Assembly: GCA_014879565.1 (NCBI GenBank)
Contig: JACSRW010000017.1
Coordinates: 1-64,000 of the forward strand
Length of the DNA stretch: 64,000 nucleotides
Reading direction: 5' to 3'
Origin: Chitinophagaceae bacterium
GTDB lineage: Bacteria; Bacteroidota; Bacteroidia; Chitinophagales; Chitinophagaceae
Shown one piece after another: positions 1 to 64,000 of the stretch; positions within the stretch are counted from its first letter, which is position 1, and every line of letters begins with the position of its first letter. The translations under genes and the position numbers were made by a program. Below the pieces are notes generated by a model. That model saw only the letters and a program-made list of their open reading frames with translations, was not told the origin of the DNA and searched no databases.

Positions 1-31
1 CCTCCCTGCCAATAAATTGAAGGCTGGCGGT

Positions 32-84
32 CCAGACGCGCTGAAAGCGGTCTGGATGCAGACCCGCCTTAGCGGCGTCTGCAT
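32..84 (+). other. Two related hairpins, 3' part of an unidentified non-coding element
   Basis: Hairpin 1 (32-55) pairs CCAGAC with GTCTGG around CGCT-GAA-AGCG. Hairpin 2 (56-84) pairs ATGCAGAC with GTCTGCAT around CCGC-CTTA-GCGG. The two stems resemble each other (xCAGAC...GTCTGx with GC-rich inner stems), as if one arose from the other. They are followed by TTCGATCCCGTCAACTCCCA, which resembles the T-loop and acceptor end of a tRNA, but no matching T-stem can be drawn. A terminator follows on the plus strand. The element is cut by the window edge, so its identity is open: a structural RNA end or a repeat are both possible. Confidence 0.4.
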
Positions 85-106
85 TCGATCCCGTCAACTC
101 CCACAG

Positions 107-137
107 AGGCTTCAAAGAAATTTGAAGCCTTTTTTTA
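107..137 (+). terminator. Rho-independent terminator
   Basis: A perfect 10-bp stem (AGGCTTCAAA 107-116 with TTTGAAGCCT 121-130) closes on a GAAA tetraloop and runs into a T tract. It ends whatever plus-strand transcript enters from the left edge of the window. Confidence 0.85.
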
Positions 138-200
138 TAGGATCTTTACGTATTCCGGCTTGTTCCCGGCACCGGAATTATTAAAATCCGGCAGACTTTC

Positions 201-208
201 TATTTTTG
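201..208 (+). promoter_or_regulatory. Bacteroidota -7 promoter element for clpS-aat
   Basis: TATTTTTG matches the TAnnTTTG -7 consensus of Bacteroidota. Only five bases separate it from the clpS ATG, so the predicted transcript start coincides with the start codon. No clear TTTG -33 element is seen. Confidence 0.6.
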
Positions 209-213
209 CAGTT

Positions 214-516
214 ATGCGGAATGTAAAAGAAGATATGCGGACGGATGTGCAGGAAGAAACCGATGTGCTCACAGACCATGAAGATCCCTGCCACCTGGTG
301 GTCTGGAATGATGAGGTGAACACCTTTGAATGGGTGATAGAAACCCTGATGACCGTTTGCGGCCATACCCATGAACAGGCAGAACAATGCTCCTATATCA
401 TCCATTTTCACGGCAAATATGCTGTCAAAAACGGCACATACGAAGACCTGAAACCTTTATGTGATGCCATTACTGAACGAGGCATCAATGCCACCGTGGA
501 AGTAGTGGCCGGTTAA
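214..516 (+). CDS. clpS: ATP-dependent Clp protease adaptor ClpS
   Basis: About 100 aa. ClpS binds the N-domain of the ClpA/ClpC unfoldase and delivers proteins with N-degron residues (Leu, Phe, Trp, Tyr) for degradation in the cytoplasm. The conserved core is visible: LVVWNDEVNTFEWVI, then the HEQAEQCSYIIHFHGKYAV segment with its HxxG signature, ending in INATVEVV. The ATG at 214 is chosen because it follows the -7 element at 201-208 and gives a normal length; an ATG at 235 is possible. aat follows after 7 bases, and its product makes the degrons that ClpS reads, so the pair forms an N-end rule operon. Family assignment is firm. Confidence 0.93.
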   Translation: MRNVKEDMRTDVQEETDVLTDHEDPCHLVVWNDEVNTFEWVIETLMTVCGHTHEQAEQCSYIIHFHGKYAVKNGTYEDLKPLCDAITERGINATVEVVAG

Positions 517-523
517 ATACCCC

Positions 524-1174
524 ATGCCCCTTTTTGTACTTGATACGGAAATCAGTTTTCCGCCCGTATGCCTGGCCGGACCGGATGGCCTGCTGGCCAT
601 GGGAGGTGATCTCTCCAAAAACAGACTGATTGAAGCTTATAAAAGGGGAATTTTTCCCTGGTACGAGGGAGATACCATACTCTGGTGGTCGCCAGACCCT
701 CGTTTTGTCTTATATCCGGATGAATTCAGGATGAGTAGCCGGACACAGACGCTTATCCGTAAATCCGCCTTCCGTTTTACCATCAACGAAGCATTTCCGG
801 AAGTGATCAGCGCATGCAAAACCATCAAACGTCCCGGGCAAACAGGAACCTGGATCACCCCCGAAGTGGAAAAAGCCTATACGCTTTTACACCGGGTAGG
901 ATATGCGCACAGCGCGGAAGTCTGGCAGGATGGTCAGCTTGCCGGTGGCTTATATGGTATTCGTATCGGAAAGGTTTTTTTTGGAGAAAGTATGTTCAGC
1001 CGGGTAAGCCAGGCATCAAAACTTGCCTTTACTTTATACGTTCAGCAGCTGATAAAGGAAGAAACGGAACTGATAGACTGCCAGGTTTACACCCCTTACC
1101 TGGAAAGTTTTGGCGCCCGGATGATCCCGCGAGTGGAATTTATAAAGGAAATTCAGAACCTGGTTTCCAGGTAA
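524..1174 (+). CDS. aat: Leucyl/phenylalanyl-tRNA--protein transferase
   Basis: 216 aa, normal for Aat. The enzyme transfers Leu or Phe from charged tRNA to the N-terminal Lys/Arg of proteins, creating a degron for ClpS-ClpAP. Family signatures are present: FPPVCLAGPDGLLAMGGDLS near the N-terminus, YKRGIFPWY, ILWWSPDPRFVLYP, then GGLYGIRIGKVFFGESMFSR and the C-terminal LIDCQVYTPYLESFGAR. It follows clpS by 7 bases and is surely co-transcribed. Its 3' end overlaps the convergent esterase gene by 22 bases, leaving no room for a terminator. Confidence 0.95.
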   Translation: MPLFVLDTEISFPPVCLAGPDGLLAMGGDLSKNRLIEAYKRGIFPWYEGDTILWWSPDPRFVLYPDEFRMSSRTQTLIRKSAFRFTINEAFPEVISACKTIKRPGQTGTWITPEVEKAYTLLHRVGYAHSAEVWQDGQLAGGLYGIRIGKVFFGESMFSRVSQASKLAFTLYVQQLIKEETELIDCQVYTPYLESFGARMIPRVEFIKEIQNLVSR

Positions 1175-1884
1175 TGCGGCAGCATCGCCTTCCAGGTATT
1201 CCAGTCATGCGGCCATTCGTTGCCCCAGATGTCCAGCTCATAATGTATTCCCTTATCAAAAAGAATACGGGCAAAGCGGCCGGCACTGGAAGGATCTTCA
1301 TAGGGACCGCTCCCCGACAAAAGATGAATATGCCGGCTGCGGCGGATCTGCTCCAGGATACCATGATCAGTCAGGTTGGGCATATAATGCATCGGACTGT
1401 TAAAATAGACGTCCTCATCAAAGTATCCATCCGTATATTCTGTCAGTTCATACACCCCGCTCATTGCCATCACACCGTTCAGCAGATCCGGCCTTTTCAG
1501 AAAAAGATTCATACTGTGCAGGGCACCGAAAGAAGCGCCGCAGGTTATGATGGGCGTATCCTGACTGGTGTTGGTCCGGATAAAGGGCACCACTTCCTCA
1601 AAAATATAATTATTCCATTGCTGGTGCCGGATGGCTTTGTAGCGCGGATCAGCGCCTTTGTTCATCCAGCTCTCTTTATTTATACTGTCAACCGAAAACA
1701 CTTTTACTTTTCCGCTTTCCACCCAAGAAGCTATCGTATCTATTAAGCCAAAACGCTCGTATTCCAGGTAATCCGCCGAGGCTGTTGGCACCAGCAGTAA
1801 AGCAAATCCGTAATGGCCATAAGCAGCAATGGGCATTTCTTTATTCAATGATGGGCTATGCCAGGAAGATAAAAAACGATTCAT
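1153..1884 (-). CDS. Putative alpha/beta-hydrolase esterase
   Basis: About 243 aa from the ATG at 1884 (MNRFLSSW...); the frame stays open further upstream but without homologous-looking sequence. It looks like the esterase family of alpha/beta hydrolases. The nucleophile elbow CGASFGALHSM supplies the Ser, and a C-terminal WPHDW is a plausible catalytic His site. No signal peptide is evident, so it is probably cytoplasmic. Substrate cannot be told; carboxylic or acyl esters are likely from the fold. It converges on aat with a 22-base overlap and is divergent from the regulator at 2243. Confidence 0.7.
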   Translation of the reverse strand: MNRFLSSWHSPSLNKEMPIAAYGHYGFALLLVPTASADYLEYERFGLIDTIASWVESGKVKVFSVDSINKESWMNKGADPRYKAIRHQQWNNYIFEEVVPFIRTNTSQDTPIITCGASFGALHSMNLFLKRPDLLNGVMAMSGVYELTEYTDGYFDEDVYFNSPMHYMPNLTDHGILEQIRRSRHIHLLSGSGPYEDPSSAGRFARILFDKGIHYELDIWGNEWPHDWNTWKAMLPHYLETRF

Positions 1885-2242
1885 CCTATTCTGTTTTAAA
1901 AGTAAATAACCGGAGGCGGCGAAGGTAAGCAATCCCGGCCGCCCATTTTATGGCATATTTGCCATACGGTGAGCCGCTTATCCATAGAAAGAAAAAAAAG
2001 GGCGTAAATTTTCTTGGTTAAACCACAAAGTAATACTACTTTTATTTTCAGTATTTTTACGGTTTGTTTAATAAGTATTTTTACGTACTTTTTGCAAAAA
2101 GCTGATAATGATACTTCTGCAAATACTGAATCCAATACCGGGTTGAACAAGCCTCCGGCACTAAAACGGCACTTCCAGTTTCTGTGTAAAAACACTTTTT
2201 TTGAACAGGCCCTTGAGGTTAAGGACCCAAAGCTGGTTAGTT
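1885..2242. promoter_or_regulatory. AT-rich divergent intergenic region with repeats
   Basis: This 358-base gap separates the divergently transcribed esterase and receiver genes. It is clearly more AT-rich than its surroundings around 1985-2100. It holds an inverted repeat AAAGTA-ATAC-TACTTT (2027-2042) and a 12-bp direct repeat AGTATTTTTACG at 2050-2061 and 2074-2085, spaced 24 bp start to start. Both look like possible protein-binding sites. A 78-codon frame starting with TTG at 2014 crosses it but has no support as a gene. Confidence 0.4.
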
Positions 2243-2668
2243 ATGAATGACGCCCCTATCCGTATCATGCTGGTTGACGATCATCAGCTGGTACGGGAAT
2301 CCTGGAGGATTCTGCTTGAAAACAACCCCCGTTTCCATGTGGTGGCAGACTGTGATGGCGGAGAAACTGCCTTACAACTGATACCCGAACTGAAACCCGA
2401 AATTTTATTGCTTGACATTAATATGGCCCCTATGAACGGATTCACCCTGGCCCGTAATACCATGCAACAACTACCCTCGGTAAAAATCATCGGACTGTCT
2501 GTACATAATCAGCCCAAATATGCCCACCGGATGCTGGAGCTGGGTGCCCGGGGCTTTCTGACCAAAACTTCCCCGCTGGAAGAAATCAATCATGGCATCC
2601 TGGAAGTATACAGGGGCAAGGTTTATATCTGCGATGAAGTTAAAAGAAATATGCCCCCCGCAGGATAA
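2243..2668 (+). CDS. Receiver-only response regulator (NarL-type receiver)
   Basis: 141 aa from the ATG at 2243. A single CheY-like receiver domain: acidic pair in LVDDHQLVRE near residues 11-12, phosphoacceptor Asp about residue 58 in LLLDINMAPMNG, conserved Ser/Thr in GLSVHNQ and Lys in FLTKTSPLEE. The sequence is of the NarL/FixJ type but stops where the linker to the LuxR-type DNA-binding domain would begin, and no remnant of that domain follows. No kinase gene is adjacent. It probably acts as a phosphate shuttle or by protein-protein contact. The short C-terminus looks natural rather than frameshifted. Confidence 0.8.
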   Translation: MNDAPIRIMLVDDHQLVRESWRILLENNPRFHVVADCDGGETALQLIPELKPEILLLDINMAPMNGFTLARNTMQQLPSVKIIGLSVHNQPKYAHRMLELGARGFLTKTSPLEEINHGILEVYRGKVYICDEVKRNMPPAG

Positions 2669-2706
2669 GACCCTGTTTCTGCCTCTACAGATTGCCTCAA
2701 ATAAGG

Positions 2707-2714
2707 TAAATTTG
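2707..2714 (+). promoter_or_regulatory. -7 promoter element for valS
   Basis: TAAATTTG fits TAnnTTTG. It lies 55 bases before the valS ATG, giving a leader of roughly 50 nt. No convincing T-box or other riboswitch fold is apparent in the leader. Confidence 0.5.
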
Positions 2715-2769
2715 CGCCCTTACTGCACCAACCGGTAATACCCGGAAACCAGGCAGCCAGGAAGCAACT

Positions 2770-5415
2770 ATGGAATTAAACAAAAACTTTGATCACCGAC
2801 AGGCGGAAGAAAAATGGTACCGGCACTGGATGGATAAAAATTACTTCCACAGTGAACCGGATGAACGCGAACCGTACACTATTGTTATCCCCCCTCCTAA
2901 CGTGACCGGCGTGCTCCATATGGGGCATTGTCTCAATAATACCATTCAGGATATCCTGGTCAGAAGAGCCAGGATGCTGGGTAAAAATGCCTGCTGGGTT
3001 CCCGGAACGGATCATGCTTCCATTGCCACCGAAGCGAAAGTGGTGCAGATGCTTCGGGAAAAAGGAATCGCCAAATCCTCCCTGTCGAGGGATGAATTCC
3101 TGCAGTATGCCTGGGAGTGGAAAGAGAAATACGGCGGCATTATTCTGCAGCAACTGAAAAAACTGGGCTGCTCGCTTGACTGGGAACGGACCGCTTTCAC
3201 CATGGATCCGGATTATTACCGCTCGGTGATTTCCGTCTTTATTGACCTCTATCAAAAGGGATATATCTACCGGGGCAAAAGAATGATCAACTGGGATCCC
3301 AAAGCCAAAACCGCCCTGAGTGATGAGGAAGTGATCCGTAAACAAACACAGCAAAAACTCTATCACCTGCGGTATAAACTGGATATACCCGGAGATGAAT
3401 ATATCGTGATTGCCACCGTACGGCCGGAAACCATTATGGGTGATACCGCCATTTGTGTACACCCGGATGATGAACGCTACAAACACCTGCACGGCCAATT
3501 CGCCTTTGTACCCCTGATCAACCGGCGTATTCCTATCATCACGGATGAGTATGTGGCGATGGATTTTGGCACCGGCGCTTTAAAGGTGACACCTGCCCAT
3601 GACATGAATGATAACCAGCTCGGGCAAAAACACGGACTGGAAGTAGTTGATATCTTTAACGAAGACGGAACCCTGAATGAAGCCGCTCAGCTTTATATCG
3701 GGGAAGAACGTTTTGAAGCCCGTAAAAAAATCAGCCGGGAACTGGAAGAAAAGGGTTTCCTGCTGAAAACCGAAGACTACAGCAGCGAAGTGGGCTACAG
3801 TGAAAGAACAGATGTGGTCGTTGAACCAAGACTCTCCCTGCAATGGTGGGTGGATATGAAAAAAATCTGCGGTCCCGCCCTGGACGCGGTAATGCAGGAT
3901 GAAATCCGGTTTCACCCGGCTAAGTTCAAAAACCTGTACCGGCACTGGATGGAAGGCATCAAGGACTGGTGTATTTCCCGCCAGCTCTGGTGGGGACACC
4001 GTATTCCTGCCTGGTACGACAAAGAGGGCCGTTTTGTAGTTGCTGCCGACGAAAAAGAAGCCGGCGTCCGGTATAAAGAACAATTCGGAACAGAGGCGCC
4101 TGCTTTACACCAGGATGAAGACTGCCTCGATACCTGGTTTTCTTCCTGGCTCTGGCCCTTTGAAGTATTCAAAGGATACAGCCAGCCGGGTAATGCCGAT
4201 ATCCGGTATTATTACCCCACCAATACGCTGGTGACCGCCCCTGAAATTATATTCTTCTGGGTAGCCCGTATGATTATGGCAGGTTTTGAATACCAGCAGC
4301 AATTACCTTTCCGGGAAGTGTACTTTACCGGAATTGTTCGGGATAAACAAGGCCGCAAAATGAGCAAAAGCCTGGGCAATTCACCCGACCTGCTGGAGAT
4401 GATTGACGTGGAAGGTGCCGATGCCGTGCGTTTCGGTATCATGATCTCCTCCCCTGCCGGGAACGACCTGATGTGGGACCCCTCGGGCAATGAACAGGGA
4501 CGTTTTTTCATCAATAAAATATGGAATGCGCTCAAACTGGTGAAAATGTGGGAAGCCCGGCAGGATGGCCAGGCGGAAAAACCGGCCGATAGTTTTGCCG
4601 TTGACTGGTTTGATAACCGGCTGAAAGAAGTCAGAAAACAACTGGATGACCAGTTCCGCGATTTCAGGCTGAGCGAAGCCCTTAAAACCATCTACTCCCT
4701 TATCTGGGATGATTTCTGCAGCTGGTACCTGGAGTGGGTAAAGCCGGGATTTGTACAAGCTGAAGAAGGGAATATACAGCAGCCAATAAGCACTTTTGTT
4801 TACAACCGGACCATTGACTTTTTTGAAGAACTCATGCAATTGCTGCACCCCTTCATGCCGTTTGTTACTGAAGAAATTTATCAGCAGTTAAGGGAGCAAC
4901 AGACGGATCTGACCATCAGTCAACTTCCGGAACCGGCAGCCTTTTCAGAACCCCTGCTGCATTCGGCCGGCAGGCTGAAAGAAGTGATCAGCGCCATCCG
5001 GGATGCCCGCGTGAAAGCACAACTGAAAAACAAGGACAGCATCCGGTTACATATACAATCAGCCGAACCCGGTATCTACGACCCTGTTTTGCGTATTCTG
5101 GAACGACAGATCAATGCAGAAACGGTCAGTTATACATCTGAACCGATCCCCAACAGTATAACGGTTGTGGTACAGAAGGATAAGTTCTTCCTGGAAACGA
5201 CCGGAGAACTGGATACCAGCGCCCAGAAGGAACAGCTGGAAAAAGACCTGGTTTACCTGAAAGGCTTCCTGCAATCCGTGGAAAAGAAACTGGCCAATGA
5301 GAAATTTGTGCAGAATGCCAAACCGGAAGTGATTGAAACGGAAAGAAAAAAGAAGGCGGATGCGGAAGCGAAGATCCGGGTAATTGAAGAAAGCCTGGCT
5401 TCACTCGGTCACTAA
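2770..5415 (+). CDS. valS: Valyl-tRNA synthetase
   Basis: 881 aa, the expected length. Class Ia synthetase charging tRNA-Val, with an editing (CP1) domain that clears Thr-tRNA-Val. The HIGH box appears in NVTGVLHMGHCLNN near residue 50, the editing region around ATVRPETIMGDTA, and the KMSKS loop as RKMSKSLGNSPD at residues 530-534. A C-terminal coiled coil (ELDTSAQKEQLEKDL... to the end) is the tRNA-binding arm typical of ValS. The PAP2 gene begins one base after the stop, so the two are likely co-transcribed. Confidence 0.98.
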   Translation: MELNKNFDHRQAEEKWYRHWMDKNYFHSEPDEREPYTIVIPPPNVTGVLHMGHCLNNTIQDILVRRARMLGKNACWVPGTDHASIATEAKVVQMLREKGIAKSSLSRDEFLQYAWEWKEKYGGIILQQLKKLGCSLDWERTAFTMDPDYYRSVISVFIDLYQKGYIYRGKRMINWDPKAKTALSDEEVIRKQTQQKLYHLRYKLDIPGDEYIVIATVRPETIMGDTAICVHPDDERYKHLHGQFAFVPLINRRIPIITDEYVAMDFGTGALKVTPAHDMNDNQLGQKHGLEVVDIFNEDGTLNEAAQLYIGEERFEARKKISRELEEKGFLLKTEDYSSEVGYSERTDVVVEPRLSLQWWVDMKKICGPALDAVMQDEIRFHPAKFKNLYRHWMEGIKDWCISRQLWWGHRIPAWYDKEGRFVVAADEKEAGVRYKEQFGTEAPALHQDEDCLDTWFSSWLWPFEVFKGYSQPGNADIRYYYPTNTLVTAPEIIFFWVARMIMAGFEYQQQLPFREVYFTGIVRDKQGRKMSKSLGNSPDLLEMIDVEGADAVRFGIMISSPAGNDLMWDPSGNEQGRFFINKIWNALKLVKMWEARQDGQAEKPADSFAVDWFDNRLKEVRKQLDDQFRDFRLSEALKTIYSLIWDDFCSWYLEWVKPGFVQAEEGNIQQPISTFVYNRTIDFFEELMQLLHPFMPFVTEEIYQQLREQQTDLTISQLPEPAAFSEPLLHSAGRLKEVISAIRDARVKAQLKNKDSIRLHIQSAEPGIYDPVLRILERQINAETVSYTSEPIPNSITVVVQKDKFFLETTGELDTSAQKEQLEKDLVYLKGFLQSVEKKLANEKFVQNAKPEVIETERKKKADAEAKIRVIEESLASLGH

Positions 5416-5416
5416 A

Positions 5417-6049
5417 ATGATGCCCTGTTTTCTCCGTATATTTTTACTGGCCGGATACCTGTTGCCGGCTACAGGATTATTTGCTCAGAACAGCAACTGG
5501 GAATACCGTTTTCTGCGTCAGCTGGAAGCTAAGCGAACCGAAGCCGGGAACCGGTTTAATAAAAACCTGTCTGCCGCCAATGACTGGATCTGCGCGGGAG
5601 TACCGACTGTCCTCTTCACCGCTGGTGTACTGAAACGAAACCCGGAAATGAAAAAGCAGGGACTGATGATCGGAGGCAGTCTCGTTCTTTCTTCAATACT
5701 GACCAAAGGATTAAAATGGACAATTGACAGACCACGGCCTGCTGAAAAGGACAGCAGCTTTACAGCGGTATTATTTAAAAAAGGACATTCCTTTCCTTCC
5801 GGACACAGTTCCCTCTCCTTTTCAATGGCCACATCCCTTTCCCTTCAGTTTCGCCGCTGGTATATAGTTGTCCCGGCTTTCGGCTATGCCTGCCTGGTAT
5901 CCTGGTCAAGACTCAGTCTGGGTGTGCATTACCCGACAGATGTACTGGCTGGTGCCATAACCGGCGCCGGATCGGCCTGGTTAACGGAAAGAGGCAACCA
6001 TTGGCTGCAAAAAAGAAAATCTAAAAAAACAGAACTGCTTCAGTACTGA
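5417..6049 (+). CDS. PAP2-family membrane phosphatase
   Basis: About 210 aa from the ATG at 5417. A type 2 phosphatidic acid phosphatase, likely acting on lipid or undecaprenyl phosphates at the periplasmic face. All three catalytic motifs are visible: KWTIDRPRP (motif 1), SFPSGHSS (motif 2) and SRLSLGVHYPTD (motif 3). An N-terminal hydrophobic stretch (FLRIFLLAGYLLPATGLFAQ) reads as a signal peptide, and further membrane segments follow. The start lies one base after the valS stop. The stop abuts the convergent gene at 6050 with no gap. The exact substrate is not visible. Confidence 0.85.
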   Translation: MMPCFLRIFLLAGYLLPATGLFAQNSNWEYRFLRQLEAKRTEAGNRFNKNLSAANDWICAGVPTVLFTAGVLKRNPEMKKQGLMIGGSLVLSSILTKGLKWTIDRPRPAEKDSSFTAVLFKKGHSFPSGHSSLSFSMATSLSLQFRRWYIVVPAFGYACLVSWSRLSLGVHYPTDVLAGAITGAGSAWLTERGNHWLQKRKSKKTELLQY

Positions 6050-8827
6050 TTATTTGGGGAAAATACTTACGGGCATAACCAGTTCAAATAAGGTTCCCTT
6101 CCACCCATCAAACTGGTCCCTGTCCAGCAAATGACTCACCCGTATGCCAAATGTAAGGGCGTACTGGTTCCACCATTTGGTATCGGCAAATAATTCAAAA
6201 CCTGCACTCCGCTGATTCCGGGTTTGTTTTTTATCCGTAGAATACACTTTGGTAAAATCATAAAAAAGATTGGCCCGCAACCGTTGAATATAGAGCAGAT
6301 TGCCAAAACCCCAGTCGGGACACCAGATCGGCAAATGGTAATTGGCCCCCATTTTCCACATACGGGAAAAATACCGGCCGGTAAACCCTCTTGAATATGC
6401 AAAACGGTTCCCGAACAGGACCTGCAGCAGGGTGTCTCTTTCCTGGAAAGCAGCCTGCAGCACCAGGTTATGATGCGCCAGTATACCTGGAAGATAAAGG
6501 GATGCAGATTGATTAAACTGACGTCCCTCTGTATTTCCCAACGCATGTCTGAAACCGGCTGAAACAGCGATTCCCAGTCTTGGATAAATATGCTGGGCGG
6601 CTCTTTGCGCCTGTACCGACCAGCTGATTCCGTGAGATAAATAACTGAAACGGGTGTTGCCCAATGAATCTTTATAAAAATCCTTATTGAATTCATTACG
6701 CCATACATAAAAACTGCTCAGTGAAAAATTATGAAAGGCAGTTCCCCGGGTTTTGCTCAGGGGCAGGGTCAGTCCGATCCGGCTGTCGAGCTGATTCCAG
6801 TTCCGGATACGGTTACCTATCCGCTGTTCCCGGCTGAAAGTGTATTCCGTGCCGGCACTGAGCCAGGGAAAAGCGGCCCCGTAAATACCGGTGAAACCCA
6901 CAGCGCTGGTGCGTTCCGATTCATTATAGAGATAATAGATTTCAGTCTGCAGGGTATTGAGCACATTCTCGCCGTAGAGGGAAAAAGTAAAAATCGGATC
7001 TTCATAATAGGGCCGGAAGCTGTGAAAATTCAGCAGGCGGGTTGACTTACGGTAAGGGATAGCCGAAAACTGACGGTTGCCGGCACCGGTTTCCGGATAA
7101 TTCACAGACCCGGTTGCCACTTGCTCCCACACCTGCATATCCACCGGCTCCCATTCTTCAGGGCGCATAGGTAATTGTCTCAGCTGGTATCCCTCGGCAG
7201 TATATTCAGACCAGGTCAGTTTTTCCGGCCCGGCATTTACATAGTATTTCCCCCCCGGGCTGTTTGTCACACGGCTGATCCGCCCTTCACCGGGACGCAG
7301 GGCAAAAATATCGTCGTTCCCCTTATAGGAAGCAGTAAAATAAATAACCCCGTTTTGGATACATGGATAACCGACCAGCGTAAAAGAAGGCGGGGTGAGC
7401 CGGGTTGTTACGCCTGTGCGGATATCAGCAATGGCCAGGGCCATCCGGCCATCTTTCAGCCTCACCGCCGTTACCAGCTGATGATTATTCATGAATTTCG
7501 GGTCTGTAAAAAGGGTGATTTCCTCGGCCATGATCCGTTGTTGTATCTGTCCGTTGGATGCATCCAGTATATGCAATTCAGCTTTCCCCTGTTCTGATAC
7601 CTGTACGGCGGCTACCAGGCTGCCATCCTCCGAAATATCGGGGGTAAAATATTTAGACCGGCTGCTGAGCCGGATCTGCTTTTTGTTGCGGATATCCAGC
7701 ACACGGAGCGCTGAATAATCCTGCCAGCCCCAGCGGGGATGGTTCTCATAAGCAGCATATACTATTTTCCCGTTCCGGTAACTGAACTGTTCATCTATGG
7801 ATATGTCCCGCAGCCGGATCCGGTGTTCACCATCTTTATCCCGGATAAAAAAAGCCGGCCGGTGCCGGTAACTGGCTTTCAGGTATAGCAGGGAATCAGA
7901 ACCGGCCTGGTAGGGGAAATAATAACTGGTAACAAACTTTTTATTAACCGGAAGCAGGAATGGAATGGCCTGGTCACCCGTTGTTTCTTTTTTCCCATAC
8001 ATCCTGAAAGCTTCTTCCCGGAATGTTTTATAGTCCACGCCGGCATGTTTCTTTATGGCTGCCTGGAAGGGATAAACCAGACTCCGGAAAGCGCTGGCAT
8101 CCCGGGTGACTTTTTCCCAGAAATCCTGTCCGTACTTTTCCCGGCCATAATGCACCAGTAAATAACCAAGATTATAATGATTGGGCACCCAGTCCTTAAG
8201 AGAGCCATTCCTGAGTTTCATCCAGCTGTAATTTTTCCCGGCCTGCCAGAGCGCAGGATACGCATTCATAAAAAGGGGAATCCGGCCCCGGCCCTGGGCG
8301 CTGAGGCGCGTTTCCTGGTCTACCGCATCCCCTTCATAAAACCAGTCGGGAACAGACGTATTAATGGCCAGGGCAAACCCGTCATCGCCGAAAAGGGTTT
8401 TGGCCACCCGGCTTAGTCCGTTGTTGAAATTATTGAATTGCTGCACATGCCGGTACTCATGCAGGGCCAGCTGATCAGTCCAGCTGACACTACCCTGCCC
8501 GAAATTATTCATATCCGGGGTGAGGTAGAATTCACTCCGGAATGGGCCCAGTTGTACATAGCCATTCGGGACCACTGTGCTGTTCTGGAGTACTATATTT
8601 ATTTTACGTAGCTGGTTGCCAAGAGATGCCGGTTTATCTGCCGCCAGCCTGTGCACTACCGAAGCCACCCGTTTGGCCTGACTGTCCAGACCGGAAGGAA
8701 AGATGATACGGGCCGTATCCGTATCCACCTGCATCCATTTCCTGGAAGGGGCATTCCCCCCGAACTGCTGGGCATGCACTAAAACCTGAATTCCTGTCAG
8801 AAATAACAATAGAAGACAAGACCGCAT
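6050..8827 (-). CDS. Exported gluzincin-like peptidase with beta-propeller and barrel-like regions
   Basis: 925 aa. A signal peptide (MRSCLLLLFLTGIQVLVHAQ) is followed by a metallopeptidase MA-like region with HEYRH at residues 123-127 (HExxH) and a likely third zinc ligand Glu165 in DWFYEGDAV. The middle (about 320-600) contains repeated blade-like units typical of TolB/WD40-like propellers (SRSKYFTPDISEDGSLVAA, DDIFALRPGEG). The last 300 residues alternate polar and hydrophobic residues, are rich in Tyr/Phe, and end in Phe-Pro-Lys, which suggests an outer-membrane beta-barrel. It is probably anchored in the outer membrane. No partner gene is adjacent. Family-level call; substrate unknown. 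Confidence 0.65.
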   Translation of the reverse strand: MRSCLLLLFLTGIQVLVHAQQFGGNAPSRKWMQVDTDTARIIFPSGLDSQAKRVASVVHRLAADKPASLGNQLRKINIVLQNSTVVPNGYVQLGPFRSEFYLTPDMNNFGQGSVSWTDQLALHEYRHVQQFNNFNNGLSRVAKTLFGDDGFALAINTSVPDWFYEGDAVDQETRLSAQGRGRIPLFMNAYPALWQAGKNYSWMKLRNGSLKDWVPNHYNLGYLLVHYGREKYGQDFWEKVTRDASAFRSLVYPFQAAIKKHAGVDYKTFREEAFRMYGKKETTGDQAIPFLLPVNKKFVTSYYFPYQAGSDSLLYLKASYRHRPAFFIRDKDGEHRIRLRDISIDEQFSYRNGKIVYAAYENHPRWGWQDYSALRVLDIRNKKQIRLSSRSKYFTPDISEDGSLVAAVQVSEQGKAELHILDASNGQIQQRIMAEEITLFTDPKFMNNHQLVTAVRLKDGRMALAIADIRTGVTTRLTPPSFTLVGYPCIQNGVIYFTASYKGNDDIFALRPGEGRISRVTNSPGGKYYVNAGPEKLTWSEYTAEGYQLRQLPMRPEEWEPVDMQVWEQVATGSVNYPETGAGNRQFSAIPYRKSTRLLNFHSFRPYYEDPIFTFSLYGENVLNTLQTEIYYLYNESERTSAVGFTGIYGAAFPWLSAGTEYTFSREQRIGNRIRNWNQLDSRIGLTLPLSKTRGTAFHNFSLSSFYVWRNEFNKDFYKDSLGNTRFSYLSHGISWSVQAQRAAQHIYPRLGIAVSAGFRHALGNTEGRQFNQSASLYLPGILAHHNLVLQAAFQERDTLLQVLFGNRFAYSRGFTGRYFSRMWKMGANYHLPIWCPDWGFGNLLYIQRLRANLFYDFTKVYSTDKKQTRNQRSAGFELFADTKWWNQYALTFGIRVSHLLDRDQFDGWKGTLFELVMPVSIFPK

Positions 8828-8906
8828 GGTAAAATATTTTATCAGGAAAGTTACGTGGATTCAGTTTGTCTTACAATCCCCGATGCAATAAGTTCGCGGC
8901 CGGCAG

Positions 8907-8914
8907 TATCTTTG
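8907..8914 (+). promoter_or_regulatory. -7 promoter element for msrC-acyP
   Basis: TATCTTTG fits TAnnTTTG and sits four bases before the msrC ATG, predicting a leaderless transcript. Confidence 0.6.
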
Positions 8915-8918
8915 CCAG

Positions 8919-9407
8919 ATGGCAGAAGACCTCATAATTCATACAGGAACAAAGGAAGAACAATACCGTACACTGATTCCTCAATTACAGGCCCTCCTGG
9001 AAGGGGAAACCGACCTGGTGGCTAACCTGGCCAATGTAGCCGCCGCCCTGAAAGAACAGTTTGAATGGTTATGGATTGGCTTTTACCTGGTAAAGGGAGA
9101 TGAATTGGTACTGGGGCCTTTCCAGGGACCGGTAGCCTGCACCCGCATCCGGAAAGGAAGAGGGGTTTGCGGAACCAGCTGGGCGGAAGCCAGAACCCTT
9201 TTGGTTCCGGACGTGGAAAAGTTTCCGGGTCATATTGCCTGCAGCAGTCTTTCCCGCTCCGAAATTGTGGTTCCATTAATACGGAAAGGACAGGTAGTAG
9301 GCGTACTGGATGCAGACAGCACAGAACTGAATACCTATGATGATACAGACCGGCACTTTCTGGAAGAGATTGTTAACCTGCTGAATTTTCCGGATGGAAA
9401 CCCTTGA
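8919..9407 (+). CDS. msrC: Free methionine-(R)-sulfoxide reductase (GAF domain)
   Basis: 162 aa, a single GAF domain of the fRMsr family, which reduces free Met-(R)-sulfoxide using thioredoxin. The three functional Cys are Cys74 (PVACTRI), Cys84 (GVCGTSW) and Cys108 (HIACSSLSRSE); the spacing of 10 and 24 matches the Escherichia coli enzyme (84/94/118). The downstream SEIVVPL and GVLDADS segments complete the GAF core. Cytoplasmic. The start follows the -7 element by four bases. The acylphosphatase gene overlaps its end by 14 bases, indicating translational coupling. Confidence 0.92.
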   Translation: MAEDLIIHTGTKEEQYRTLIPQLQALLEGETDLVANLANVAAALKEQFEWLWIGFYLVKGDELVLGPFQGPVACTRIRKGRGVCGTSWAEARTLLVPDVEKFPGHIACSSLSRSEIVVPLIRKGQVVGVLDADSTELNTYDDTDRHFLEEIVNLLNFPDGNP

Positions 9408-9663
9408 AATCACCGTATCGGGTACTGTGCAGGGTGTTTTTTTTCGCAAACATACCCGCGATGAGGCGCTCCGGCTGGGGTTGTCCGGCCTGGTGAGCAA
9501 TCAGCCGGATGGCACCGTTTTTATACAGGTCACCGGCGAAAAAGAACCCTTACAATTATTCCTTTCCTGGTGTCAAACCGGCCCACCCCGGGCAAAGGTT
9601 ACCGCTGTCAGGGTAAATCAGGCACCCCTCCGTCTTTACAATGATTTTCAGATTCTCCGTTGA
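9394..9663 (+). CDS. acyP: Acylphosphatase
   Basis: 89 aa, typical length. Hydrolyses acyl phosphates such as carbamoyl phosphate or 1,3-bisphosphoglycerate. The signature GTVQGVFFR carries catalytic Arg18 and GLVSNQPDG carries Asn36; the C-terminal YNDFQILR matches the usual FxIxR-like ending. Overlaps msrC by 14 bases in another frame, so translation is probably coupled. Small cytoplasmic enzyme. Confidence 0.93.
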   Translation: METLEITVSGTVQGVFFRKHTRDEALRLGLSGLVSNQPDGTVFIQVTGEKEPLQLFLSWCQTGPPRAKVTAVRVNQAPLRLYNDFQILR

Positions 9664-9744
9664 GAGAAGGTTTCCGGAAATCATCATTCCTGATTACATT
9701 TATCCTGTCAACCCGGTAACGTTATACTCAAACAAACCATTCTT

Positions 9745-10329
9745 ATGATAAAATTACGCGGCAACAGACGTCTGCCGACGAGCTGGCTGATTTGTTTTAC
9801 CCTCCTGTTTTTTTATAGTTGCAAAAACCCGTCAGCCGAAAAATCAGGCTTCCGGATGAATTGTGTTTTACTCACCCATGCACAGGTCAAATCCTGGGCC
9901 GACAGTGGCTGGACAAGGCCTGAAAGTCCTGTCCGGATACAAACGATCCTGCTGCAGTTCTTTTCACCCGATGCGGATCATTCCAATGACAATATGCAAC
10001 TGGTTGCCTATCCCGGCACCGGCATAACCGGCAGTATTCTTAACGGACGCCGGTTACTTGAAACAGACCCGCAATGCAAGCCGGTTCAACTAAAAGGGAA
10101 CATGATTCTGGGCAACAATGAAATCAGCCTGGATTCGCTGGGAATTCTGAAACCCGACGGACAACCAGCTGATTTTGAATTTGTGCGTTTTACTCCCCGC
10201 CGTTTCAGCAGGGATAATGAATATATCACCTTTGACACCGAGGTGGTTTACCGGGGAAAACCGGAAGCAGAAAAAACCGGCCCCACCTATCCCTGTCCGC
10301 CTTATTGCTGTCCGCCGGAATGTGACTGA
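9745..10329 (+). CDS. Putative lipoprotein with Cys-Pro-rich C-terminus
   Basis: 194 aa. A charged N-terminus, a hydrophobic stretch and the lipobox FFYSC (Cys near residue 26) mark it as a lipoprotein. The body has no family I recognise. It ends in the odd tail CPPYCCPPECD, four Cys among Pro residues, which could bind metal or form disulfides. It lies 12 bases before a 7TM protein gene and appears to be the first gene of a signalling cassette (7TM protein, histidine kinase, receiver), which suggests it could be a sensing component at the envelope. That role is inference. Confidence 0.6.
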   Translation: MIKLRGNRRLPTSWLICFTLLFFYSCKNPSAEKSGFRMNCVLLTHAQVKSWADSGWTRPESPVRIQTILLQFFSPDADHSNDNMQLVAYPGTGITGSILNGRRLLETDPQCKPVQLKGNMILGNNEISLDSLGILKPDGQPADFEFVRFTPRRFSRDNEYITFDTEVVYRGKPEAEKTGPTYPCPPYCCPPECD

Positions 10330-10341
10330 TCTTTTTTTATC

Positions 10342-11034
10342 ATGAACCAACTGCTGAAAGAAATACAACGATGGCTGGAAGTATGGCCATACCTGTTACC
10401 GGTAATAATCCTACTGGCAACCCCAAACGGAATCCGCAAATCCGGTATCCTGGGCTGGTTTATCGCAGGCGGATTTTTGCTTAGCTTTTTATCCACTTTT
10501 ACCTGGAGATATGGCGCCCTGCTGCCCGAGCAACTGCGGAATAACAATATACTCTATAACCTGAACAGCATTCTCCGTACCCTTATCTGCGGATATTTTA
10601 TTGCGCGGCTTTCTTTCCTGGCATCCTACAGGCATTTGTACTGGTCAGGCTGGCTGTTTACCGGGTTTCTCCTAATTAATTTTATATTCTTTGATTCCGT
10701 TTTCCTGCTTAGTACACGCCTGCATGCTGCGGAAAGTATTGTGTTGCTTACCGCCTGCCTGACGTTTTTCCTGCACCTGGTGGCGGACGATGAAGTCCGT
10801 TTACGGCAGCTGGCTGCCCCTTTTATATTTTGTGCGGGTCTTGCAATTTTTGAGTCAGTAAGCTTTTTTGTTTACCTGTTTTTTTATCCGAACCTGACAA
10901 CAGATTATAAGTTGTCTAAATTAGTGTTCAACATATCCCGGTACAGTTATGCCTTTTTCATCATCATGACCGGTATCTCACTTATCGTACAGTTCCGGAT
11001 GGAAAAAAGCAAAAAAACTGCATCCGCACTATGA
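10342..11034 (+). CDS. Seven-helix membrane protein of a signalling cassette
   Basis: 230 aa with seven hydrophobic segments (for example VWPYLLPVIILLA, GWFIAGGFLLSFLST, SILRTLICGYFIARLSF, LFTGFLLINFIFF, SIVLLTACLTFFLHL, IFCAGLAIFESVSFFVYLFF, YSYAFFIIMTGISLIVQF). No soluble domain is attached. I do not recognise the family beyond its 7TM layout. Its stop overlaps the start of the downstream histidine kinase by 4 bases, so it probably acts as the membrane sensor partner of that kinase, which itself has just one helix. Confidence 0.65.
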   Translation: MNQLLKEIQRWLEVWPYLLPVIILLATPNGIRKSGILGWFIAGGFLLSFLSTFTWRYGALLPEQLRNNNILYNLNSILRTLICGYFIARLSFLASYRHLYWSGWLFTGFLLINFIFFDSVFLLSTRLHAAESIVLLTACLTFFLHLVADDEVRLRQLAAPFIFCAGLAIFESVSFFVYLFFYPNLTTDYKLSKLVFNISRYSYAFFIIMTGISLIVQFRMEKSKKTASAL

Positions 11035-11843
11035 CAAATAATCTTGCATATCATGTTATAACGGCCATCATGGTCATGCTTGGCCTGATGTTAACCGTAC
11101 TGCTGACGGTGCTGATCACCATCCGGAAAAGAAACCAGCACCGGCGTACACTTGATAAATTACGGCAGGAACAGCAGGAGCAACTGGTGGAGGCGGCGGT
11201 GCGGAGTGAAGAAAATGAGAGGCACCGGATCGCAGAAACCCTGCATGATGAAGTAGGCGCGATCCTTTCTTCCGCGAAGCTGCATCTGCTGGGAATCAGG
11301 AAGGATAAACTGGACGAAAAAGACCTGGGACTGCATGAAAAAGGAGCCGGTCTGCTGATTGAAGCTATCCGGAAAGTAAGGGGCATCTCCCATAACCTGC
11401 ACAGTAATATTCTCCGGGAATTCGGACTGAATGAAGCCCTCTCCCATTTTCTTTCCAAAACCTGTGAGGGGACAGCCATCCGGACAGAAACAGCCCTGGA
11501 TGAAAACTATCCGGGAGATCCTGAAAAGGATATTACCCTCTACCGGATAGTCCAGGAGATGCTGAACAATATTCTCAAATATGCCGGTCCCGGCCGGATC
11601 CGGATCAGTTCGAACATGACAGGCCAGCACCTTGAACTGTTGATCAACCATAACGGAAACGGGCTGAGTCAGGAAGAATTTGAACAGTACAGCTTCGGTA
11701 AAAAAGGGCTCGGCCTTAAAAATATCCGGAACAGGATTACCTTGCTGAAAGGAGCTGTTTTTTTCACCAAAGAACCGGGAGACTGTCGTATCCGGATAAT
11801 TATACCCCAGGTCTTACCCCTCCGGCCAAATGGAAAAGATTAA
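11031..11843 (+). CDS. Histidine kinase, HisKA_3/NarX type
   Basis: 270 aa. One N-terminal membrane helix (ITAIMVMLGLMLTVLLTVLI), a short coiled coil, then the HisKA_3 box HRIAETLHDEVGAI with phosphoacceptor His72 and a HATPase_c domain (VQEMLNNILKYAG N-box; GLGLKNIRNRI G-box). There is no periplasmic sensor domain, so sensing must come from a partner, presumably the upstream 7TM protein and lipoprotein. It overlaps the 7TM gene by 4 bases and the receiver gene by 14, arguing for one transcript and coupled translation. HisKA_3 kinases usually phosphorylate NarL-type regulators, matching the next gene. Confidence 0.9.
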   Translation: MTNNLAYHVITAIMVMLGLMLTVLLTVLITIRKRNQHRRTLDKLRQEQQEQLVEAAVRSEENERHRIAETLHDEVGAILSSAKLHLLGIRKDKLDEKDLGLHEKGAGLLIEAIRKVRGISHNLHSNILREFGLNEALSHFLSKTCEGTAIRTETALDENYPGDPEKDITLYRIVQEMLNNILKYAGPGRIRISSNMTGQHLELLINHNGNGLSQEEFEQYSFGKKGLGLKNIRNRITLLKGAVFFTKEPGDCRIRIIIPQVLPLRPNGKD

Positions 11844-12207
11844 GATTGCCATAGCAGATGATTATAAGGTTTTCCGGGATGGGCTGGCTGCTATACTGGC
11901 CATAACTCCGGACATGGAATTAATATGTGAGGCCGAAAACGGCATTACCCTGCTGGAGAATATAAAAAAGGAATTACCGGATATTATCTTAATGGACTAC
12001 AAGATGCCGGAAATGGATGGTGCGGAAGCGACCCGGCAGATAAAGACAACATATCCATCCGTCCGGGTGATCATCTTGAGTATGTACCAGGATGAATTGT
12101 TCACGCGCCGATTTATGGAAAGCGGGGCAGATGCCGTTTTGCTGAAAGATGCGGATCAGGCGGATATCCTGGCAACAATCCGGCGTTTATGCTTTACTGC
12201 CGGTTAA
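11830..12207 (+). CDS. Receiver-only response regulator, partner of the upstream kinase
   Basis: 125 aa, only a receiver domain. Acidic pair in IAIADDYKVFRDG, phosphoacceptor Asp56 in IILMDYKMPEMDG, Thr/Ser switch in VIILSMYQDE, Lys in VLLKDADQAD. NarL-like in sequence but without a LuxR-type HTH. It overlaps the kinase gene by 14 bases, so it is the obvious phosphorylation target. The output is not encoded next to it; it may pass phosphate on or bind another protein. Its last 21 bases overlap the convergent tdh gene. Confidence 0.87.
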   Translation: MEKIKIAIADDYKVFRDGLAAILAITPDMELICEAENGITLLENIKKELPDIILMDYKMPEMDGAEATRQIKTTYPSVRVIILSMYQDELFTRRFMESGADAVLLKDADQADILATIRRLCFTAG

Positions 12208-13149
12208 CCCGCGGAGGTTTCTGATCATATCCGCCGTCATCGCTTCCAGTCCGAATTCCTCCTTCCAGCCCCAGTCGCCACGCGCCACCGAATCATCAAT
12301 ACTCTGCGGCCAGCTGTCGGCTATCTGCTGACGGTAATCCGGTTTATAGGTGATGGAAAAGCCATTCACATGCTTACTGACTTCGTTGGCAATTTCCCTG
12401 GGAGAAAAACTCATTGCGGAAATATTGTAGGAGGTGCGTACTTTGATTTTATCTGCCGGCGCTTCCATCAGTTCAATTGTGGCACGGATCGCGTCAGGCA
12501 TATACATCATGGGCAGATAAGTATCCTCCTTCAGAAAACACTCATAGCGGCCTTCTTCCAGCGCTTCATGAAAGATTTCCACGGCATAATCGGTTGTACC
12601 ACCTCCGGGTGCCGATTTATAGGAAATCAGTCCCGGGTAACGCAGGCTGCGTACATCCACCCCAAACCGATGGTGAAAATAATTGCACCAGAATTCCCCG
12701 GCATATTTACTGATTCCATACACAGTAGTGGGTTCAATTACCGTTTGCTGGGGACATTGCTGCCGGGGAGAAGTCGGACCAAATACCGCGATGGAGGATG
12801 GCCAGTAGACTTTATGCAGTTTTTCTTCCCTTGCAATATCCAGTACATTGAGCAAACCCTGCATATTCAGGTTCCAGGCCAGACCCGGATTTTTTTCCCC
12901 GGTGGCAGAAAGAATGGCGGCGAGCAGATAGATCTGGGTGATATTCTGCCGGATCACCTGCACATGCAGCATTTCTTTGTTCATGACATCCAGCGAAACA
13001 TAGGGACCGGTACCTTCCAGCAGCGGATTTTGTTCCCGGAGGTCGGAAGCGATCACGTTGGCATTCCCGTAAATTTTACGAAGGGCAAGGGTGAGCTCCA
13101 CCCCGATCTGGCCGGAAGCTCCGATCACGAGGATTTTATCTTTAATCAT
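12187..13149 (-). CDS. tdh: L-threonine 3-dehydrogenase, short-chain (epimerase-like) type
   Basis: About 320 aa from the ATG at 13149. An extended short-chain dehydrogenase of the NAD-dependent epimerase fold. The nucleotide-binding motif is VIGASGQIG, and the Tyr-Lys pair is in TTVYGISKYAGE. The segments RYPGLISYKSAPGGGTTDYA and DDSVARGDWGWK are typical of the short-chain threonine dehydrogenases of Bacteroidota, which oxidise L-threonine to 2-amino-3-oxobutyrate. No kbl gene lies beside it here. The 3' end overlaps the receiver gene by 21 bases. Confidence 0.85.
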   Translation of the reverse strand: MIKDKILVIGASGQIGVELTLALRKIYGNANVIASDLREQNPLLEGTGPYVSLDVMNKEMLHVQVIRQNITQIYLLAAILSATGEKNPGLAWNLNMQGLLNVLDIAREEKLHKVYWPSSIAVFGPTSPRQQCPQQTVIEPTTVYGISKYAGEFWCNYFHHRFGVDVRSLRYPGLISYKSAPGGGTTDYAVEIFHEALEEGRYECFLKEDTYLPMMYMPDAIRATIELMEAPADKIKVRTSYNISAMSFSPREIANEVSKHVNGFSITYKPDYRQQIADSWPQSIDDSVARGDWGWKEEFGLEAMTADMIRNLRGLTGSKA

Positions 13150-13228
13150 AGCAAGCTTTTTTCCGGGACAAAGATGGAACAAGCCGGACCAAATTCCAAC
13201 TTAAAAAATAAAACAGGGCGGGTTCCTT

Positions 13229-13236
13229 TATTTTTG
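13229..13236 (+). promoter_or_regulatory. -7 promoter element for kdsA
   Basis: TATTTTTG, four bases before the kdsA ATG; predicts a leaderless mRNA. Confidence 0.6.
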
Positions 13237-13240
13237 CAAT

Positions 13241-14062
13241 ATGAAAGATTTTATGCGCGATCTGTTTACCGGACAGGCATACGATGAAAATAATTTTTTC
13301 CTGCTGGCAGGGCCCTGCGTGGTGGAGAGTGAAGACCTGGTCATGGAAGTGGCTGAAAAAGTTTCCGGACTGTGCCGGCAATACCGGATTCCTTATGTAT
13401 TTAAGGCTTCATACCGGAAAGCCAACCGAAGCAGTGTTTCTTCATTCACCGGACTGGGCGATCAGAAAGCTCTTGAGATACTGAAAAATGTCAAAACCAG
13501 GTTTGGCATACCGGTAGTTTCCGATATCCATGCCCATGAAGAGGCGGAAATGGCAGCAGCCTGTGTGGATATATTACAGATTCCTGCCTTTTTATGCCGG
13601 CAGACAGATTTGCTGGTAGCTGCGGCAAAAACCGGGAAAATCGTCAATGTAAAAAAAGGGCAGTTTCTCAGTGGTCCGGCCATGAAATTCGCCGCGGAAA
13701 AAATCCGCCAGGCCGGTAATGATAAAATTCTTCTGACAGAACGGGGAACCACTTTTGGGTACCAGGACCTGGTGGTGGATTACCGCAATATTCCCTGGAT
13801 GCAGGAGCACGGCACCCCTGTGGTAATGGATGTTACACATTCCCTGCAACAACCCAACCAGGCCGGCGGCATTACCGGAGGCAATCCCCAGCTGATCGGA
13901 ACCATTGCCAAAGCAGCCATCGCGGCCGGGGCTGATGGTTTATTTATTGAAACACACCCCAACCCCGCTCAGGCCAAAAGCGACGGGGCCAATATGCTGC
14001 AACTGGAAAAACTGGAAAGCCTGCTTGAACAGCTGGTGCGTATACGTCAGGCTATTTTGTAA
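13241..14062 (+). CDS. kdsA: 3-deoxy-8-phosphooctulonate synthase
   Basis: 273 aa, normal length. Condenses phosphoenolpyruvate with arabinose-5-phosphate to Kdo-8-phosphate for lipopolysaccharide. Family signatures include LLAGPCVVES, FKASYRKANRSS, DIHAHEEA, QIPAFLCRQTDLL, NVKKGQFLSGPAM, LTERGTTFGYQDL and the C-terminal DGLFIETHPNPAQAKSDGAN. The start is chosen from the -7 element four bases upstream; the Met at codon 5 is an alternative. No other Kdo gene is nearby; lolA, another envelope gene, converges on it 16 bases away. Confidence 0.97.
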   Translation: MKDFMRDLFTGQAYDENNFFLLAGPCVVESEDLVMEVAEKVSGLCRQYRIPYVFKASYRKANRSSVSSFTGLGDQKALEILKNVKTRFGIPVVSDIHAHEEAEMAAACVDILQIPAFLCRQTDLLVAAAKTGKIVNVKKGQFLSGPAMKFAAEKIRQAGNDKILLTERGTTFGYQDLVVDYRNIPWMQEHGTPVVMDVTHSLQQPNQAGGITGGNPQLIGTIAKAAIAAGADGLFIETHPNPAQAKSDGANMLQLEKLESLLEQLVRIRQAIL

Positions 14063-14078
14063 GTATCCATACCAGCAA

Positions 14079-14741
14079 TCAGCGGAGATCCTCCACACTT
14101 ACACCGGGGTATTTGGTCTTATCAAATACAAACTGGTTGTCTGTAGCCGGCACATTGGGTTTCATACTGGTAACCGTATAAGAATAGCGGTTGCCCCCGT
14201 TTTCCAATACTTTGGTACTATAGATCGTCTGGGCGGCTTTATCAATCTGAAGGTAAACTGTATGGAAGGATTTGCTTTTATCCACCGGGGTCATCTGGAT
14301 TTCCTGGAGGGTTTTAGTACCGACTTTCTTTTCCCCGTTCAGCGTATAAAAGAAGTCCTTATCATAAAAATTGGAGAAAAGTTTCTGGGGGGTGATGGTG
14401 TTGGCCGTCGGGTCAACAGTACTTACAGTCACTTCATTAGCTGCTTTATCATAATTCCAGACGGTGGTGCCGTTACAGAAAATCTCCTGTCCCCCAAAAC
14501 TGAGTTTATATTTGGTTCCCTTCATCAGGATGGTTCCGTTTTTGGTGGAGAGGGCTTTCCCGGCAGCATTTTCCACTTTGTAGGTAAAACTGGCCTGTAC
14601 CGTTTTAAAGGTCTTAAACTTGGCACTTACCGCATCCAGGATCTTTTTGGCTTCCGGATCATTTTTCGTTGGATTTTTTTGCGCAAAAAGGGAGCCTGCA
14701 AACAAGGACAGTACAGCGCTGATAATGTATAACTTCTTCAT
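14079..14741 (-). CDS. lolA: Outer-membrane lipoprotein carrier protein LolA-like
   Basis: 220 aa from the ATG at 14741. Signal peptide MKKLYIISAVLSLFAGSLFAQ, then the LolA fold: KILDAVSAKFKTFKTVQASF at the start, GTILMKGTKYKLSFGGQEIF and VWNYDKAANEVTVS in the sheet, and the lower conserved half with TPVDKSKSFHTVYLQIDK. LolA ferries lipoproteins across the periplasm from LolCDE to the outer membrane. It lies downstream of ftsK on the same strand, a frequent arrangement in Bacteroidota. It has its own -7 element at 14779-14786. Confidence 0.88.
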   Translation of the reverse strand: MKKLYIISAVLSLFAGSLFAQKNPTKNDPEAKKILDAVSAKFKTFKTVQASFTYKVENAAGKALSTKNGTILMKGTKYKLSFGGQEIFCNGTTVWNYDKAANEVTVSTVDPTANTITPQKLFSNFYDKDFFYTLNGEKKVGTKTLQEIQMTPVDKSKSFHTVYLQIDKAAQTIYSTKVLENGGNRYSYTVTSMKPNVPATDNQFVFDKTKYPGVSVEDLR

Positions 14742-14778
14742 CTGTTGGGTATTGTGTGAATGCCCGCCCGGGGCGGCG

Positions 14779-14786
14779 CAAAGATA
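14779..14786 (-). promoter_or_regulatory. -7 promoter element for lolA
   Basis: Plus-strand CAAAGATA reads TATCTTTG on the coding strand and is followed by the same GCGCC as at ftsK. The predicted leader is about 30 nt. Confidence 0.55.
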
Positions 14787-14878
14787 ACTCAATTAACGGA
14801 TTAGATAGGTACTGAGGCCCTGAGGTTGCATTCAGACACTTTAATTAACAGGCCGGTAACAGGAATTATTAATCAGGA

Positions 14879-17494
14879 TCAACCCAGTCCTTCCAGGTGC
14901 TGCTGCAGTTCCGCTTCTGTTTTAATGAGCACATCCCTGGCCTTACTACCCAGACTGGGGCCAACAATGCCGGCAGCTTCCAGCTGATCCATAAGCCGGC
15001 CTGCCCGGTTATAGCCCAGTTTCATTCGTCGCTGAAGCAGGGAAGTGGAACCGATCTGGTTTTGCACGATCAGCCGGGCAGCATCTTCAAAGAGCGAATC
15101 GCGGTCATTGATATCAAACTCCCGGTCATCCAGCTCTTTTTCATCCACATATTCCGGCAGTAAAAAGGCCTGGGGATACCCTCTTTGTTCACTGATGTAA
15201 TCCACTACATTGTCTACTTCCGGCGTATCCACAAAAGCGCATTGCAGACGGGTCAGTTCCCCGTTGTAGGAAATCAGCATATCCCCCTTTCCTATCAGTT
15301 GTTCCGCGCCACCGGTATCCAGGATCGTGCGGGAATCAATCTTAGAAGATACTTTAAACCCGATTCGCGCCGGGAAATTCGCTTTAATGGTACCCGTAAT
15401 AATATTCACGGAAGGCCGCTGGGTGGCAATGATCAGGTGAATACCCACCGCACGGGCCAGCTGGGCCAGGCGGGCAATCGGCATTTCTATTTCTTTTCCT
15501 GCAGTCATGATGAGATCGGCGAACTCGTCAATCACCAGTACAATGAACGGCAGGTACTGGTGCCCTTTCTGGGGATTGAGTTTGCGTTTGATAAACTTCT
15601 CATTATACTCCCGGATATTCCGGGCTCCGGCTTCTTTAAGCAGATCATACCGGTTGTCCATCTCAATACAAAGGGCATTAAGGGTATTCACCACTTTTTT
15701 GGTGTCGGTGATTATCGCTTCTTCTTCCCCGGGCAATTTGGCCAGGAAATGTTTTTCAATCCGGCGGTAGATACTCAGTTCCACTTTTTTCGGGTCAATC
15801 AGCACCAGTTTGAGCTGGGAAGGATGTTTTTTATACAGCAGGGAAACCAGGATCGCATTTACCCCGACGGATTTACCCTGACCGGTGGCACCCGCCATCA
15901 GCAGGTGTGGCATGGTGGTGAGGTCAACAATAAAGTTTTCATTGTCAATCCGCTTACCAATGGCAATGGGCAGGTTAAAATTGTTGTTCTGAAATTTTTC
16001 CGAAGCCAGCAGGCTGCGCATACTCACGACTGTTTTCCGGATATTGGGCACTTCAATCCCGATTGTTCCTTTACCGGGAATCGGGGCAATGATCCGGATA
16101 CCCAGCGCAGCCAGGCTGAGCGCGATGTCATCCTCCAGGTTTTTGATTCTGGATATCCGTACACCGGGCGCCGGTACAATTTCATACAGGGTCACGGTCG
16201 GACCGATGGTGGCGCTGATTTTCTGGATCTCAATCTGGTAATTACGCAGGGTGGCAATAATCTGGTTTTTGTGATTCTCCAGGTCAGAGGTATCCTGCAC
16301 GATTTTTTCACTGCCATGTGTCTCCAGCAGGTTCAGGACCGGGTATTTATAATCCCGCAGATCCAGGGTAGGCTCATAGGGAGGCAGGTTTTCCACCGTT
16401 GTGGCGGTTTCTTCAGCCGGTTTTTCCGGAGCTGCCTTAATTTCAAGCTCCAGCTCCTCTCCTTTCGGAATCCTGACCGGCGGAATATTTTTTTCGCTTT
16501 CCCGGGTAGTATCCGGTTCACCGGAATCATTTGGGGTAACCGGTTGGGTAATGATAGGGCTCAGCTCAATTTCTTTGTTTTTTTCCGGTGCGGGTATGGG
16601 CGGAACAGGAGTTTGCTGAATTTCCGCCAGAGGCTCTTCCGGTTCTTTCTCCACCATCTTCAGGTCGTGCAGGGGTTCATCATCCGGAAACTGAATAGCC
16701 AGCCCCCGGTCTCCTTTCAGCTGATTTGCTTTTGGATTATTCTTCTCTTCTGCATACAAATCATTCACGGTTTTCCCGGCACCCGCAGCCGGCAACTCTT
16801 CTGTGCCGGTTTCCGCCGGCAAAGGACCAGCGGGGCCGGTAGATTTTTTCGCGTTGACAGGCCAGCTAAAAGATGGATTAAACTGCCAGATAAAGTAGGC
16901 AATCGCCATCAGTAACAGAATGGCCGCTGTACCAAGGCTTCCTACCGCTCCTGTGAGTTTATTGCTGATCAGATTCCCGACGCCTCCGCCCCAGGAGAAT
17001 CCGCTGCCGGCAAAAAAGAATGAGAGGGAAACAGATAATACCAGCAGCCCAAGCGTCACATATTTAAGATTTCGCCAGATGGAAAAAACACGGCTCCGGA
17101 AGAGCAGGTTAACCCCCACCACAAAAAAGAAGGTACAAATAAGAAAAGAAGCTACCCCGAATGCCCGTACAAAAAAGTAATGCGCCACCACGGCACCCAG
17201 ATTACCAAGCAGATTAGCGGCTCTTTGCTCTTCTTCCAGTAAACCACCCAACCCCTGCTGGGCAATATCCTGGTCTTCTTTCCAGGTAAAAATATAAGAG
17301 GCAAAGGCCGTAAACAGAAAAAGGGAAATCAGCAGGAAGACCGCCCCTGTTATCTTCCAGGTACGTTCATCCCGGGCCAGTGTTTTCAGGTCCACCGTTT
17401 CCGATTTCTCCTTACGGAACTCCTGTAATTCCTCCCCCCCGCTTTTTTCCGGATTTGGGTCTGGTTTTGTTTTCTTTTTCAGCCGGTTAGCCAT
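14879..17494 (-). CDS. ftsK: DNA translocase FtsK/SpoIIIE
   Basis: 871 aa. N-terminal membrane domain with about four helices (the first near GAVFLLISLFLFTAFASYIF), a long Pro/Glu-rich linker (about residues 210-370), then the motor: Walker A GATGQGKS near residue 535, Walker B LVIDEFADLI, and the LARAVGIHLIIATQRPS segment. The C-terminal gamma winged helix (STSLLQRRMKLGYNRAGRLM) recognises KOPS-like sites. It pumps chromosome termini through the septum and activates XerCD. The start is four bases from a -7 element. lolA follows on the same strand. Confidence 0.97.
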   Translation of the reverse strand: MANRLKKKTKPDPNPEKSGGEELQEFRKEKSETVDLKTLARDERTWKITGAVFLLISLFLFTAFASYIFTWKEDQDIAQQGLGGLLEEEQRAANLLGNLGAVVAHYFFVRAFGVASFLICTFFFVVGVNLLFRSRVFSIWRNLKYVTLGLLVLSVSLSFFFAGSGFSWGGGVGNLISNKLTGAVGSLGTAAILLLMAIAYFIWQFNPSFSWPVNAKKSTGPAGPLPAETGTEELPAAGAGKTVNDLYAEEKNNPKANQLKGDRGLAIQFPDDEPLHDLKMVEKEPEEPLAEIQQTPVPPIPAPEKNKEIELSPIITQPVTPNDSGEPDTTRESEKNIPPVRIPKGEELELEIKAAPEKPAEETATTVENLPPYEPTLDLRDYKYPVLNLLETHGSEKIVQDTSDLENHKNQIIATLRNYQIEIQKISATIGPTVTLYEIVPAPGVRISRIKNLEDDIALSLAALGIRIIAPIPGKGTIGIEVPNIRKTVVSMRSLLASEKFQNNNFNLPIAIGKRIDNENFIVDLTTMPHLLMAGATGQGKSVGVNAILVSLLYKKHPSQLKLVLIDPKKVELSIYRRIEKHFLAKLPGEEEAIITDTKKVVNTLNALCIEMDNRYDLLKEAGARNIREYNEKFIKRKLNPQKGHQYLPFIVLVIDEFADLIMTAGKEIEMPIARLAQLARAVGIHLIIATQRPSVNIITGTIKANFPARIGFKVSSKIDSRTILDTGGAEQLIGKGDMLISYNGELTRLQCAFVDTPEVDNVVDYISEQRGYPQAFLLPEYVDEKELDDREFDINDRDSLFEDAARLIVQNQIGSTSLLQRRMKLGYNRAGRLMDQLEAAGIVGPSLGSKARDVLIKTEAELQQHLEGLG

Positions 17495-17498
17495 GGCG

Positions 17499-17506
17499 CA
17501 AAGATA
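17499..17506 (-). promoter_or_regulatory. -7 promoter element for ftsK
   Basis: Plus-strand CAAAGATA (TATCTTTG on the coding strand), four bases upstream of the ftsK ATG; predicts a leaderless mRNA. Confidence 0.6.
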
Positions 17507-17596
17507 TACAGTTTGAGGGTTCCGGAGGCCGGAGGCTGACCGGCAGGCTCTATAAAAAGATGCCGGGAAACCTTACATTTGAGGCGAACAAGATTC

Positions 17597-19507
17597 ATGA
17601 AATTACCCCAGACCTTATTCTTTACGGTTGTCCTTTCCCTCTGTGCTGCGGTATTGCCGGCTGTCGCACAGGTTCCCGACACCAGTACTTTCACGGATAT
17701 CAGCACAGTGGTACTGGAATTTAAACTCCAGGGAAAAGCGAAAACAGCTATCAGCGACGGGGCCTTACCCGGGGAAAAAATTATTCCCGGCCTGCCGTTT
17801 ACCCGTGACAGGGGAATCTACAAAGGTCCGCTCACCAACGGGCTTGTCACCAAAAGAATTTTTGTTCAATTCAGTTTGTACAATAGTGCCGACACGGTAA
17901 CCACCGTTTATTTTTGCCCGGGATTTTATTTCAGGGACATCCTGCTATACCGGCTGGATCAAACGGGAATCAGCCGCCAGCCTTCAGTGCTTCCTCCCGA
18001 AGAAGGAAACAGGGCTTTCAGACAGATCCGGCTAAACCCGGGAGATTCCGCCACTTATGTGGCGGAGCTTTTACCGTTAAAAACCTATAACAACAAACTC
18101 CATCCGCGGCTGATCGGAGCCAGTCATGTGAAGGCTTTTCTCGCCCAGCTTCATGCACATTACAGCCGGGCCGACCTGATTACCTATCTTTTCTGCGGCC
18201 TGTTGCTGATGATGATCCTCTTTTCGCTGACCAATTTTTTCCAGGGAGGTAATAAGGAGTTTCTCTATTATTCGGGTTATGCACTTTTCCTGGGCGGCCT
18301 GCTTTTCCTGCAAACTTTGTATCACCTGAATACCAGTCCTTTCGGTCTTTTTCTTGAAGGGTATTTCGATTTCATACTCCAGGGAACCGGCATTGTTTTT
18401 TACATCCTCTTTATGAAGAAATTCCTGGAGACCGGATTACGCCACCCGTTTCTTTCCCGGCTGTACAATACCGCCATAGTCCTGCTGGCAGGATCCATGC
18501 TGCTGTTTACCTTGCTCCATTTTTTCAGCGGCACCTACGTTCCCGAATTCCTGGTGGAAAGCATGACGAAAATACTTTTGCTGGTATTGGTGCTGGCCTA
18601 TCTTGGCTATGGTCTCCTGCACTGGAATGATCATCTGCTCCGTTATTTATTCTGGGGCAACTTATTTCTTTTTCTGTTTTCCGCTTTGTCGCAACTGGGG
18701 ATTCTTTTTGATGAACAGTTCAAAAAGCTGCCCGGGCTGCTGAATTCATCTGTTCTGTATTACGAAATCGGCATTTTTCTTGAACTGGCCTTTTTCCTGG
18801 CCGGGCTGAATTATAAAAACCGCCAGCACATCATCAGCCAGACCCGTGAACGGGAAGCCCTGAAAGCACAGAACCTGCTGAAAGAATATGAAAAGGAGAT
18901 AGCGGTGTATAAAGCGCAGCAGGAAGAACGGCAACGGATCTCCGCCGATATGCACGACGAATTGGGTGCCGGGATGACGGCCATCCGGCTGATGAGTGAA
19001 ATTGCCCGCAACAAAATGAAAGAAAACACCCCGCTGGAAATTGAAAAAATCTCCCAATCCGCCGATGATGTGCTCAATAAAATGAATGCCATTATATGGA
19101 GTATGAACAGCGGGAATGACACCCTGGACAATCTCGTTTCCTATATCCGGTCTTATGCCATTGATTATTTTGAAAACACACCCTTTGATTGCCGGGTGAG
19201 TGTACCCGATCAGGTACCCGGCGCGGAACTGAGTGGCGATAAAAGAAGAAATGTTTTTCTGGCCGTCAAAGAAACCCTTAACAATGTACTGAAACATGCA
19301 GGTGGCGACCGGGTGGAGATCATCGTCTATACCGGTTCCCACTTACGGATTCTTATCCGGGATAACGGCAAGGGTATTGATCTGGAAAATATCCGGCGTT
19401 TCGGAAACGGGCTAAAAAACATCCGGCGCCGGATGGAAAATATCGGCGGCCGTTATGATATATACCGTGACAATGGCACGGTGACTCTCCTGGAACTGCC
19501 GCTTTAA
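17597..19507 (+). CDS. 7TM-type sensor histidine kinase (orphan)
   Basis: About 636 aa from the ATG at 17597. Signal peptide (TLFFTVVLSLCAAVLPAVAQ), a periplasmic domain to about residue 190, then seven membrane helices (about 195-410) in the 7TMR-DISM layout, a coiled coil (REREALKAQNLLKEYEKEI), and a HisKA_3 box with His453 in RISADMHDELGAGM. The HATPase domain has NVLKHAGGD and FGNGLKNIRRRMENIGG. Bacteroidota kinases of this kind usually have a LytTR or NarL regulator next door; here none is adjacent. A TACATTTG -7 element lies at 17574-17581. The end overlaps the convergent DUF423 gene by 4 bases. Confidence 0.88.
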   Translation: MKLPQTLFFTVVLSLCAAVLPAVAQVPDTSTFTDISTVVLEFKLQGKAKTAISDGALPGEKIIPGLPFTRDRGIYKGPLTNGLVTKRIFVQFSLYNSADTVTTVYFCPGFYFRDILLYRLDQTGISRQPSVLPPEEGNRAFRQIRLNPGDSATYVAELLPLKTYNNKLHPRLIGASHVKAFLAQLHAHYSRADLITYLFCGLLLMMILFSLTNFFQGGNKEFLYYSGYALFLGGLLFLQTLYHLNTSPFGLFLEGYFDFILQGTGIVFYILFMKKFLETGLRHPFLSRLYNTAIVLLAGSMLLFTLLHFFSGTYVPEFLVESMTKILLLVLVLAYLGYGLLHWNDHLLRYLFWGNLFLFLFSALSQLGILFDEQFKKLPGLLNSSVLYYEIGIFLELAFFLAGLNYKNRQHIISQTREREALKAQNLLKEYEKEIAVYKAQQEERQRISADMHDELGAGMTAIRLMSEIARNKMKENTPLEIEKISQSADDVLNKMNAIIWSMNSGNDTLDNLVSYIRSYAIDYFENTPFDCRVSVPDQVPGAELSGDKRRNVFLAVKETLNNVLKHAGGDRVEIIVYTGSHLRILIRDNGKGIDLENIRRFGNGLKNIRRRMENIGGRYDIYRDNGTVTLLELPL

Positions 19508-19896
19508 CTTTTTTTGCGCAAAACAGCTGTCATCAGCAGTAACCAGCCGGCAATAAAAAGCACTCCGCCAACCGGTGTTATGGGGCCGATCCATCGGGTT
19601 TCCATTCCGTTTATTTTTAGCCAGGTAAGTACATAAATGGAACCGGAGAAAAGGAATATACCGGCCAGAAACAACCCACCCGACCAGTTTAAAAGCGGGG
19701 AGGCGTATTTTTCAAACAGGATACCAATTGCCAGGAGCCCCAAAACATGGAACATCTGGTACAGAACGGCCGTCTGGTAACTGCGGATAATTGCCTGGTC
19801 TGCTGTTATCCGTTGCAAACCATGGGCACCAAATGCGCCCGTTGCCACGGCCAGTCCGCCCAGTAAAGCTGCCAGGGCAATAAAATTTCTATGCAT
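19504..19896 (-). CDS. DUF423 family small membrane protein
   Basis: About 130 aa from the ATG at 19896 (an in-frame start at 19911 is possible). Four hydrophobic helices and the family signature ALLGGLAVATGAFGAHGLQ near the N-terminus, with WIGPITPVGGVLFIAGW near the C-terminus. This is the YgdD/DUF423 family of inner membrane proteins, whose function is not established. Its 5' end overlaps aroK by 8 bases, so the two are translated from one message. Confidence 0.85.
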   Translation of the reverse strand: MHRNFIALAALLGGLAVATGAFGAHGLQRITADQAIIRSYQTAVLYQMFHVLGLLAIGILFEKYASPLLNWSGGLFLAGIFLFSGSIYVLTWLKINGMETRWIGPITPVGGVLFIAGWLLLMTAVLRKKS

Positions 19897-20395
19897 GGAA
19901 AATTTTTTCAATCAGGGAATCCAGTTCAACCGGTTCTTCAGCCACTTCCAGTTGTGCCTGTTCATAATAAATTCTGCGGTCAGCCATTTTTTTGGCAATA
20001 AAGTGCTGTAATTGGGTATCCGGAATATCCCGGATCAGGGGACGTTTGTCTTTCTGTTTAACCAGTCTATCAAAAAGCACATCAGGACTGGTATTAATCC
20101 AGACGGTGGTGCCGGCATCATTCATATAATCTATGTTATTAAAATAACAGGGTGTGCCGCCCCCGGTAGCCATAATAAAACTGTCGTGGCTTTCTGTAAT
20201 GATATGCAGTACTTCCTTTTCCAGTTGCCGGAAAGCCTCCTCCCCTGCGCTGGCAAAAATCTCCGTAACGGGTTTTCCGGCCTTATCCACCACTTGTTCA
20301 TCAAGGTCAAAAAAACGGATCCCCAGTTTTTCACTGAGCAGGCGGCCCCAGTGTGATTTACCGGAACCCATAAACCCTATCAGAAATACTTTCAT
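19889..20395 (-). CDS. aroK: Shikimate kinase
   Basis: 168 aa. Phosphorylates shikimate at the 3-OH with ATP in the chorismate pathway. Walker A GFMGSGKSHWG, substrate-binding FFDLDEQVV, GGGTPCYFNN and the lid region KDKRPLIRD are all present. A period-7 repeat tract (20402-20450) sits between it and gcdH upstream. DUF423 gene overlaps its 3' end by 8 bases. Confidence 0.95.
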   Translation of the reverse strand: MKVFLIGFMGSGKSHWGRLLSEKLGIRFFDLDEQVVDKAGKPVTEIFASAGEEAFRQLEKEVLHIITESHDSFIMATGGGTPCYFNNIDYMNDAGTTVWINTSPDVLFDRLVKQKDKRPLIRDIPDTQLQHFIAKKMADRRIYYEQAQLEVAEEPVELDSLIEKIFHA

Positions 20396-20401
20396 TACTT
20401 T

Positions 20402-20450
20402 TTACCTGCTGCCAATTACCCATTGCGTATTGGCCATTGCCTGTTGCCTA
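20402..20450 (-). repeat. Degenerate period-7 tandem repeat, 3' of gcdH
   Basis: The plus strand reads as successive heptamers close to CCYATTG (CCAATTA, CCCATTG, CGTATTG, GCCATTG, CCTGTTG, CCTAC). The gcdH stop TAG (CTA on the plus strand at 20448-20450) lies in the last unit. It is one of seven related tracts in this window. Confidence 0.75.
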
Positions 20451-21632
20451 CTTAAACGCATTAAACCCTGTCACATCCATCCCCGTAATCAGCAGATGAA
20501 TATCATGGGTGCCTTCATATGTGATCACACTTTCCAGGTTCATCATATGCCGCATGACCGGGTATTCGCCGGTTATTCCCATCCCCCCCAGTATCTGACG
20601 TGCATCGCGGGCAATCTGGGTGGCGATTTCACAGGAATTCCGTTTGGCCATACTCACCTGCTGCGGGGTTACTTTCCCTTCGTTCATCAGTACACCCAGG
20701 CGCCAGTTCAGCAATTGCGCCTTGGTGATCTCGGTTATCATTTCCGCCAGCTTTTTCTGCTGAAGCTGAAAGGCGCCGATAGGTTTACCAAACTGCTGCC
20801 TTTCCTGTGAATAACGGAGCGCCGTATCGTAACAGTCCATAGCCGCCCCGATTACCCCCCAGGCAATACCATAGCGGGCCTTGGTAAGACAGCTCAGGGG
20901 GCCCTTAAGCCCTCTCACCCCTGGAAGAATATTTTCTTTCGGCACTTTTACATTGTCAAAGACCAGTTCTCCTGTTGCAGAAGCACGGAGGCTCCATTTA
21001 CCATGCGTGGTGGGAGTGGAAAACCCTTCCATGCCCCTTTCCACAATCAGTCCGGTAATCACACCCGCCTCGTCTTTGGCCCATACCACAGCAACCTGCG
21101 CAAAGGGGGCATTACTGATCCACATTTTGGCGCCATTCAGTATTACATGATCGCCTGCGTCTTTGATCGTTGTAATCATACTGCCCGGGTCGGAGCCATG
21201 GTCTGGTTCTGTCAGACCAAAACAGCCCAGCCATTCCCCGCTGGCCAGTTTGGGCAGGTATTTTCTTTTTTGCTCTTCACTTCCATAGGCATTGATCGGG
21301 AACATAACCAGGGAACCCTGAACAGAAGCAGTGGAGCGCACCCCGCTGTCCCCTCTCTCCAGTTCCTGCATCATCAGACCATAGGAAATATAATCCAGTC
21401 CGCCACCTCCATATTCCGCCGGCACAGTCGGACCAAAGCAACCCAGTTCTCCCAGCTGTTTAACAATCTGCTGCGGAAATTCTGCCCGCTGGGCATAGTC
21501 TTCAATGATGGGTGAAATTTCTTTTTTTACATAACTCCGGACGGCGTCACGGATCATCAGGTGCTCTTCTGTCAGTAAAGCATCTACCTGGAAATAATCG
21601 GGGCTCTGAAAAAGGTCAGTACGGGCTGCCAT
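20448..21632 (-). CDS. gcdH: Glutaryl-CoA dehydrogenase
   Basis: 394 aa. FAD-dependent acyl-CoA dehydrogenase that oxidatively decarboxylates glutaryl-CoA to crotonyl-CoA in lysine and tryptophan breakdown. Subfamily is indicated by GVRSTASVQGSLVM (with the glutarate-binding Arg), YGSEEQKRKYLPKLASGEW, GCFGLTEPDHGSDPGSM, and the C-terminal MNLESVITYEGTHDIH carrying the catalytic Glu. The product could feed the hbd gene at 27.8 kb. A TACCTTTG -7 element is at 21655-21662. Its stop lies inside a heptamer tract. Confidence 0.92.
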   Translation of the reverse strand: MAARTDLFQSPDYFQVDALLTEEHLMIRDAVRSYVKKEISPIIEDYAQRAEFPQQIVKQLGELGCFGPTVPAEYGGGGLDYISYGLMMQELERGDSGVRSTASVQGSLVMFPINAYGSEEQKRKYLPKLASGEWLGCFGLTEPDHGSDPGSMITTIKDAGDHVILNGAKMWISNAPFAQVAVVWAKDEAGVITGLIVERGMEGFSTPTTHGKWSLRASATGELVFDNVKVPKENILPGVRGLKGPLSCLTKARYGIAWGVIGAAMDCYDTALRYSQERQQFGKPIGAFQLQQKKLAEMITEITKAQLLNWRLGVLMNEGKVTPQQVSMAKRNSCEIATQIARDARQILGGMGITGEYPVMRHMMNLESVITYEGTHDIHLLITGMDVTGFNAFK

Positions 21633-21654
21633 AGCAATCAGTTTTTTTAGATTA

Positions 21655-21662
21655 CAAAGGTA
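21655..21662 (-). promoter_or_regulatory. -7 promoter element for gcdH
   Basis: Plus-strand CAAAGGTA, i.e. TACCTTTG on the coding strand, 22 bases upstream of the ATG. Confidence 0.5.
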
Positions 21663-21786
21663 TTGAAAAGGGGCTCAGTTGGCGCAGCATGGACATTTTT
21701 TACCGCTCCGTCCCGCCTGCAGCCTTTGTTCAAAGATCTTACTGCGGGTGTTATCCTTTTTTTTATCTTGAATAAAATCTCCTGTT

Positions 21787-22203
21787 ATGCACAAAATAGG
21801 TATCCTGCTGACCGTTTCCATTTTTTTCAGTTTTTCCGCCGCCGCACAGAAAGACTCGTCCGCGGCACCGCCCCGGATCAAACAGTTCTGGCTGGTTGTG
21901 CTCAAAACCGGTCCCAGGGACAAGGAAATAACCGATACCGCCGCGCGGAATAAGCTGTTCGCCGGTCACTTTGCCAATATGAACCGCCTGCACAAAGAGG
22001 GAATTCTTAAAGTAGCCGGTCCCTTTGGAAAAAATGATTTTACCTGGAGAGGCCTTTTTATCCTGGATTGTAAAACCAGGGAAGAAGCCGAAGCGCATGT
22101 CAAAACCGACCCTACAATACGGGAAGGTATATTTATAACGGATATAGTACCCTGGTATAGTGAAGAAACAGGAAGTTTTGCACCGCAGTCTGTGCAAAAG
22201 TAA
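21787..22203 (+). CDS. Exported YCII-like domain protein
   Basis: 138 aa. Signal peptide MHKIGILLTVSIFFSFSAAAQ, then a YCII-related (dimeric alpha-beta barrel) domain: FWLVVLKTGPRD, GHFANMNRLHKEGILKVAGPFG with the family His, and LFILDCKTREEAEAHVKTDP. YCII proteins are usually cytoplasmic, but exported versions are common in Bacteroidota. Reaction unknown. It converges on pyrF, and the space between them is filled by a heptamer tract. Confidence 0.75.
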   Translation: MHKIGILLTVSIFFSFSAAAQKDSSAAPPRIKQFWLVVLKTGPRDKEITDTAARNKLFAGHFANMNRLHKEGILKVAGPFGKNDFTWRGLFILDCKTREEAEAHVKTDPTIREGIFITDIVPWYSEETGSFAPQSVQK

Positions 22204-22204
22204 A

Positions 22205-22285
22205 TAGTAGTTTGTAGCCTGAAGTAACCGGTAACCGACTACAGACTACCAACAACCAACTCCGGCCTGCCGTCTACCGGCTAAC
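22205..22285 (-). repeat. Degenerate period-7 tandem repeat, 3' of pyrF
   Basis: The plus strand divides into eleven uninterrupted heptamers near TACCGAC (TAGTAGT, TTGTAGC, CTGAAGT, AACCGGT, AACCGAC, TACAGAC, TACCAAC, AACCAAC, TCCGGCC, TGCCGTC, TACCGGC). The pyrF stop (CTA at 22274-22276) is inside it. This is the longest perfectly phased tract in the window. Confidence 0.8.
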
Positions 22286-23080
22286 ATAGGCCGCCATCTC
22301 TGCCTGGTATTCATGTGCAGCATCACGCGCTTTTTCTGCGAAATCAGTACCGGAAGAGGCAAATATTATTGCGCGGCTTACATTCACCAGGATTCCGCAA
22401 TCTGCATTCATAGCTTTTTCACTGATGTCCTTTAAGGAGCCCCCCTGTGCGCCTACTCCCGGCACCAGGTAAAAATGATCAGGTGTAAGCCTTCTGATAT
22501 TAATAAATGAATCTGCCTGTGTGGCCCCGATCACAAACATGGTATTTTCGGGTGTACCCCAGCGGGAAACCGTTTTCAGCACTTCTTCGTATAACAATCC
22601 TTCCCCGGCTCTTTTCAGTTCAAAATCGGCAGCTCCTTTATTGGAAGTCAGTCCGAGCACAATCGCCCATTTACCGGCATGCTGTAAAAAAGGCTTAACA
22701 CTGTCTTCTCCCATATACGGGGCCACAGTCACCGCATCAAAAGGAAGGGTTTCGAAAAAGGCTCTGGCATACTGATCTGAGGTGTTTCCGATATCTCCTC
22801 TTTTGGCATCTGCTATGGTGAAATGGGATTGGCCGATATAACGGACCGTTTTCTCAAGTGTATCCCAGCCCCTTGCTCCCAACGCTTCATAAAATGCCGT
22901 ATTGATCTTATAACTCACACAAAATTCGCGGGTGGCATCTATGATAGCTTTATTAAAGGCCAGTACGGGATCAGGCTCCTGCCGCAGGTGAACAGGTATT
23001 TTAGTAATGTCCGAATCCAGCCCTACACAGAGATAGGATTCCTTTTGCCGGATCAGTTCCACTAGTTCTTTTCTGGTCAT
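22274..23080 (-). CDS. pyrF: Orotidine 5'-phosphate decarboxylase
   Basis: 268 aa, the longer class of OMP decarboxylase. Converts OMP to UMP, the last step of de novo pyrimidine synthesis. Motifs: LCVGLDSDITKIP, the catalytic IADAKRGDIGNTSDQYA, GLTSNKGAADFE and the phosphate-binding VPGVGAQGGSLKD. The start is four bases from a TAAATTTG -7 element (23085-23092), so a separate leaderless message is likely even though kynU lies just upstream on the same strand. The C-terminal codons run into a heptamer tract. Confidence 0.95.
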   Translation of the reverse strand: MTRKELVELIRQKESYLCVGLDSDITKIPVHLRQEPDPVLAFNKAIIDATREFCVSYKINTAFYEALGARGWDTLEKTVRYIGQSHFTIADAKRGDIGNTSDQYARAFFETLPFDAVTVAPYMGEDSVKPFLQHAGKWAIVLGLTSNKGAADFELKRAGEGLLYEEVLKTVSRWGTPENTMFVIGATQADSFINIRRLTPDHFYLVPGVGAQGGSLKDISEKAMNADCGILVNVSRAIIFASSGTDFAEKARDAAHEYQAEMAAYVSR

Positions 23081-23084
23081 GCCG

Positions 23085-23092
23085 CAAATTTA
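23085..23092 (-). promoter_or_regulatory. -7 promoter element for pyrF
   Basis: Plus-strand CAAATTTA (TAAATTTG on the coding strand), four bases upstream of the pyrF ATG. Confidence 0.55.
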
Positions 23093-23121
23093 TACGCATC
23101 CGGACAGGGCGGTACGTTAAG

Positions 23122-24399
23122 TTATACACTTTCTGCCTCCAGCAGTTCCCGCAGGCGGGTTACAAAGCGCCAGACTTCAGTATAGGTATTATACAGGGCA
23201 ACCGGTGCAAAGCGGATCACATCCGGTTCTCTCCAGTCAACGATAAAGCCTTCTTCCATCAGTTTATTATAAACGGATTTTCCGTTTTTCAGCATCAGCA
23301 TTGACACCTGGCAACCCCTTGCTGCCGGATCGGCGGGGGTTATAAAACGGATTTTTTCACCTCCGGTTTCCAGGTCCAGTTCCTCCAGTAAATCCCACAG
23401 AAAACTGTTCAGATGCATTCTTTTATCCTGAATCCGGTCCCAGCCGGCATCCTGCACAATCTCAAGGGCCGCCCGGTGAGCCGCATACAATAAGACGGCC
23501 GGTGTACTGAGCTGCCATCCTTCTGCACCGGGCATCGGCACAAACCCTTTTTCCATTTTAAAGCGGTTATGCATATCGTAACCCCACCATCCGGCAAAAC
23601 GGGGAAGGTTTGCCTGGTGGTGTTTTTCGTGTATAAACGCTCCGCCAATGGCACCCGGGCCGGAATTCAGGTATTTATAACTGCACCAGCAAGCGAAATC
23701 AGTGCCCCAGTCATGCAATTGCAGGGGTACATTACCCGCAGCGTGGGCCAGGTCAAATCCCGCAACTGCGCCGGCTGCCTGTGCGGCTTTAGTGATTGCC
23801 TCTATGTCAAATAACTGTCCGGTATAATAATTGATCCCGCCAAAAAGAACCAGGGCCGTCTCATCCGCATGAAGGCGGATGGTATCCAGTATATCTTCCG
23901 TACGCAGGGTAAACTCTCCTTCCCGGGGGCTGACTTCAATTACCGCCTCATCCGGATTAAATCCATGATGCCTGACATGCGTTTCAAATGCATACTGATC
24001 ACTGGGAAAGGCTTTGGCCTCGCAGATAATTTTAAAGCGTTTTCCGGAAGGACGGTAAAAACTTACAAGCAGCAGGTGCAGGTTAACCGTGAGCTGATTC
24101 ATAACCACTACTTCCTGCGGTTTTGCCCCCACAATCCGGCTGAGCGTGCCAGTCAGTTTATCATGGTAATGCATCCAGGGCTCTTCTGCCTGAAAAAAAG
24201 ACTCCACCCCCAGCGTTGACCAGTCCTTCATCACCCGTTCCATATAAGCGGAAGCATTTACCGGCTGAAGCCCCAGGGAATTACCCAGGAAATAGACGAG
24301 TTTCCGGCCTTCGTTCTCCGGAATAATAAACCGGTTCCGGAAGGAGGCAAGCGGATCTTTCCTGTCCATTTCTTCGGCCTGTGCAAGGGTATAGTGCAT
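23122..24399 (-). CDS. kynU: Kynureninase
   Basis: 425 aa from the ATG at 24399 (MHYTLAQAEEMD). PLP enzyme that cleaves kynurenine to anthranilate and alanine, or 3-hydroxykynurenine to 3-hydroxyanthranilate. The PLP lysine is in WCSYKYLNSGPGAIGG; VYFLGNSLGLQP, NQLTVNLHLLLVSFYRP and FAGWWGYD are family features. The frame stays open upstream through the SDR gene, but that part is shadow. It follows the broken SDR gene by 10 bases and precedes pyrF. No other kynurenine-pathway gene is in the window. Confidence 0.93.
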   Translation of the reverse strand: MHYTLAQAEEMDRKDPLASFRNRFIIPENEGRKLVYFLGNSLGLQPVNASAYMERVMKDWSTLGVESFFQAEEPWMHYHDKLTGTLSRIVGAKPQEVVVMNQLTVNLHLLLVSFYRPSGKRFKIICEAKAFPSDQYAFETHVRHHGFNPDEAVIEVSPREGEFTLRTEDILDTIRLHADETALVLFGGINYYTGQLFDIEAITKAAQAAGAVAGFDLAHAAGNVPLQLHDWGTDFACWCSYKYLNSGPGAIGGAFIHEKHHQANLPRFAGWWGYDMHNRFKMEKGFVPMPGAEGWQLSTPAVLLYAAHRAALEIVQDAGWDRIQDKRMHLNSFLWDLLEELDLETGGEKIRFITPADPAARGCQVSMLMLKNGKSVYNKLMEEGFIVDWREPDVIRFAPVALYNTYTEVWRFVTRLRELLEAESV

Positions 24400-24409
24400 A
24401 CAGTTTAAA

Positions 24410-25194
24410 TTAAAAAGCTCCTGTTTTGCCCCCGTCAACCGGAATGCTGGTACCGTTGATATAAGAGGCAGCCGGACTGGCCAGGAATGCGGCCAGGGCA
24501 GCAATTTCACAGGTTTCACCAAACCGGCGGGCCGGAATTTCCTTTTGCATTTTTTCTGCCAGTGTTTCCGGGCTGATCTGTAAAGCTGCTGCATTTGTTT
24601 CCAGCAAACTTTGTAATCTGGCTGTTTTAATAAAGCCGGGTAAAATATTGTTTACGGTAATGCCTTCCGCCGCCACTTCCATTGACAGGGTTTTGGCCCA
24701 GCCTGCGGTGGCAGCCCGGATGGTATTGGATACCCCCAGGTTAGGAATGGGCATTTTAACAGAGGTGGAAATGATATTGATGATCCGGCCATATCCGGCT
24801 TTTTTCATACCCGGCAATACGGCCATAGTCAGTTGCTGGTAATTAATGAGGTGCTGCTGAAAAGCCTGCAGGAATAAATCCGGCCCGGCCTGCTGAATCT
24901 GACCGGGAGCCGGCCCCCGGTGTTATTGATTAATATATGAACGGGGGGCTTTCCGGTCAGACTGTTTGCAACCGCTTCCACCTCTTTGGGATCTGCGAAA
25001 TCAGCTACGGCATAGCTATGAACCTGACCAGATTCCGCATTCAGTGTTTTGACTTTTTCCAACAAACTGGTTTCATTCCGCGCAAGCAGGATACAAGTGG
25101 CCCCTGAAGAAGCGAGTTCCTGTGCAATGGCCAGACCGATACCCTGTGTACTGCCGCATACCAGGGCCGTTTTATCTTTTAAAGAAATATTCAT
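24410..25194 (-). pseudogene. SDR-family oxidoreductase, frameshifted
   Basis: Two adjacent frames together make one classical short-chain dehydrogenase of about 261 aa. The 5' part (25194 to about 24912) holds MNISLKDKTALVCGSTQGIG and HILINNTGG. The 3' part (to 24410) holds the Ser of IINIISTSVK, GITVNNILPG and the end SPAASYINGTSIPVDGG. Reading one extra G/C in the GC run near 24911-24917 restores a continuous frame (INNTGG-P-A-P-G-Q). So a single-base deletion disrupts the gene. The usual Tyr of the YxxxK motif appears as a degenerate NTIRAATAGWAKT. It may be a true pseudogene or a homopolymer sequencing error. Confidence 0.8.
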
Positions 25195-25214
25195 GCGAGC
25201 AGATTATTTGGAGG

Positions 25215-25856
25215 CTATTTTGCGGGAAAGACAAGTGGTTTCCTGTTTTTCATTAAACCGGCGATTGTGCGCGCATCCCCTTCCTGCCTGTCCAGCTCCC
25301 GGATGATATTATCATAACTCAATTCATCCCTGTTCTGGCTAAGTTTAAGAACATTATCCAGTTCCCTGACTTCAATTTCAAACCCGACAATAGCCGTCAG
25401 CAGCTTGTCAAGATAGGCAGCGGGCAGGTTATCATAATAAGTCGTGGATGATTTATTCCCGTTTTCAAAATGCAGGGAGAGGCGACGCAGCAGTTCCGTC
25501 ATTTCTTCTTCGCGCATCCACCTGACGGTACCCCGGGCGTGCACAGAAATATAATTCCAGGTAGACCCCTGGTAAGGATTACCCGTATACCAGCTGCCGC
25601 TGACATAACAATGCGGGCCGGTATATATCACCAATGCCTCCGGGTTGTCCTGCAGGGCCTGGTGATGGGTGGACTTACGGGCGATATGACCGCTGATAAA
25701 AATTTTGTTCTCCCGCTTTTCTGTCAGCACAGGCACCTGGGTGAGTTCGGTTCTTCCGGCAGCATTTGTGCCGATCAGGTTCACAAACGGGTAATCCTGC
25801 ATAAACCGGTATACCGCTTCCGGATCCTGTTCTTTATAATGCGGGTAATTATACAT
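25215..25856 (-). CDS. PaiB-like FMN-binding protein
   Basis: 213 aa from the ATG at 25856 (MYNYPHYKEQ). Matches the PaiB family, a split-barrel flavin-binding fold named after a Bacillus subtilis negative regulator of sporulation and protease genes. Visible are the starting YNYPHYKEQDPEAVYRF, then HIARKSTHHQAL, GPHCYVSGSWY, STWNYISVHARG and the ending LMKNRKPL. The biochemical role is not settled. It lies between mrp and the broken SDR gene, with 20-28 base gaps, probably one operon. Confidence 0.82.
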   Translation of the reverse strand: MYNYPHYKEQDPEAVYRFMQDYPFVNLIGTNAAGRTELTQVPVLTEKRENKIFISGHIARKSTHHQALQDNPEALVIYTGPHCYVSGSWYTGNPYQGSTWNYISVHARGTVRWMREEEMTELLRRLSLHFENGNKSSTTYYDNLPAAYLDKLLTAIVGFEIEVRELDNVLKLSQNRDELSYDNIIRELDRQEGDARTIAGLMKNRKPLVFPAK

Positions 25857-25884
25857 GCGCTTTAATTTCAGCGAACTGCCCTCT

Positions 25885-26976
25885 TTACACTTTTTCCGCA
25901 ATTTTTTCCGCACTCAGGTTGGCATTCCGCATGGCAATACTGCGGACAACAAAGGAGGCAAACCCTTCAAATGCATTTTTGGTGATGGCATCATCACTCA
26001 TCATGATGGGTACACCCTGGTCACCGCCTTCCCGGATACTCTGAACGAGGGGAATCTGTCCGAGAAATGGCAGATCATATTCATCCGCCAGCCTTTTGCC
26101 GCCTTCTTTGCCAAAAATAAAATATTTGTTATCCGGCAGTTCAGCCGGAACAAAATAACTCATGTTTTCCACCAGTCCGATAATCGGAATATTCAGCTGT
26201 GCCTGGCCAAACATAGCAATCCCTTTTTTGGCATCCGCCAGGGCCACATCCTGCGGCGTAGTGACAATAACGGCCCCGGTGACGGGCACTGTCTGCATCA
26301 GCGTGAGATGTATATCGCCGGTACCGGGAGGCATATCAATAACCAGGTAATCCAACTCATCCCAGTATACATCCGTCACAAACTGCCGGATGGCACTGCT
26401 TGCCATCGGTCCTCTCCAGACCACGGCATTTTTTTCATCCACCAGCAGCCCGATACTCATCAGTTTTATCCCGAACCGTTCCAGCGGAATAATCATTCCC
26501 TTGCCTTCTATATCCATCATCAGCGGACGTTCCCCGCGTACCCCAAACATAATAGGCACACTGGGACCATAAATATCTGCATCCATCAGTCCGACCTTGG
26601 CTCCGCCCTGTGACAAAGCCAAAGCCAGGTTGGCCGATACGGTTGACTTACCCACGCCCCCTTTACCACTCACTACGGCAATAATATTTTTGACTTTTGG
26701 CAATACCGCTCCCTCATCCACCCTTTTGGTAGTGGTATTGGCTGTAAAGTTTACCTGCACATCCGCCTCCTTGTTTACCAGGATATGTATCGCATTCACA
26801 CAGGCATTCCGGATCATATCTTTCAGGGGGCAGGCCGGTGTGGTCAGTACAACGGTAAAGGAAACTGTATTTCCGCTGATCTCAATATCTTTCACCATGT
26901 TCAGGGTTACCAGGTCTTTTCCCAGGTCAGGTTCCTGCACATTACTCAGGGCTTCCAGTACTTTCTCTTTGGTCAT
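25885..26976 (-). CDS. mrp: Mrp/ApbC-family P-loop ATPase (Fe-S carrier type), lacking CxxC
   Basis: 363 aa from the ATG at 26976. An N-terminal MIP18/DUF59 domain (VLEALSNVQEPDLGKDLV; TTPACPLKDMI) precedes a ParA-like ATPase with the deviant Walker A SGKGGVGKSTVSANLA and the IDMPPGTGDIHLTLMQ segment. Mrp proteins carry 4Fe-4S clusters to apoproteins. The C-terminal CxxC that holds the bridging cluster in ApbC/Nbp35 is absent: ENMSYFVPAELPDNKYFIFG stands in its place. It has a TACCTTTG -7 element at 27011-27018 and heads a likely operon with the PaiB-like gene, SDR and kynU. Confidence 0.9.
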   Translation of the reverse strand: MTKEKVLEALSNVQEPDLGKDLVTLNMVKDIEISGNTVSFTVVLTTPACPLKDMIRNACVNAIHILVNKEADVQVNFTANTTTKRVDEGAVLPKVKNIIAVVSGKGGVGKSTVSANLALALSQGGAKVGLMDADIYGPSVPIMFGVRGERPLMMDIEGKGMIIPLERFGIKLMSIGLLVDEKNAVVWRGPMASSAIRQFVTDVYWDELDYLVIDMPPGTGDIHLTLMQTVPVTGAVIVTTPQDVALADAKKGIAMFGQAQLNIPIIGLVENMSYFVPAELPDNKYFIFGKEGGKRLADEYDLPFLGQIPLVQSIREGGDQGVPIMMSDDAITKNAFEGFASFVVRSIAMRNANLSAEKIAEKV

Positions 26977-27010
26977 AAACAAAGTATTTGTTAAAAAAGA
27001 ATACGAAGGG

Positions 27011-27018
27011 CAAAGGTA
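27011..27018 (-). promoter_or_regulatory. -7 promoter element for mrp
   Basis: Plus-strand CAAAGGTA (TACCTTTG on the coding strand), about 35 bases upstream of the mrp ATG. Confidence 0.5.
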
Positions 27019-27064
27019 AACATCAGGCGGGTCAATTTGTTGTAGGAAATAGGCAACTTGTCCC

Positions 27065-27072
27065 TATTTTTG
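27065..27072 (+). promoter_or_regulatory. -7 promoter element for the CarboxypepD_reg-like gene
   Basis: TATTTTTG, five bases before a GTG start at 27078. Together they decide the start of that gene. Confidence 0.55.
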
Positions 27073-27077
27073 ACACA

Positions 27078-27719
27078 GTGAAGAAATTTTTACTCTGTAC
27101 AGGCATATTCCTGGTTTTTCTCCCCCAATTTTCCCGGGCCCAGTTTGAAAGCTCCCGGGATTCGGTCGTGCAGTTATTCGGTATCATCATGACAGCCGAC
27201 AGCCTGGTAGGTATTCCGGCGGTAAGTATTATGGTAAAAGGCCAGAACCGGGGAACCATATCCAATAACCAGGGAGTTTTTTCCATTGTGGTCCTGAAAG
27301 GAGATGTCGTGGAATTTTCACATGTATCCTACCAGTCCAAAACAGTCCGCATTCCGCAGAATCTTGAAGGCAATCAGTACAGCATCGTTCAGCTGATGGT
27401 GGCTGATACGGTATACCTGCCTGCCACCATTCTGAAGCCCAGACCCACCCCCGAACAATTTGCCCGTGATTTTGTACGCAACCAGGTGCCGGATGACGAA
27501 TATGAGATTGCCCGCAAAAACACCAGCGCTGCCAAACGAAGGATATTGATGCGCACCACGCCCGGTGATGGCGGGGAAGCCACCAAAATGCAGCTGAACC
27601 GTATTGCCACCCGGGCCACTTACCAGGGGCAGGCTCCTCCCCAGAATATCTTTAATCCCGCTGCCTGGGCAGATTTTATTCAGGCCTGGAAAAGAGGGGA
27701 TTTCAAAAACAAAAATTAG
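27078..27719 (+). CDS. Exported carboxypeptidase-regulatory-like domain protein
   Basis: About 213 aa from GTG at 27078, chosen because it gives an immediate signal peptide (KKFLLCTGIFLVFLPQFSRA) and lies five bases after a -7 element; the frame upstream is open but unlikely coding. Residues about 30-115 form a CarboxypepD_reg-like beta-sandwich (GIIMTADSLVGIPAVSIMVK, NRGTISNNQGVFSIVV), common in exported Bacteroidota proteins. The C-terminal half is basic and of unknown fold. Probably periplasmic or surface located. Function not recognised. Confidence 0.72.
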   Translation: MKKFLLCTGIFLVFLPQFSRAQFESSRDSVVQLFGIIMTADSLVGIPAVSIMVKGQNRGTISNNQGVFSIVVLKGDVVEFSHVSYQSKTVRIPQNLEGNQYSIVQLMVADTVYLPATILKPRPTPEQFARDFVRNQVPDDEYEIARKNTSAAKRRILMRTTPGDGGEATKMQLNRIATRATYQGQAPPQNIFNPAAWADFIQAWKRGDFKNKN

Positions 27720-27767
27720 TCCTTACCAGCCTCTCCTAACAACTGTTCGGGATATCCCGCTTCTTCC

Positions 27768-27775
27768 TATTTTTG
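27768..27775 (+). promoter_or_regulatory. -7 promoter element for hbd
   Basis: TATTTTTG, 58 bases before the hbd ATG, giving a leader of about 50 nt. Confidence 0.45.
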
Positions 27776-27833
27776 CCGGGTTAACAGACTGAAAGAATAC
27801 CCGGCACAAATGCTGCCGGCAAAATAAGCTTCT

Positions 27834-28736
27834 ATGATTGAAAATGGCGGTAATGTATCTGTAATCGGCGCCGGTACGATGGGGAATGGCATAGCACATG
27901 TTTTTGCATTGCGGGGTTATAAGGTGACACTGATTGATGTTTCGGCAGAAAGACTGGAAAAAGCGGTGGCAACGATCAGTAAAAACCTGGACCGGATGGT
28001 GGCTAAAGAGATCATTCGTAAAGAAACCAAAGAACAGGCGCTGAAGAATATTGAAACGGCTCTTTCGGTAGCGGAGGGAGTGAAACATGCCGCCCTTGTG
28101 GTGGAGGCCGCAACTGAAAATGAAGCGCTCAAGCTGAAGATTTTTGAAGAGATGGATGCGCATGCGCCGGCTGATTGTATTCTTTCCACCAATACATCGT
28201 CTATTTCTATCGCGAAAATGGCTGCGGTTACAAAAAGGCCGGACCTGGTAATCGGGATGCATTTTATGAATCCTGTACCCGTGATGAAACTGGTGGAAAT
28301 TATCACCCATTCCGGTACGGCAAAAGAAGTTACCGACAGTATACTGCGGATCAGTAAAGACCTCGGTAAAGTCCCCTGCGTCGTGAATGATTTTCCCGGG
28401 TTTATTTCCAACCGGATCCTGATGCCCATGATCAATGAAGCAGTTTATGCCCTGCATGAGGGCGTGGCAGGTGTAACGGAAATTGACACCATTATGAAAC
28501 TCGGTATGGCCCACCCGATGGGGCCGCTGCAACTGGCCGATCTGATCGGTCTCGATGTGTGTCTGTCCATCATGCAGGTGCTGTACAGCGGGTTCGGCAA
28601 TAATCCCAAATACACAGCCTGTCCCCTGCTGGAAGAAATGGTGAAGGAAGGAAAACTGGGCTGGAAAACCGGCGAAGGTTTTTATATCCACGAAGCAGGC
28701 AGTAAGGAACTGAAGGTCAGCGCCCGTTTCAGTTAA
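27834..28736 (+). CDS. hbd: 3-hydroxybutyryl-CoA dehydrogenase
   Basis: 300 aa. NAD-dependent 3-hydroxyacyl-CoA dehydrogenase. The Rossmann motif is VIGAGTMGNGIAHVFA; NTSSISIAKMA, GMHFMNPVPVMKLVEI (with the catalytic His) and DFPGFISNRILMPMINEA follow, and the C-terminal dimer domain has MKLGMAHPMGPLQLADLIGLD. Interconverts acetoacetyl-CoA and 3-hydroxybutyryl-CoA, and could act after the gcdH product crotonyl-CoA is hydrated. It stands alone; yigZ converges on it 8 bases later. Confidence 0.95.
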   Translation: MIENGGNVSVIGAGTMGNGIAHVFALRGYKVTLIDVSAERLEKAVATISKNLDRMVAKEIIRKETKEQALKNIETALSVAEGVKHAALVVEAATENEALKLKIFEEMDAHAPADCILSTNTSSISIAKMAAVTKRPDLVIGMHFMNPVPVMKLVEIITHSGTAKEVTDSILRISKDLGKVPCVVNDFPGFISNRILMPMINEAVYALHEGVAGVTEIDTIMKLGMAHPMGPLQLADLIGLDVCLSIMQVLYSGFGNNPKYTACPLLEEMVKEGKLGWKTGEGFYIHEAGSKELKVSARFS

Positions 28737-28744
28737 GCGGCGAA

Positions 28745-29362
28745 TCAGATCTTTTCGGCCTCCAGGCCCTTGAGGTCTTTTAGCCGGAAGATAACTTCAT
28801 CATACCTGTTCCTGGGAATGCCTATTTCAAGGTGACAAAAAAGCTGTACATCCTGCCGCATTACGGGACAGTCAAAGTGTTTCACCACACGCATAACCTC
28901 ATTCATCATAGTGTAATCAAAATGCAGACGGTAGGGTATCAGCACCGGTTTGGTTACCGTGGGTATTACCTGGAGCGCAAGTGCCGTGGCGGTTTTGTAT
29001 GCATTGATCAGTCCGGGTACACCCAGTAAAGTGCCGCCGAAATAACGCACCACTACCACCAGAATATCGGTCAGCTGCCGGCTGTCAATCTGCCCCAGTA
29101 TGGGTTTACCGGCCGAGCCGGAAGGTTCACCGTCATCACTGGCCCGGAAGTTCAGTCCATCAAGTCCAAGGCGGTAGGCAAAACAATGATGAACGGCTTT
29201 GGGATGTTCCTTTTTCAGCGCCGACAGCTTTTCTTTAAAATCAGCCTGGTCTGACAATGGAAAGGCATAAGCGATAAACCGGCTGCCCCGGTCACGGAAT
29301 TCGGCCTGCCCGTTTTGACTGATTGTAGTATAATAAAAGGAATCTGCTTGTTTTTCCGCCAC
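28745..29362 (-). CDS. YigZ/IMPACT family protein
   Basis: 205 aa with a GTG start at 29362; no nearby ATG would keep the N-terminus. The UPF0029/IMPACT N-terminal domain is clear: RFIAYAFPLSDQADFKEKL, then HHCFAYRLG, RASDDGEPSGSAGKPIL, DILVVVVRYFGGTLLGVPGLI. The C-terminal DUF1949-like part (RLHFDYTMMNEVMRVV) follows. The family is linked to translation regulation, but its bacterial role is not established. Confidence 0.88.
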   Translation of the reverse strand: MAEKQADSFYYTTISQNGQAEFRDRGSRFIAYAFPLSDQADFKEKLSALKKEHPKAVHHCFAYRLGLDGLNFRASDDGEPSGSAGKPILGQIDSRQLTDILVVVVRYFGGTLLGVPGLINAYKTATALALQVIPTVTKPVLIPYRLHFDYTMMNEVMRVVKHFDCPVMRQDVQLFCHLEIGIPRNRYDEVIFRLKDLKGLEAEKI

Positions 29363-29393
29363 TCTACCGGGTTTAAAAACGGCAAGATAAGGC

Positions 29394-30440
29394 TTATTGC
29401 AGAAAGGCCGGACGACTGTACCATTGAAGGAGATCCGTTCCCAGTTGTATTTCTTTTTTCAAAGCGGCCGGAGGGAGCAGGGGTGCGGCAAGCCCCTCCC
29501 CTGTCTTCAGCTGAGTATTCCGGATGATCCGGATTTCATCCCATAAATCTGTTTCAATAAATGATTCCAGTAAACGGGCTCCGCCTTCCACCAGCACACT
29601 TTGCAGTTGTAAATGATGGCAGGCATTGGCGATGGCCGCAGCTAAGGGGATATCCGTCCTGATTTTGTGGTAATCAACGGCGGTTGTTCGCCCCTCCCTT
29701 TTTTCATTCAGCACAATAGTCGGCTGGCTGCCGTCAAAGACCCTGAGAAAATCCGGCAAACGCAGGTTTCGGTCCAGTACCAGCCTTACCGGCGAAGTTC
29801 CTGGTGTCAACCGGTTCGTGAGTTCGGGGTTATCCAGCAGTATAGTATTAGTACCGGCGAGAATGGCTGCTTCCTCACGGCGCCAGCTATGCACCAGGCG
29901 GTTGCTGTACGCATTACTGATCAGCAGCCTGCCCGTTCCGGCTTTTGCCGCGATAAATCCATCAGCGGTTTCCGCCCATTTCAGAATAATATAGGGTCGT
30001 TTCTTTTCATGAAAGGTAAAAAACCGGGCATTCATTTCCCGGCATTCATTTTCCAGTACCGCTTCTGTCACACGGATACCAGCCGCTCTCAGTTTTTCAA
30101 TCCCTTTCCCGTTTACTTTGTCAAAGGGATCTCTCCCGCCAATAACAACCCGGGCGATCCGGTGATGAACAATCAAATCCGCACAGGGAGGCGTTTTGCC
30201 ATAATGCGCACAGGGCTCAAGTGATACATACAGGGTTTTATCCGGATCCCCGTCCGGTGTATTTGCGGCCAGTGCATGTACTTCCGCGTGTGCTTCTCCA
30301 TAGCGCTGGTGCCAGCCTTCTCCGATAATCCGGTCATTCTTTACCAGCACTGCCCCAACCAGCGGGTTTGGCGCCACCAATCCCGCACCCCTGCGGGCCA
30401 GTTCAATACAGCGGTACATATATTGCTGGTCTGTTGTCAC
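29394..30440 (-). CDS. ribD: Riboflavin biosynthesis bifunctional deaminase/reductase RibD
   Basis: 348 aa. The N-terminal deaminase removes ammonia from the pyrimidinone intermediate: APNPLVGAVLVKND, GEAHAEVHA (zinc His/Glu) and SLEPCAHYGKTPPCADLI (zinc Cys pair). The C-terminal reductase (RPYIILKWAETADGFI, LVEGGARLLESFIE) reduces the ribose side chain with NADPH. GTG at 30440 is preferred because it keeps the usual helix before PNP and follows the -7 element by four bases; ATG at 30419 is the alternative. No other rib gene is present. No FMN riboswitch is seen. Confidence 0.93.
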   Translation of the reverse strand: MTTDQQYMYRCIELARRGAGLVAPNPLVGAVLVKNDRIIGEGWHQRYGEAHAEVHALAANTPDGDPDKTLYVSLEPCAHYGKTPPCADLIVHHRIARVVIGGRDPFDKVNGKGIEKLRAAGIRVTEAVLENECREMNARFFTFHEKKRPYIILKWAETADGFIAAKAGTGRLLISNAYSNRLVHSWRREEAAILAGTNTILLDNPELTNRLTPGTSPVRLVLDRNLRLPDFLRVFDGSQPTIVLNEKREGRTTAVDYHKIRTDIPLAAAIANACHHLQLQSVLVEGGARLLESFIETDLWDEIRIIRNTQLKTGEGLAAPLLPPAALKKEIQLGTDLLQWYSRPAFLQ

Positions 30441-30444
30441 GGAG

Positions 30445-30452
30445 CAAAGTTA
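30445..30452 (-). promoter_or_regulatory. -7 promoter element for ribD
   Basis: Plus-strand CAAAGTTA (TAACTTTG on the coding strand), four bases upstream of the GTG start. Confidence 0.5.
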
Positions 30453-30504
30453 ATGAAATGGACAGCGGCCGGGTCCTGGAGCATCTTAACCTCCTCCCAA
30501 TTCT

Positions 30505-30512
30505 TATCTTTG
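30505..30512 (+). promoter_or_regulatory. -7 promoter element for prmC
   Basis: TATCTTTG, three bases before the ATG at 30516; the pair selects this start over open frame upstream. Confidence 0.55.
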
Positions 30513-30515
30513 GCC

Positions 30516-31376
30516 ATGACCCTGCATGAAGCCACTTTTTTCCTGCTGAACAAACTGCGTTCAATGTACGATGAAGGAGAGGCTGCGGCCATTACCGACC
30601 GGGTAATGGAACACCTGACCGGTTCGGGCAAAACAGAACGGATGCTGTACAAACATTCGGTGATCACGGGAGAGGAAGAACAGCAGCTGCAAGATTATAC
30701 CCGTCGTTTGCTGAACCTGGAACCCGTACAGTATGTACTGGGAGAAACCTGGTTTGCAGGTTTGAAATTCCGGGTCAACCCCCAGGTACTGATCCCCCGG
30801 CCGGAAACGGAGGAACTGGTAGAATGGGTACTTTCCAACTGCGTCACTTTTACCGGCGAAAGCCTGACCATACTGGATATCGGAACCGGCAGCGGTTGTA
30901 TCCCGGTTACCCTGAAAAAAAGATTCAGCAAAGCGCATATACATTCCTGTGACATATCAGCCGCGGCCGTGGATACAGCCCGGCAGAATGCAAAGGAACT
31001 GGGAACAGCTATTTCTTTTCATGTGCTTGATTTTCTTGATCCCTTAACATGGGAATCGTTGCCCGATGCCGGTATTATCGTCAGCAACCCGCCGTATATT
31101 CCGGCTTCAGGCAGTAAAGAAATGCATGACAATGTACTCCGCTTTGAACCCCATCAGGCGCTCTTTGTTCCTGATGAGGACCCCTTGCTTTTTTACCGGG
31201 CCATTGCCGGATTCAGCCGCCAGAAATTAAATCCGGGGGGAATGATTTTTCTAGAAATACATGAAGACCTGGGAACTGCAGTGACAGAACTTTTTAACCG
31301 ACAAGGTTACCACACTACACGCAGAAAAGATATGCAGGGAAAGGACCGTATGGTAAGGGCCGTCAAAGGGGATTAG
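30516..31376 (+). CDS. prmC: Release factor glutamine methyltransferase
   Basis: 286 aa from the ATG at 30516. Methylates the Gln of the GGQ motif in RF1 and RF2 using SAM. An N-terminal helical domain ends with EPVQYVLGETWFAGLKF and VLIPRPETEELVEWV; the SAM fold follows with ILDIGTGSGCIPVTL, and IIVSNPPYIP is the substrate-Gln motif. The start is set by length and the -7 element. prfA is not adjacent. The stop overlaps convergent exbD by 4 bases. Confidence 0.95.
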   Translation: MTLHEATFFLLNKLRSMYDEGEAAAITDRVMEHLTGSGKTERMLYKHSVITGEEEQQLQDYTRRLLNLEPVQYVLGETWFAGLKFRVNPQVLIPRPETEELVEWVLSNCVTFTGESLTILDIGTGSGCIPVTLKKRFSKAHIHSCDISAAAVDTARQNAKELGTAISFHVLDFLDPLTWESLPDAGIIVSNPPYIPASGSKEMHDNVLRFEPHQALFVPDEDPLLFYRAIAGFSRQKLNPGGMIFLEIHEDLGTAVTELFNRQGYHTTRRKDMQGKDRMVRAVKGD

Positions 31377-31774
31377 TCCTGCACCCTGGCCACTACTTTC
31401 GCGGTGTCTCTTTTGGCAATTCCCATTACATGAAACACCCCCCCATAAAATGCGGCGGTATCCGCATTGATGACCACGGTGGGTGTATCCACAAAAGCTT
31501 TTTGCTTGCGGATTTCCAGGGAAAGCAGTGAATCAAAGAGGGCCGCCTCCACTTTATTGGTGCCAATGAAGTATTCCTGGTTTTTATTGATAGACACCAT
31601 GATATCCTGTTTGGCCTTTGTTTCTTTTTTACCCCGGGGCAATCCGACCGGTACCACATTGGGATTGGCCAGCGTGGCCACGATCAAAAAGAACATCAGC
31701 AGAATGAACAAAATGTCATTCAGTGAGTCGGTAAAGACCTCGGATTCCTGTCTGTGTTTCTTTCTGAATTTCAT
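31373..31774 (-). CDS. exbD: ExbD/TolR-family transport protein
   Basis: 133 aa. One N-terminal helix (SLNDILFILLMFFLIVATLA) with the conserved Asp that conducts protons, then a small periplasmic domain. Works with the ExbB-like protein upstream (10-base gap) to use proton motive force for TonB-type or Tol-type work across the envelope. No tonB gene lies here, so which system it energises is open. Overlaps convergent prmC by 4 bases. Confidence 0.88.
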   Translation of the reverse strand: MKFRKKHRQESEVFTDSLNDILFILLMFFLIVATLANPNVVPVGLPRGKKETKAKQDIMVSINKNQEYFIGTNKVEAALFDSLLSLEIRKQKAFVDTPTVVINADTAAFYGGVFHVMGIAKRDTAKVVARVQD

Positions 31775-31783
31775 GAGGCGGAT

Positions 31784-32479
31784 TTAACGGGTGGGTTCTT
31801 GCAGAATATCCAGGAAATCGGCAGAAGCTGCTTCCATTTTGTTCGCCGTTTTGTCAATCTGGGTATTCAGGTAACTATACCCCAGGTAAGCGATCAGCCC
31901 GATCACCAGACCGGTAATGGAAGTAATCAGTTTAGTATAAATCCCTCCGGAGATAATCGTCACGTCGAATTTATTGGATGAAGTGATACCCGAAAAGAGC
32001 TGCATCAGGCCGATCAGGGTGCCGACAAATCCGAAAATCGGGGCGGCTTTTGAAATTACTGAGAGAATAGCCAGGTTTTTCTCCAGTTTGTACATTTCCA
32101 GCTGTCCCACATTATCCATGCTTTTTTCAATACTGTCAATCGGCTTACCAATCCGCTGGATACCCTTATCAATGATCCTGGCCACCGGGTTGTTGGTATT
32201 CTTGGCAAAATTCCGGGCGGCAGTCACATTGCCGCTTACAATATTGTCGCGGATAATATTCATGAAATTGCCGTCAATTTTGGCGGCATTCCGGATAGCG
32301 ATGGATCTTTCTGCGAAAATGTATACACCGAGCAGCAGCATGGCGCCCAGGGGCAGCATGATCCATCCCCCCATTTGCAGTAATTCAAAAAAACTCAGTT
32401 GCCCGTCGTGATTGGCATCCCCGGCCAGCCGCTGAGTGGCCTGGGTGAGGGAATCTGTAATCTGCAATAAATCCATCAT
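31784..32479 (-). CDS. exbB: MotA/TolQ/ExbB proton channel family protein
   Basis: 231 aa (start at 32479 or the next codon). Three helices: one at residues about 35-55 (GGWIMLPLGAMLLLGVYIFA) and two in the conserved C-terminal region, with ISKAAPIFGFVGTLIGLMQLF and TSITGLVIGLIAYLGYSYL. It forms the stator channel with ExbD. The gene precedes exbD by 10 bases, the usual order. A heptamer tract lies about 160 bases upstream, at the end of the phnA-like gene. Confidence 0.9.
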   Translation of the reverse strand: MMDLLQITDSLTQATQRLAGDANHDGQLSFFELLQMGGWIMLPLGAMLLLGVYIFAERSIAIRNAAKIDGNFMNIIRDNIVSGNVTAARNFAKNTNNPVARIIDKGIQRIGKPIDSIEKSMDNVGQLEMYKLEKNLAILSVISKAAPIFGFVGTLIGLMQLFSGITSSNKFDVTIISGGIYTKLITSITGLVIGLIAYLGYSYLNTQIDKTANKMEAASADFLDILQEPTR

Positions 32480-32638
32480 ACGTTATTCTTTAGGTGGAAT
32501 AAATGTAAGGCAAGCGGGGTAATCAAGGGTTTGTTTGTTTTCAACACCTGTTTACATCCCGGCAAAGAACGAAAAAAACTGTGCCACGTTGCGGGCCCAT
32601 TTTACAATTTAGAGGAATTTAACAGTCCGCCCCTGCTG

Positions 32639-32692
32639 CTATCTACTAACTGCTAACTCCTGACTCCCGTCTCCCATCTCCCTACTCCCCTC
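32639..32692 (-). repeat. Degenerate period-7 tandem repeat, 3' of phnA-like gene
   Basis: Heptamers near CTRACTC on the plus strand (CTATCTA, CTAACTG, CTAACTC, CTGACTC, CCGTCTC, CCATCTC, CCTACTC, CCCTCCC). The stop codon of the phnA-like gene (CTA at 32682-32684) is inside the tract. Confidence 0.78.
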
Positions 32693-33266
32693 CCTGCTTT
32701 CTCAAATATTTAGTCAGCACTACGATCTGCTGTCCTTCAATCCGGCCTTCAATCTGTTCTTTATTATCAGGCACCAGCCGGATATTACGGATAACGGTTC
32801 CCACACGGGCATTTACAGTAGAGCCTTTAACATCCAGGGATTTTGTCAATACCACATTGTCGCCGTTTTGCAGGATAGCTCCGAAACAATCTCTGTGAAG
32901 TTCTACCGTGCCATCACTTTCATGATCCCCGCTGGCCCTGGCCCAGGTCAGTTTCTCTTCATCCAGGTACAGCATATCCAGTTGTTCTGCTGCCCAGCTT
33001 TCGTGACGGTGACGGTTCAGCATCCGCCAGGCCATCACCTGTACAGCCGGTACTTCACTCCACATGCTGGAGCCAAGGCATTGCCAGTGTCCGCTGTCCG
33101 GCATTTCTTTTTTTTCCACCTGAGCCCTGCATTTCTGACAAATAAGCACGGCATCGTCCATATTACCGGTGGCGGGTGGCACCTCATACACACTGAGGGC
33201 CGTGCCGGATCCGCAGAGTTCACACTGGTTACCGCTTCTTTTCCTGAGTCTTTCTTCCTGGTTCAT
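32682..33266 (-). CDS. PhnA/YjdM-like zinc-ribbon protein
   Basis: 194 aa, longer than the about 111 aa E. coli YjdM. The N-terminus carries a zinc ribbon (CELCGSG and later CQKCRAQ), and residues about 115-190 match the PhnA C-terminal barrel (RDCFGAILQNGDNVVLTKSLDVKGS, RIEGQQIVVLTKYLRK). Despite the old name, the family is not a proven phosphonate enzyme. The last residues GGE and the stop come from a heptamer tract. Monocistronic. Confidence 0.85.
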   Translation of the reverse strand: MNQEERLRKRSGNQCELCGSGTALSVYEVPPATGNMDDAVLICQKCRAQVEKKEMPDSGHWQCLGSSMWSEVPAVQVMAWRMLNRHRHESWAAEQLDMLYLDEEKLTWARASGDHESDGTVELHRDCFGAILQNGDNVVLTKSLDVKGSTVNARVGTVIRNIRLVPDNKEQIEGRIEGQQIVVLTKYLRKQGGE

Positions 33267-33416
33267 TCACTTGTTTTGAGGCCGCGAATGTAAGTATTTA
33301 GGAGGGAGTTTTATGAGGGAATAAAAAAACCCGGGGTTCCGGCGTAAAAGATACCGCCCATAAGGTATTCTCCCGGCAGGGGAAATAGAGTATTTTACAG
33401 CCTGTAAAAACCCGGT

Positions 33417-36400
33417 ATGAAGGTCCGCACAATCGTTTTTCTGTTTGTATGTCTTCTGTTTTCAGCCCTTGCTCAGGCACAGGCTGTGCATAATAAACGG
33501 CAGCGGCTCGACAGCAGCCGTACGGAATATATTTATTACAGGATTGAACATATCCTTCGTTTAAAACCGGATTCCGCGATAGCCCTGATCCGGGCCGGTT
33601 ACCAAAACGGTCTTTTTAAAGGGGCCTCCGGTACCCTTTTTACCAGCCGGGAAGCCGGGAAAGGAACCAGCAGGGAATCGGCGGTAAATATGGGCACCGC
33701 TGAAGTTATCGGGCTGACGGATACAGCAGCCCGGGTCCGGATCAGTATTTACAGCCGGAATAAACAGGAGAGTTTTCATCCGGGAGACCTCATAAAACTG
33801 GAAACATACCCGGTGGCCGGTATGCAACGAAACCTTTTCTACCAGCTGGCCAGCCTGAATATCCGCTTCCTGAGTAATGCCCGCACATCCATTGTGGAAC
33901 TGAAAGAGATACTCTCTAATACAGATCCTGACTTTGAACAAAAACTGGCCGGGCGCTATGCGGAAGAGATCCGCAGTTTCCGGGATGAACTGGCTGAATA
34001 TGCAAAAACCGACAGCCGGTTCTCCACCGTTTACAGCAGTGGCCCTTTTAAAGGGAAAACAATGGTGGATGTTTTTGGCAGTACAACCTGGTACGACCTG
34101 ATGGCTTATTTCCATTTTGTCAGAATGTACCCGGGCAACTTTATGGGGAATGACTGGAAGATAAACGAAACCTATGCCACCTGGGTACTCAACAATGCCC
34201 CGCCTGCTGAAGAAAACCGGCGCTGGTTGCTGCCCCTGATAGAAAAAACAGACAAGGAAGATCTGAATGAATTCCTTCAGCATACATCCTTTTATATCCG
34301 GTCTGATACCCTGTTGCAATGGACCAGCCGTATCAGCGAATTGCAGCAGGAAGGGAACACTAAGGGATCCCTGGAACTATGCAACAAACTTATGCTGATC
34401 GCTTCCCGGTTGGGCGACAGGAAGGCGGAGACAGAATTTTTGTATAACCGGGCCTGGCTGTATGATCAGCAGGGAGAACTCAAATCTGCCCTGGAAGACG
34501 CGAAGGCCACCTTTCAGCATGACAGGAATAATACTAATTACAAATACCAGTATGCCGGCTTACTGGGCAAAGCTGAGCAACTGGAAGAAAGTTACCGGCT
34601 TTATGAAGAATTACTGAAAGAATTGCCCGGCAATACCAGCATCATGGGTAATTATGGCTGGTACAAACTCTATGGCGGCCACCTGGAAGAAGCGAGTCCT
34701 CTTTGCCGGGCGGCCTATTTCGGCGAGCCCGGAAGTATGGCGTATGCACTCAATTACGGTCATACATTTTTGCTTGCAGGAGAAAAAGACAGCGCCCGCT
34801 ATTATTACCAGAAATGTCTTAACAACCTGTATTATCCCAATGAGTTTGCCAGCGGACCACGTGCTGACTTTGAATTTCTCTTTAAAAAAGGCTGGAACCG
34901 GACCGGGGTCGCGGAAATGGCCGACTGGATGGAAAAAGAATACCGTGAAAAATATGAAGCCTATACCAGGAGTAATGAAATATGGGATAAAGCCAGGAAG
35001 TTTTATGATAACCGGGACTACCTTTCAGCCGCAGCTACCTGGAAATCCTATATCAGCACGCTCCAATCAGGAAGGGAACCACCGTATAAGTATATTCATA
35101 ATGCGCTGAACTGGGCTGGTCTTTCCCACTACTATGCCCGGCAGTATGACAGCGCCATTTATTGTTATAAAGAAGCGCTGCGCCTCGCCCGGCAGCATCT
35201 TGATTCAGACACATATCGCCCGGATGACCCGGCCGACGATTTTATCCTGGCAGATTATGACCGGATTACGAATTTTTATGAGCTTACCGGCAATCGTCCG
35301 AGGGCCGAACAATATAAAGCCCTTTACAATGCGGAAATGCAGAAGCTGAAAGAACGGAAAAATCCGCCGCAACTGCACCTGATCGCACTGGCAGGTGCTC
35401 CGGGAAAGGATGAATACGAGCCATGGAGAAATACAAAACTGGTTTATGATTCATTACTAAGCCTGCATCCCGAAAGGAATAAAAAAGCCATCAGGCTCCT
35501 GCTTAACGGAACCCGGCTTACACGCGACAGCCTGCTTTCCGCGCTCAACCGGGTACGCAGCGGTTCAAAACCGGAAGACATTTTCATTTTCTACTATGCC
35601 GGAGAGTACAGTACTGCACAGGGACAGGCCTGGATGAATTTTAATCCGTCTGACAGTCTGAATGGCAGGCTGCCACTGGAAGAATTGCTGGAACAGACCG
35701 ACCTCGTTTATGCCAATAAAAAAATGCTGATCACCGATCAGCCCCAGCCTGCTTTCCCCGGTCTCATGTCTTCCCGGTATATCAATCCCGGAGCCAATGC
35801 CACGGAAATGATTTTCCTGGGTCCGGGTATGGAATTCCCGCAACAGGATGACGGGCTCTCATTATTTACCGGTCAGTTTGTAAAAACGCTGTCAGACCTG
35901 CGAAACAAAGGATCATTTACTGCACGTGAACTCGCTGAAAAAACCGGATACCGGATCGGCCGTGAACAATATTACCTGCCCGTGGTGAGTTTTGCGAGCA
36001 GCAAGGATTTTCTGCTTTATGAAGCAGGGAAAAAAGAAGACCAGGGCGGCCTGACCCGTGGACTGGATATTAAAAGCAGCAGCGGAAATGCCGAGCCCTC
36101 CAGCAATACCACACAAAGGAATTATGCCCTGATTTTCGCAACAGATGAGTACCGGGACCCCGGATTCAACCGGCTGGCCAATCCGATCAACGATGCAACC
36201 GCCCTTGGTAATCTGCTGAAAAACGAATTCGGATTTGAAGTCACCCTGATAAAAAATGCCGGACGTGATGAAATGGAAAAATGGCTGAGTGATTTCCGCG
36301 ACAATAAATCCTATGGCCCCAACGATCAGCTCCTGCTCTTTTTTGCAGGACACGGGGTCTACCATGAAAAGGCAAAAATGGGCTATCTGGTTGCCAATGA

Positions 36401-36905
36401 TTCCAAACTCAATGATCCCACGCATAAGACCTACCTGTCATACAGTGATCTTGGAAATATTTACCTGAAAAATATCAGCTGCAACCGGATTTTCCTGGTG
36501 CTGGACGCCTGTTTTGCCGGTACATTCTTTGATAACAATGCTGTGAGAGGCAGTCCGGAAGTAGATGCAAAGAACCTGTCAACCCTGATGCGGAACGCAG
36601 CCAACAAAAGATTTTATAAAGGGATTTCCTCCGGGGCCAAACAATATGTGGAAGATGGTAAACCCGGACAGCATTCCCCTTTTGCCGGTAGTTTTCTGAA
36701 AACGCTCTTTAATAAAGCGATGCAAAAAAGTTTTGTTACCGCGGATGAAATTATCGGGGAAATAAAAAGCAATCCACCGGCGGCTACTGCTGTTTGTGAA
36801 GGGAATTTTCATTACAGCGATCCGCTCAGTCATTTCATTTTCCGGCTGAAAACGGCGGAGTCCGGGTCAGAAATACGCCAGGACAATCTGAAAGGAAAAT
36901 TATAA
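33417..36905 (+). CDS. Exported TPR protein with two caspase-like domains, one apparently inactive
   Basis: 1162 aa. Signal peptide (FLFVCLLFSALAQAQ), a mixed domain to about 300, TPR-type helices about 305-640 (AETEFLYNRAWLYDQQGELK; YARQYDSAIYCYKEALRLA), then two C14-like domains. The second (about 895-1145) has the dyad His979 in FFAGHGVY and Cys1032 in VLDACFAGTF and should be an active cysteine peptidase or caspase-like enzyme. The first (about 650-890) has the same strand pattern, but FYYAGEYS puts Glu730 in place of His, and LITDQPQP lacks the Cys. Substrate and trigger unknown. No toxin or CRISPR-type effector gene is next to it. It overlaps the convergent aldehyde dehydrogenase gene by 6 bases. 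Confidence 0.85.
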   Translation: MKVRTIVFLFVCLLFSALAQAQAVHNKRQRLDSSRTEYIYYRIEHILRLKPDSAIALIRAGYQNGLFKGASGTLFTSREAGKGTSRESAVNMGTAEVIGLTDTAARVRISIYSRNKQESFHPGDLIKLETYPVAGMQRNLFYQLASLNIRFLSNARTSIVELKEILSNTDPDFEQKLAGRYAEEIRSFRDELAEYAKTDSRFSTVYSSGPFKGKTMVDVFGSTTWYDLMAYFHFVRMYPGNFMGNDWKINETYATWVLNNAPPAEENRRWLLPLIEKTDKEDLNEFLQHTSFYIRSDTLLQWTSRISELQQEGNTKGSLELCNKLMLIASRLGDRKAETEFLYNRAWLYDQQGELKSALEDAKATFQHDRNNTNYKYQYAGLLGKAEQLEESYRLYEELLKELPGNTSIMGNYGWYKLYGGHLEEASPLCRAAYFGEPGSMAYALNYGHTFLLAGEKDSARYYYQKCLNNLYYPNEFASGPRADFEFLFKKGWNRTGVAEMADWMEKEYREKYEAYTRSNEIWDKARKFYDNRDYLSAAATWKSYISTLQSGREPPYKYIHNALNWAGLSHYYARQYDSAIYCYKEALRLARQHLDSDTYRPDDPADDFILADYDRITNFYELTGNRPRAEQYKALYNAEMQKLKERKNPPQLHLIALAGAPGKDEYEPWRNTKLVYDSLLSLHPERNKKAIRLLLNGTRLTRDSLLSALNRVRSGSKPEDIFIFYYAGEYSTAQGQAWMNFNPSDSLNGRLPLEELLEQTDLVYANKKMLITDQPQPAFPGLMSSRYINPGANATEMIFLGPGMEFPQQDDGLSLFTGQFVKTLSDLRNKGSFTARELAEKTGYRIGREQYYLPVVSFASSKDFLLYEAGKKEDQGGLTRGLDIKSSSGNAEPSSNTTQRNYALIFATDEYRDPGFNRLANPINDATALGNLLKNEFGFEVTLIKNAGRDEMEKWLSDFRDNKSYGPNDQLLLFFAGHGVYHEKAKMGYLVANDSKLNDPTHKTYLSYSDLGNIYLKNISCNRIFLVLDACFAGTFFDNNAVRGSPEVDAKNLSTLMRNAANKRFYKGISSGAKQYVEDGKPGQHSPFAGSFLKTLFNKAMQKSFVTADEIIGEIKSNPPAATAVCEGNFHYSDPLSHFIFRLKTAESGSEIRQDNLKGKL

Positions 36906-38390
36906 GGACATCCGGGTTGGCTCATTATTTACCGTGCGCCAGATACCCAGGGGATTTCCGTTTTTAAGTTCATCCGGCAATAAAGCATCCGGCCAGTTCT
37001 GGAAAGCCAGGGGACGGGCAAAACGTTTAATGGCATCGGCTCCAACCGATCCGAAGCGGGCATCGGTGGATGCAGGGAAAGGTCCGCCATGCTGCATACT
37101 GAGACATACTTCCACCCCGGTAGGCACCGCATTCCAGATCAGCCGGCCGCAAAGATTTTTCAACGCATTCACCAGTTCAGTATGTGACCGCACTTCTTCA
37201 TCTGTAGCCATCAGGGTGCAGGTGAGCTGGCCCTCCAGTTGGCGGGCCACTTCCAGCATTTCCGCTTCAGAGGCGCAGCGAACCACCAGCGAATAGGGTC
37301 CAAAGACTTCTTTATGCAAAAGGGGATTGCCCAGGAATGTTTTTCCGTCAACCGTTGCCAGGGTGGGCTGTCCGTATAAACTGTCTTCTTCGCCGCTTCC
37401 GTTTTCAGGTTCAGCCACCAGGTGTACATTTTCCTGCATCAGGGCTGCCTCCCGGTTCCTGCTGTAAGCGCAGGCAATTCCCTGGTGAAGCATGAGCCCG
37501 GGAATACATTGACGGATCGCTTTGCCCAGGTCATGTATAAACTGCTGTAAAGCCTCCGATTCAACACCAATCAGCAAACCCGGATTGGTACAGAACTGGC
37601 CAACGCCAAGTGTGATAGAGCCGGCATACATGGCGGCAATTTCAGGCGCGGACTGACTAAGTTTTTCAGGCAACAGGAATACCGGGTTAACGCTGCCCAT
37701 TTCTGCAAATACAGGTATCGGCTCCGGGCGCTGCGATGCCCAGTCAAACAATTGTTTTCCGCCGGCAAAGGAACCAGTAAAGCCGACTGCTTTGCAATAC
37801 GGATGTGTAACGAGGGTCTTCCCCACTTCATATGAAATCCCAGTAACATGAGAAAACACACCCTCCGGCATTCCGGTATGTTGAGCTGCCCGCAAAATAG
37901 CCTCAGCCACCTGCTCAGAAGTATCGGGATGGGCCGGATGCCCTTTTACAATCACCGGGCATCCCGCTGCGAATGCACTCGCTGTATCTCCCCCGGCTGT
38001 AGAATAGGCAAAGGGGAAATTACTGGCACCGAATACAACCACCGGTCCTAAAGGGACCAGCATTTTCCGGATATCCGGTTTAGGGGGATTTTTTTCAGGC
38101 AGAGCGGTATCAATCCGGGCTTCCAGCCAGTCTCCTTTCTCACAGGCTGCCGCATAAGATTCCAGCTGATAGATGGTTCTGGCCCTTTCCCCTCTTAAAC
38201 GGGCTTCCGGCAGATTGGTTTCCCGCATTGCGGTCCGGATCAATCCGTCACCACAGGCATCCAGTTCCGCAGCAATAGCCCGCATAAACCCGGCCCTTTG
38301 CCGTAAAGAGAAATTACGGTACACGTGAAATGCATCCCATGCTTTTTGCAGTACCTGCTGCATTTCCTGCTGCGATGTATCTGAAGCCAT
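36900..38390 (-). CDS. Aldehyde dehydrogenase, alpha-ketoglutarate semialdehyde type
   Basis: 496 aa from the ATG at 38390; upstream codons (MGNRQWAIGN) are only translation of a heptamer tract. NAD(P)-dependent aldehyde dehydrogenase: catalytic Cys in GVGQFCTNPGLL, Glu in PVFAEMGSVNPVF, and nucleotide-site GFTGSFAGGKQL. The sequence resembles the 2,5-dioxopentanoate dehydrogenase subgroup (Pro in NFPFAYSTAGGDTASAFAAG). The upstream DapA-family gene on the same strand makes the same compound in hydroxyproline or sugar-acid breakdown, which supports this call. Confidence 0.82.
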   Translation of the reverse strand: MASDTSQQEMQQVLQKAWDAFHVYRNFSLRQRAGFMRAIAAELDACGDGLIRTAMRETNLPEARLRGERARTIYQLESYAAACEKGDWLEARIDTALPEKNPPKPDIRKMLVPLGPVVVFGASNFPFAYSTAGGDTASAFAAGCPVIVKGHPAHPDTSEQVAEAILRAAQHTGMPEGVFSHVTGISYEVGKTLVTHPYCKAVGFTGSFAGGKQLFDWASQRPEPIPVFAEMGSVNPVFLLPEKLSQSAPEIAAMYAGSITLGVGQFCTNPGLLIGVESEALQQFIHDLGKAIRQCIPGLMLHQGIACAYSRNREAALMQENVHLVAEPENGSGEEDSLYGQPTLATVDGKTFLGNPLLHKEVFGPYSLVVRCASEAEMLEVARQLEGQLTCTLMATDEEVRSHTELVNALKNLCGRLIWNAVPTGVEVCLSMQHGGPFPASTDARFGSVGADAIKRFARPLAFQNWPDALLPDELKNGNPLGIWRTVNNEPTRMSL

Positions 38391-38421
38391 TTGTTTGAAG
38401 TTTGATTTTTGGGGTTTATTC

Positions 38422-38470
38422 CCTATTGCCCATTGCCTATTGCCCATTGCCTATTGCCCCTTACCCAATA
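38422..38470 (-). repeat. Period-7 tandem repeat, 3' of the DapA-family gene
   Basis: The cleanest tract: CCTATTG and CCCATTG alternate (five units, 38422-38456), then CCCCTTA and CCCAATA. It spans the last codons and the stop (CTA at 38451-38453) of the DapA-family gene and runs to within 32 bases of the aldehyde dehydrogenase start. Confidence 0.85.
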
Positions 38471-39359
38471 CCGGCCTGCTCTCAATCCCCTTCTCAATCA
38501 CCGCCAGTATCCGGGCTCTTTCTTCTCCATCCAGTATCAGCCGGGGGGCACGAACATATTCTGAACCAATACCGGTTTTAGACGCGGCCAGTTTGATATA
38601 CTGCACAAGTTTAGGGTGAATATCCAGTTCAAGCAAAGGCATAAACCAGCGATAAATCGCTGTTGCTTCCGCGATCTTTCCTTCTTTAACGAGGTTATAA
38701 ATTGCCGTTGTCTCTTTGGGAAATGCGCAAACAAGTCCGGCCACCCAGCCATCCGCGCCCAGGCACAATTCTTCCATGGCCAGTGTATCCACCCCACAGA
38801 GAATTTTAAACCGGTCACCAAAACGGTTTTTCATCCTGGTCAGATTGGTCACATCCCTGGAGCTTTCTTTTAATGCCGTTATGTTCTCACATTCCGCCAG
38901 TTCATCAAACAAAGCCGGATGGGCATCAATTTTATAATCCACCGGATTATTATAGATCATTATGGGAAGGGAGGTAGCCCGTGCAACGGTTTTAAAATAA
39001 TTGACCGTTTCCCGGTCATCCGATTTATACCGCATCGGAGGTAAAAGCATCAGTCCGTCTGCGCCCCATTTCCCGGCGAGCCCGGCCTGTCTTACGGCTT
39101 CGGTCGTTGTACTTTCCGCGATATTCAGAATCACGGGTATTTTTTTTCCAGGCCTTGCCAGTGCTGAAAGCACCATTTGTTCCTTTTCCTGTTCGGTAAT
39201 TGTACTGGCTTCGCCAAGAGAACCACCGATAATTACCCCTTGCACACCGGCATCCACTTGTGCATCCAGGTTTTTTTCAAACAGGGACAGATCCAGCCTG
39301 TCATCTTTTGTAAAAGGGGTAAGCAGGGCGGGGAAAACCCCTTTCCATTCAAATTGCAT
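38451..39359 (-). CDS. DapA-family aldolase/dehydratase, probable hydroxyproline-pathway deaminase or sugar-acid dehydratase
   Basis: 302 aa. A TIM-barrel class I lyase of the DHDPS/NAL superfamily. Schiff-base Lys is in NITALKESSRD, the conserved Tyr in MIYNNPVDYKID, and GGSLGEASTIT replaces the usual GTTGE. Not a true DapA: the window offers a downstream aldehyde dehydrogenase instead. With it, the best guess is Delta1-pyrroline-4-hydroxy-2-carboxylate deaminase of trans-4-hydroxyproline breakdown; a 2-keto-3-deoxy-sugar acid dehydratase is the main alternative. The C-terminal VLGKGQ and the stop are inside the repeat tract. Confidence 0.78.
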   Translation of the reverse strand: MQFEWKGVFPALLTPFTKDDRLDLSLFEKNLDAQVDAGVQGVIIGGSLGEASTITEQEKEQMVLSALARPGKKIPVILNIAESTTTEAVRQAGLAGKWGADGLMLLPPMRYKSDDRETVNYFKTVARATSLPIMIYNNPVDYKIDAHPALFDELAECENITALKESSRDVTNLTRMKNRFGDRFKILCGVDTLAMEELCLGADGWVAGLVCAFPKETTAIYNLVKEGKIAEATAIYRWFMPLLELDIHPKLVQYIKLAASKTGIGSEYVRAPRLILDGEERARILAVIEKGIESRPVLGKGQ

Positions 39360-39493
39360 AATTGCGTATTTATGGCTAAAGATAAGACATTCAGAGTTTT
39401 GAAACAGATCCGCTTATTTCCCAAACAAGAGTTTATCCAAGCAGAATATTTCCTTATTTTCAGGCCTTATATTCTTATATAACACAACAAAAC

Positions 39494-42400
39494 ATGTTCA
39501 ATCTCTACATCAGAAAAGCAGGTCTGCTCACGCTGTTTCTTGTCGTATTATCCATGGCGGGTTTTACACAGCAAACACCTGATTATACCTTATTGCTGAA
39601 TTCCGGAAAGTTTATTCCGGAAGAAAATATCAGCCGGATCCGTAAGGAGTCAGCAGAAATGACCGGCAGTCTTTTTGCCGGTAAAAATTATCTGACCCTT
39701 CAGTTCAGAAGTCTGCCCACAGCTGCAGAAAAGCAAAAAATGGAAGCAGCCGGAATTATCCTGAAGGATTATATTCCCAACCTGGCCTATACAGCAGTTG
39801 TAAACAGTTCGGTTTCTGTTGAGCAGTTAAAAAGTTTTCCTCTTCGCAGTGTATTCCCTTTTTCTGCCGCACAAAAAACCGTGCCGGCCCTGCTCAGCGG
39901 ACAGGTACCTGCTCATGCTATAAAGCAACCCGGTTATGCGGATCTGACTGTTATTACTTACGAAACCATGCCCATCGGAAAAATTGCCGGCAGTCTTTTC
40001 CCGCTCCGGGTATCCATTCTGGAAGACATGCCGATGTTCCGCAGTTTTACCCTGAGAGTGCCCCAGGCAAATATGCAGCAGGTAGCCGCCCTGCCCTTTA
40101 TTCAATGGGTGGAGTTTATTGATGTGCCGAACCAGCTGGAAAATACCCTTGGCCGGACGTTGCACCGGGTAAATACACTCAATGACGGCCCCCGGAACCT
40201 GAAAGGAGATGGGCTGAATATCGGTATCTGGGATGAAGGAGAAATAAGTCCGCATCTTGATTTTAGCCCTTCCGGCCGTCTGAACCAGATGGAATTCAGC
40301 AGCCCCTCTCAGCATTCCACCCATTGCGCGGGAACAATACTTGGCCGCGGACTGATTAACCAGACCGCACGGGGTATGGCGCCGAACGCGCGGCTTTATT
40401 CCTATAACTTCAGTGGCAATATTCAATCGGAAATGGCGGCCGCCATTCCCGCGAATAACCTGGTCGTGAGCAGCCATTCCTACGGCGGATCCGCAACCTG
40501 CGGCGTAAACGGATCCGGTGTGGTGTACTCGTCCACCAGCCGGGCCACAGACATAAACCTCAACACATTCCCCTACCACCTGCATGTGCATTCTGCGGGT
40601 AATTCCCAGACTGCCTGCTCCGGCGGATGGTCCACCATTACCGGCAGCGGTAAAACAGCCAAAAATAATATCCTTGTTGCCAACATTACAACCGCAGAAG
40701 CCCTGAGCGGATCGAGCAGTTGTGGTCCGGTACAGGATGGCCGGGTAAAACCGGAGATCAGTGCATTTGGCACCAGTGTGTTCTCCACTTCCACCCCGCT
40801 GAATGCGTATGCCACGCTCTCCGGTACTTCGATGGCCACACCGGGAGTAGCGGGATCCGTTTCCCTGCTGGTACAACGGTATAAACAATTGAATGGCGAC
40901 AACCTGCCCCCTTCCACCCTGATCAAAAACACGGTCCTGAATACGGCCCATGATCTCGGTAATCCGGGTCCCGATTACCGTTTTGGTTATGGCCGGATTG
41001 ATGCACTGAAAGCCATCCGTATCCTGGAAGATAACCGCTATGTAGTCAACACTATAGGGACCGGGACGGCCAATGATATTACGATAACAGTACCGGACGG
41101 GGCTGCCCGTCTTCGGGTGATGCTGACCTGGAATGATCCGGCAGGGGCCGCTAATGCCAATCCGGCACTTGTCAATAACCTTGACCTGACTGTAATTAAC
41201 GGCCCGACCACTTCATTGCCCTGGATACTGGATCCCCTGAATCCTTCCAATGGAGCCACCAACGGGGTAGATAATGTAAGTAATATTGAACAGGTGGAAC
41301 TAAATTTTCCGGCTGCAGGTATTTATACCCTTCGCGTGGCCGGTACCGCTGTTCCGGTCGGAGCCTCCCAGGAATATGCTCTGACCTGGAATATTGATCA
41401 GCCCTATATTGAAGTGACATACCCGAATGGCGGAGAATCATTCAGCCCGGGATCGAGCGAAACCATTACCTGGGATAACGCGGGGATCAGCGGTACCCAA
41501 ACTGTTGAATATTCTGTAAATGGCGGAGCTACCTGGAACCTGATCTCATCTTCGGTTTCCGGTTTTACCACCCGCCTGGTCTGGTCTGTACCTGCCGGTG
41601 TAAATACTTCCACAGCCCTTATCAGGGTTACTTCCGGTTCGGTGAGTGATCAGAGTGATGCCACTTTTAAAATTCTCGGTACAGTCAGTGGTTTTTCCGC
41701 TAACGGTACTTCCTGTAATGCCGGTGAAGTGAATTTCAGCTGGACGGCTGTTGCTAATGCCACCCATTATGATATATACCGGCTTGACGCGGCCAGTGGC
41801 CAGTTTGTATTGCATGCCGGTAATATAACAGGTACAAGCTATACCGCCACGGGCCTTACCCCCAATACCAGTATGTGGTTTACCATCCGGAGTAAAAACA
41901 GCAGCACCGGAGCGGAAAGCGAAAGATCCAATGCGGTGAATGTAACCGTATCCAATGGAGGAGGCGGACTCGGAGCCGTAGGAACGATCAGCGGACAAAA
42001 CACCGTTTGCGGCAATCCCTCCAATGTGGTGTATTCAGTCAGCCCGGTAACCGGCGCCACTTCATATACCTGGACAGCGCCTCCCGGTGCAGGCATTGTA
42101 AGCGGACAGGGAACCACGTCTGTTACCATCAGCTTTGGGGCAGGCAGCAGCAGCGGAAACATATCGGTATACGCCAGCAACGGAGCCTGCAATACCGCCC
42201 CAGCCACCAAATCCATTATAGTGGGCAGTACGTCTGTAGCCGCACCGGCTTCCGGAGGCAACCAGACCCAGGTGGTATGTGGTAACAATACCCTGCCTGT
42301 ACTTACCGCCACGGCCAGCGTAGCGCCCGGCTTCTCCATTACCTGGTACGATGCTCCCACCGGTGGTAATTTCCTGATTAACCCGGTTTTAAACACAGCC

Positions 42401-43435
42401 GGATCCGTTACCTATTATGCTGCCAGCCGGGACAATGCCACTGGCTGTGAAAGCAACCAGCGCACGGCGGTCACACTGACCATAACAGTAGTACCGGATG
42501 TGACCGTATCCGCCAGCGGCTCCACCCAGTTCTGCCAGGGAGGAAATGTAATCCTCACTGCCTCCAATGCCGCTTCCTGGAACTGGAGTAATGGCGCCAC
42601 CACCCAAAGTATAACGGTAACCAATAGTGGCAATTACACTGTAACAGTCAGCAATAACGGTTGTGCCAGCACCAGTACGGCCGTTGGGGTCACTGTAAAT
42701 CCCCTGCCCCAGCCGGTTATCACCGCAGGAGGCCCGACCAGTTTCTGTGAAGGCGGCTCCGTGACCCTGAACGCAGGCAGCCATTCCTTCTACAACTGGA
42801 GCAACGGGGCAACATCACAGAATATAACGGTGAACAATAGTGGAAATTTCACAGTGACCGTAACGAACGAGGAAGGATGCAGTGCCACTTCCGCTGTCAC
42901 TGCGGTGTCGGTGAGCCCCAGTCCGCAAGTGAGTATCAACGCCGCCCCTTACCAAAACCTGTATCCCGGTCTGAATACCACCCTCAGCGCCCAGGTAAAC
43001 CCGGCTGGTAACTATAACTATAGCTGGAGAAGAAACGGCAACAGCACAGGCGGCAATACGGCAAACCTGAGCGGAATCGGCATTGACCAAACAGGCTCCT
43101 ACACCGTAACTGTCACCAATACCACCGGGCTACCCTGTACCAATACTTCTTCCGCCCTGGTCATCGGTGATTCGGCCATGTACCGGCTCTTTATACTGCC
43201 GAACCCGGCAGACGGGGAATTTGAAGTGGTATACTACAGTGCCGGTAATAATCAGTACACACTCAGCATCAGTGACGCCAAAGGAGCGACTGTTTTCCGT
43301 AAGGCATACAGCATCAGCGGGCCCTACCAGCGTATGCCGGTTGATATGCGCCAGGCCAATAAAGGGATTTACCAGGTCGTGCTGACAGACCGGTCAGGTA
43401 AAAAACTGGCTGCAGGAAAAGTCCTGATACACTAA
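39494..43435 (+). CDS. Secreted S8 subtilase with Ig-like modules and T9SS sorting domain
   Basis: 1313 aa. Signal peptide near LLTLFLVVLSMAGFTQQ, a propeptide-like region to about 215, then the peptidase: Asp247 in NIGIWDEGE, His277 in STHCAGTI, Ser446 in LSGTSMATPG. After a P-domain-like stretch (VRLRVMLTWNDPAGAANA-type), there are fibronectin/Ig-like modules (about 640-1220), the last three with WNWSNGAT-, YNWSNGAT- and YNYSWRRNG-type repeats ending in YTVTV or FTVTV. The C-terminus (FILPNPADGEFEVVY to GKVLIH) is a T9SS type A sorting domain, so it is exported to the cell surface or medium. Followed by a terminator. Confidence 0.92.
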   Translation: MFNLYIRKAGLLTLFLVVLSMAGFTQQTPDYTLLLNSGKFIPEENISRIRKESAEMTGSLFAGKNYLTLQFRSLPTAAEKQKMEAAGIILKDYIPNLAYTAVVNSSVSVEQLKSFPLRSVFPFSAAQKTVPALLSGQVPAHAIKQPGYADLTVITYETMPIGKIAGSLFPLRVSILEDMPMFRSFTLRVPQANMQQVAALPFIQWVEFIDVPNQLENTLGRTLHRVNTLNDGPRNLKGDGLNIGIWDEGEISPHLDFSPSGRLNQMEFSSPSQHSTHCAGTILGRGLINQTARGMAPNARLYSYNFSGNIQSEMAAAIPANNLVVSSHSYGGSATCGVNGSGVVYSSTSRATDINLNTFPYHLHVHSAGNSQTACSGGWSTITGSGKTAKNNILVANITTAEALSGSSSCGPVQDGRVKPEISAFGTSVFSTSTPLNAYATLSGTSMATPGVAGSVSLLVQRYKQLNGDNLPPSTLIKNTVLNTAHDLGNPGPDYRFGYGRIDALKAIRILEDNRYVVNTIGTGTANDITITVPDGAARLRVMLTWNDPAGAANANPALVNNLDLTVINGPTTSLPWILDPLNPSNGATNGVDNVSNIEQVELNFPAAGIYTLRVAGTAVPVGASQEYALTWNIDQPYIEVTYPNGGESFSPGSSETITWDNAGISGTQTVEYSVNGGATWNLISSSVSGFTTRLVWSVPAGVNTSTALIRVTSGSVSDQSDATFKILGTVSGFSANGTSCNAGEVNFSWTAVANATHYDIYRLDAASGQFVLHAGNITGTSYTATGLTPNTSMWFTIRSKNSSTGAESERSNAVNVTVSNGGGGLGAVGTISGQNTVCGNPSNVVYSVSPVTGATSYTWTAPPGAGIVSGQGTTSVTISFGAGSSSGNISVYASNGACNTAPATKSIIVGSTSVAAPASGGNQTQVVCGNNTLPVLTATASVAPGFSITWYDAPTGGNFLINPVLNTAGSVTYYAASRDNATGCESNQRTAVTLTITVVPDVTVSASGSTQFCQGGNVILTASNAASWNWSNGATTQSITVTNSGNYTVTVSNNGCASTSTAVGVTVNPLPQPVITAGGPTSFCEGGSVTLNAGSHSFYNWSNGATSQNITVNNSGNFTVTVTNEEGCSATSAVTAVSVSPSPQVSINAAPYQNLYPGLNTTLSAQVNPAGNYNYSWRRNGNSTGGNTANLSGIGIDQTGSYTVTVTNTTGLPCTNTSSALVIGDSAMYRLFILPNPADGEFEVVYYSAGNNQYTLSISDAKGATVFRKAYSISGPYQRMPVDMRQANKGIYQVVLTDRSGKKLAAGKVLIH

Positions 43436-43462
43436 AAAAACCGGATTTGCATTTTATATAAA

Positions 43463-43489
43463 AAGGCCGCATCGTGCGGCCTTTTTTAT
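43463..43489. terminator. Bidirectional terminator between the subtilase and ppk1
   Basis: Stem AAGGCCGCA/TGCGGCCTT with a TCG loop at 43463-43483. It is flanked by T runs when read on either strand, so it can end both convergent genes. Confidence 0.88.
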
Positions 43490-45558
43490 TTTTCAGTAAT
43501 CCGGCTAACCCAGTGATAAATGGCTTCCTGTGCCGCCATACCTGATTCTTCCGGTGGAAAAGCCAGGTTTTCATACCCGCTGGTAAACAGGCGCGCTTTT
43601 TGACGATCAGCCCATTGCAGCTGAAGTATCTGTTCTGCCTGCTCTTTCAGTCCGGGATCTTCCAGCGGAAAACACACTTCAATACGGCTGCGCAGATTCC
43701 GTTTCATCCAGTCAGCGCTCCCCATAAATATTTTCTTTTCACCCCCGTGATGAAAAAAGAATATCCGGGCATGTTCCAGGTAACGGTCCACGATCCTGAC
43801 CACTGTAATGTTTTCACTCTGGCCTTCCAGTCCCGGGGCGAGACAACAAATCCCTCTCACAAGCAACTTGATTTTCACCCCGGCTGCAGCCGCTTCATAT
43901 AACCGGTCAATCATCCGGCGTTCCTGGAGATTATTCAGTTTGATAAAAATCAAAGCTTCACGACCGGCACGTGCTTCTTCTATCTCATACTGTATCAGGT
44001 TTTCAAAAACAGACACGAGATTAAACTGCGATACCAGCAGTTTTCTGAAAGGAATTTCTTCCGCCCCGGCCGGTTGTTTGCCGGAAACCAGGAAACGGAA
44101 CAGCCTATCCAGTTCCTTCCCTTTTTCCGGGTCGGCACTCAACAGCATATGGTCTGTATAAAAACGGGCGGTATTCTCATTAAAGTTTCCGGTACCCAGG
44201 CAGGAATAATAAATGGTTTGTCCTTCTTCTTCCCTTTTTACCAGGGCCACTTTGGCGTGCACTTTCAGATAAGGCAGGCTGCTGATAATCCGGATACCCG
44301 CCGCCTTCATTTTTTTGGACCACTTCAGATTGTTTGCTTCATCAAAACGGGCTTTCAGCTCCACAAATACAGTTACTGTTTTACGATTACGGGCGGCGCT
44401 GATCAGCGCATTTACAATCCGGGATTCAGGTGCCACCCGGTAAAGGGTAATACAAATTTCCTTTACCAGCGGATCGGTAGCCGCCTCATTAAAAAAGCGC
44501 AATATGGATCCGTAACAATGATACGGGAAATGAAGCAGGTGTTCCCTTCCCCGTATATAAGTGAAAATCGCCTGCCCGTTGCCGAAATACGGATACTCAA
44601 CCGGAGGCCAAACCTTGTCACTTAACCGGGTTTTATCCGGTAAAGGCAGCGAGGCGAAGTCTTTCAGGTTATGATAAGGTCCCCCGCTGATGAGGGCCCG
44701 ACGCGGAATTTCCAGGAGACTTGCCAGGAAATCTTTTAATTCCTCCGGCATACCCGGAGCTGTTAATAAACGGGTAGCCGGCCCCCAGTCCCTTTTCTCC
44801 AGTTGTCTTTCTATTTTAAGTGCCAGATCCCCCTCAAATTCATCTTCCAGGTTCAGCTCTGCATCCCGGGTGAGTTTCACAGACCAGGCATCCTTTATCA
44901 CCGCTCCCCTGAACAAAAGAGGAAGACAATCCCGGATGATATCATCCAGGAAAAGAATCTGCCATTCACCGTTTTCTCCGGAACAGGTATAAAACCGGGG
45001 CAACTGACCGGAAGGAATATTCACCAGCGCATAACTGCCTTGTTGAGACGGCTGCGCATTCTCCAGCGATACCACAAAATAAAGCGCATTATTTTCCAGG
45101 AATATTGTACCCCTGGAAGCCGGGCTGAGATAAAGAGGCTGCAGAAAGGAAAGCACTTCTGACAGAAAATAACTTGTCAGCTTTTCACGCAGCGTAATGG
45201 CGGCTTTTTCTTCGTAATACAAATGAATGCCGGCCGTATGTAATGCCGGTATCAGTTCCTCGCGGAGGATACGGCCATATTCTTCCTGCTGAGCATTAAC
45301 CCTCATCAGCACTTCTTCTATCAGGTCATTGGGGTATTCGGAACTGAGAGAGATTTTTTTACTCTCCCAGCCACTGAAAGCGGTGATGGCAGGCACTCTT
45401 ACCCGGTAAAACTCATCCAGGTTGGAAGAAAAAATCGACAGAAAAAGAAAGCGGTTATACAGGGGAACTGCAGGATCTGCCGCTTCCTGCAATACCCGCC
45501 CGTTGAAACTCAGCCAGCTCAGGTCTCGGTTCAGGTAAAAATACGATCCGGGAATCAT
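43486..45558 (-). CDS. ppk1: Polyphosphate kinase 1
   Basis: 690 aa from the ATG at 45558 (MIPGSYFYLNRDLSWL). Makes polyphosphate from ATP, and the reverse. Typical N-terminus YLNRDLSWLSFNGRVLQEA; the phosphorylated His is in LKVHAKVALVKRE, and the second site lies in ARIFFFHHGGEKKIFMGSADWM. IYRGREHLLHFPYHCY-like and IKLNNLQERRMIDRLYEAA segments confirm PPK1. No exopolyphosphatase (ppx) gene is alongside. Its stop codon is followed at once by the shared terminator. Confidence 0.96.
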   Translation of the reverse strand: MIPGSYFYLNRDLSWLSFNGRVLQEAADPAVPLYNRFLFLSIFSSNLDEFYRVRVPAITAFSGWESKKISLSSEYPNDLIEEVLMRVNAQQEEYGRILREELIPALHTAGIHLYYEEKAAITLREKLTSYFLSEVLSFLQPLYLSPASRGTIFLENNALYFVVSLENAQPSQQGSYALVNIPSGQLPRFYTCSGENGEWQILFLDDIIRDCLPLLFRGAVIKDAWSVKLTRDAELNLEDEFEGDLALKIERQLEKRDWGPATRLLTAPGMPEELKDFLASLLEIPRRALISGGPYHNLKDFASLPLPDKTRLSDKVWPPVEYPYFGNGQAIFTYIRGREHLLHFPYHCYGSILRFFNEAATDPLVKEICITLYRVAPESRIVNALISAARNRKTVTVFVELKARFDEANNLKWSKKMKAAGIRIISSLPYLKVHAKVALVKREEEGQTIYYSCLGTGNFNENTARFYTDHMLLSADPEKGKELDRLFRFLVSGKQPAGAEEIPFRKLLVSQFNLVSVFENLIQYEIEEARAGREALIFIKLNNLQERRMIDRLYEAAAAGVKIKLLVRGICCLAPGLEGQSENITVVRIVDRYLEHARIFFFHHGGEKKIFMGSADWMKRNLRSRIEVCFPLEDPGLKEQAEQILQLQWADRQKARLFTSGYENLAFPPEESGMAAQEAIYHWVSRITEK

Positions 45559-45755
45559 GATGGGTATTTGGGCTAAGGTATGAAATGCCACTGCATGTTT
45601 GTCATTCCCATCCCTCCCCCCGGTATTAATTTTCCGCTGCGCTTTGTATTAGAAAAATGCGTAATGACATAAATCAGCAACCGTTTTGACCCCTATCAAA
45701 GGAATGCCATGAAGAACGGGCTTAGATTGTGACACCTACCACTAAACGCTTCCAT

Positions 45756-48700
45756 ATGTTTGCCCTCCGACCCCTACGGCAGGGATTCCCTGTTCTCCTT
45801 GCCATCATCCTGCTGACCGGATTACAGAACAGCTATGCACAAACGCCAGAAGACCTCGAAAAAATGGGCAAAGAAGCCCAGGGATTTCAGTTTAAACTGA
45901 AATTCCGGGGAAGTCCGCCACCCACAGCAGACGATATTAAATTCAGGGCGATTACCGAACTACTCAACAAGTATAAAGGGCAGGTGCCGGCTGATTTGCA
46001 ACTCCCTTTCCGGGCACAGGGTCCACAGGCTGCTGAAAAACCATTCCTGACGGATGACCAGCAGGCTTCCCTGAAAGATCAGTCCACCCGTTTCTTTCGG
46101 GAAATGGCGGAAAAAAACCTGACTGTTCAGGATCTCCAGAAATACAAGGAAGTATTTAAAAATACAAATCCCATGCCCGGAGATAATCCGGCAGATCCCC
46201 GGATTGCATGGCGTGGCGCTTATGAAGGCATTGAAAGAACCCTCATGGGTGGCCGGACCCTGCTAATCATGGACGTTTGGAAACAAACCATGCTGGATTA
46301 TTTCCGGTCACATCCCGAAGCGGTTGGCGTGGTGTACGGGCAGATGGATATCGGCTCCTGGGTGAAAATGAATGTGGACGGACTTGGGTTTGCGGCGGAT
46401 ATAGACTTCAGTACCATCGCCACCGATTCCAAAAGCAACCAGGCCATCCATAACCTATTTGGTGAAAACCTGCGCCGGGCCAGTGGTCTGGGCATGATTC
46501 CGATTGATGTGGTGCATACTGCCCACGGACTCGCCGGGGCGGAAGTATTTATCGGGGAATGGGGCAAGGCATTTGCTGAAGTGGATATGCTGCGGCGCGG
46601 CAAGTGGAAACTGATTGAAGTAATTAAAAATGAAAACGGACAGATCGTAGACATCAGAACCACGGAAAAAGAAGGCAAGCAGCTCTTTATGGAAAAAGGG
46701 ATTGAAGCGGAACTGAAAGCCCAGCAGAAAGATCCGGCCAACCAATTTGATCCGAAAGAAAAATACCCTGAACTGTCTATAAAAATGGAACCCATGCTCA
46801 GCCTGGAAATGCTGCGGCATGCCATCCATGATATTGAACATGGTCCGTTCGAGGGCGGACAAAAGATCATAAAAATGATCAAATACACAGAACGGAGTTT
46901 CTTTATGATCAGCGAAGCCATGAAGGAAGTAGCGCCCAATGACCAGAACACCTATTTCCGTCTTTCCCCCGAAGAGGCCCGGTTTAAAACGCTGTGCGAA
47001 CAGGTTATAAAAAACAAAGGAGACGGACGCCGGATCGCTGTATTGCTGGAAGAATTCACCGGACAGAAACTGGAACATGCGGAACAGGCCAGGCTGATTG
47101 CCGAATCCATTACCGAACAGTGCAAAAAGGCCATGCTGAAAAATGCCGGGAACGCGTACGGTTACCGGATAAAAAGTATTGCCGCTATAAAAGAAGATGA
47201 ACAGCGCTTTGAAGAAGCAGATAAATTCCTCTGGCAAATTGAAGAGGAATTTAATAAAGGATTCCGCGAGGGAGGAACCGAAATTCCTAAATCCATGCTG
47301 CGGGCACACAGTATACTGGTGGATTTGCGGGCCGGAAAAATTCCGCCCGACCTGATGAACAGCCGGCTGGAAGAACTCAACCGGCTGATGGAAGAAGAAT
47401 ACAAAGTGGACAAATCCCTCGTGGAAAGACTGATTGGTGATCCCTGGGCACCGGTACGAAATTACCTGGTCAAAAAAGGATTCGGCCCGGAAGCCGTACA
47501 GAAGGTCCTTCTTAAGATGAAAAGTGTGTTTGCAGATAACTGGCGCCGGTATGCCCCGGAACTGGCCCAACGCCCTGCGCTGTCGGCTTATGAGTTTGCC
47601 AATCACGTTCAGCAGAAACTGAACGTGCTGAATGAACATCTGGCCAAAACAAAAGCAGGCAAAATCATGTCAAATGACCTGCTGAACTATGTGGATAATA
47701 CACTGGCGCTATATGATGCCTGGTTCAGCGGAAAAACAACCGCGGAGTGCGCCTGGAATTTCAGCTGGACAGCCGGCACTATCTGGATGCAGGGAAACTG
47801 GCCTTTCACCGCTATCCCGCTGGGCATCTTTAATTCAATCCAGTCACGCAGTCCCGCTCCCGCAGCTATGGCGGTAGCTTTTTATCTGTTCCCCTTTGCC
47901 GGACAAACCTATATGGTAACGAACCTGATTGACAGGCTTATCATCACACAGATCAGGGACTATACATTCAGAAGCCACCTGGACAAACTGGCGGTAATGG
48001 CTATCACAGATGGCCAGGGTCATGTGGTGCGTTTTAAAGTACCCCGTGCCTTTACCGGGTTATCCGGTTCCGCCGATTCCCTGGAAACCGACCCTGATAT
48101 TCCGGTTGAAGATCCGGGCCGCACGCTGGGTATCAAATCCGTATTTTATAATGAAGCATTCTTACACTGTCCCGATATTAAATACTTTGAAGGACTGGTT
48201 CCCCGGCAAAGTGACCGGCTGGGCAGTTATGAAACAAAGTTGAAAAACCTGAACAGTCTCTTTGCTTTTGACCAGGAATTCCTGGGTTACCTCGCTGCCA
48301 TCCGCCAGTTTAAAGAGGAAAAAGAGAACGGAACCCTGGAAGAAATACTGGAAGCTGAGATCGGCAAACAAAGAACCAAAATGCTCGACAGTCTCGGCCT
48401 GGTTATCGAAGATCACCTCTGGAAAGCTGTATTCAACGCCATTGAATCCACCAAAAAATCGGAGAAAGAAGGCGTGATCGGTACACTCGAAACCATCATT
48501 GTGGCCTTGCAGGATTCTCTTTACCTGGACGAATGGAATATGAAAAAAATTGACAGCCTGTCCCTGTTGCTTAAAATCAGAAAACAGGTGGAAAACGATC
48601 CGTTGTATATCCAGTTGCTGAAAGACCGTTTCTCAAAAGGTACTGCCTATGAAAGAGTGGCTATCCCCACCCTTGAATACTATATTAAAGTTTACCGGCA

Positions 48701-51700
48701 GATTAATCAGCTGCGGCCCAAACTATTTGAGATATGGCATCCCTTCGGCGTGGATGGTTCAAAACTGCAGGAAGATCCGATGCGCCTGGTTATCCTGGGC
48801 GGCCTGCGGGGTGCCCCCATGCTGACCACCGATCCGGAGAAAGATCTGCAACGCACTATTCAGTGTATTGAAGCCCATGCCAAAAGGGCAAGTGAGATCC
48901 GCTATGATCTGGCTGCAGCCCTGAGCCGTCCCATTAAAGACTCAGATAAAGAAGATAAGGAACATTTACGCATACTGGGCGAATACGGATTTGGCTTTGA
49001 AAGACTGGTGGATGCCGGTCCCGGAGGCCGCAGTCCGCTTTTCCCGGATGAGGCCAACGAAATCAACACCCGGATGAAAACCCTCCGGCAGGCATACCAG
49101 GACTACCTGGCCCGGTTGCGGGAAGGTCCGGCCCTCACCTTACGCATCCAGGTTAACGGCGAACAAACAACCACAGAAACAGAACCGGTATCGGCAGAAG
49201 CGGAACTCAGAAACGAACAGGAAAAACCCGTACCCGTACCGGCTGATTGTAAAATAGAGTGGTTTCTCTATGACAAAAGTTCCTCTAAAGAATCTAAAGT
49301 GGCGGAGGGTAAAACCGTTACGCATGATGCAAAAACTCAGGGGGACTTTGTGTATATCGTACGGCTGTTCCGCAACCGTAATAACCAGACCATTGAGGTG
49401 GCCAAAGGCTACTGGAATATCAGCGTACACCCATTTAATTTCAATGACCCTTCCAAAGGAATCAAACTGAAACTGCCGGCACTCATCAAACAGTATGATG
49501 TTTTTGATGTCTCAGCTGAAATACCTGCTTTACTGAAAGGCAGGATGAATGACTGCAGCTGGAACTGGGATGCCCTGACCGGTGATAAAAACTGCGGAGC
49601 AGCCAGGTTGCAGGTGCGGCAGTCCATGGAAACCACCGGTCCTGATGGAAAAAAATACCTGCAGGACAGCATAACAGTTGGTATTTCTTTTAAAGTGACA
49701 GATCCCGGAGCCAGCCGGGCTTCCTACCATTCCTTTAATAAAAAGGTGAAGTATCAGCACATGAGCCTGCATGTGAAGGCAACCGACATCTGGGAAGGTG
49801 GTGCCGGAACAAACTGGTTCAGGCTGGAAAGAAAGCCTGTAAAGAATGCCCCGCGTGTTCCCGGCTGGTCAGGTGACGGCAAAGCGATCAGTACAGCAGA
49901 AGCACATGCCACCGTAGGGATGAAAGACGACACCCCCTTTGGTTATGAGGAAGTCAATACACTGGAAGATCTGCAGCGCCTGATGGAAAAAGAAGCCAAA
50001 GAACAGGAATACAAAAAACTGCAGGTAAAGCCCATTTCCGTCGGAGATTTTAAAGGCTATGGACTGTACAGCGACTTTTATTATTCACCGGGTGGCTGGA
50101 GTGATGCCGGTTACAGGTCAGCCGGAGCCGGAGCCAGTTTCACAGGTTATGTGATGAAAGGGAAAAAATTCTTTGAAGTGTACTGGAGTGCAGGAGCCGG
50201 CGGTGCCTTTGACAACAGTGACAGGGGCTGGATGATGAGTATGGTAAAACAACTGGCGAATGAGTGTATCTCCATTCTTACCGGTGCCTCCTTTACGCCG
50301 GATGGAAGACTTACCCGCTCACCTTATACCGGACCCAAACCCGATGGAAGCGACTTCCCGCAAGTGGTTATCGAACCCAAACCGGATACGATACAGCCGG
50401 GTTCCAGGGTAATCGTGAAAGCCGTGATTAAAAACGATAAAGCGGATTACGGTCCGTATACCTATACCTGGACCGGGCAGACAGAAGGCAATACCAATGT
50501 TGCTGCTGTTCAGCTTTCTTCGGCCAGACCCGGCAAACAATCTGTAACCGTCACCGTTGACGGTACGGTCCCTCCGGGCAGTGCCAGCCTTGAATATGTG
50601 GTGGCTCCGCTGAAGCTCCGCCTGATAAAAGTAGCTCCGGCCGGTAACAAGATCGTAGTGGGCATGCCTGTAGAACTCCGGGCCGAATTTGTAAGTGCGG
50701 TACCAGCTGGCAAAAAATTACAATACCTGTGGCAACCACACCCCGAAGAAAAATTTACTCCCTTTGAAGGCAGTAACGGAAAGAGTATCGTCACATTCAA
50801 TAGTCCGGGTCGTAAAAAAGTCTGGGTGCAGGTGCTGGATAAAACTACAGCAGAGACCATTACACTCGGAGAATCAGAACAACTGGAATTGGAGGTGGAA
50901 AAACCAGGGTTCACCATTGTGTTTAATCCGGCCAAAGCCCCGGTAGGACAACCGGTCACTGCAACGATAAAAACCAGCCCGGAAAAACTGGATGATATCA
51001 GTTACCGGTGGATGCCCCCCGGAGCAAATGCCAATCAGGTAAGTGCCTCACAGGATGGTACTGAAATAACATTTTATGCCAAAGACGCCACGCAGGTAAC
51101 CCTGGAAGTACTGGCGCTGGTAAAAAGTAACGGAGAGGAACTGGGAAGAACCAGGGCCTATTTTACAGCAGACAGATACCTCGTTAAAACAGAAGGTCCA
51201 AAAGTACAGGGCCCCAAACCCATGATCTGGCAACCGGGTAAAGGTCTGGTGGAGGTTGATAAGGAAATAGCTGTACATCAGCAGGTGGAATTCACCGCTG
51301 TGGTTACACCACAACCATCCGGAACCATCACCTATAACTGGCAGGTTACAGAAGGCAATGCTTCCGTCAGTAACCCTGCTTCCCGTGATGTCAGGGTAAC
51401 CGCCCTTGAAACCGGTACGGTTAACATGCAGGTAACGGTGAAAGATGCCAACGGGGTTGAACTGGGAAAAGGTCTTGCCTCCTTCAGCGCCACAATATCA
51501 TCCGAACAGATCAGCCAGGGAGCCAAAGAGAAAAAGGCTTTTGAGGAAAAAATGAACCGGGCAAGACAATTAATCAAAGAAGGAAAACTGGATGAAGCAC
51601 TTACACTCGGTGAAGAATTGAATACAATGAATTCCAAAGAGGCCGCCGGCCTGATGAATGAACTGGCAGAAGCATGTAAGAAAGCCGGTAAAGAGGCTGC

Positions 51701-53978
51701 TTATGAAAGAGATTTCAGCCTGGCCATTAAGAGAATGGAACAGGCACTTCGCCTTAAACCAGGGGATGTAACCGCCAAAACGCAACTTGACCAATACCGG
51801 AAATGGCAAAAGGAATGGCCGGCTGTTTTAGCTAAAGGCAATGAACTGGAATCCCAGATTGCCGCTAAAAACACACAAACTGCAGAAAAACTGGTGGCCG
51901 ATCTGAATCGTATGCAATTTTCCATGCCCGGCCAAATGGCCAATAAATGGTCACAGGACAAATACAACAAATATGTGCAGCTGCTGAAAAGATGTGATTC
52001 CGCATGGACCATAACCCGTACCAACTGGACCGGTCATTTTAAAGACAATGATTTTGAAAACGGACTTAAAGGTTTGGAAGCCTTTAAAAATGAATGGACA
52101 GGATCTGTTGCCACCATGCGGGAAGTGGCAAGCTCCATACAATTGTGTAAATCGCAGATAGCCGAACAGAACAGGCTGTACAATGATTTCCTGCAAACCC
52201 GGTCTGCCATGGAAAAAGGTCAGCCGGTTGACCCGAAGAAAACCCCGGTATCCATAGAATATACGGCCAATAGCCGCTTCAGTTCCAAAGACCCGAGAAG
52301 ACAGGAAATGATTGATTTTGCCCGATCCATGACGCAGAAGCAAAAAGAAATGGCTGCTAACCGGGAAAAGGCGGAACAACTGAAAAAAGAAGGGCAGCGG
52401 GCTGAATCCCTGGGTGATAAGGAAGCAGCGCTGGAAAAATACAAGTCCAGTGTCGCCCTGGTTCCGGACGCTGTTCTGGAAAATAAAATCAAAGCCCTGG
52501 AAACTGAAGTTTCAGCACTCAAAGAAAAATACCGGAAAGCGGATGCGCTATGGAAGGAAGGGGAAAACCTGGTAAAGAAAAAGAAAACAAAAAGTGAAGG
52601 GCTGGAAAAAATGAAAGAAAGTCTTCGCTGGTGGAACAGTCCGGACCGTATCCGGCGGGTGAGAGAGCTGGAAAAAGAAATCAATGGCACGTACTCAAAA
52701 CTTGACATGAACGGAACCTGGAAGCACGGAAGCAGTGAGAGCTTTACATTTACCGCCCTGGGTGAAGGTCGTTATGATGCTGTGGAGAAGGGCTTTGGAA
52801 ATGCAAAAGGCACACTGGATATGATGGGGAACACCGGTCTCATTACCTACTCCACACGCGACGGGCTGGATGGTCAGTATATACTCACTGTATCAGCTGA
52901 TGGCAACAGTGCGGTGGGAGAATGGAAAGACACGAAAGCCAGCGGAACCCGGAATTTTGTCCGGACCAGTAAACCGGCAACCGCAGCACCCCAGGTTTCA
53001 AAAACAGATCCGGCCAAAAAGGAAACCGCCAAAGAGGAACCAAAAAAGAAAAAGAAAACCTTTGGCGAGTTTCTTGAAGGGGTCAATAAAGGGCTCGGAA
53101 AAATTGACAGTGTGATCACCGGTAAAAAACCCGCCGAGAAACCAACTGATCCTCCTCCGCAACCTGCACCGGGTAAATCCGATGATAAAGGAGTAAACCC
53201 CGCTGACGCCAGTGCAGAGGAAAAAATTTTCGATAACGGGAATATCGGCGGAGTTTCCAACGGACCTACCCAACCGACAACATTCACCCTGTCAAAAGCC
53301 ACTTATATAACCCGGATAGAAAATTATCACTACTACAACGGTGGAAAAAAACCGGGTACCATTGCTGTAAAACACAGCAACGGCCAGGTATATGGTCCCT
53401 GGCAGGCTTACGGACTGATCGGTCAGGGAGGGGTACAGAATGCCACCTGGGTGGTACAACCGAAAATGCAGTTGCCCGCCGGAACCTATACTGTCATTGA
53501 CAGCGATCCCTCCACCTGGTCACAAAACGGACAATCAAAAGGCTGTGGCTTTACGGTTGTCTGGGTTCCCAAAACAGCGAAACCCGTGAGCACAACAAAA
53601 GAACCTGCACCGGCTACCCCGCCTGCACCGGCGCCAAAAACAACACCGGCGCCGGAACCGCCGGCCACCACTGTAACCGGGACACTCTATGGTACGGTGT
53701 TTAAAACCAGGGAAGAAGCAAAACCATCCAATCCGTATGATTTATCAGGGGAGCCACTTCCCAACACCGCTGTAACCATCCGGTATACACTCAACGGGAA
53801 AGCCGTATCCAAAACAGTCAACAGCGATGCCAACGGCAAATTTGAATTCACCGGATTACCACTGAATACCGTAATACAGGTTAGCAGTCGAGGGATAACC
53901 GTGAGCAGATCATTAACAGCCGGTACAGCCAGGCAATACGTTCAGTTTGGCTGGGACGGTGAAATAGAAGTAAAATAA
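45756..53978 (+). CDS. Giant exported multi-domain protein of unknown function
   Basis: About 2740 aa from ATG 45756 (MFALRPLRQG...; GTG at 45729 adds 9 residues). Signal peptide ending NSYAQ. Residues about 30-1120: mostly helical, of no family I recognise, with one hydrophobic patch near 665-730 (GTIWMQGNWPFTAIPL...PAAMAVAFYLFPF). About 1125-1230 and 1515-1920: PKD/Ig-like beta modules (YTYTWTGQTEGNT, ITYNWQVTEGNAS). About 1920-2310: TPR-like helices and coiled coil. About 2315-2405: a lipocalin-like beta sheet (MNGTWKHGSSESFTF). Then a Lys/Pro linker, a beta domain (about 2487-2605, IFDNGNIGGVSNGPTQPTTF) and a C-terminal SdrD/carboxypeptidase-like module (AVTIRYTLNGKAVSKTVNSD). No T9SS tail. 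The membrane protein gene starts 6 bases after its stop. Confidence 0.75.
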   Translation: MFALRPLRQGFPVLLAIILLTGLQNSYAQTPEDLEKMGKEAQGFQFKLKFRGSPPPTADDIKFRAITELLNKYKGQVPADLQLPFRAQGPQAAEKPFLTDDQQASLKDQSTRFFREMAEKNLTVQDLQKYKEVFKNTNPMPGDNPADPRIAWRGAYEGIERTLMGGRTLLIMDVWKQTMLDYFRSHPEAVGVVYGQMDIGSWVKMNVDGLGFAADIDFSTIATDSKSNQAIHNLFGENLRRASGLGMIPIDVVHTAHGLAGAEVFIGEWGKAFAEVDMLRRGKWKLIEVIKNENGQIVDIRTTEKEGKQLFMEKGIEAELKAQQKDPANQFDPKEKYPELSIKMEPMLSLEMLRHAIHDIEHGPFEGGQKIIKMIKYTERSFFMISEAMKEVAPNDQNTYFRLSPEEARFKTLCEQVIKNKGDGRRIAVLLEEFTGQKLEHAEQARLIAESITEQCKKAMLKNAGNAYGYRIKSIAAIKEDEQRFEEADKFLWQIEEEFNKGFREGGTEIPKSMLRAHSILVDLRAGKIPPDLMNSRLEELNRLMEEEYKVDKSLVERLIGDPWAPVRNYLVKKGFGPEAVQKVLLKMKSVFADNWRRYAPELAQRPALSAYEFANHVQQKLNVLNEHLAKTKAGKIMSNDLLNYVDNTLALYDAWFSGKTTAECAWNFSWTAGTIWMQGNWPFTAIPLGIFNSIQSRSPAPAAMAVAFYLFPFAGQTYMVTNLIDRLIITQIRDYTFRSHLDKLAVMAITDGQGHVVRFKVPRAFTGLSGSADSLETDPDIPVEDPGRTLGIKSVFYNEAFLHCPDIKYFEGLVPRQSDRLGSYETKLKNLNSLFAFDQEFLGYLAAIRQFKEEKENGTLEEILEAEIGKQRTKMLDSLGLVIEDHLWKAVFNAIESTKKSEKEGVIGTLETIIVALQDSLYLDEWNMKKIDSLSLLLKIRKQVENDPLYIQLLKDRFSKGTAYERVAIPTLEYYIKVYRQINQLRPKLFEIWHPFGVDGSKLQEDPMRLVILGGLRGAPMLTTDPEKDLQRTIQCIEAHAKRASEIRYDLAAALSRPIKDSDKEDKEHLRILGEYGFGFERLVDAGPGGRSPLFPDEANEINTRMKTLRQAYQDYLARLREGPALTLRIQVNGEQTTTETEPVSAEAELRNEQEKPVPVPADCKIEWFLYDKSSSKESKVAEGKTVTHDAKTQGDFVYIVRLFRNRNNQTIEVAKGYWNISVHPFNFNDPSKGIKLKLPALIKQYDVFDVSAEIPALLKGRMNDCSWNWDALTGDKNCGAARLQVRQSMETTGPDGKKYLQDSITVGISFKVTDPGASRASYHSFNKKVKYQHMSLHVKATDIWEGGAGTNWFRLERKPVKNAPRVPGWSGDGKAISTAEAHATVGMKDDTPFGYEEVNTLEDLQRLMEKEAKEQEYKKLQVKPISVGDFKGYGLYSDFYYSPGGWSDAGYRSAGAGASFTGYVMKGKKFFEVYWSAGAGGAFDNSDRGWMMSMVKQLANECISILTGASFTPDGRLTRSPYTGPKPDGSDFPQVVIEPKPDTIQPGSRVIVKAVIKNDKADYGPYTYTWTGQTEGNTNVAAVQLSSARPGKQSVTVTVDGTVPPGSASLEYVVAPLKLRLIKVAPAGNKIVVGMPVELRAEFVSAVPAGKKLQYLWQPHPEEKFTPFEGSNGKSIVTFNSPGRKKVWVQVLDKTTAETITLGESEQLELEVEKPGFTIVFNPAKAPVGQPVTATIKTSPEKLDDISYRWMPPGANANQVSASQDGTEITFYAKDATQVTLEVLALVKSNGEELGRTRAYFTADRYLVKTEGPKVQGPKPMIWQPGKGLVEVDKEIAVHQQVEFTAVVTPQPSGTITYNWQVTEGNASVSNPASRDVRVTALETGTVNMQVTVKDANGVELGKGLASFSATISSEQISQGAKEKKAFEEKMNRARQLIKEGKLDEALTLGEELNTMNSKEAAGLMNELAEACKKAGKEAAYERDFSLAIKRMEQALRLKPGDVTAKTQLDQYRKWQKEWPAVLAKGNELESQIAAKNTQTAEKLVADLNRMQFSMPGQMANKWSQDKYNKYVQLLKRCDSAWTITRTNWTGHFKDNDFENGLKGLEAFKNEWTGSVATMREVASSIQLCKSQIAEQNRLYNDFLQTRSAMEKGQPVDPKKTPVSIEYTANSRFSSKDPRRQEMIDFARSMTQKQKEMAANREKAEQLKKEGQRAESLGDKEAALEKYKSSVALVPDAVLENKIKALETEVSALKEKYRKADALWKEGENLVKKKKTKSEGLEKMKESLRWWNSPDRIRRVRELEKEINGTYSKLDMNGTWKHGSSESFTFTALGEGRYDAVEKGFGNAKGTLDMMGNTGLITYSTRDGLDGQYILTVSADGNSAVGEWKDTKASGTRNFVRTSKPATAAPQVSKTDPAKKETAKEEPKKKKKTFGEFLEGVNKGLGKIDSVITGKKPAEKPTDPPPQPAPGKSDDKGVNPADASAEEKIFDNGNIGGVSNGPTQPTTFTLSKATYITRIENYHYYNGGKKPGTIAVKHSNGQVYGPWQAYGLIGQGGVQNATWVVQPKMQLPAGTYTVIDSDPSTWSQNGQSKGCGFTVVWVPKTAKPVSTTKEPAPATPPAPAPKTTPAPEPPATTVTGTLYGTVFKTREEAKPSNPYDLSGEPLPNTAVTIRYTLNGKAVSKTVNSDANGKFEFTGLPLNTVIQVSSRGITVSRSLTAGTARQYVQFGWDGEIEVK

Positions 53979-53984
53979 ACCTGT

Positions 53985-54713
53985 ATGGAAAACAGAAAGA
54001 TTATCAACAAGCCACGCCGGACCATGTACCGGGCAATTATAACCGGGCTGGCACTGATCGGAGTGGCCGTGATCGGTGGCTCAAGTATTGATGGTATGAA
54101 AGGAGGTTATGCCCTGATTTTTATCAGTGGTTTTGCCGCCTTGTCAGCCTTTATCACAGCGGCTGTCTTTCATCCCAGGGCCCGTGAGTTTGACAGACTG
54201 CTGGATGAGTTACAACCATTGGCGCACTGGAAATATACAGACGCCGAATGGGAAGCTTTTATCCGGGAAGATCTGCGGGAAGTGAAAATGGTCAACCGGG
54301 CCACCCTGAAGCTGGTCCTGATCATATCAGCCGTTGTTTGCCTGCTGCTTGTGATTATTTACCGTGATACGCTTTTTATCCTGATTGTGGCAGGCATTAT
54401 GCTTTTACTGACAGCCGTGGGGTCACTGGCGCCTTATTTCAGGAGCCGTGTTTTACGCAAAGGAGTACATGAAGCCATTATCGGGGAAAAATCTGTCATG
54501 ATCGGAGGAAGCTTTCAGCTATGGACACAATTGGGGGCGCATTTAACCGGCGTGGATATTTACACAGACGCACCTATACCAGTGCTTCATATTATTTTTG
54601 AGTACCCGACCCTGCAGACTTCCCAGGAAGAAATCATCCGGGTACCGGTACCTGACGGAAAAATGGAGGAAGCAGCCAGAGTGGTTGAACAGTTAAGAAA
54701 ACAGATAATTTAG
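53985..54713 (+). CDS. Four-helix membrane protein coupled to the giant gene
   Basis: 242 aa. Two helix pairs: about 17-35 and 42-62 (ITGLALIGVAVIGGSSI; YALIFISGFAALSAFITAAVF) and about 107-127 and 130-150 (LKLVLIISAVVCLLLVII; LFILIVAGIMLLLTAVG). Between them lies a charged cytoplasmic-type segment, and a C-terminal soluble domain of about 90 aa follows (YFRSRVLRKGVHEAIIGEKSV...). No known family. Only 6 bases separate it from the giant gene, so the two are probably translated together. The C-terminal region is a candidate interaction domain. The iron-transporter gene follows after 28 bases. Confidence 0.65.
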   Translation: MENRKIINKPRRTMYRAIITGLALIGVAVIGGSSIDGMKGGYALIFISGFAALSAFITAAVFHPRAREFDRLLDELQPLAHWKYTDAEWEAFIREDLREVKMVNRATLKLVLIISAVVCLLLVIIYRDTLFILIVAGIMLLLTAVGSLAPYFRSRVLRKGVHEAIIGEKSVMIGGSFQLWTQLGAHLTGVDIYTDAPIPVLHIIFEYPTLQTSQEEIIRVPVPDGKMEEAARVVEQLRKQII

Positions 54714-54741
54714 AATAACTTAAGGAATCAACTCATCATAT

Positions 54742-55839
54742 ATGCCGGATTTTAGGTCAATAAAAACAGAAGTGGATGCCAGTTACCTATATGCACAACT
54801 GGCCGCACACGAAGAAGACAAGGCCGTGGCTTCTATATTTGAGCAAATGAGCGCCATTGAAAAAGGGCATGCGGAAGCATTTCTGAAAAAGATGAACATT
54901 CCGGCAGAACAAATGCCCGCTCCCTCCTTCCGGGCCAGGGCCCTGAACCGAATCGGGAAATTATTCGGGTATGATTATGTGCTGGGTATATTAATGGATA
55001 CGGAAAAAACCCTGTCCACTTCCCTGCTTTCCGTTAAGAAAAAAAACAATATGCCGCTGACCGGCACGGAAAACAATCACGTCAAAATTTTAAGCAACAT
55101 CATCAGTAACTCCGGCATTTCCGGCAGTACGATTGCCCGTTTTGAAACCAGACACCGGTCAGTGGGGGGAAATGCGCTCCGGGCTGCCGTACTCGGTGGC
55201 AATGACGGACTGGTTTCCAATTTCAGTCTGGTCATGGGAGTGGCCGGAGCCACCCAGGGTCAGGAAGGAGTGTTACTTTCCGGACTGGCCGGGCTGCTGG
55301 CAGGCGCCCTATCCATGGCGCTGGGCGAATGGATCTCCGTTAAAAGTTCCCAGGAATTATATGAAAACCAGATGGAGATCGAAATGGAAGAACTGCAAAC
55401 CAGTCCCGAAAATGAAATGAAAGAACTGGAGCTTATTTACAAAGCGAAGGGAATCCCGGATGAGCAGGCCAGGGATATGGCCTCTCAACTGCTCAAAGAT
55501 CCGGAACATGCCCATGCGTTATTGGTCAGGGAAGAATTGGGCATCAATGCAGAGGAATTAAAAGGATCCGCATTTGAAGCGGCCCTTTACTCTTTCTTTC
55601 TGTTTGCCGTAGGAGCCATTATACCGGTCTTTCCCTTTATGTTTCTATCCGGAACCCAGGCAATTCTGCTGAGTGCCGGAGCCAGTGCAGCGGGCTTGTT
55701 CATCATTGGGGCCGCCATTACCCTCTTTACCGGAAAAAGCATCTGGTACTCCGGATTACGCCAGGTTATTTTCGGACTCGCAGCGGCTGCCATTACATTT
55801 GGCATCGGGAAGATGATAGGGGTAACACTGGCCGGCTGA
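54742..55839 (+). CDS. Ferritin-like/VIT fusion, iron/manganese transporter (MbfA-like)
   Basis: 365 aa. Residues about 1-95 are a rubrerythrin-like four-helix domain with metal-ligand-type residues (YAQLAAHEEDKA, MSAIEKGHAEAF). Residues about 140-365 form a VIT1/CCC1 transporter: AVLGGNDGLVSNFSLVMGVAGA, LAGALSMALGEWISVKSS, EEMELIYKAKGIP-type cytoplasmic helices, then three helices at the end (YSFFLFAVGAIIPVFPFMF; AGLFIIGAAITLF; VIFGLAAAAITFGIG). This layout matches Er-VIT/MbfA proteins, which export iron in proteobacteria. It probably removes excess Fe(II) or Mn(II). Co-directional with the giant gene and membrane protein. Confidence 0.9.
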   Translation: MPDFRSIKTEVDASYLYAQLAAHEEDKAVASIFEQMSAIEKGHAEAFLKKMNIPAEQMPAPSFRARALNRIGKLFGYDYVLGILMDTEKTLSTSLLSVKKKNNMPLTGTENNHVKILSNIISNSGISGSTIARFETRHRSVGGNALRAAVLGGNDGLVSNFSLVMGVAGATQGQEGVLLSGLAGLLAGALSMALGEWISVKSSQELYENQMEIEMEELQTSPENEMKELELIYKAKGIPDEQARDMASQLLKDPEHAHALLVREELGINAEELKGSAFEAALYSFFLFAVGAIIPVFPFMFLSGTQAILLSAGASAAGLFIIGAAITLFTGKSIWYSGLRQVIFGLAAAAITFGIGKMIGVTLAG

Positions 55840-55938
55840 GGAATTTTAACAGGGATTTAAAATTATTTTGCCGGCTGAACAACCAGCAGCACAGACAAAG
55901 TTTCGTTTTTCCCTTACCTTACAGGCTAAGAAAAAAAA

Positions 55939-56313
55939 TTGCGGTCTGCACTGGCAACCATATTAGCCTCCCTTTTTCTTTTCAGTTCTACTGAACTGCA
56001 TCAGTTCGTAAAGTTACCTGAACTGATGCAGCACTTTCAGCAACACCGGAAAGCAGATCCGGCTATGGACCTGTTCGCCTTCCTGCAACTGCATTATACC
56101 GCCAATCACCCGGAAGATAATGACGATGATGACGACATGGAACTGCCTTTTAAAGAACTCAAAGCAACGGGGCATGTTGACACGGTAATTACAATGAATA
56201 AAACGGACCATCGTTCCTGCCCTGAGTTTCCCGTAATCATTGAACCGATCACCCATCCGGAAGGCATGCCCCGTTACCGGTCCAATGCGGTTTTTCATCC
56301 TCCCAAAGCCTGA
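55939..56313 (+). CDS. Small His/Asp-rich exported protein, TTG start
   Basis: 124 aa. An in-frame stop (TAA, 55927-55929) sits just upstream, so translation must begin at TTG 55939, after an A-rich stretch. Hydrophobic start SALATILASLFLFSSTELHQ, then LPELMQHFQQHRKADPAMDL, FAFLQLHYTANHPEDNDDDDDM and ELPFKELK. The pattern SSTELHQ...LPEL...HF..H...D...F.QLHY...DDD..LPFK is one I associate with small Bacteroidota proteins found near metal-efflux genes; this is from memory of the pattern, not a search. The iron transporter next door fits. It may bind metal through the acidic cluster. Confidence 0.65.
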   Translation: MRSALATILASLFLFSSTELHQFVKLPELMQHFQQHRKADPAMDLFAFLQLHYTANHPEDNDDDDDMELPFKELKATGHVDTVITMNKTDHRSCPEFPVIIEPITHPEGMPRYRSNAVFHPPKA

Positions 56314-56390
56314 GCGTCCATACTGATCACCCTGTACAATGACTGTTCATTGTACCCCTGTATCTATTCCTCAATATAAAAACTTATTGT

Positions 56391-56978
56391 ATGAACGCAG
56401 CGCAAATTCATTTAGCCCTGAATCATGTCCCGTTGTTTTTATCCCTGATTGGCGGACTTGTACTTATCCTGGGCATTTTCCGGAAAAACAATGCCTTTAT
56501 TACCTTATCGCTCTTTATGCTGATAGCAGGCGCCCTCTTTACCGCGCCGGTATTTTTAACCGGAGAAGGAACAGAAGAGCTGGTGGAGAAAGCCGCCGGT
56601 GTGAACGAAGCGGCGATCGAAAGCCATGAAGACATGGCCCAAATCTCCTTAATCGGTATCATACTTACCGGTGTTTTCGCCCTCGCGGGATATGTTTTAC
56701 GTAACCGGCAATCCATTTACAAAGGGATCCTGACACTGACGGTCTTATTTTCACTGGCTTCTTTTGTAACTATGGCGCAAACAGCTCATCTGGGCGGATT
56801 AATCCGGCACACGGAACTGCAGACGGGCCAGGCCGGTGGCAATAATGAATCCGGCAGGGAGGATGAGGAAAAAGAGAAAAAGAAAAAAAACGAACCCGGT
56901 TTATTAAATCCGGAGAACAACAAGGCCGACAGTACCGGATACAGTAAAAAAGAAGGGAAAGAAGACGATGACGATTAA
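56391..56978 (+). CDS. Four-helix membrane protein with conserved His, DUF2231-like
   Basis: 195 aa. Four hydrophobic helices (about 11-29, 34-54, 84-103, 111-130) and His residues at their ends: IHLALNHVPL at the N-terminus, AIESHEDMAQ, and AHLGGLIRHTEL after helix four. This arrangement resembles DUF2231-type membrane proteins, thought to hold heme b. The last 55 residues are highly charged (EDEEKEKKKKNEPG...EDDDD), suggestive of an extra cytoplasmic or periplasmic tail. A terminator follows. It may share a metal or redox role with its neighbours, as inference. Confidence 0.65.
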   Translation: MNAAQIHLALNHVPLFLSLIGGLVLILGIFRKNNAFITLSLFMLIAGALFTAPVFLTGEGTEELVEKAAGVNEAAIESHEDMAQISLIGIILTGVFALAGYVLRNRQSIYKGILTLTVLFSLASFVTMAQTAHLGGLIRHTELQTGQAGGNNESGREDEEKEKKKKNEPGLLNPENNKADSTGYSKKEGKEDDDD

Positions 56979-56990
56979 TTCATTGTTCAG

Positions 56991-57031
56991 ACAGGCAGTA
57001 TTTCTCCCGATTTACTGCCTGTTTATTTTTT
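56991..57031 (+). terminator. Rho-independent terminator
   Basis: ACAGGCAGTA (56991-57000) pairs with TACTGCCTGT (57013-57022) and is followed by TTATTTTTTTA. The second arm overlaps the last codons of the convergent MORN-like gene, so coding and terminator share sequence. Confidence 0.82.
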
Positions 57032-57839
57032 TACGCCAGTTTATCTCACCCCGATGGTTGTAGTGTATAATTTCCTCCAGGCGGCCCTCCCGGTTGTATA
57101 ATTTCCATTCCTTTATCCGTTTCCCTTGATGATACGCTCCCTGGTACCAGCCGGCGTCTGGTTCATCCCGGTGAATCCACTTGCCGGTGCGCAGTCCATC
57201 CCGGTAATAACCTGAATCTTTCACCAATCCGCCCGGGAAATAATTCATGAATAAGCCTTCATGAAGGCATTGTACAAATACCGGTTTGTAAACTGCCCCG
57301 TTTTCTGCATTCTGTTCAGCATGTTTCCCCAGGGTACGGGCACTGATTCTTCCTTTGCTCTCCGGAAAAGAGTTCACGGCATCCAATTGAGACAATGCTT
57401 CTCCCCGGTTGCGCTGATACCATTCGCTTAAATAATAAAAACTTCTTTTAGGATGGTATCGCGCCATTTCAGCCGTGATACGCCAAAATTTACCCGAACT
57501 GTAATGGCGTACCGCCAGTAAATGCCCCTGTTCATTCCAGATTTTCCACTCCCCATCCGGAATATTATTCACCAGACTTCCGGAATCACATCGCTGGCCA
57601 TTGTGGTACCAGCTCTCCCAGACCCCGTTCAGTTTACCCCTGCTGATGTTTACCCGAAACAGTTGACTGCTGTCTGCATTCATTCCGGCACCGGTTGAAT
57701 ACGGCAGCTCATAAGGCAGCGGACTTATAACGGCCACTGCGCCCGCAGCTCCTGTCACGCCAGCCGGAACCGTATCAGTTGATTGACCTGATATATTCAT
57801 GGAGAGTAATAAACAACAACAGGCAAAAAAACATCGCAT
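57012..57839 (-). CDS. Exported MORN-like repeat protein (YwqK-type)
   Basis: 275 aa from the ATG at 57839. Signal peptide RCFFACCCLLLSMNISGQ. Contains repeated MORN-like units of the toxin-antitoxin 'YwqK antitoxin' type: GKLNGVWESWYHNGQRCDSG, NNIPDGEWKIWNEQGHLLA, HEGLFMNYFPGGLVKDSGYY, GLRTGKWIHRDEP and GKRIKEWKLYNREGRLEE. These beta hairpins usually occur in exported Bacteroidota proteins of unknown role; the antitoxin name should not be taken as function. A TAACTTTG -7 element lies at 57855-57862. Confidence 0.78.
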   Translation of the reverse strand: MRCFFACCCLLLSMNISGQSTDTVPAGVTGAAGAVAVISPLPYELPYSTGAGMNADSSQLFRVNISRGKLNGVWESWYHNGQRCDSGSLVNNIPDGEWKIWNEQGHLLAVRHYSSGKFWRITAEMARYHPKRSFYYLSEWYQRNRGEALSQLDAVNSFPESKGRISARTLGKHAEQNAENGAVYKPVFVQCLHEGLFMNYFPGGLVKDSGYYRDGLRTGKWIHRDEPDAGWYQGAYHQGKRIKEWKLYNREGRLEEIIHYNHRGEINWRKKINRQ

Positions 57840-57854
57840 CACAGCATCTTTTTT

Positions 57855-57862
57855 CAAAGTTA
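57855..57862 (-). promoter_or_regulatory. -7 promoter element for the MORN-like gene
   Basis: Plus-strand CAAAGTTA (TAACTTTG on the coding strand), 15 bases before the ATG at 57839. Confidence 0.5.
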
Positions 57863-57954
57863 CAGCCCTCATCCGCATGCCACTTATGATGGCAGGTATA
57901 TTTCCAAATAATCAGCGGATTTATTGACTTCTTTCTTCCCGGATTACACTCCCG

Positions 57955-59265
57955 TTATTCCACCACTTCTCCCTCCAGGTCATAATCATAGGCCCGGGTG
58001 ATTTTTACATTCACAAACTCTCCAACAGGAAGTTTTTTAGCGGAGTGAATCACCACTTCATTATCCACTTCCACAGAATCGTATTCTGTACGGCCGAGGT
58101 AACGGCCGGCTTCTTTTTTGTCAATAAGCGTTTTAAATACTTTTCCTACTTTTTCCTGGTTCAGTTCATAGGAAATCTCCTGCTGTACTTCCATGATCTC
58201 CCGGGCCCGGTTCTCTTTTTCCTCAGCGGGCACATCATCTGCCAGGTCATAGGCCCCGGTGCCTTCTTCATGTGAGTACGTGAAAATGCCAACCCGGTCA
58301 AACCGGTGCCGTTGGAGGAAGCCTTTCAGTTCTTCTACATCGGCTTCAGTTTCTCCGGGAAACCCGGCAATCAGTGTTGTACGCAGACAGATGCCCGGCA
58401 CTTTCTCCCGGATCGCCGGAATGAGCTCCTCCATTTCTTCCCGGGTAAGCTGCCGTTTCATTGCTTTGAGCATATTATTCGCGGCATGTTGCAAAGGCAT
58501 ATCCAGGTAATTGCAAATATTATCCCGCTGACGCATCACATCCAGCACATCCATCGGGAATTTGGACGGGTAGGCATAATGGAGGCGTATCCACTCCAGT
58601 CCTTTTACATCGGCCAGCCGGTTCAGCAGGTCAGCCAGCATTCGTTTCTTATAAAGATCCAGTCCATAATAAGTAAGCTCCTGGGCAATCAGCATCACTT
58701 CTTTCACCCCCATTTTCACCAGCCCTTCCGCCTCGCGGACCAGGTCGTCAATGGATTTACTGACATGCTGTCCCCGCATCAGAGGTATGGCGCAGAATGA
58801 ACAGGTACGGTTGCAGCCCTCCGAAATTTTCATATAAGCATAATGCTTAGGGGTTGCCAGCAGTCGTTCCCCCACCAGCTCTGCTTTATAGTCAGCTTCC
58901 AGCTGTTTCAGTATCTGTGGGAGTTCCATGGTGCCAAAAAAGGCATCCACTTCCGGGATTTCGGCCTCCAGGTTGTTTTTATACCGCTCACTCAGGCAAC
59001 CGGTCACATATACTTTATCCAGTTTTCCCCGGCGTTTGAGTTCTACCTGGTCAAGAATTGTATTGATACTTTCCTCTTTGGCCTTATCAATAAAGCCACA
59101 GGTATTCACCACTACGATATTATGATCCAGTTTCCTGTTCTCGTGCACAACGTCAATATCATTGGCGCGTAACTGTCCGCTGAGCACCTCACTGTCCACC
59201 ATGTTCTTGCTGCAGCCCAGGGTAATAATATTAACCTTGTCTCTTGTTATTTTTTTTGTCTTCAT
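57955..59265 (-). CDS. rimO: Ribosomal protein S12 methylthiotransferase
   Basis: 436 aa. Radical-SAM enzyme that adds a methylthio group to Asp of ribosomal protein S12. The N-terminal UPF0004 domain has LGCSKNMVDSEVL, VVVNTCGFI and YVTGCLSERY cysteines; the radical-SAM motif is GCNRTCSFCAIP; the C-terminal TRAM domain ends in RAYDYDLEGEVVE. RimO is favoured over MiaB by IPLMRGQHVSKS and the S12-type context of translation genes. It is the last gene of the rpmB-rpmG-DUF4295-ftsY-rimO run. Confidence 0.95.
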   Translation of the reverse strand: MKTKKITRDKVNIITLGCSKNMVDSEVLSGQLRANDIDVVHENRKLDHNIVVVNTCGFIDKAKEESINTILDQVELKRRGKLDKVYVTGCLSERYKNNLEAEIPEVDAFFGTMELPQILKQLEADYKAELVGERLLATPKHYAYMKISEGCNRTCSFCAIPLMRGQHVSKSIDDLVREAEGLVKMGVKEVMLIAQELTYYGLDLYKKRMLADLLNRLADVKGLEWIRLHYAYPSKFPMDVLDVMRQRDNICNYLDMPLQHAANNMLKAMKRQLTREEMEELIPAIREKVPGICLRTTLIAGFPGETEADVEELKGFLQRHRFDRVGIFTYSHEEGTGAYDLADDVPAEEKENRAREIMEVQQEISYELNQEKVGKVFKTLIDKKEAGRYLGRTEYDSVEVDNEVVIHSAKKLPVGEFVNVKITRAYDYDLEGEVVE

Positions 59266-59277
59266 TGTTTGATTTTT

Positions 59278-59348
59278 GACCGGTCAGGCGAATGGTGAGT
59301 GGTCAGTATGTCCCCCACTGCCTATTGCCCATTGCCTTCTCCCTTCCC
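59278..59348 (-). repeat. Degenerate period-7 tandem repeat, 3' of ftsY
   Basis: The core is CCCACTG-CCTATTG-CCCATTG-CCTTCTC-CCTTCCC (59314-59348); weaker heptamers (GCGAATG, GTGAGTG, GTCAGTA) extend it left. The ftsY stop (CTA at 59322-59324) and its last eight codons lie inside. Confidence 0.75.
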
Positions 59349-60302
59349 GAGACTAAACAAACTATCCACAAACTCATGTTTATCGAAAACCAGTAAATCT
59401 TCCATTTTTTCTCCTACCCCGATAAATTTTACAGGTATTTTAAACTGGTCAGCAATCGCCAGTACAACCCCGCCCTTGGCCGTGCCATCCAGTTTGGTAA
59501 TAGCCAGTGCCGTTACATCGGTTGCTGCGGTAAAATGCTTTGCCTGTTCCAGGGCATTCTGACCGGTACTGCCATCCAGCACAAGCAGTACTTCATGCGG
59601 TGCCCCGGGAATGGTTTTCTGCACCACCCGTTTGATTTTACTGAGCTCATCCATAAGGTGTGCTTTGTTATGCAGCCGGCCGGCTGTATCAATCAGCACC
59701 ACATCCGACTTGCGGGAAACGGCACTCTGTACTGTATCAAAAGCCACGGCAGCAGGATCTGATCCCATGGCCTGCTTTACAATAGGTACGCCAACCCGTT
59801 CGCTCCAGATAGTCAGCTGGTCCACCGCGGCGGCCCGGAACGTATCCGCCGCTCCGAGCAGGACTTCCTTACCCGCTTTTTTGAAATTATACGCCAGCTT
59901 GCCAATGGTGGTGGTTTTCCCCACCCCGTTTACGCCCACCACCAGTACAACATAGGGTGTAACAGGCAAAGCGGAATCAAAAGCATAACTGTTGGATTCG
60001 GGCGCATCCGTCAGGAGAGCTTCAATCTCTTCCTGCAGCATTTTATTAAGTTCTGCCGAGTTCAGGTATTTGTCTCTCGATACTCTTTTTTCAATCCGCT
60101 CAATGATTTTGACGGTGGTTTCAATACCGACATCGGCCCCAACCAGCGCTTCCTCCAGGTTATCCAGCACTTCTTCATCTACCGTACTTTTTCCCGCAAT
60201 CGCTTTGGTGATACGGGACAGGAAGCCTTCCTTGGTTTTCTGCAAACCAGCATCAAGACTTTCCTTTTCTTTTTTTCCGAACAGCTTATTGAAAAAACCC
60301 AT
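59322..60302 (-). CDS. ftsY: Signal recognition particle receptor FtsY
   Basis: 326 aa from the ATG at 60302 (MGFFNKLFGKKE). SRP receptor GTPase that docks ribosome-nascent chains at the membrane. N-domain helices, then the G domain with GVNGVGKTTTIGKLA (G1), DTFRAAAVDQL, VLIDTAGRLHN (G3), TKLDGTAKGG (G4) and FIGVGEKMEDL. It lacks the long acidic A domain, as in most Bacteroidota. The tail FSLGKGEGNGQ is partly encoded by a heptamer tract. Confidence 0.97.
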   Translation of the reverse strand: MGFFNKLFGKKEKESLDAGLQKTKEGFLSRITKAIAGKSTVDEEVLDNLEEALVGADVGIETTVKIIERIEKRVSRDKYLNSAELNKMLQEEIEALLTDAPESNSYAFDSALPVTPYVVLVVGVNGVGKTTTIGKLAYNFKKAGKEVLLGAADTFRAAAVDQLTIWSERVGVPIVKQAMGSDPAAVAFDTVQSAVSRKSDVVLIDTAGRLHNKAHLMDELSKIKRVVQKTIPGAPHEVLLVLDGSTGQNALEQAKHFTAATDVTALAITKLDGTAKGGVVLAIADQFKIPVKFIGVGEKMEDLLVFDKHEFVDSLFSLGKGEGNGQ

Positions 60303-60314
60303 GGTGATATGTTT

Positions 60315-60374
60315 AAGAACCAAGAATCAAGAACCAAAGAACCAGGAACCAAAGAACCAAGAACCAGGAATCAA
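60315..60374 (-). repeat. Degenerate period-7/8 tandem repeat, 3' of DUF4295 gene
   Basis: Units of AAGAACC, AAGAATC, AGGAACC and AGGAATC, with two 8-base variants AAAGAACC (plus strand). It lies between the DUF4295 gene and ftsY and ends 12 bases from the ftsY start. Confidence 0.8.
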
Positions 60375-60465
60375 ACTGCTCCGCGTTGAGGGAAGCGGTT
60401 TTAAATTAAACAACAAAAGCCATTCGCAGGAACGAACAGCTTTCATATACATCAGATGAGGGCAA

Positions 60466-60636
60466 TTATTTCTGGGCCAGGAAATCCTTCACTTTATCCT
60501 TGTGCACCATTTGCTCCTTAAAGGTATAGGCACCGGTTTTCGGACTGCGTACAGCCTTAATTACCTTGGTATAATTTTTTGCTTCGGCGGCCTGCTTGGG
60601 GTCTTTCTTGATCGCCGTTTTTGCTGCTTTTGCCAT
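60466..60636 (-). CDS. DUF4295 family small protein
   Basis: 56 aa: starts MAKAAKTAIKKDPKQAAEAK, then NYTKVIKAVRSPKTGAYTFK and ends KDKVKDFLAQK. It is too short for most ORF calls. The NYTKVIKxVRSPKTGAYTFKE core is the signature of DUF4295, a Bacteroidota-specific protein almost always placed beside rpmG and rpmB, as here. It is very basic and probably ribosome-associated. Length, position and codon frame leave little doubt that it is a gene; its exact role is unknown. Confidence 0.9.
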   Translation of the reverse strand: MAKAAKTAIKKDPKQAAEAKNYTKVIKAVRSPKTGAYTFKEQMVHKDKVKDFLAQK

Positions 60637-60680
60637 TTTGTAAAGTTGATATGATTATGAGTTAATAAGTTTAAAAGGCC

Positions 60681-60714
60681 CTGTCAACCAGTCAACCTGT
60701 TAACTTTTCAACTG
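60681..60714 (-). repeat. Degenerate period-7/8 repeat, 3' of rpmG
   Basis: CTGTCAACC-AGTCAACC-TGTTAAC-TTTTCAAC on the plus strand. It ends just before the rpmG stop (60716-60718). It is the shortest of the seven tracts. Confidence 0.6.
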
Positions 60715-60715
60715 A

Positions 60716-60898
60716 TTATTTAATTTCCTTGTGAACAGTCACTTTCTTGAGGATGGGGTTGTATTTCTTCAACTCCAGACGCTCGGGATTGTTCTTTTTG
60801 TTTTTTACCGTGATATAACGGCTGGTGCCGGGCTGGCCACTGTTTTTGTGTTCAGTGCATTCCAGGATGACTTGTACACGGTTACCTTTCTTTGCCAT
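60716..60898 (-). CDS. rpmG: 50S ribosomal protein L33
   Basis: 60 aa. [18 protein letters not shown] start, [20 protein letters not shown] core and [15 protein letters not shown] end match L33. The zinc-ribbon Cys pairs are mostly missing (one Cys), so this is the C-minus form that needs no zinc. It lies between rpmB (21 bases) and the DUF4295 gene. Confidence 0.96.
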
Positions 60899-60919
60899 GA
60901 TTATTTCGCTTTAATAATG

Positions 60920-61156
60920 TTAGATTTTTTCTCCTTTCGCACGCAGTTCTTTTACCACACTGTACAGACCATTCTTATTGATGGTCCGGATTGCTTCCGT
61001 GGACAGCTTCAGGGTAATCCATTTGTCTTCCTCGGCCAGGTAAAACCTTTTTTTCTGCAGGTTGGGCAGAAAACGACGCTTGGTCTTGATATTGGAGTGG
61101 GAAACCTTGTGGCCTCCGATCGGGGTTTTACCAGTAACCTGACATACTCTTGCCAT
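60920..61156 (-). CDS. rpmB: 50S ribosomal protein L28
   Basis: 78 aa from the ATG at 61156. [20 protein letters not shown] is the L28 N-terminus; [17 protein letters not shown] and [18 protein letters not shown] follow. The frame extends upstream without coding features. TACCTTTG -7 element at 61180-61187. First gene of the run through rpmG, DUF4295, ftsY and rimO. Confidence 0.97.
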
Positions 61157-61179
61157 GATTGATACAAATTTTGGGACGG

Positions 61180-61187
61180 CAAAGGTA
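61180..61187 (-). promoter_or_regulatory. -7 promoter element for the rpmB operon
   Basis: Plus-strand CAAAGGTA (TACCTTTG), 23 bases before the rpmB ATG. It probably drives rpmB-rpmG-DUF4295 and possibly ftsY-rimO. Confidence 0.55.
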
Positions 61188-61394
61188 GGGGAAATCAGGC
61201 AATTACTAAAGTATACAGGCTCTTTTTTTGCATTTTTATTCTGCGGCTGACCCGGAAAGGCCTTCCGGGGCAAATTAATACCAATTTCTGAACCAGTCCG
61301 GGCAGGATGCCCCCTTTTGTCAATTGCCCCTTTTCGGATAACTTCGCAGACTGTAACGCACAACTCAATTATTTATCAACTAATTAGAAAAAAC

Positions 61395-62798
61395 ATGGCA
61401 TACGATGTCGTTGTTCTTGGAAGCGGACCGGGTGGTTATGTGGCTGCTATCAGGGCTTCCCAACTGGGATTAAAAACCGCTGTGATTGAAAAAGAAAGCC
61501 TCGGCGGAATCTGCCTGAACTGGGGCTGTATTCCTACAAAAGCACTCCTGAAAAGTGCACAGGTATACGAATATATTAAACACGCCAGAGAATTTGGAAT
61601 TGAAGCCAGCGGCACCCCGGATTTCGGTGCGGTAGTGAAAAGAAGCCGTGGGGTGGCTGATAAAATGAGCAAGGGTGTTCAGTTCCTGATGAAGAAGAAT
61701 AAAATAGACGTTATAATGGGTTTTGGCAAACTGATTGCCAAAGGGAAACTGGAAGTAACCGGCGCTGACGGCAAAACACAGGTGGTCGAGGGCCGTCATA
61801 TTATTATTGCTACCGGCGGCCGGAGCCGTCAGCTCCCTTCAATGCCCATTGACGGTAAAAAAATTATCGGGTACCGGGAGGCGATGGTATTACCTGAAAT
61901 GCCCAAATCAATGATTGTCGTGGGCAGCGGCGCCATCGGGGTAGAATTCGCCTATTTCTATAACAGCATGGGCACCAAAGTGACCATTGTTGAATTTATG
62001 CCCAGGATCGTACCCGTGGAAGACGAGGACATCTCCAAAGAACTGGAAAAGCAATACAAGAAAAGCGGCATCGCCATTATGACCAGCAGCGAAGTGACCA
62101 GTGTGGATACCAGCGGAAACGGGGTAAAAGCCAAGGTTAAATCCGCTGCGGGAGAAACCGTGCTGGAAGCCGATATCCTGCTCAGTGCAGTGGGTGTGGC
62201 GGCCAATATTGAAGGCATCGGACTGGAAGGGCTGGGTATTAAAACAGAAAAAGGTAAGATCCTGGTTGATAAATACGGCCAGACCAATATTCCCGGGATT
62301 TATGCTATCGGAGACGTAACCCCCGGACAGGCCCTGGCCCATGTAGCCAGCAAAGAAGCCATCAACTGCGCGGAAGCCATTGCCTACAACGAAAAGAAAT
62401 ACGGTCATCTCCCCGAAGCAATTGACTATAACAATATCCCGGGATGTACCTACTGTGTACCTGAGATCGCCTCTGTGGGTTATACGGAAAAGCAGGCGAA
62501 AGATGCCGGTTATGAAATCAAAGTTGGCAAATTCCCCCTCAGTGCCAGCGGTAAAGCATCAGCAGCCGGTCATACAGAGGGGTTTGTGAAAGTGATATTT
62601 GATGCCAAATACGGGGAGTGGCTGGGAACTCATATGATCGGTTATAATGTAACAGAAATGATTGCCGAAACTGTAACCGCACGTAAACTGGAAACTACCT
62701 ACCACGAAGTTTTAAATGCGATTCACCCCCACCCGACTATCAGCGAAAGCGTAAAAGATGCGATTGAAGTGGCCTATGGGGAAGCCATTCATCTGTAA
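61395..62798 (+). CDS. lpd: Dihydrolipoyl dehydrogenase
   Basis: 467 aa from the ATG at 61395. FAD enzyme (E3) that reoxidises dihydrolipoamide in 2-oxoacid dehydrogenases and the glycine cleavage system. FAD motif VVLGSGPGGYVAAIRA; redox disulfide Cys40-Cys45 in GGICLNWGCIPTKALL; NAD motif VVGSGAIGVEFAYFYN; FAD-binding YAIGDV; catalytic His-Glu in HPHPTISE. No E1 or E2 gene is nearby. The longer open frame upstream has no homologous sequence. A strong terminator follows. Confidence 0.97.
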   Translation: MAYDVVVLGSGPGGYVAAIRASQLGLKTAVIEKESLGGICLNWGCIPTKALLKSAQVYEYIKHAREFGIEASGTPDFGAVVKRSRGVADKMSKGVQFLMKKNKIDVIMGFGKLIAKGKLEVTGADGKTQVVEGRHIIIATGGRSRQLPSMPIDGKKIIGYREAMVLPEMPKSMIVVGSGAIGVEFAYFYNSMGTKVTIVEFMPRIVPVEDEDISKELEKQYKKSGIAIMTSSEVTSVDTSGNGVKAKVKSAAGETVLEADILLSAVGVAANIEGIGLEGLGIKTEKGKILVDKYGQTNIPGIYAIGDVTPGQALAHVASKEAINCAEAIAYNEKKYGHLPEAIDYNNIPGCTYCVPEIASVGYTEKQAKDAGYEIKVGKFPLSASGKASAAGHTEGFVKVIFDAKYGEWLGTHMIGYNVTEMIAETVTARKLETTYHEVLNAIHPHPTISESVKDAIEVAYGEAIHL

Positions 62799-62824
62799 TA
62801 ATCGTAATTTACTGAATAAAGCAA

Positions 62825-62858
62825 GGGGCTGCTGGTGATACCAGCAGCCCCCTTTGTT
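62825..62858 (+). terminator. Rho-independent terminator after lpd
   Basis: Perfect 11-bp stem GGGGCTGCTGG (62825-62835) with CCAGCAGCCCC (62841-62851), 5-base loop, then CTTTGTTG; T-tract is interrupted but the stem is strong. Confidence 0.8.
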
Positions 62859-62925
62859 GTTGAGCAGTCGGAAAATTTGGGCGCCTAAGCATACGCCCGC
62901 AGCGTTAGTTATTTCAGGTTGCGAC

Positions 62926-64000
62926 TTAAAGTTTTACAAACTTCATCCTCATAGACAAGCCCTGATCGTTATTTGCTGCAAGAAAATAAATACCAGGGCG
63001 AAGTTTATCCACATTCAGGCTGTGGATTTTTGACGTAACTACCTCACTGGTAATCTGTTGCCCGGAAACATTTGTCACATAAATTCTTTTGCCGATCCAG
63101 CGTGCATCATATGAAAAATCAAGGTAAAGAATGCTGTTAACAGGATTGGGAAAAATCCGGATCTCCAGCCAGCGGGGCTCTCCTTCATCCAAGGGCTGGC
63201 TTTCCTGAATCAACGGTTTGTCCAAACCGGCCGATTCCAGCAAACTGTGCCGGGGACCTCCAAACGCAAAGGAGGCCCACATCCGTTGTTTTTGCCCATG
63301 GGTAAACAGGTTTGTACAAGCGGCAGCCGTAAAATCCATATAATTCATGTACATATCACCTGCCGGGCCGTTCCCGCAGGTAACCCTGACCGTTGTGGGA
63401 CAGCCGGGAGTATAGGCAGCCTGTTTGGGCGTATCTGAAACACCGTCATCGCCACAGTATTCATCCCCCCAGATATGCTTTAAACCCAGCCAGTGTCCGG
63501 CTTCATGAATGATCGTTTCATAAGAAGGATTAAGAGCTCCCAGTCCCAGCACAATCCCGTCCAGCGAAACATCCGACCCGGGTAAGGTTGAATAACCCGC
63601 AAACTTCTCCAGATTACAAACCCAGATGTTAAGATATTTTGAAGGGTCCCATGCATCAGATCCCGTTTCAGCAGATTTTTTCATCCTGTCATCCATCGTC
63701 CACTTCAATACAGGGCTGTATTTCCGGATAATGCCATTGGTATAACGCCGGCCAGGATCAGAGGTGGCCAGGTGAAATTCTATCATACAATCAGCCGCCA
63801 GTGGCCTGAACACAGCCGGGGTATTGACCGTATCGGCATTGCGACGGCGAAAAGCCCGGTTCAGCATGTCCAGTTGGGCATATACCTGCGCATCGGTTAT
63901 TTTCTGATCGGCTGTATGATAAAGGTTGTGGAACACCACAGGAATCTTGATGATCCCGTTTTCCAGGCGGTTTGTTCCGGGCGCTGCCTGCACCTGTCTG
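62926..64000 (-). CDS. Secreted M43 (pappalysin-like) metalloprotease with T9SS domain, 5' end outside window
   Basis: At least 358 aa; the frame is open to the window edge, so the signal peptide and start are missing. The peptidase has the zinc site HEAGHWLGLKHIWG, the Cys-rich GDEYCGDDGVSDTP segment and the Met-turn MYMNYMDF, all typical of M43 cytophagalysins. The N-terminal KIPVVFHNLYH segment is the usual first strand. The last 75 residues (FPNPVNSILYLDFSY...LSMRMKFVKL) are a T9SS type A sorting domain, so it is secreted across the outer membrane. Confidence 0.92.
   Translation of the reverse strand, partial: RQVQAAPGTNRLENGIIKIPVVFHNLYHTADQKITDAQVYAQLDMLNRAFRRRNADTVNTPAVFRPLAADCMIEFHLATSDPGRRYTNGIIRKYSPVLKWTMDDRMKKSAETGSDAWDPSKYLNIWVCNLEKFAGYSTLPGSDVSLDGIVLGLGALNPSYETIIHEAGHWLGLKHIWGDEYCGDDGVSDTPKQAAYTPGCPTTVRVTCGNGPAGDMYMNYMDFTAAACTNLFTHGQKQRMWASFAFGGPRHSLLESAGLDKPLIQESQPLDEGEPRWLEIRIFPNPVNSILYLDFSYDARWIGKRIYVTNVSGQQITSEVVTSKIHSLNVDKLRPGIYFLAANNDQGLSMRMKFVKL

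Follow-up and report, generated by a model that had tools for sequence, protein, structure and literature searches.

Arrays of short degenerate units, 7 or 8 nt each and ~25 to 230 bp in total length, occur at the edges of open reading frames (ORFs) in a Chitinophagaceae genome and its relatives, and at both edges the G-rich strand points outward from the ORF. On the sense strand, G exceeded C in 96 of 109 stop-linked arrays (C exceeded G in 9), and start-linked arrays were the mirror image, with G below C in 47 of 50, i.e., with the G-rich strand antisense before starts. The arrays occupy 3′ or 5′ untranslated DNA, and some provide the stop codon of a gene together with a few additional residues. 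A broader DNA-level process, as yet unexplained, seems likelier than a local oddity. We consider the best explanation, at a probability of roughly 45%, to be that the arrays are discrete DNA elements, generated and renewed by a DNA-level process, whose G-rich strand leads away from ORF edges.

The window, i.e., the whole 64,000-nt stretch of the source genome that was analysed, had been predicted to carry seven such tracts. All seven lie where that prediction placed them, and all exceed Markov-1 shuffles of their own sequence. The arrays, with one adjoining gene, are:

20402..20450, minus strand: degenerate GGCAATR array (CCYATTG on the plus strand) across the stop of a gcdH-like gene (20448); lag-7 score 11
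20448..21632, minus strand: acyl-CoA dehydrogenase gene (gcdH-like), array at its 3′ end; Pfam PF02771/PF00441/PF02770
22196..22285, no strand assigned: period-7 array between a convergent YCII-domain gene (plus strand, ends 22203) and pyrF (minus strand, ends 22274); lag-7 score 19-21
32636..32692, minus strand: array at a YjdM/PhnA-domain gene stop (32682), its unit shifting from GGGAGAC to AGTTAGT; from Pfam PF03831 and shuffles
38393..38472, minus strand: GGCAATR array at the stop of a dapA-like gene (38451), with a distal CAAACTT stretch; from sequence and shuffles
59278..59348, minus strand: GGCAATR array across the ftsY stop (59322), then a reversed GTGAGTGG stretch; from sequence and shuffles
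60315..60374, no strand assigned: AAGAACC array (7/8 nt); ftsY start 12 nt away, DUF4295 stop 92 nt away
60680..60714, minus strand: 8-nt GTTGACAG array between DUF4295 and the presumed rpmG (ORF ending at 60716); lag-8 score 13-14

The observed score was reached by 0 of 2000 own shuffles for each of the tracts starting at 22205, 32639, 38422 and 60315, and by 6, 4 and 3 of 2000 for those at 20402, 59278 and 60681, the last scored at lag 8. A suspected weak eighth tract (27030-27062) found no support, its score being equalled in 272 of 2000 shuffles. The claim that all seven lie directly 3′ of a minus-strand gene is correct for six, which overlap a stop or end no more than 2 nt from one; the genes concerned are the gcdH-like gene, pyrF (OMP decarboxylase), the YjdM/PhnA-domain gene, the dapA-like gene (DHDPS), ftsY and the ORF ending at 60716. 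It fails for 60315..60374, which sits on the start side of ftsY and there breaks the strand rule. The tract at 22205-22285 is exceptional in another way, as it lies between convergent genes. At the other end of ftsY, the array encodes the C-terminal tail of the product, GEGNGQ.

Whether period 7 rises above shuffled background was a check named beforehand. In 509 kb of the source genome, picked irrespective of repeats, 25 intergenic period-7 tracts were found vs. 0.3 in shuffles, along with 10 intergenic period-8 tracts (0.0 in shuffles), and named relatives yielded 51 period-7 and 36 period-8 segments at score 16 in 911 kb. The proposal of one common process with a 7-8 nt step is supported. 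The predicted preference for gene 3′ ends, evaluated on gene calls from a simple in-house caller, was also borne out: 20 of 38 noncoding tracts lay ≤15 nt from a stop vs. 8.1 expected (0 of 300 simulations), a stop contact of source-genome tracts 2.5 times that of random placement, and edge anchoring was repeated in the same-genus genome G040 (26/69 vs. 13.1 ± 3.2 expected, 0/300). The link to 3′ ends is not exclusive, however, as start-linked arrays occur with the mirror-image strand rule. By distance to the stop, 97 arrays were found at ≤15 nt, 3 at 16-30 nt, 17 at 31-60 nt and 17 at 61-120 nt, for which bins the background comprised 1358, 576, 873 and 1080 pieces, respectively. Where source-genome gene ends have no array, a general weak period 7 amounts to a trace at most (0.270 at lag 14 vs. 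0.259 at lag 13, s.e. 0.005). Duplication of the stop codon as a seed was rejected: among 27 arrays reaching or overlapping a stop, it was repeated one unit on exactly in 5 and in two of its three letters in 13.

Within arrays, adjacent units are the most similar, and unit identity decays from 0.81 to 0.67 across eight units. The expectation that each locus has its own unit held in part: many units were seen once (159 distinct consensus units in the 283 arrays of all sampled genomes), but families recur. Three of the seven window tracts (20402, 38422 and 59278) share the family CCYATTG, and GGCAATR, GAGTAAT, GGGAGAC/GTC and GTTGAGGG are each found at several unlinked loci of the source genome. 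Arrays also re-form at the same site, with different units at some orthologous gene ends of related species, as sampled with one genome per species; the best match of the dapA-like gene in G040 has a AAGTAAAA array there. By eye, the arrays of two Longitalea species differ by rearranged units. The array upstream of the gene taken for DUF4295 is nearly invariant between Longitalea and Niastella populi, and such near invariance between genera suggests that this array may have a function there.

Up to 15 nt from stops the strand bias amounts to 86:8, and up to 30 nt from starts to 59:6, whereas farther out it is unclear; the corresponding background fractions are 0.50-0.53 at stops and 0.61-0.69 at starts. 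Reversed stop-linked arrays may be read through as coding sequence, which would favor the rule. Only 11 of 294 arrays are coding, however, and both the 1-15 nt stop bin (29:3) and stop-free units are less exposed to it. The 30 stop-linked arrays whose unit is stop-free on both strands gave 24:3, which speaks against the rule arising from stop-codon filtering alone. R-loops at 3′ ends, with a G-rich nontemplate strand, fit the stops but predict the wrong strand before starts. Quadruplexes cannot be the general cause either, because only 9 of 283 arrays were predicted to be capable of forming one (four runs of at least three G, loops of 1-7, either strand) and the rule holds for units without GGG or CCC (84:8 at stops, 46:2 at starts), units holding either being found in 33 of 283.

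Under the preferred reading of renewed DNA elements, each array repeats a 7- or 8-nt unit, begins at an ORF edge and extends outward with the G-rich strand leading, as observed, and the adjacent 7-8 nt would be copied with errors, a process that would leave neighboring units most alike and identity falling with distance. Some unit families spread or are favored in a genome and are replaced over species time, and some gene ends are re-arrayed, as the examples above show. A variable encoded factor would be involved rather than general polymerase slippage alone, and the strand rule would stem either from strong selection at ORF edges or from the identity of the strand that is extended out of the ORF side. 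Most likely, the arrays are by-products of end or single-strand processing that are tolerated at ORF edges, not regulators.

Ordinary replication slippage favoring 7-nt units, with purifying selection sparing only harmless arrays, is a serious if unlikely alternative. An excess of heptanucleotides across many prokaryotes has been attributed to the contact length of the polymerase (cited in PMC4679880 and PMC4692102). On this account the strand rule would arise because start and stop codons lack C, so that stops could be followed by the G strand and starts preceded by the C strand without harm; indeed, stops in all three frames occur in 26 of 47 sense vs. 7 of 47 antisense arrays (36 of 177 background pieces), and the start-region background leans the same way. 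Stop-free units nevertheless keep the rule, a filter would not predict the fall from 97 arrays to 3 just beyond 15 nt from stops, and some congeners, whose replicase is presumably alike, have almost no arrays. A further alternative involves Rho, which prefers C over G. The inward C-rich strand might serve to load Rho and thereby halt untranslated transcription entering the ORF; its sequence could then vary freely, provided that C outnumbers G and the RNA stays unstructured. This reading, which we regard as quite improbable, would suit the C-rich inward strand at both edges, the ends that keep a site while its unit changes, and the excess of arrays at convergent over tandem ends (13/56 vs. 9/147 in the source genome, 10/66 vs. 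17/177 in G040). Yet that excess is missing in the named relatives (7/140 vs. 24/270), some inward strands have no YC dinucleotide (e.g., ACTTTTT, which complements the unit AAAAAGT of G040), and congeners exist that are nearly array-free. It is very improbable that dispersed palindromic elements, i.e., MITE- or REPIN-like bidirectional terminators, left most of the arrays behind as decayed arms. GAGTAAT elements do have this form (array, hairpin CCCTCC..GGAGGG, inverted array; eight copies aligned in the source genome), about a quarter of the noncoding arrays (65/283) have an inverted partner within 300 nt, and both arms of one Longitalea pair have changed together, as judged by eye. However, the other 218 of 283 are unpaired, so that hairpin arms were rejected as the general nature of the arrays, other families have no common flanking sequence (by eye), and several loci carry different unit families on their two sides.

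Well-sampled congeners carry anything from 0-1 to 7-25 arrays per 100 kb, and such a range within one genus hints at a variable encoded factor beyond general polymerase slippage. Species density is confounded with phylogeny. As candidates for this factor, reverse transcriptase (in 6 of 42 genomes) and Ku (in 2 of 42) were rejected because neither tracks density. Unlike these, the presence of an orphan Y1 HUH transposase (subclass 1.2, Y---Q--HH) does track density in the genus, and weakly so across the family, with clear exceptions both ways. We judge it improbable that this enzyme creates or maintains the arrays by cutting and joining single-stranded DNA in a strand-specific manner. In its favor, 32 arrays were counted in 210 kb of sampled genus genomes that had a PF01797 match vs. 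3 in 413 kb of those lacking one, a comparison excluding the source genome and G040, with G010 (two copies) unsampled, a sub-cut-off match (G044) counted as absent and any PF01797 class as present. The signature was found at 27 of 29 strong Y1 loci fetched, and HxH, WQ and Y---Q--HH are invariant in 18 aligned rows that include both source-genome copies, one of which (L296) is flanked by arrays on both sides. Subclass 1.2 is described mostly from Cyanobacteria and Bacteroidetes, as low-copy and without IS properties (PMC6006769). Against it, this was the third gene family tried, and the family-wide link is weak and threshold-dependent: loci with arrays numbered 30/44 where Y1 was present vs. 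13/34 where absent at score 14 (one-sided p = 0.008), 25/44 vs. 12/34 at score 16 (p = 0.048) and 12/44 vs. 8/34 at score 20 (p = 0.46). In this set, presence was called with profile A2 at E ≤ 1e-12 (50 genomes) or from the signature in the best PF01797 locus (28), near-signature proteins (L046, with YIQNQEARH, L085, L072 and L087) counted as not 1.2, L084 was left out of the Y1 search, and some genomes are the same assemblies as in the genus set. Moreover, L024 and L031 are rich in arrays without Y1, G046 has 2 arrays in 35 kb without Y1, and G008 has arrays and no PF01797 match, whereas 100 kb of a Persicobacter replicon that carries a copy with the signature contains 0 arrays and six Y1-bearing genomes have none in 4-16 kb each. 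The close relatives G028 and G043 differ little (2 arrays in 94 kb vs. 0 in 97 kb), and an array lies near only 6 of the 29 Y1 loci. A more specific and highly improbable scheme joins this enzyme to telomere-like synthesis, in which each array would grow out of a 3′ end on the ORF side, templating its own 7-8 nt steps. At an intergenic nick or break, the 3′-ending strand leaving each ORF would be the strand that is G-rich here, rejoining of both ends would leave G-outward arrays facing each other, and the orphan subclass 1.2 enzyme would cut or join the single strands. If true, this would mean a bacterial end-extension system in several phyla and a role for this transposase subclass.

The arrays are a route for changing the stop codon and C-terminal tail of bacterial genes, and an on/off comparison is available inside one genus. 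Our search of an open PMC set, which leaves out most subscription papers, returned no account of such arrays in Chitinophagaceae. Cyanobacterial STRR are tandem 7-mers in intergenic DNA with specific heptanucleotide units, and the present arrays resemble them, by description only, as tandem intergenic 7-mers. The suggested parallel with cyanobacterial heptamers proved real, those of Nostoc following a like strand rule (PMC4692102). Long simple sequence repeats (Mrazek et al. 2007) share the unit length of 7 in their heptanucleotide class but, as cited in PMC4692102 and PMC4679880, come with no strand or ORF-edge rule. As in REP/REPIN-RAYT systems (PMC6006769), Y1 HUH proteins are present and paired inverted arrays can form hairpins; unlike them, the repeats are direct, without a REP hairpin unit, and the Y1 proteins are nearly all orphan subclass 1.2. 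With 218 of 283 arrays unpaired and arrays near 6 of 29 Y1 loci, we did not find the 20-40 bp imperfect palindrome with cognate RAYT that defines these systems. MacGregor (2015) described TAACTGA direct repeats in Beggiatoaceae, Cyanobacteria and some Bacteroidetes (PMC4679880). These are likewise intergenic heptamers, and the Bacteroidetes cases include mixtures with other heptamers and one set that directly follows a stop in reverse orientation; in the main organism described there they lie mostly just upstream of starts, whereas source-genome arrays favor stops, and TAACTGA is the consensus of 0 of our 283 units.

The closest precedent is the GGGNATC heptamers of Xanthomonas and Nostoc, which Rehm et al. 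(2015) describe as intergenic and quadruplex-type, lying ≤50 bp from stops on the sense strand or ≤50 bp upstream of ORFs on the antisense strand, some overlapping the stop, with inverted pairs in Xanthomonas and lengths that vary among relatives (PMC4692102). The present arrays share the sense orientation after stops, the antisense orientation before starts and the proximity to ORFs, in G040 as well, and also the inverted pairs. None of the 283 noncoding arrays has the consensus GGGNATC or GGGGA(C/T)T, GGGAGTC being the closest by eye. The strand rule was already known in 2015 for these heptamers, and was discussed there via quadruplexes (PMC4692102). Whereas that account has one quadruplex-type unit per lineage, the rule here spans many 7- and 8-nt families, nearly all quadruplex-incapable by a simple scan, in a third phylum, with units switched at some orthologous ends and arrays nearly missing in some congeners. 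This turns a one-repeat curiosity into the general question of what starts 7-8 nt arrays at ORF edges and fixes their strand.

Tandem arrays in the draft genome containing the window (3.43 Mb, 44 contigs) advance by a step of 7 or 8 nt. In a sample of 26 stretches (509 kb) picked regardless of repeats, with segments scored at a given lag (match +1, mismatch −1), score ≥14 returned 25 intergenic segments of period 7, 10 of period 8 and 4 of period 6; periods 4, 5, 9, 10, 11 and 13 gave 0, period 12 gave 5 and period 14 gave 17. Further stretches of this genome, picked around one repeat pattern and hence biased, were held separate where relevant. In Markov-1 shuffles the period-7 and period-8 counts were 0.3 and 0.0, and 20 noncoding tracts lay ≤15 nt from a stop, compared with 8.1 ± 2.5 under random noncoding placement (0/300 simulations), so that the signal above shuffled background and the preference for gene 3′ ends, on which the original prediction depended, are both borne out. 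Merged tracts were noncoding in 38 of 41 cases, and the noncoding ones showed no excess near starts (8, with 10.3 ± 2.7 expected at random). Gene ends that lack an array show period 7 as a trace at best, and the arrays are thus discrete.

All seven tracts predicted in the window are present and above chance when compared to shuffles, while a weak eighth (27030-27062) does not rise above it. Their placement directly 3′ of minus-strand genes stands for six, which overlap the stop or end ≤2 nt from it, but not for 60315-60374; the tract at 22205-22285 sits between convergent genes. The window also holds a single plus-strand ORF of ~2740 codons (45756-53978).

The same arrangement recurs in related genomes. 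A second species of the genus (G040, 560 kb sampled) has 69 noncoding tracts, 26 of them at stops (13.1 ± 3.2 expected, 0/300), and in 24 of 25 one-stop tracts the sense strand has G>C. The FtsY of the window's genome is nearest to Chitinophagaceae/Chitinophagales metagenome assemblies (90-93% identity among the best matches listed). Across 80 named FtsY loci (911 kb, score 16), 38 of which contain a tract, we detected 51 period-7 and 36 period-8 segments, 3 of period 9, 7 of period 11, and none of periods 4, 5, 6, 10, 12 or 13. At score 15, a small sample of three other genera of the family yielded 3 in 120 kb, all in one genome (G085), and similarly small samples from the order (40 kb), class (120 kb) and phylum (120 kb) yielded none of period 7 or 8.

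To characterize orientation, we pooled 283 noncoding arrays from the window's genome, G040, four more same-genus genomes and 79 named loci. At either ORF edge, the G-rich strand is directed outward from the ORF: the sense strand has G>C in 96 of 109 stop-linked arrays (G<C in 9, ties in 4), and G<C in 47 of 50 start-linked arrays. The gene caller does introduce a bias, since it could extend an ORF through an array in reverse orientation, yet coding arrays represent only 11 of 294. The strand preference is 86:8 for arrays ≤15 nt from stops and 59:6 for those ≤30 nt from starts, with more distant bins at 2:1, 7:9, 5:12 and 5:8 (stops) and 8:6, 15:6 and 13:14 (starts); edge-near background pieces give 0.50-0.53 and 0.61-0.69, respectively. 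In the window's genome, the 50 nt following 188 array-free stops show the opposite tendency (G>C in 68, G<C in 101). The rule is kept by arrays whose unit lacks GGG and CCC (84:8 at stops, 46:2 at starts), and also by 30 arrays whose unit is free of stop codons on both strands (24:3), which argues against a need for stops as its only cause.

Arrays supply stops. All three frames are closed in 26 of 47 sense arrays; the figures are 7 of 47 for the complements of these arrays and 36 of 177 for background pieces. TAG terminates 18 of 47 array-linked genes, a set that includes stretches chosen for a TAG-bearing unit, vs. 36 of 378 genes overall; the unbiased rows give 5 of 20, and G040 gives 7 of 25 array-linked genes vs. 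57 of 407. Some arrays add C-terminal tails (GEGNGQ in FtsY; GKGQ past the ortholog's end in a DapA-like protein). By eye, several arrays are bordered by the stop on one side and by a terminator-like hairpin on the other.

Units both recur within a genome and are replaced between genomes. The original prediction that each tract has its own unit holds to the extent that the 283 arrays include 159 distinct consensus units, so that sharing is partial, but a small set of families is seen repeatedly: GGCAATR (36 forward and 10 reverse, giving 46 overlapping pattern matches), GAGTAAT, GGGAGAC/GTC, GTTGAGGG and GGTTCTT in the window's genome, and GAAGTAC, AAAAAGT, GGGAGTC and GTGAGTG in G040. AGT is the trinucleotide furthest above shuffled units (34 vs. 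16.4 in 81 genus arrays; 17 vs. 6.4 in 28 named-locus arrays). Units lying one step apart share a mean identity of 0.81, and this declines to 0.67 at eight steps (24 arrays). At one locus (L119:8482-8898), where no gene is called, period-6 tracts of CTCAACCTCAGC type flank a 146-nt GGGAGTC array on both sides.

Among 170 reciprocal best pairs between this genome and sampled same-genus genes (score 13), 150 ends were array-free, 6 had an array only in this genome, 11 only in the other, and 3 in both. Further ends appeared by eye to be re-arrayed with a different unit, including those of dapA (GGCAATR and AAGTAAAA), L102 (GGCAATR and GTTGAAAG) and L110 (GAGTAAT and GTGAGTG). At 29 same-genus ftsY loci inspected by eye, a rimO-like gene follows without spacer in 16 and with a spacer of ~30 nt or less in 6, and the neighbour differs in 4; array DNA of two unit families follows ftsY in the window's genome, G012 and G040. 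Between two Longitalea species, also by eye, one end retains its family with changed unit order, another has its family replaced, and both arms of one inverted pair are altered together. An 8-nt array upstream of a putative DUF4295 gene contrasts with this rapid turnover, being identical by eye in the two Longitalea species and near-identical in Niastella populi.

Locations of two recurrent features
L042:5585-5631, L055:5498-5544, L044:5494-5536: 8-nt array upstream of the putative DUF4295 gene
L099:17900-18062, with further copies at L163, L166-L170 and L173: GAGTAAT-hairpin element, inverted arrays, bidirectional terminator-like

An inverted partner accompanies 65 of the 283 arrays. The dispersed element consists of GAGTAAT arrays around a CCCTCC..GGAGGG hairpin, and seven of eight aligned copies lie between convergent genes. 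In the long inverted arrays of L070 (1466-1675 and 4831-4920), unit drift is mirrored between arms by eye, as if the arms had been corrected against each other.

These patterns suggest that arrays may be generated outward from ORF edges by repeated copying of adjacent sequence, a process that would be subject to a variable factor. The main rival is plain slippage combined with selection, with a Rho-gate function and palindromic elements as lesser alternatives. Arrays are unevenly distributed among congeners with ≥30 kb sampled: per 100 kb, G029, G043, G044, G045, G031 and G048 have 0-1 arrays, G046 has 5.7 (2 arrays), the window's genome, G040, G034 and G047 have 7.5-25, and G028, sampled later, has 2.1. 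As candidates for the variable factor we tried three families, present in 6 (reverse transcriptase), 2 (Ku) and 18 (the Y1 transposase PF01797) of 42 genomes. Y1 enzymes of subclass 1.2, which one report places mostly in Cyanobacteria and Bacteroidetes (PMC6006769), provide a lead that is also a lesser rival. The subclass signature Y---Q--HH occurs in 27 of 29 strong Y1 loci fetched, and same-genus genomes with PF01797 (excluding the window's genome and G040) have 32 arrays in 210 kb vs. 3 in 413 kb without. On the FtsY tree, the Y1 label needs 6 changes, at least 3 of them forced by well-supported branches. However, six genomes with PF01797 have no arrays in the 4-16 kb sampled from each, and of two close relatives, G028 carries the family and has 2 arrays in 94 kb, whereas G043 lacks it and has 0 in 97 kb. 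Family-wide, in a comparison partly overlapping the genus set (some assemblies are identical), arrays occur at 30 of 44 loci with Y1 vs. 13 of 34 without (p = 0.008 at score 14, 0.048 at 16 and 0.46 at 20). Moreover, the array-rich genomes L024 and L031 lack Y1, G008 has arrays but no PF01797 match, and of two replicons with a signature-bearing copy, that of Bernardetia has 2 arrays in 100 kb, both following the strand rule, and that of Persicobacter 0 in 100 kb. In the window's genome, a subclass 1.2 gene (L296, G000:C20:32252-32593) is flanked by paired GAGTAAT arrays and, at its opposite side, by GTTGAGGG and further arrays. Eight Y1 proteins of 155 aa in G149, the genome of L060, have near-equal weaker profile scores (63 bits) and probably represent an IS200-type element.

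Heptamer repeats have been described in other bacteria. TAACTGA arrays, some of which in Bacteroidetes include mixed heptamers, are reported by MacGregor 2015 (PMC4679880), and this unit is found in 0 of the 283 arrays. Rehm et al. 2015 (PMC4692102) describe GGGNATC heptamers in Xanthomonas and Nostoc, which in Xanthomonas include inverted pairs, and discuss quadruplexes. Quadruplexes are ruled out as a general cause here because only 9 of the 283 arrays look capable of forming them. While the GGGNATC unit likewise occurs in 0 of 283, those heptamers are reported to obey the same position and strand rule as the present arrays.
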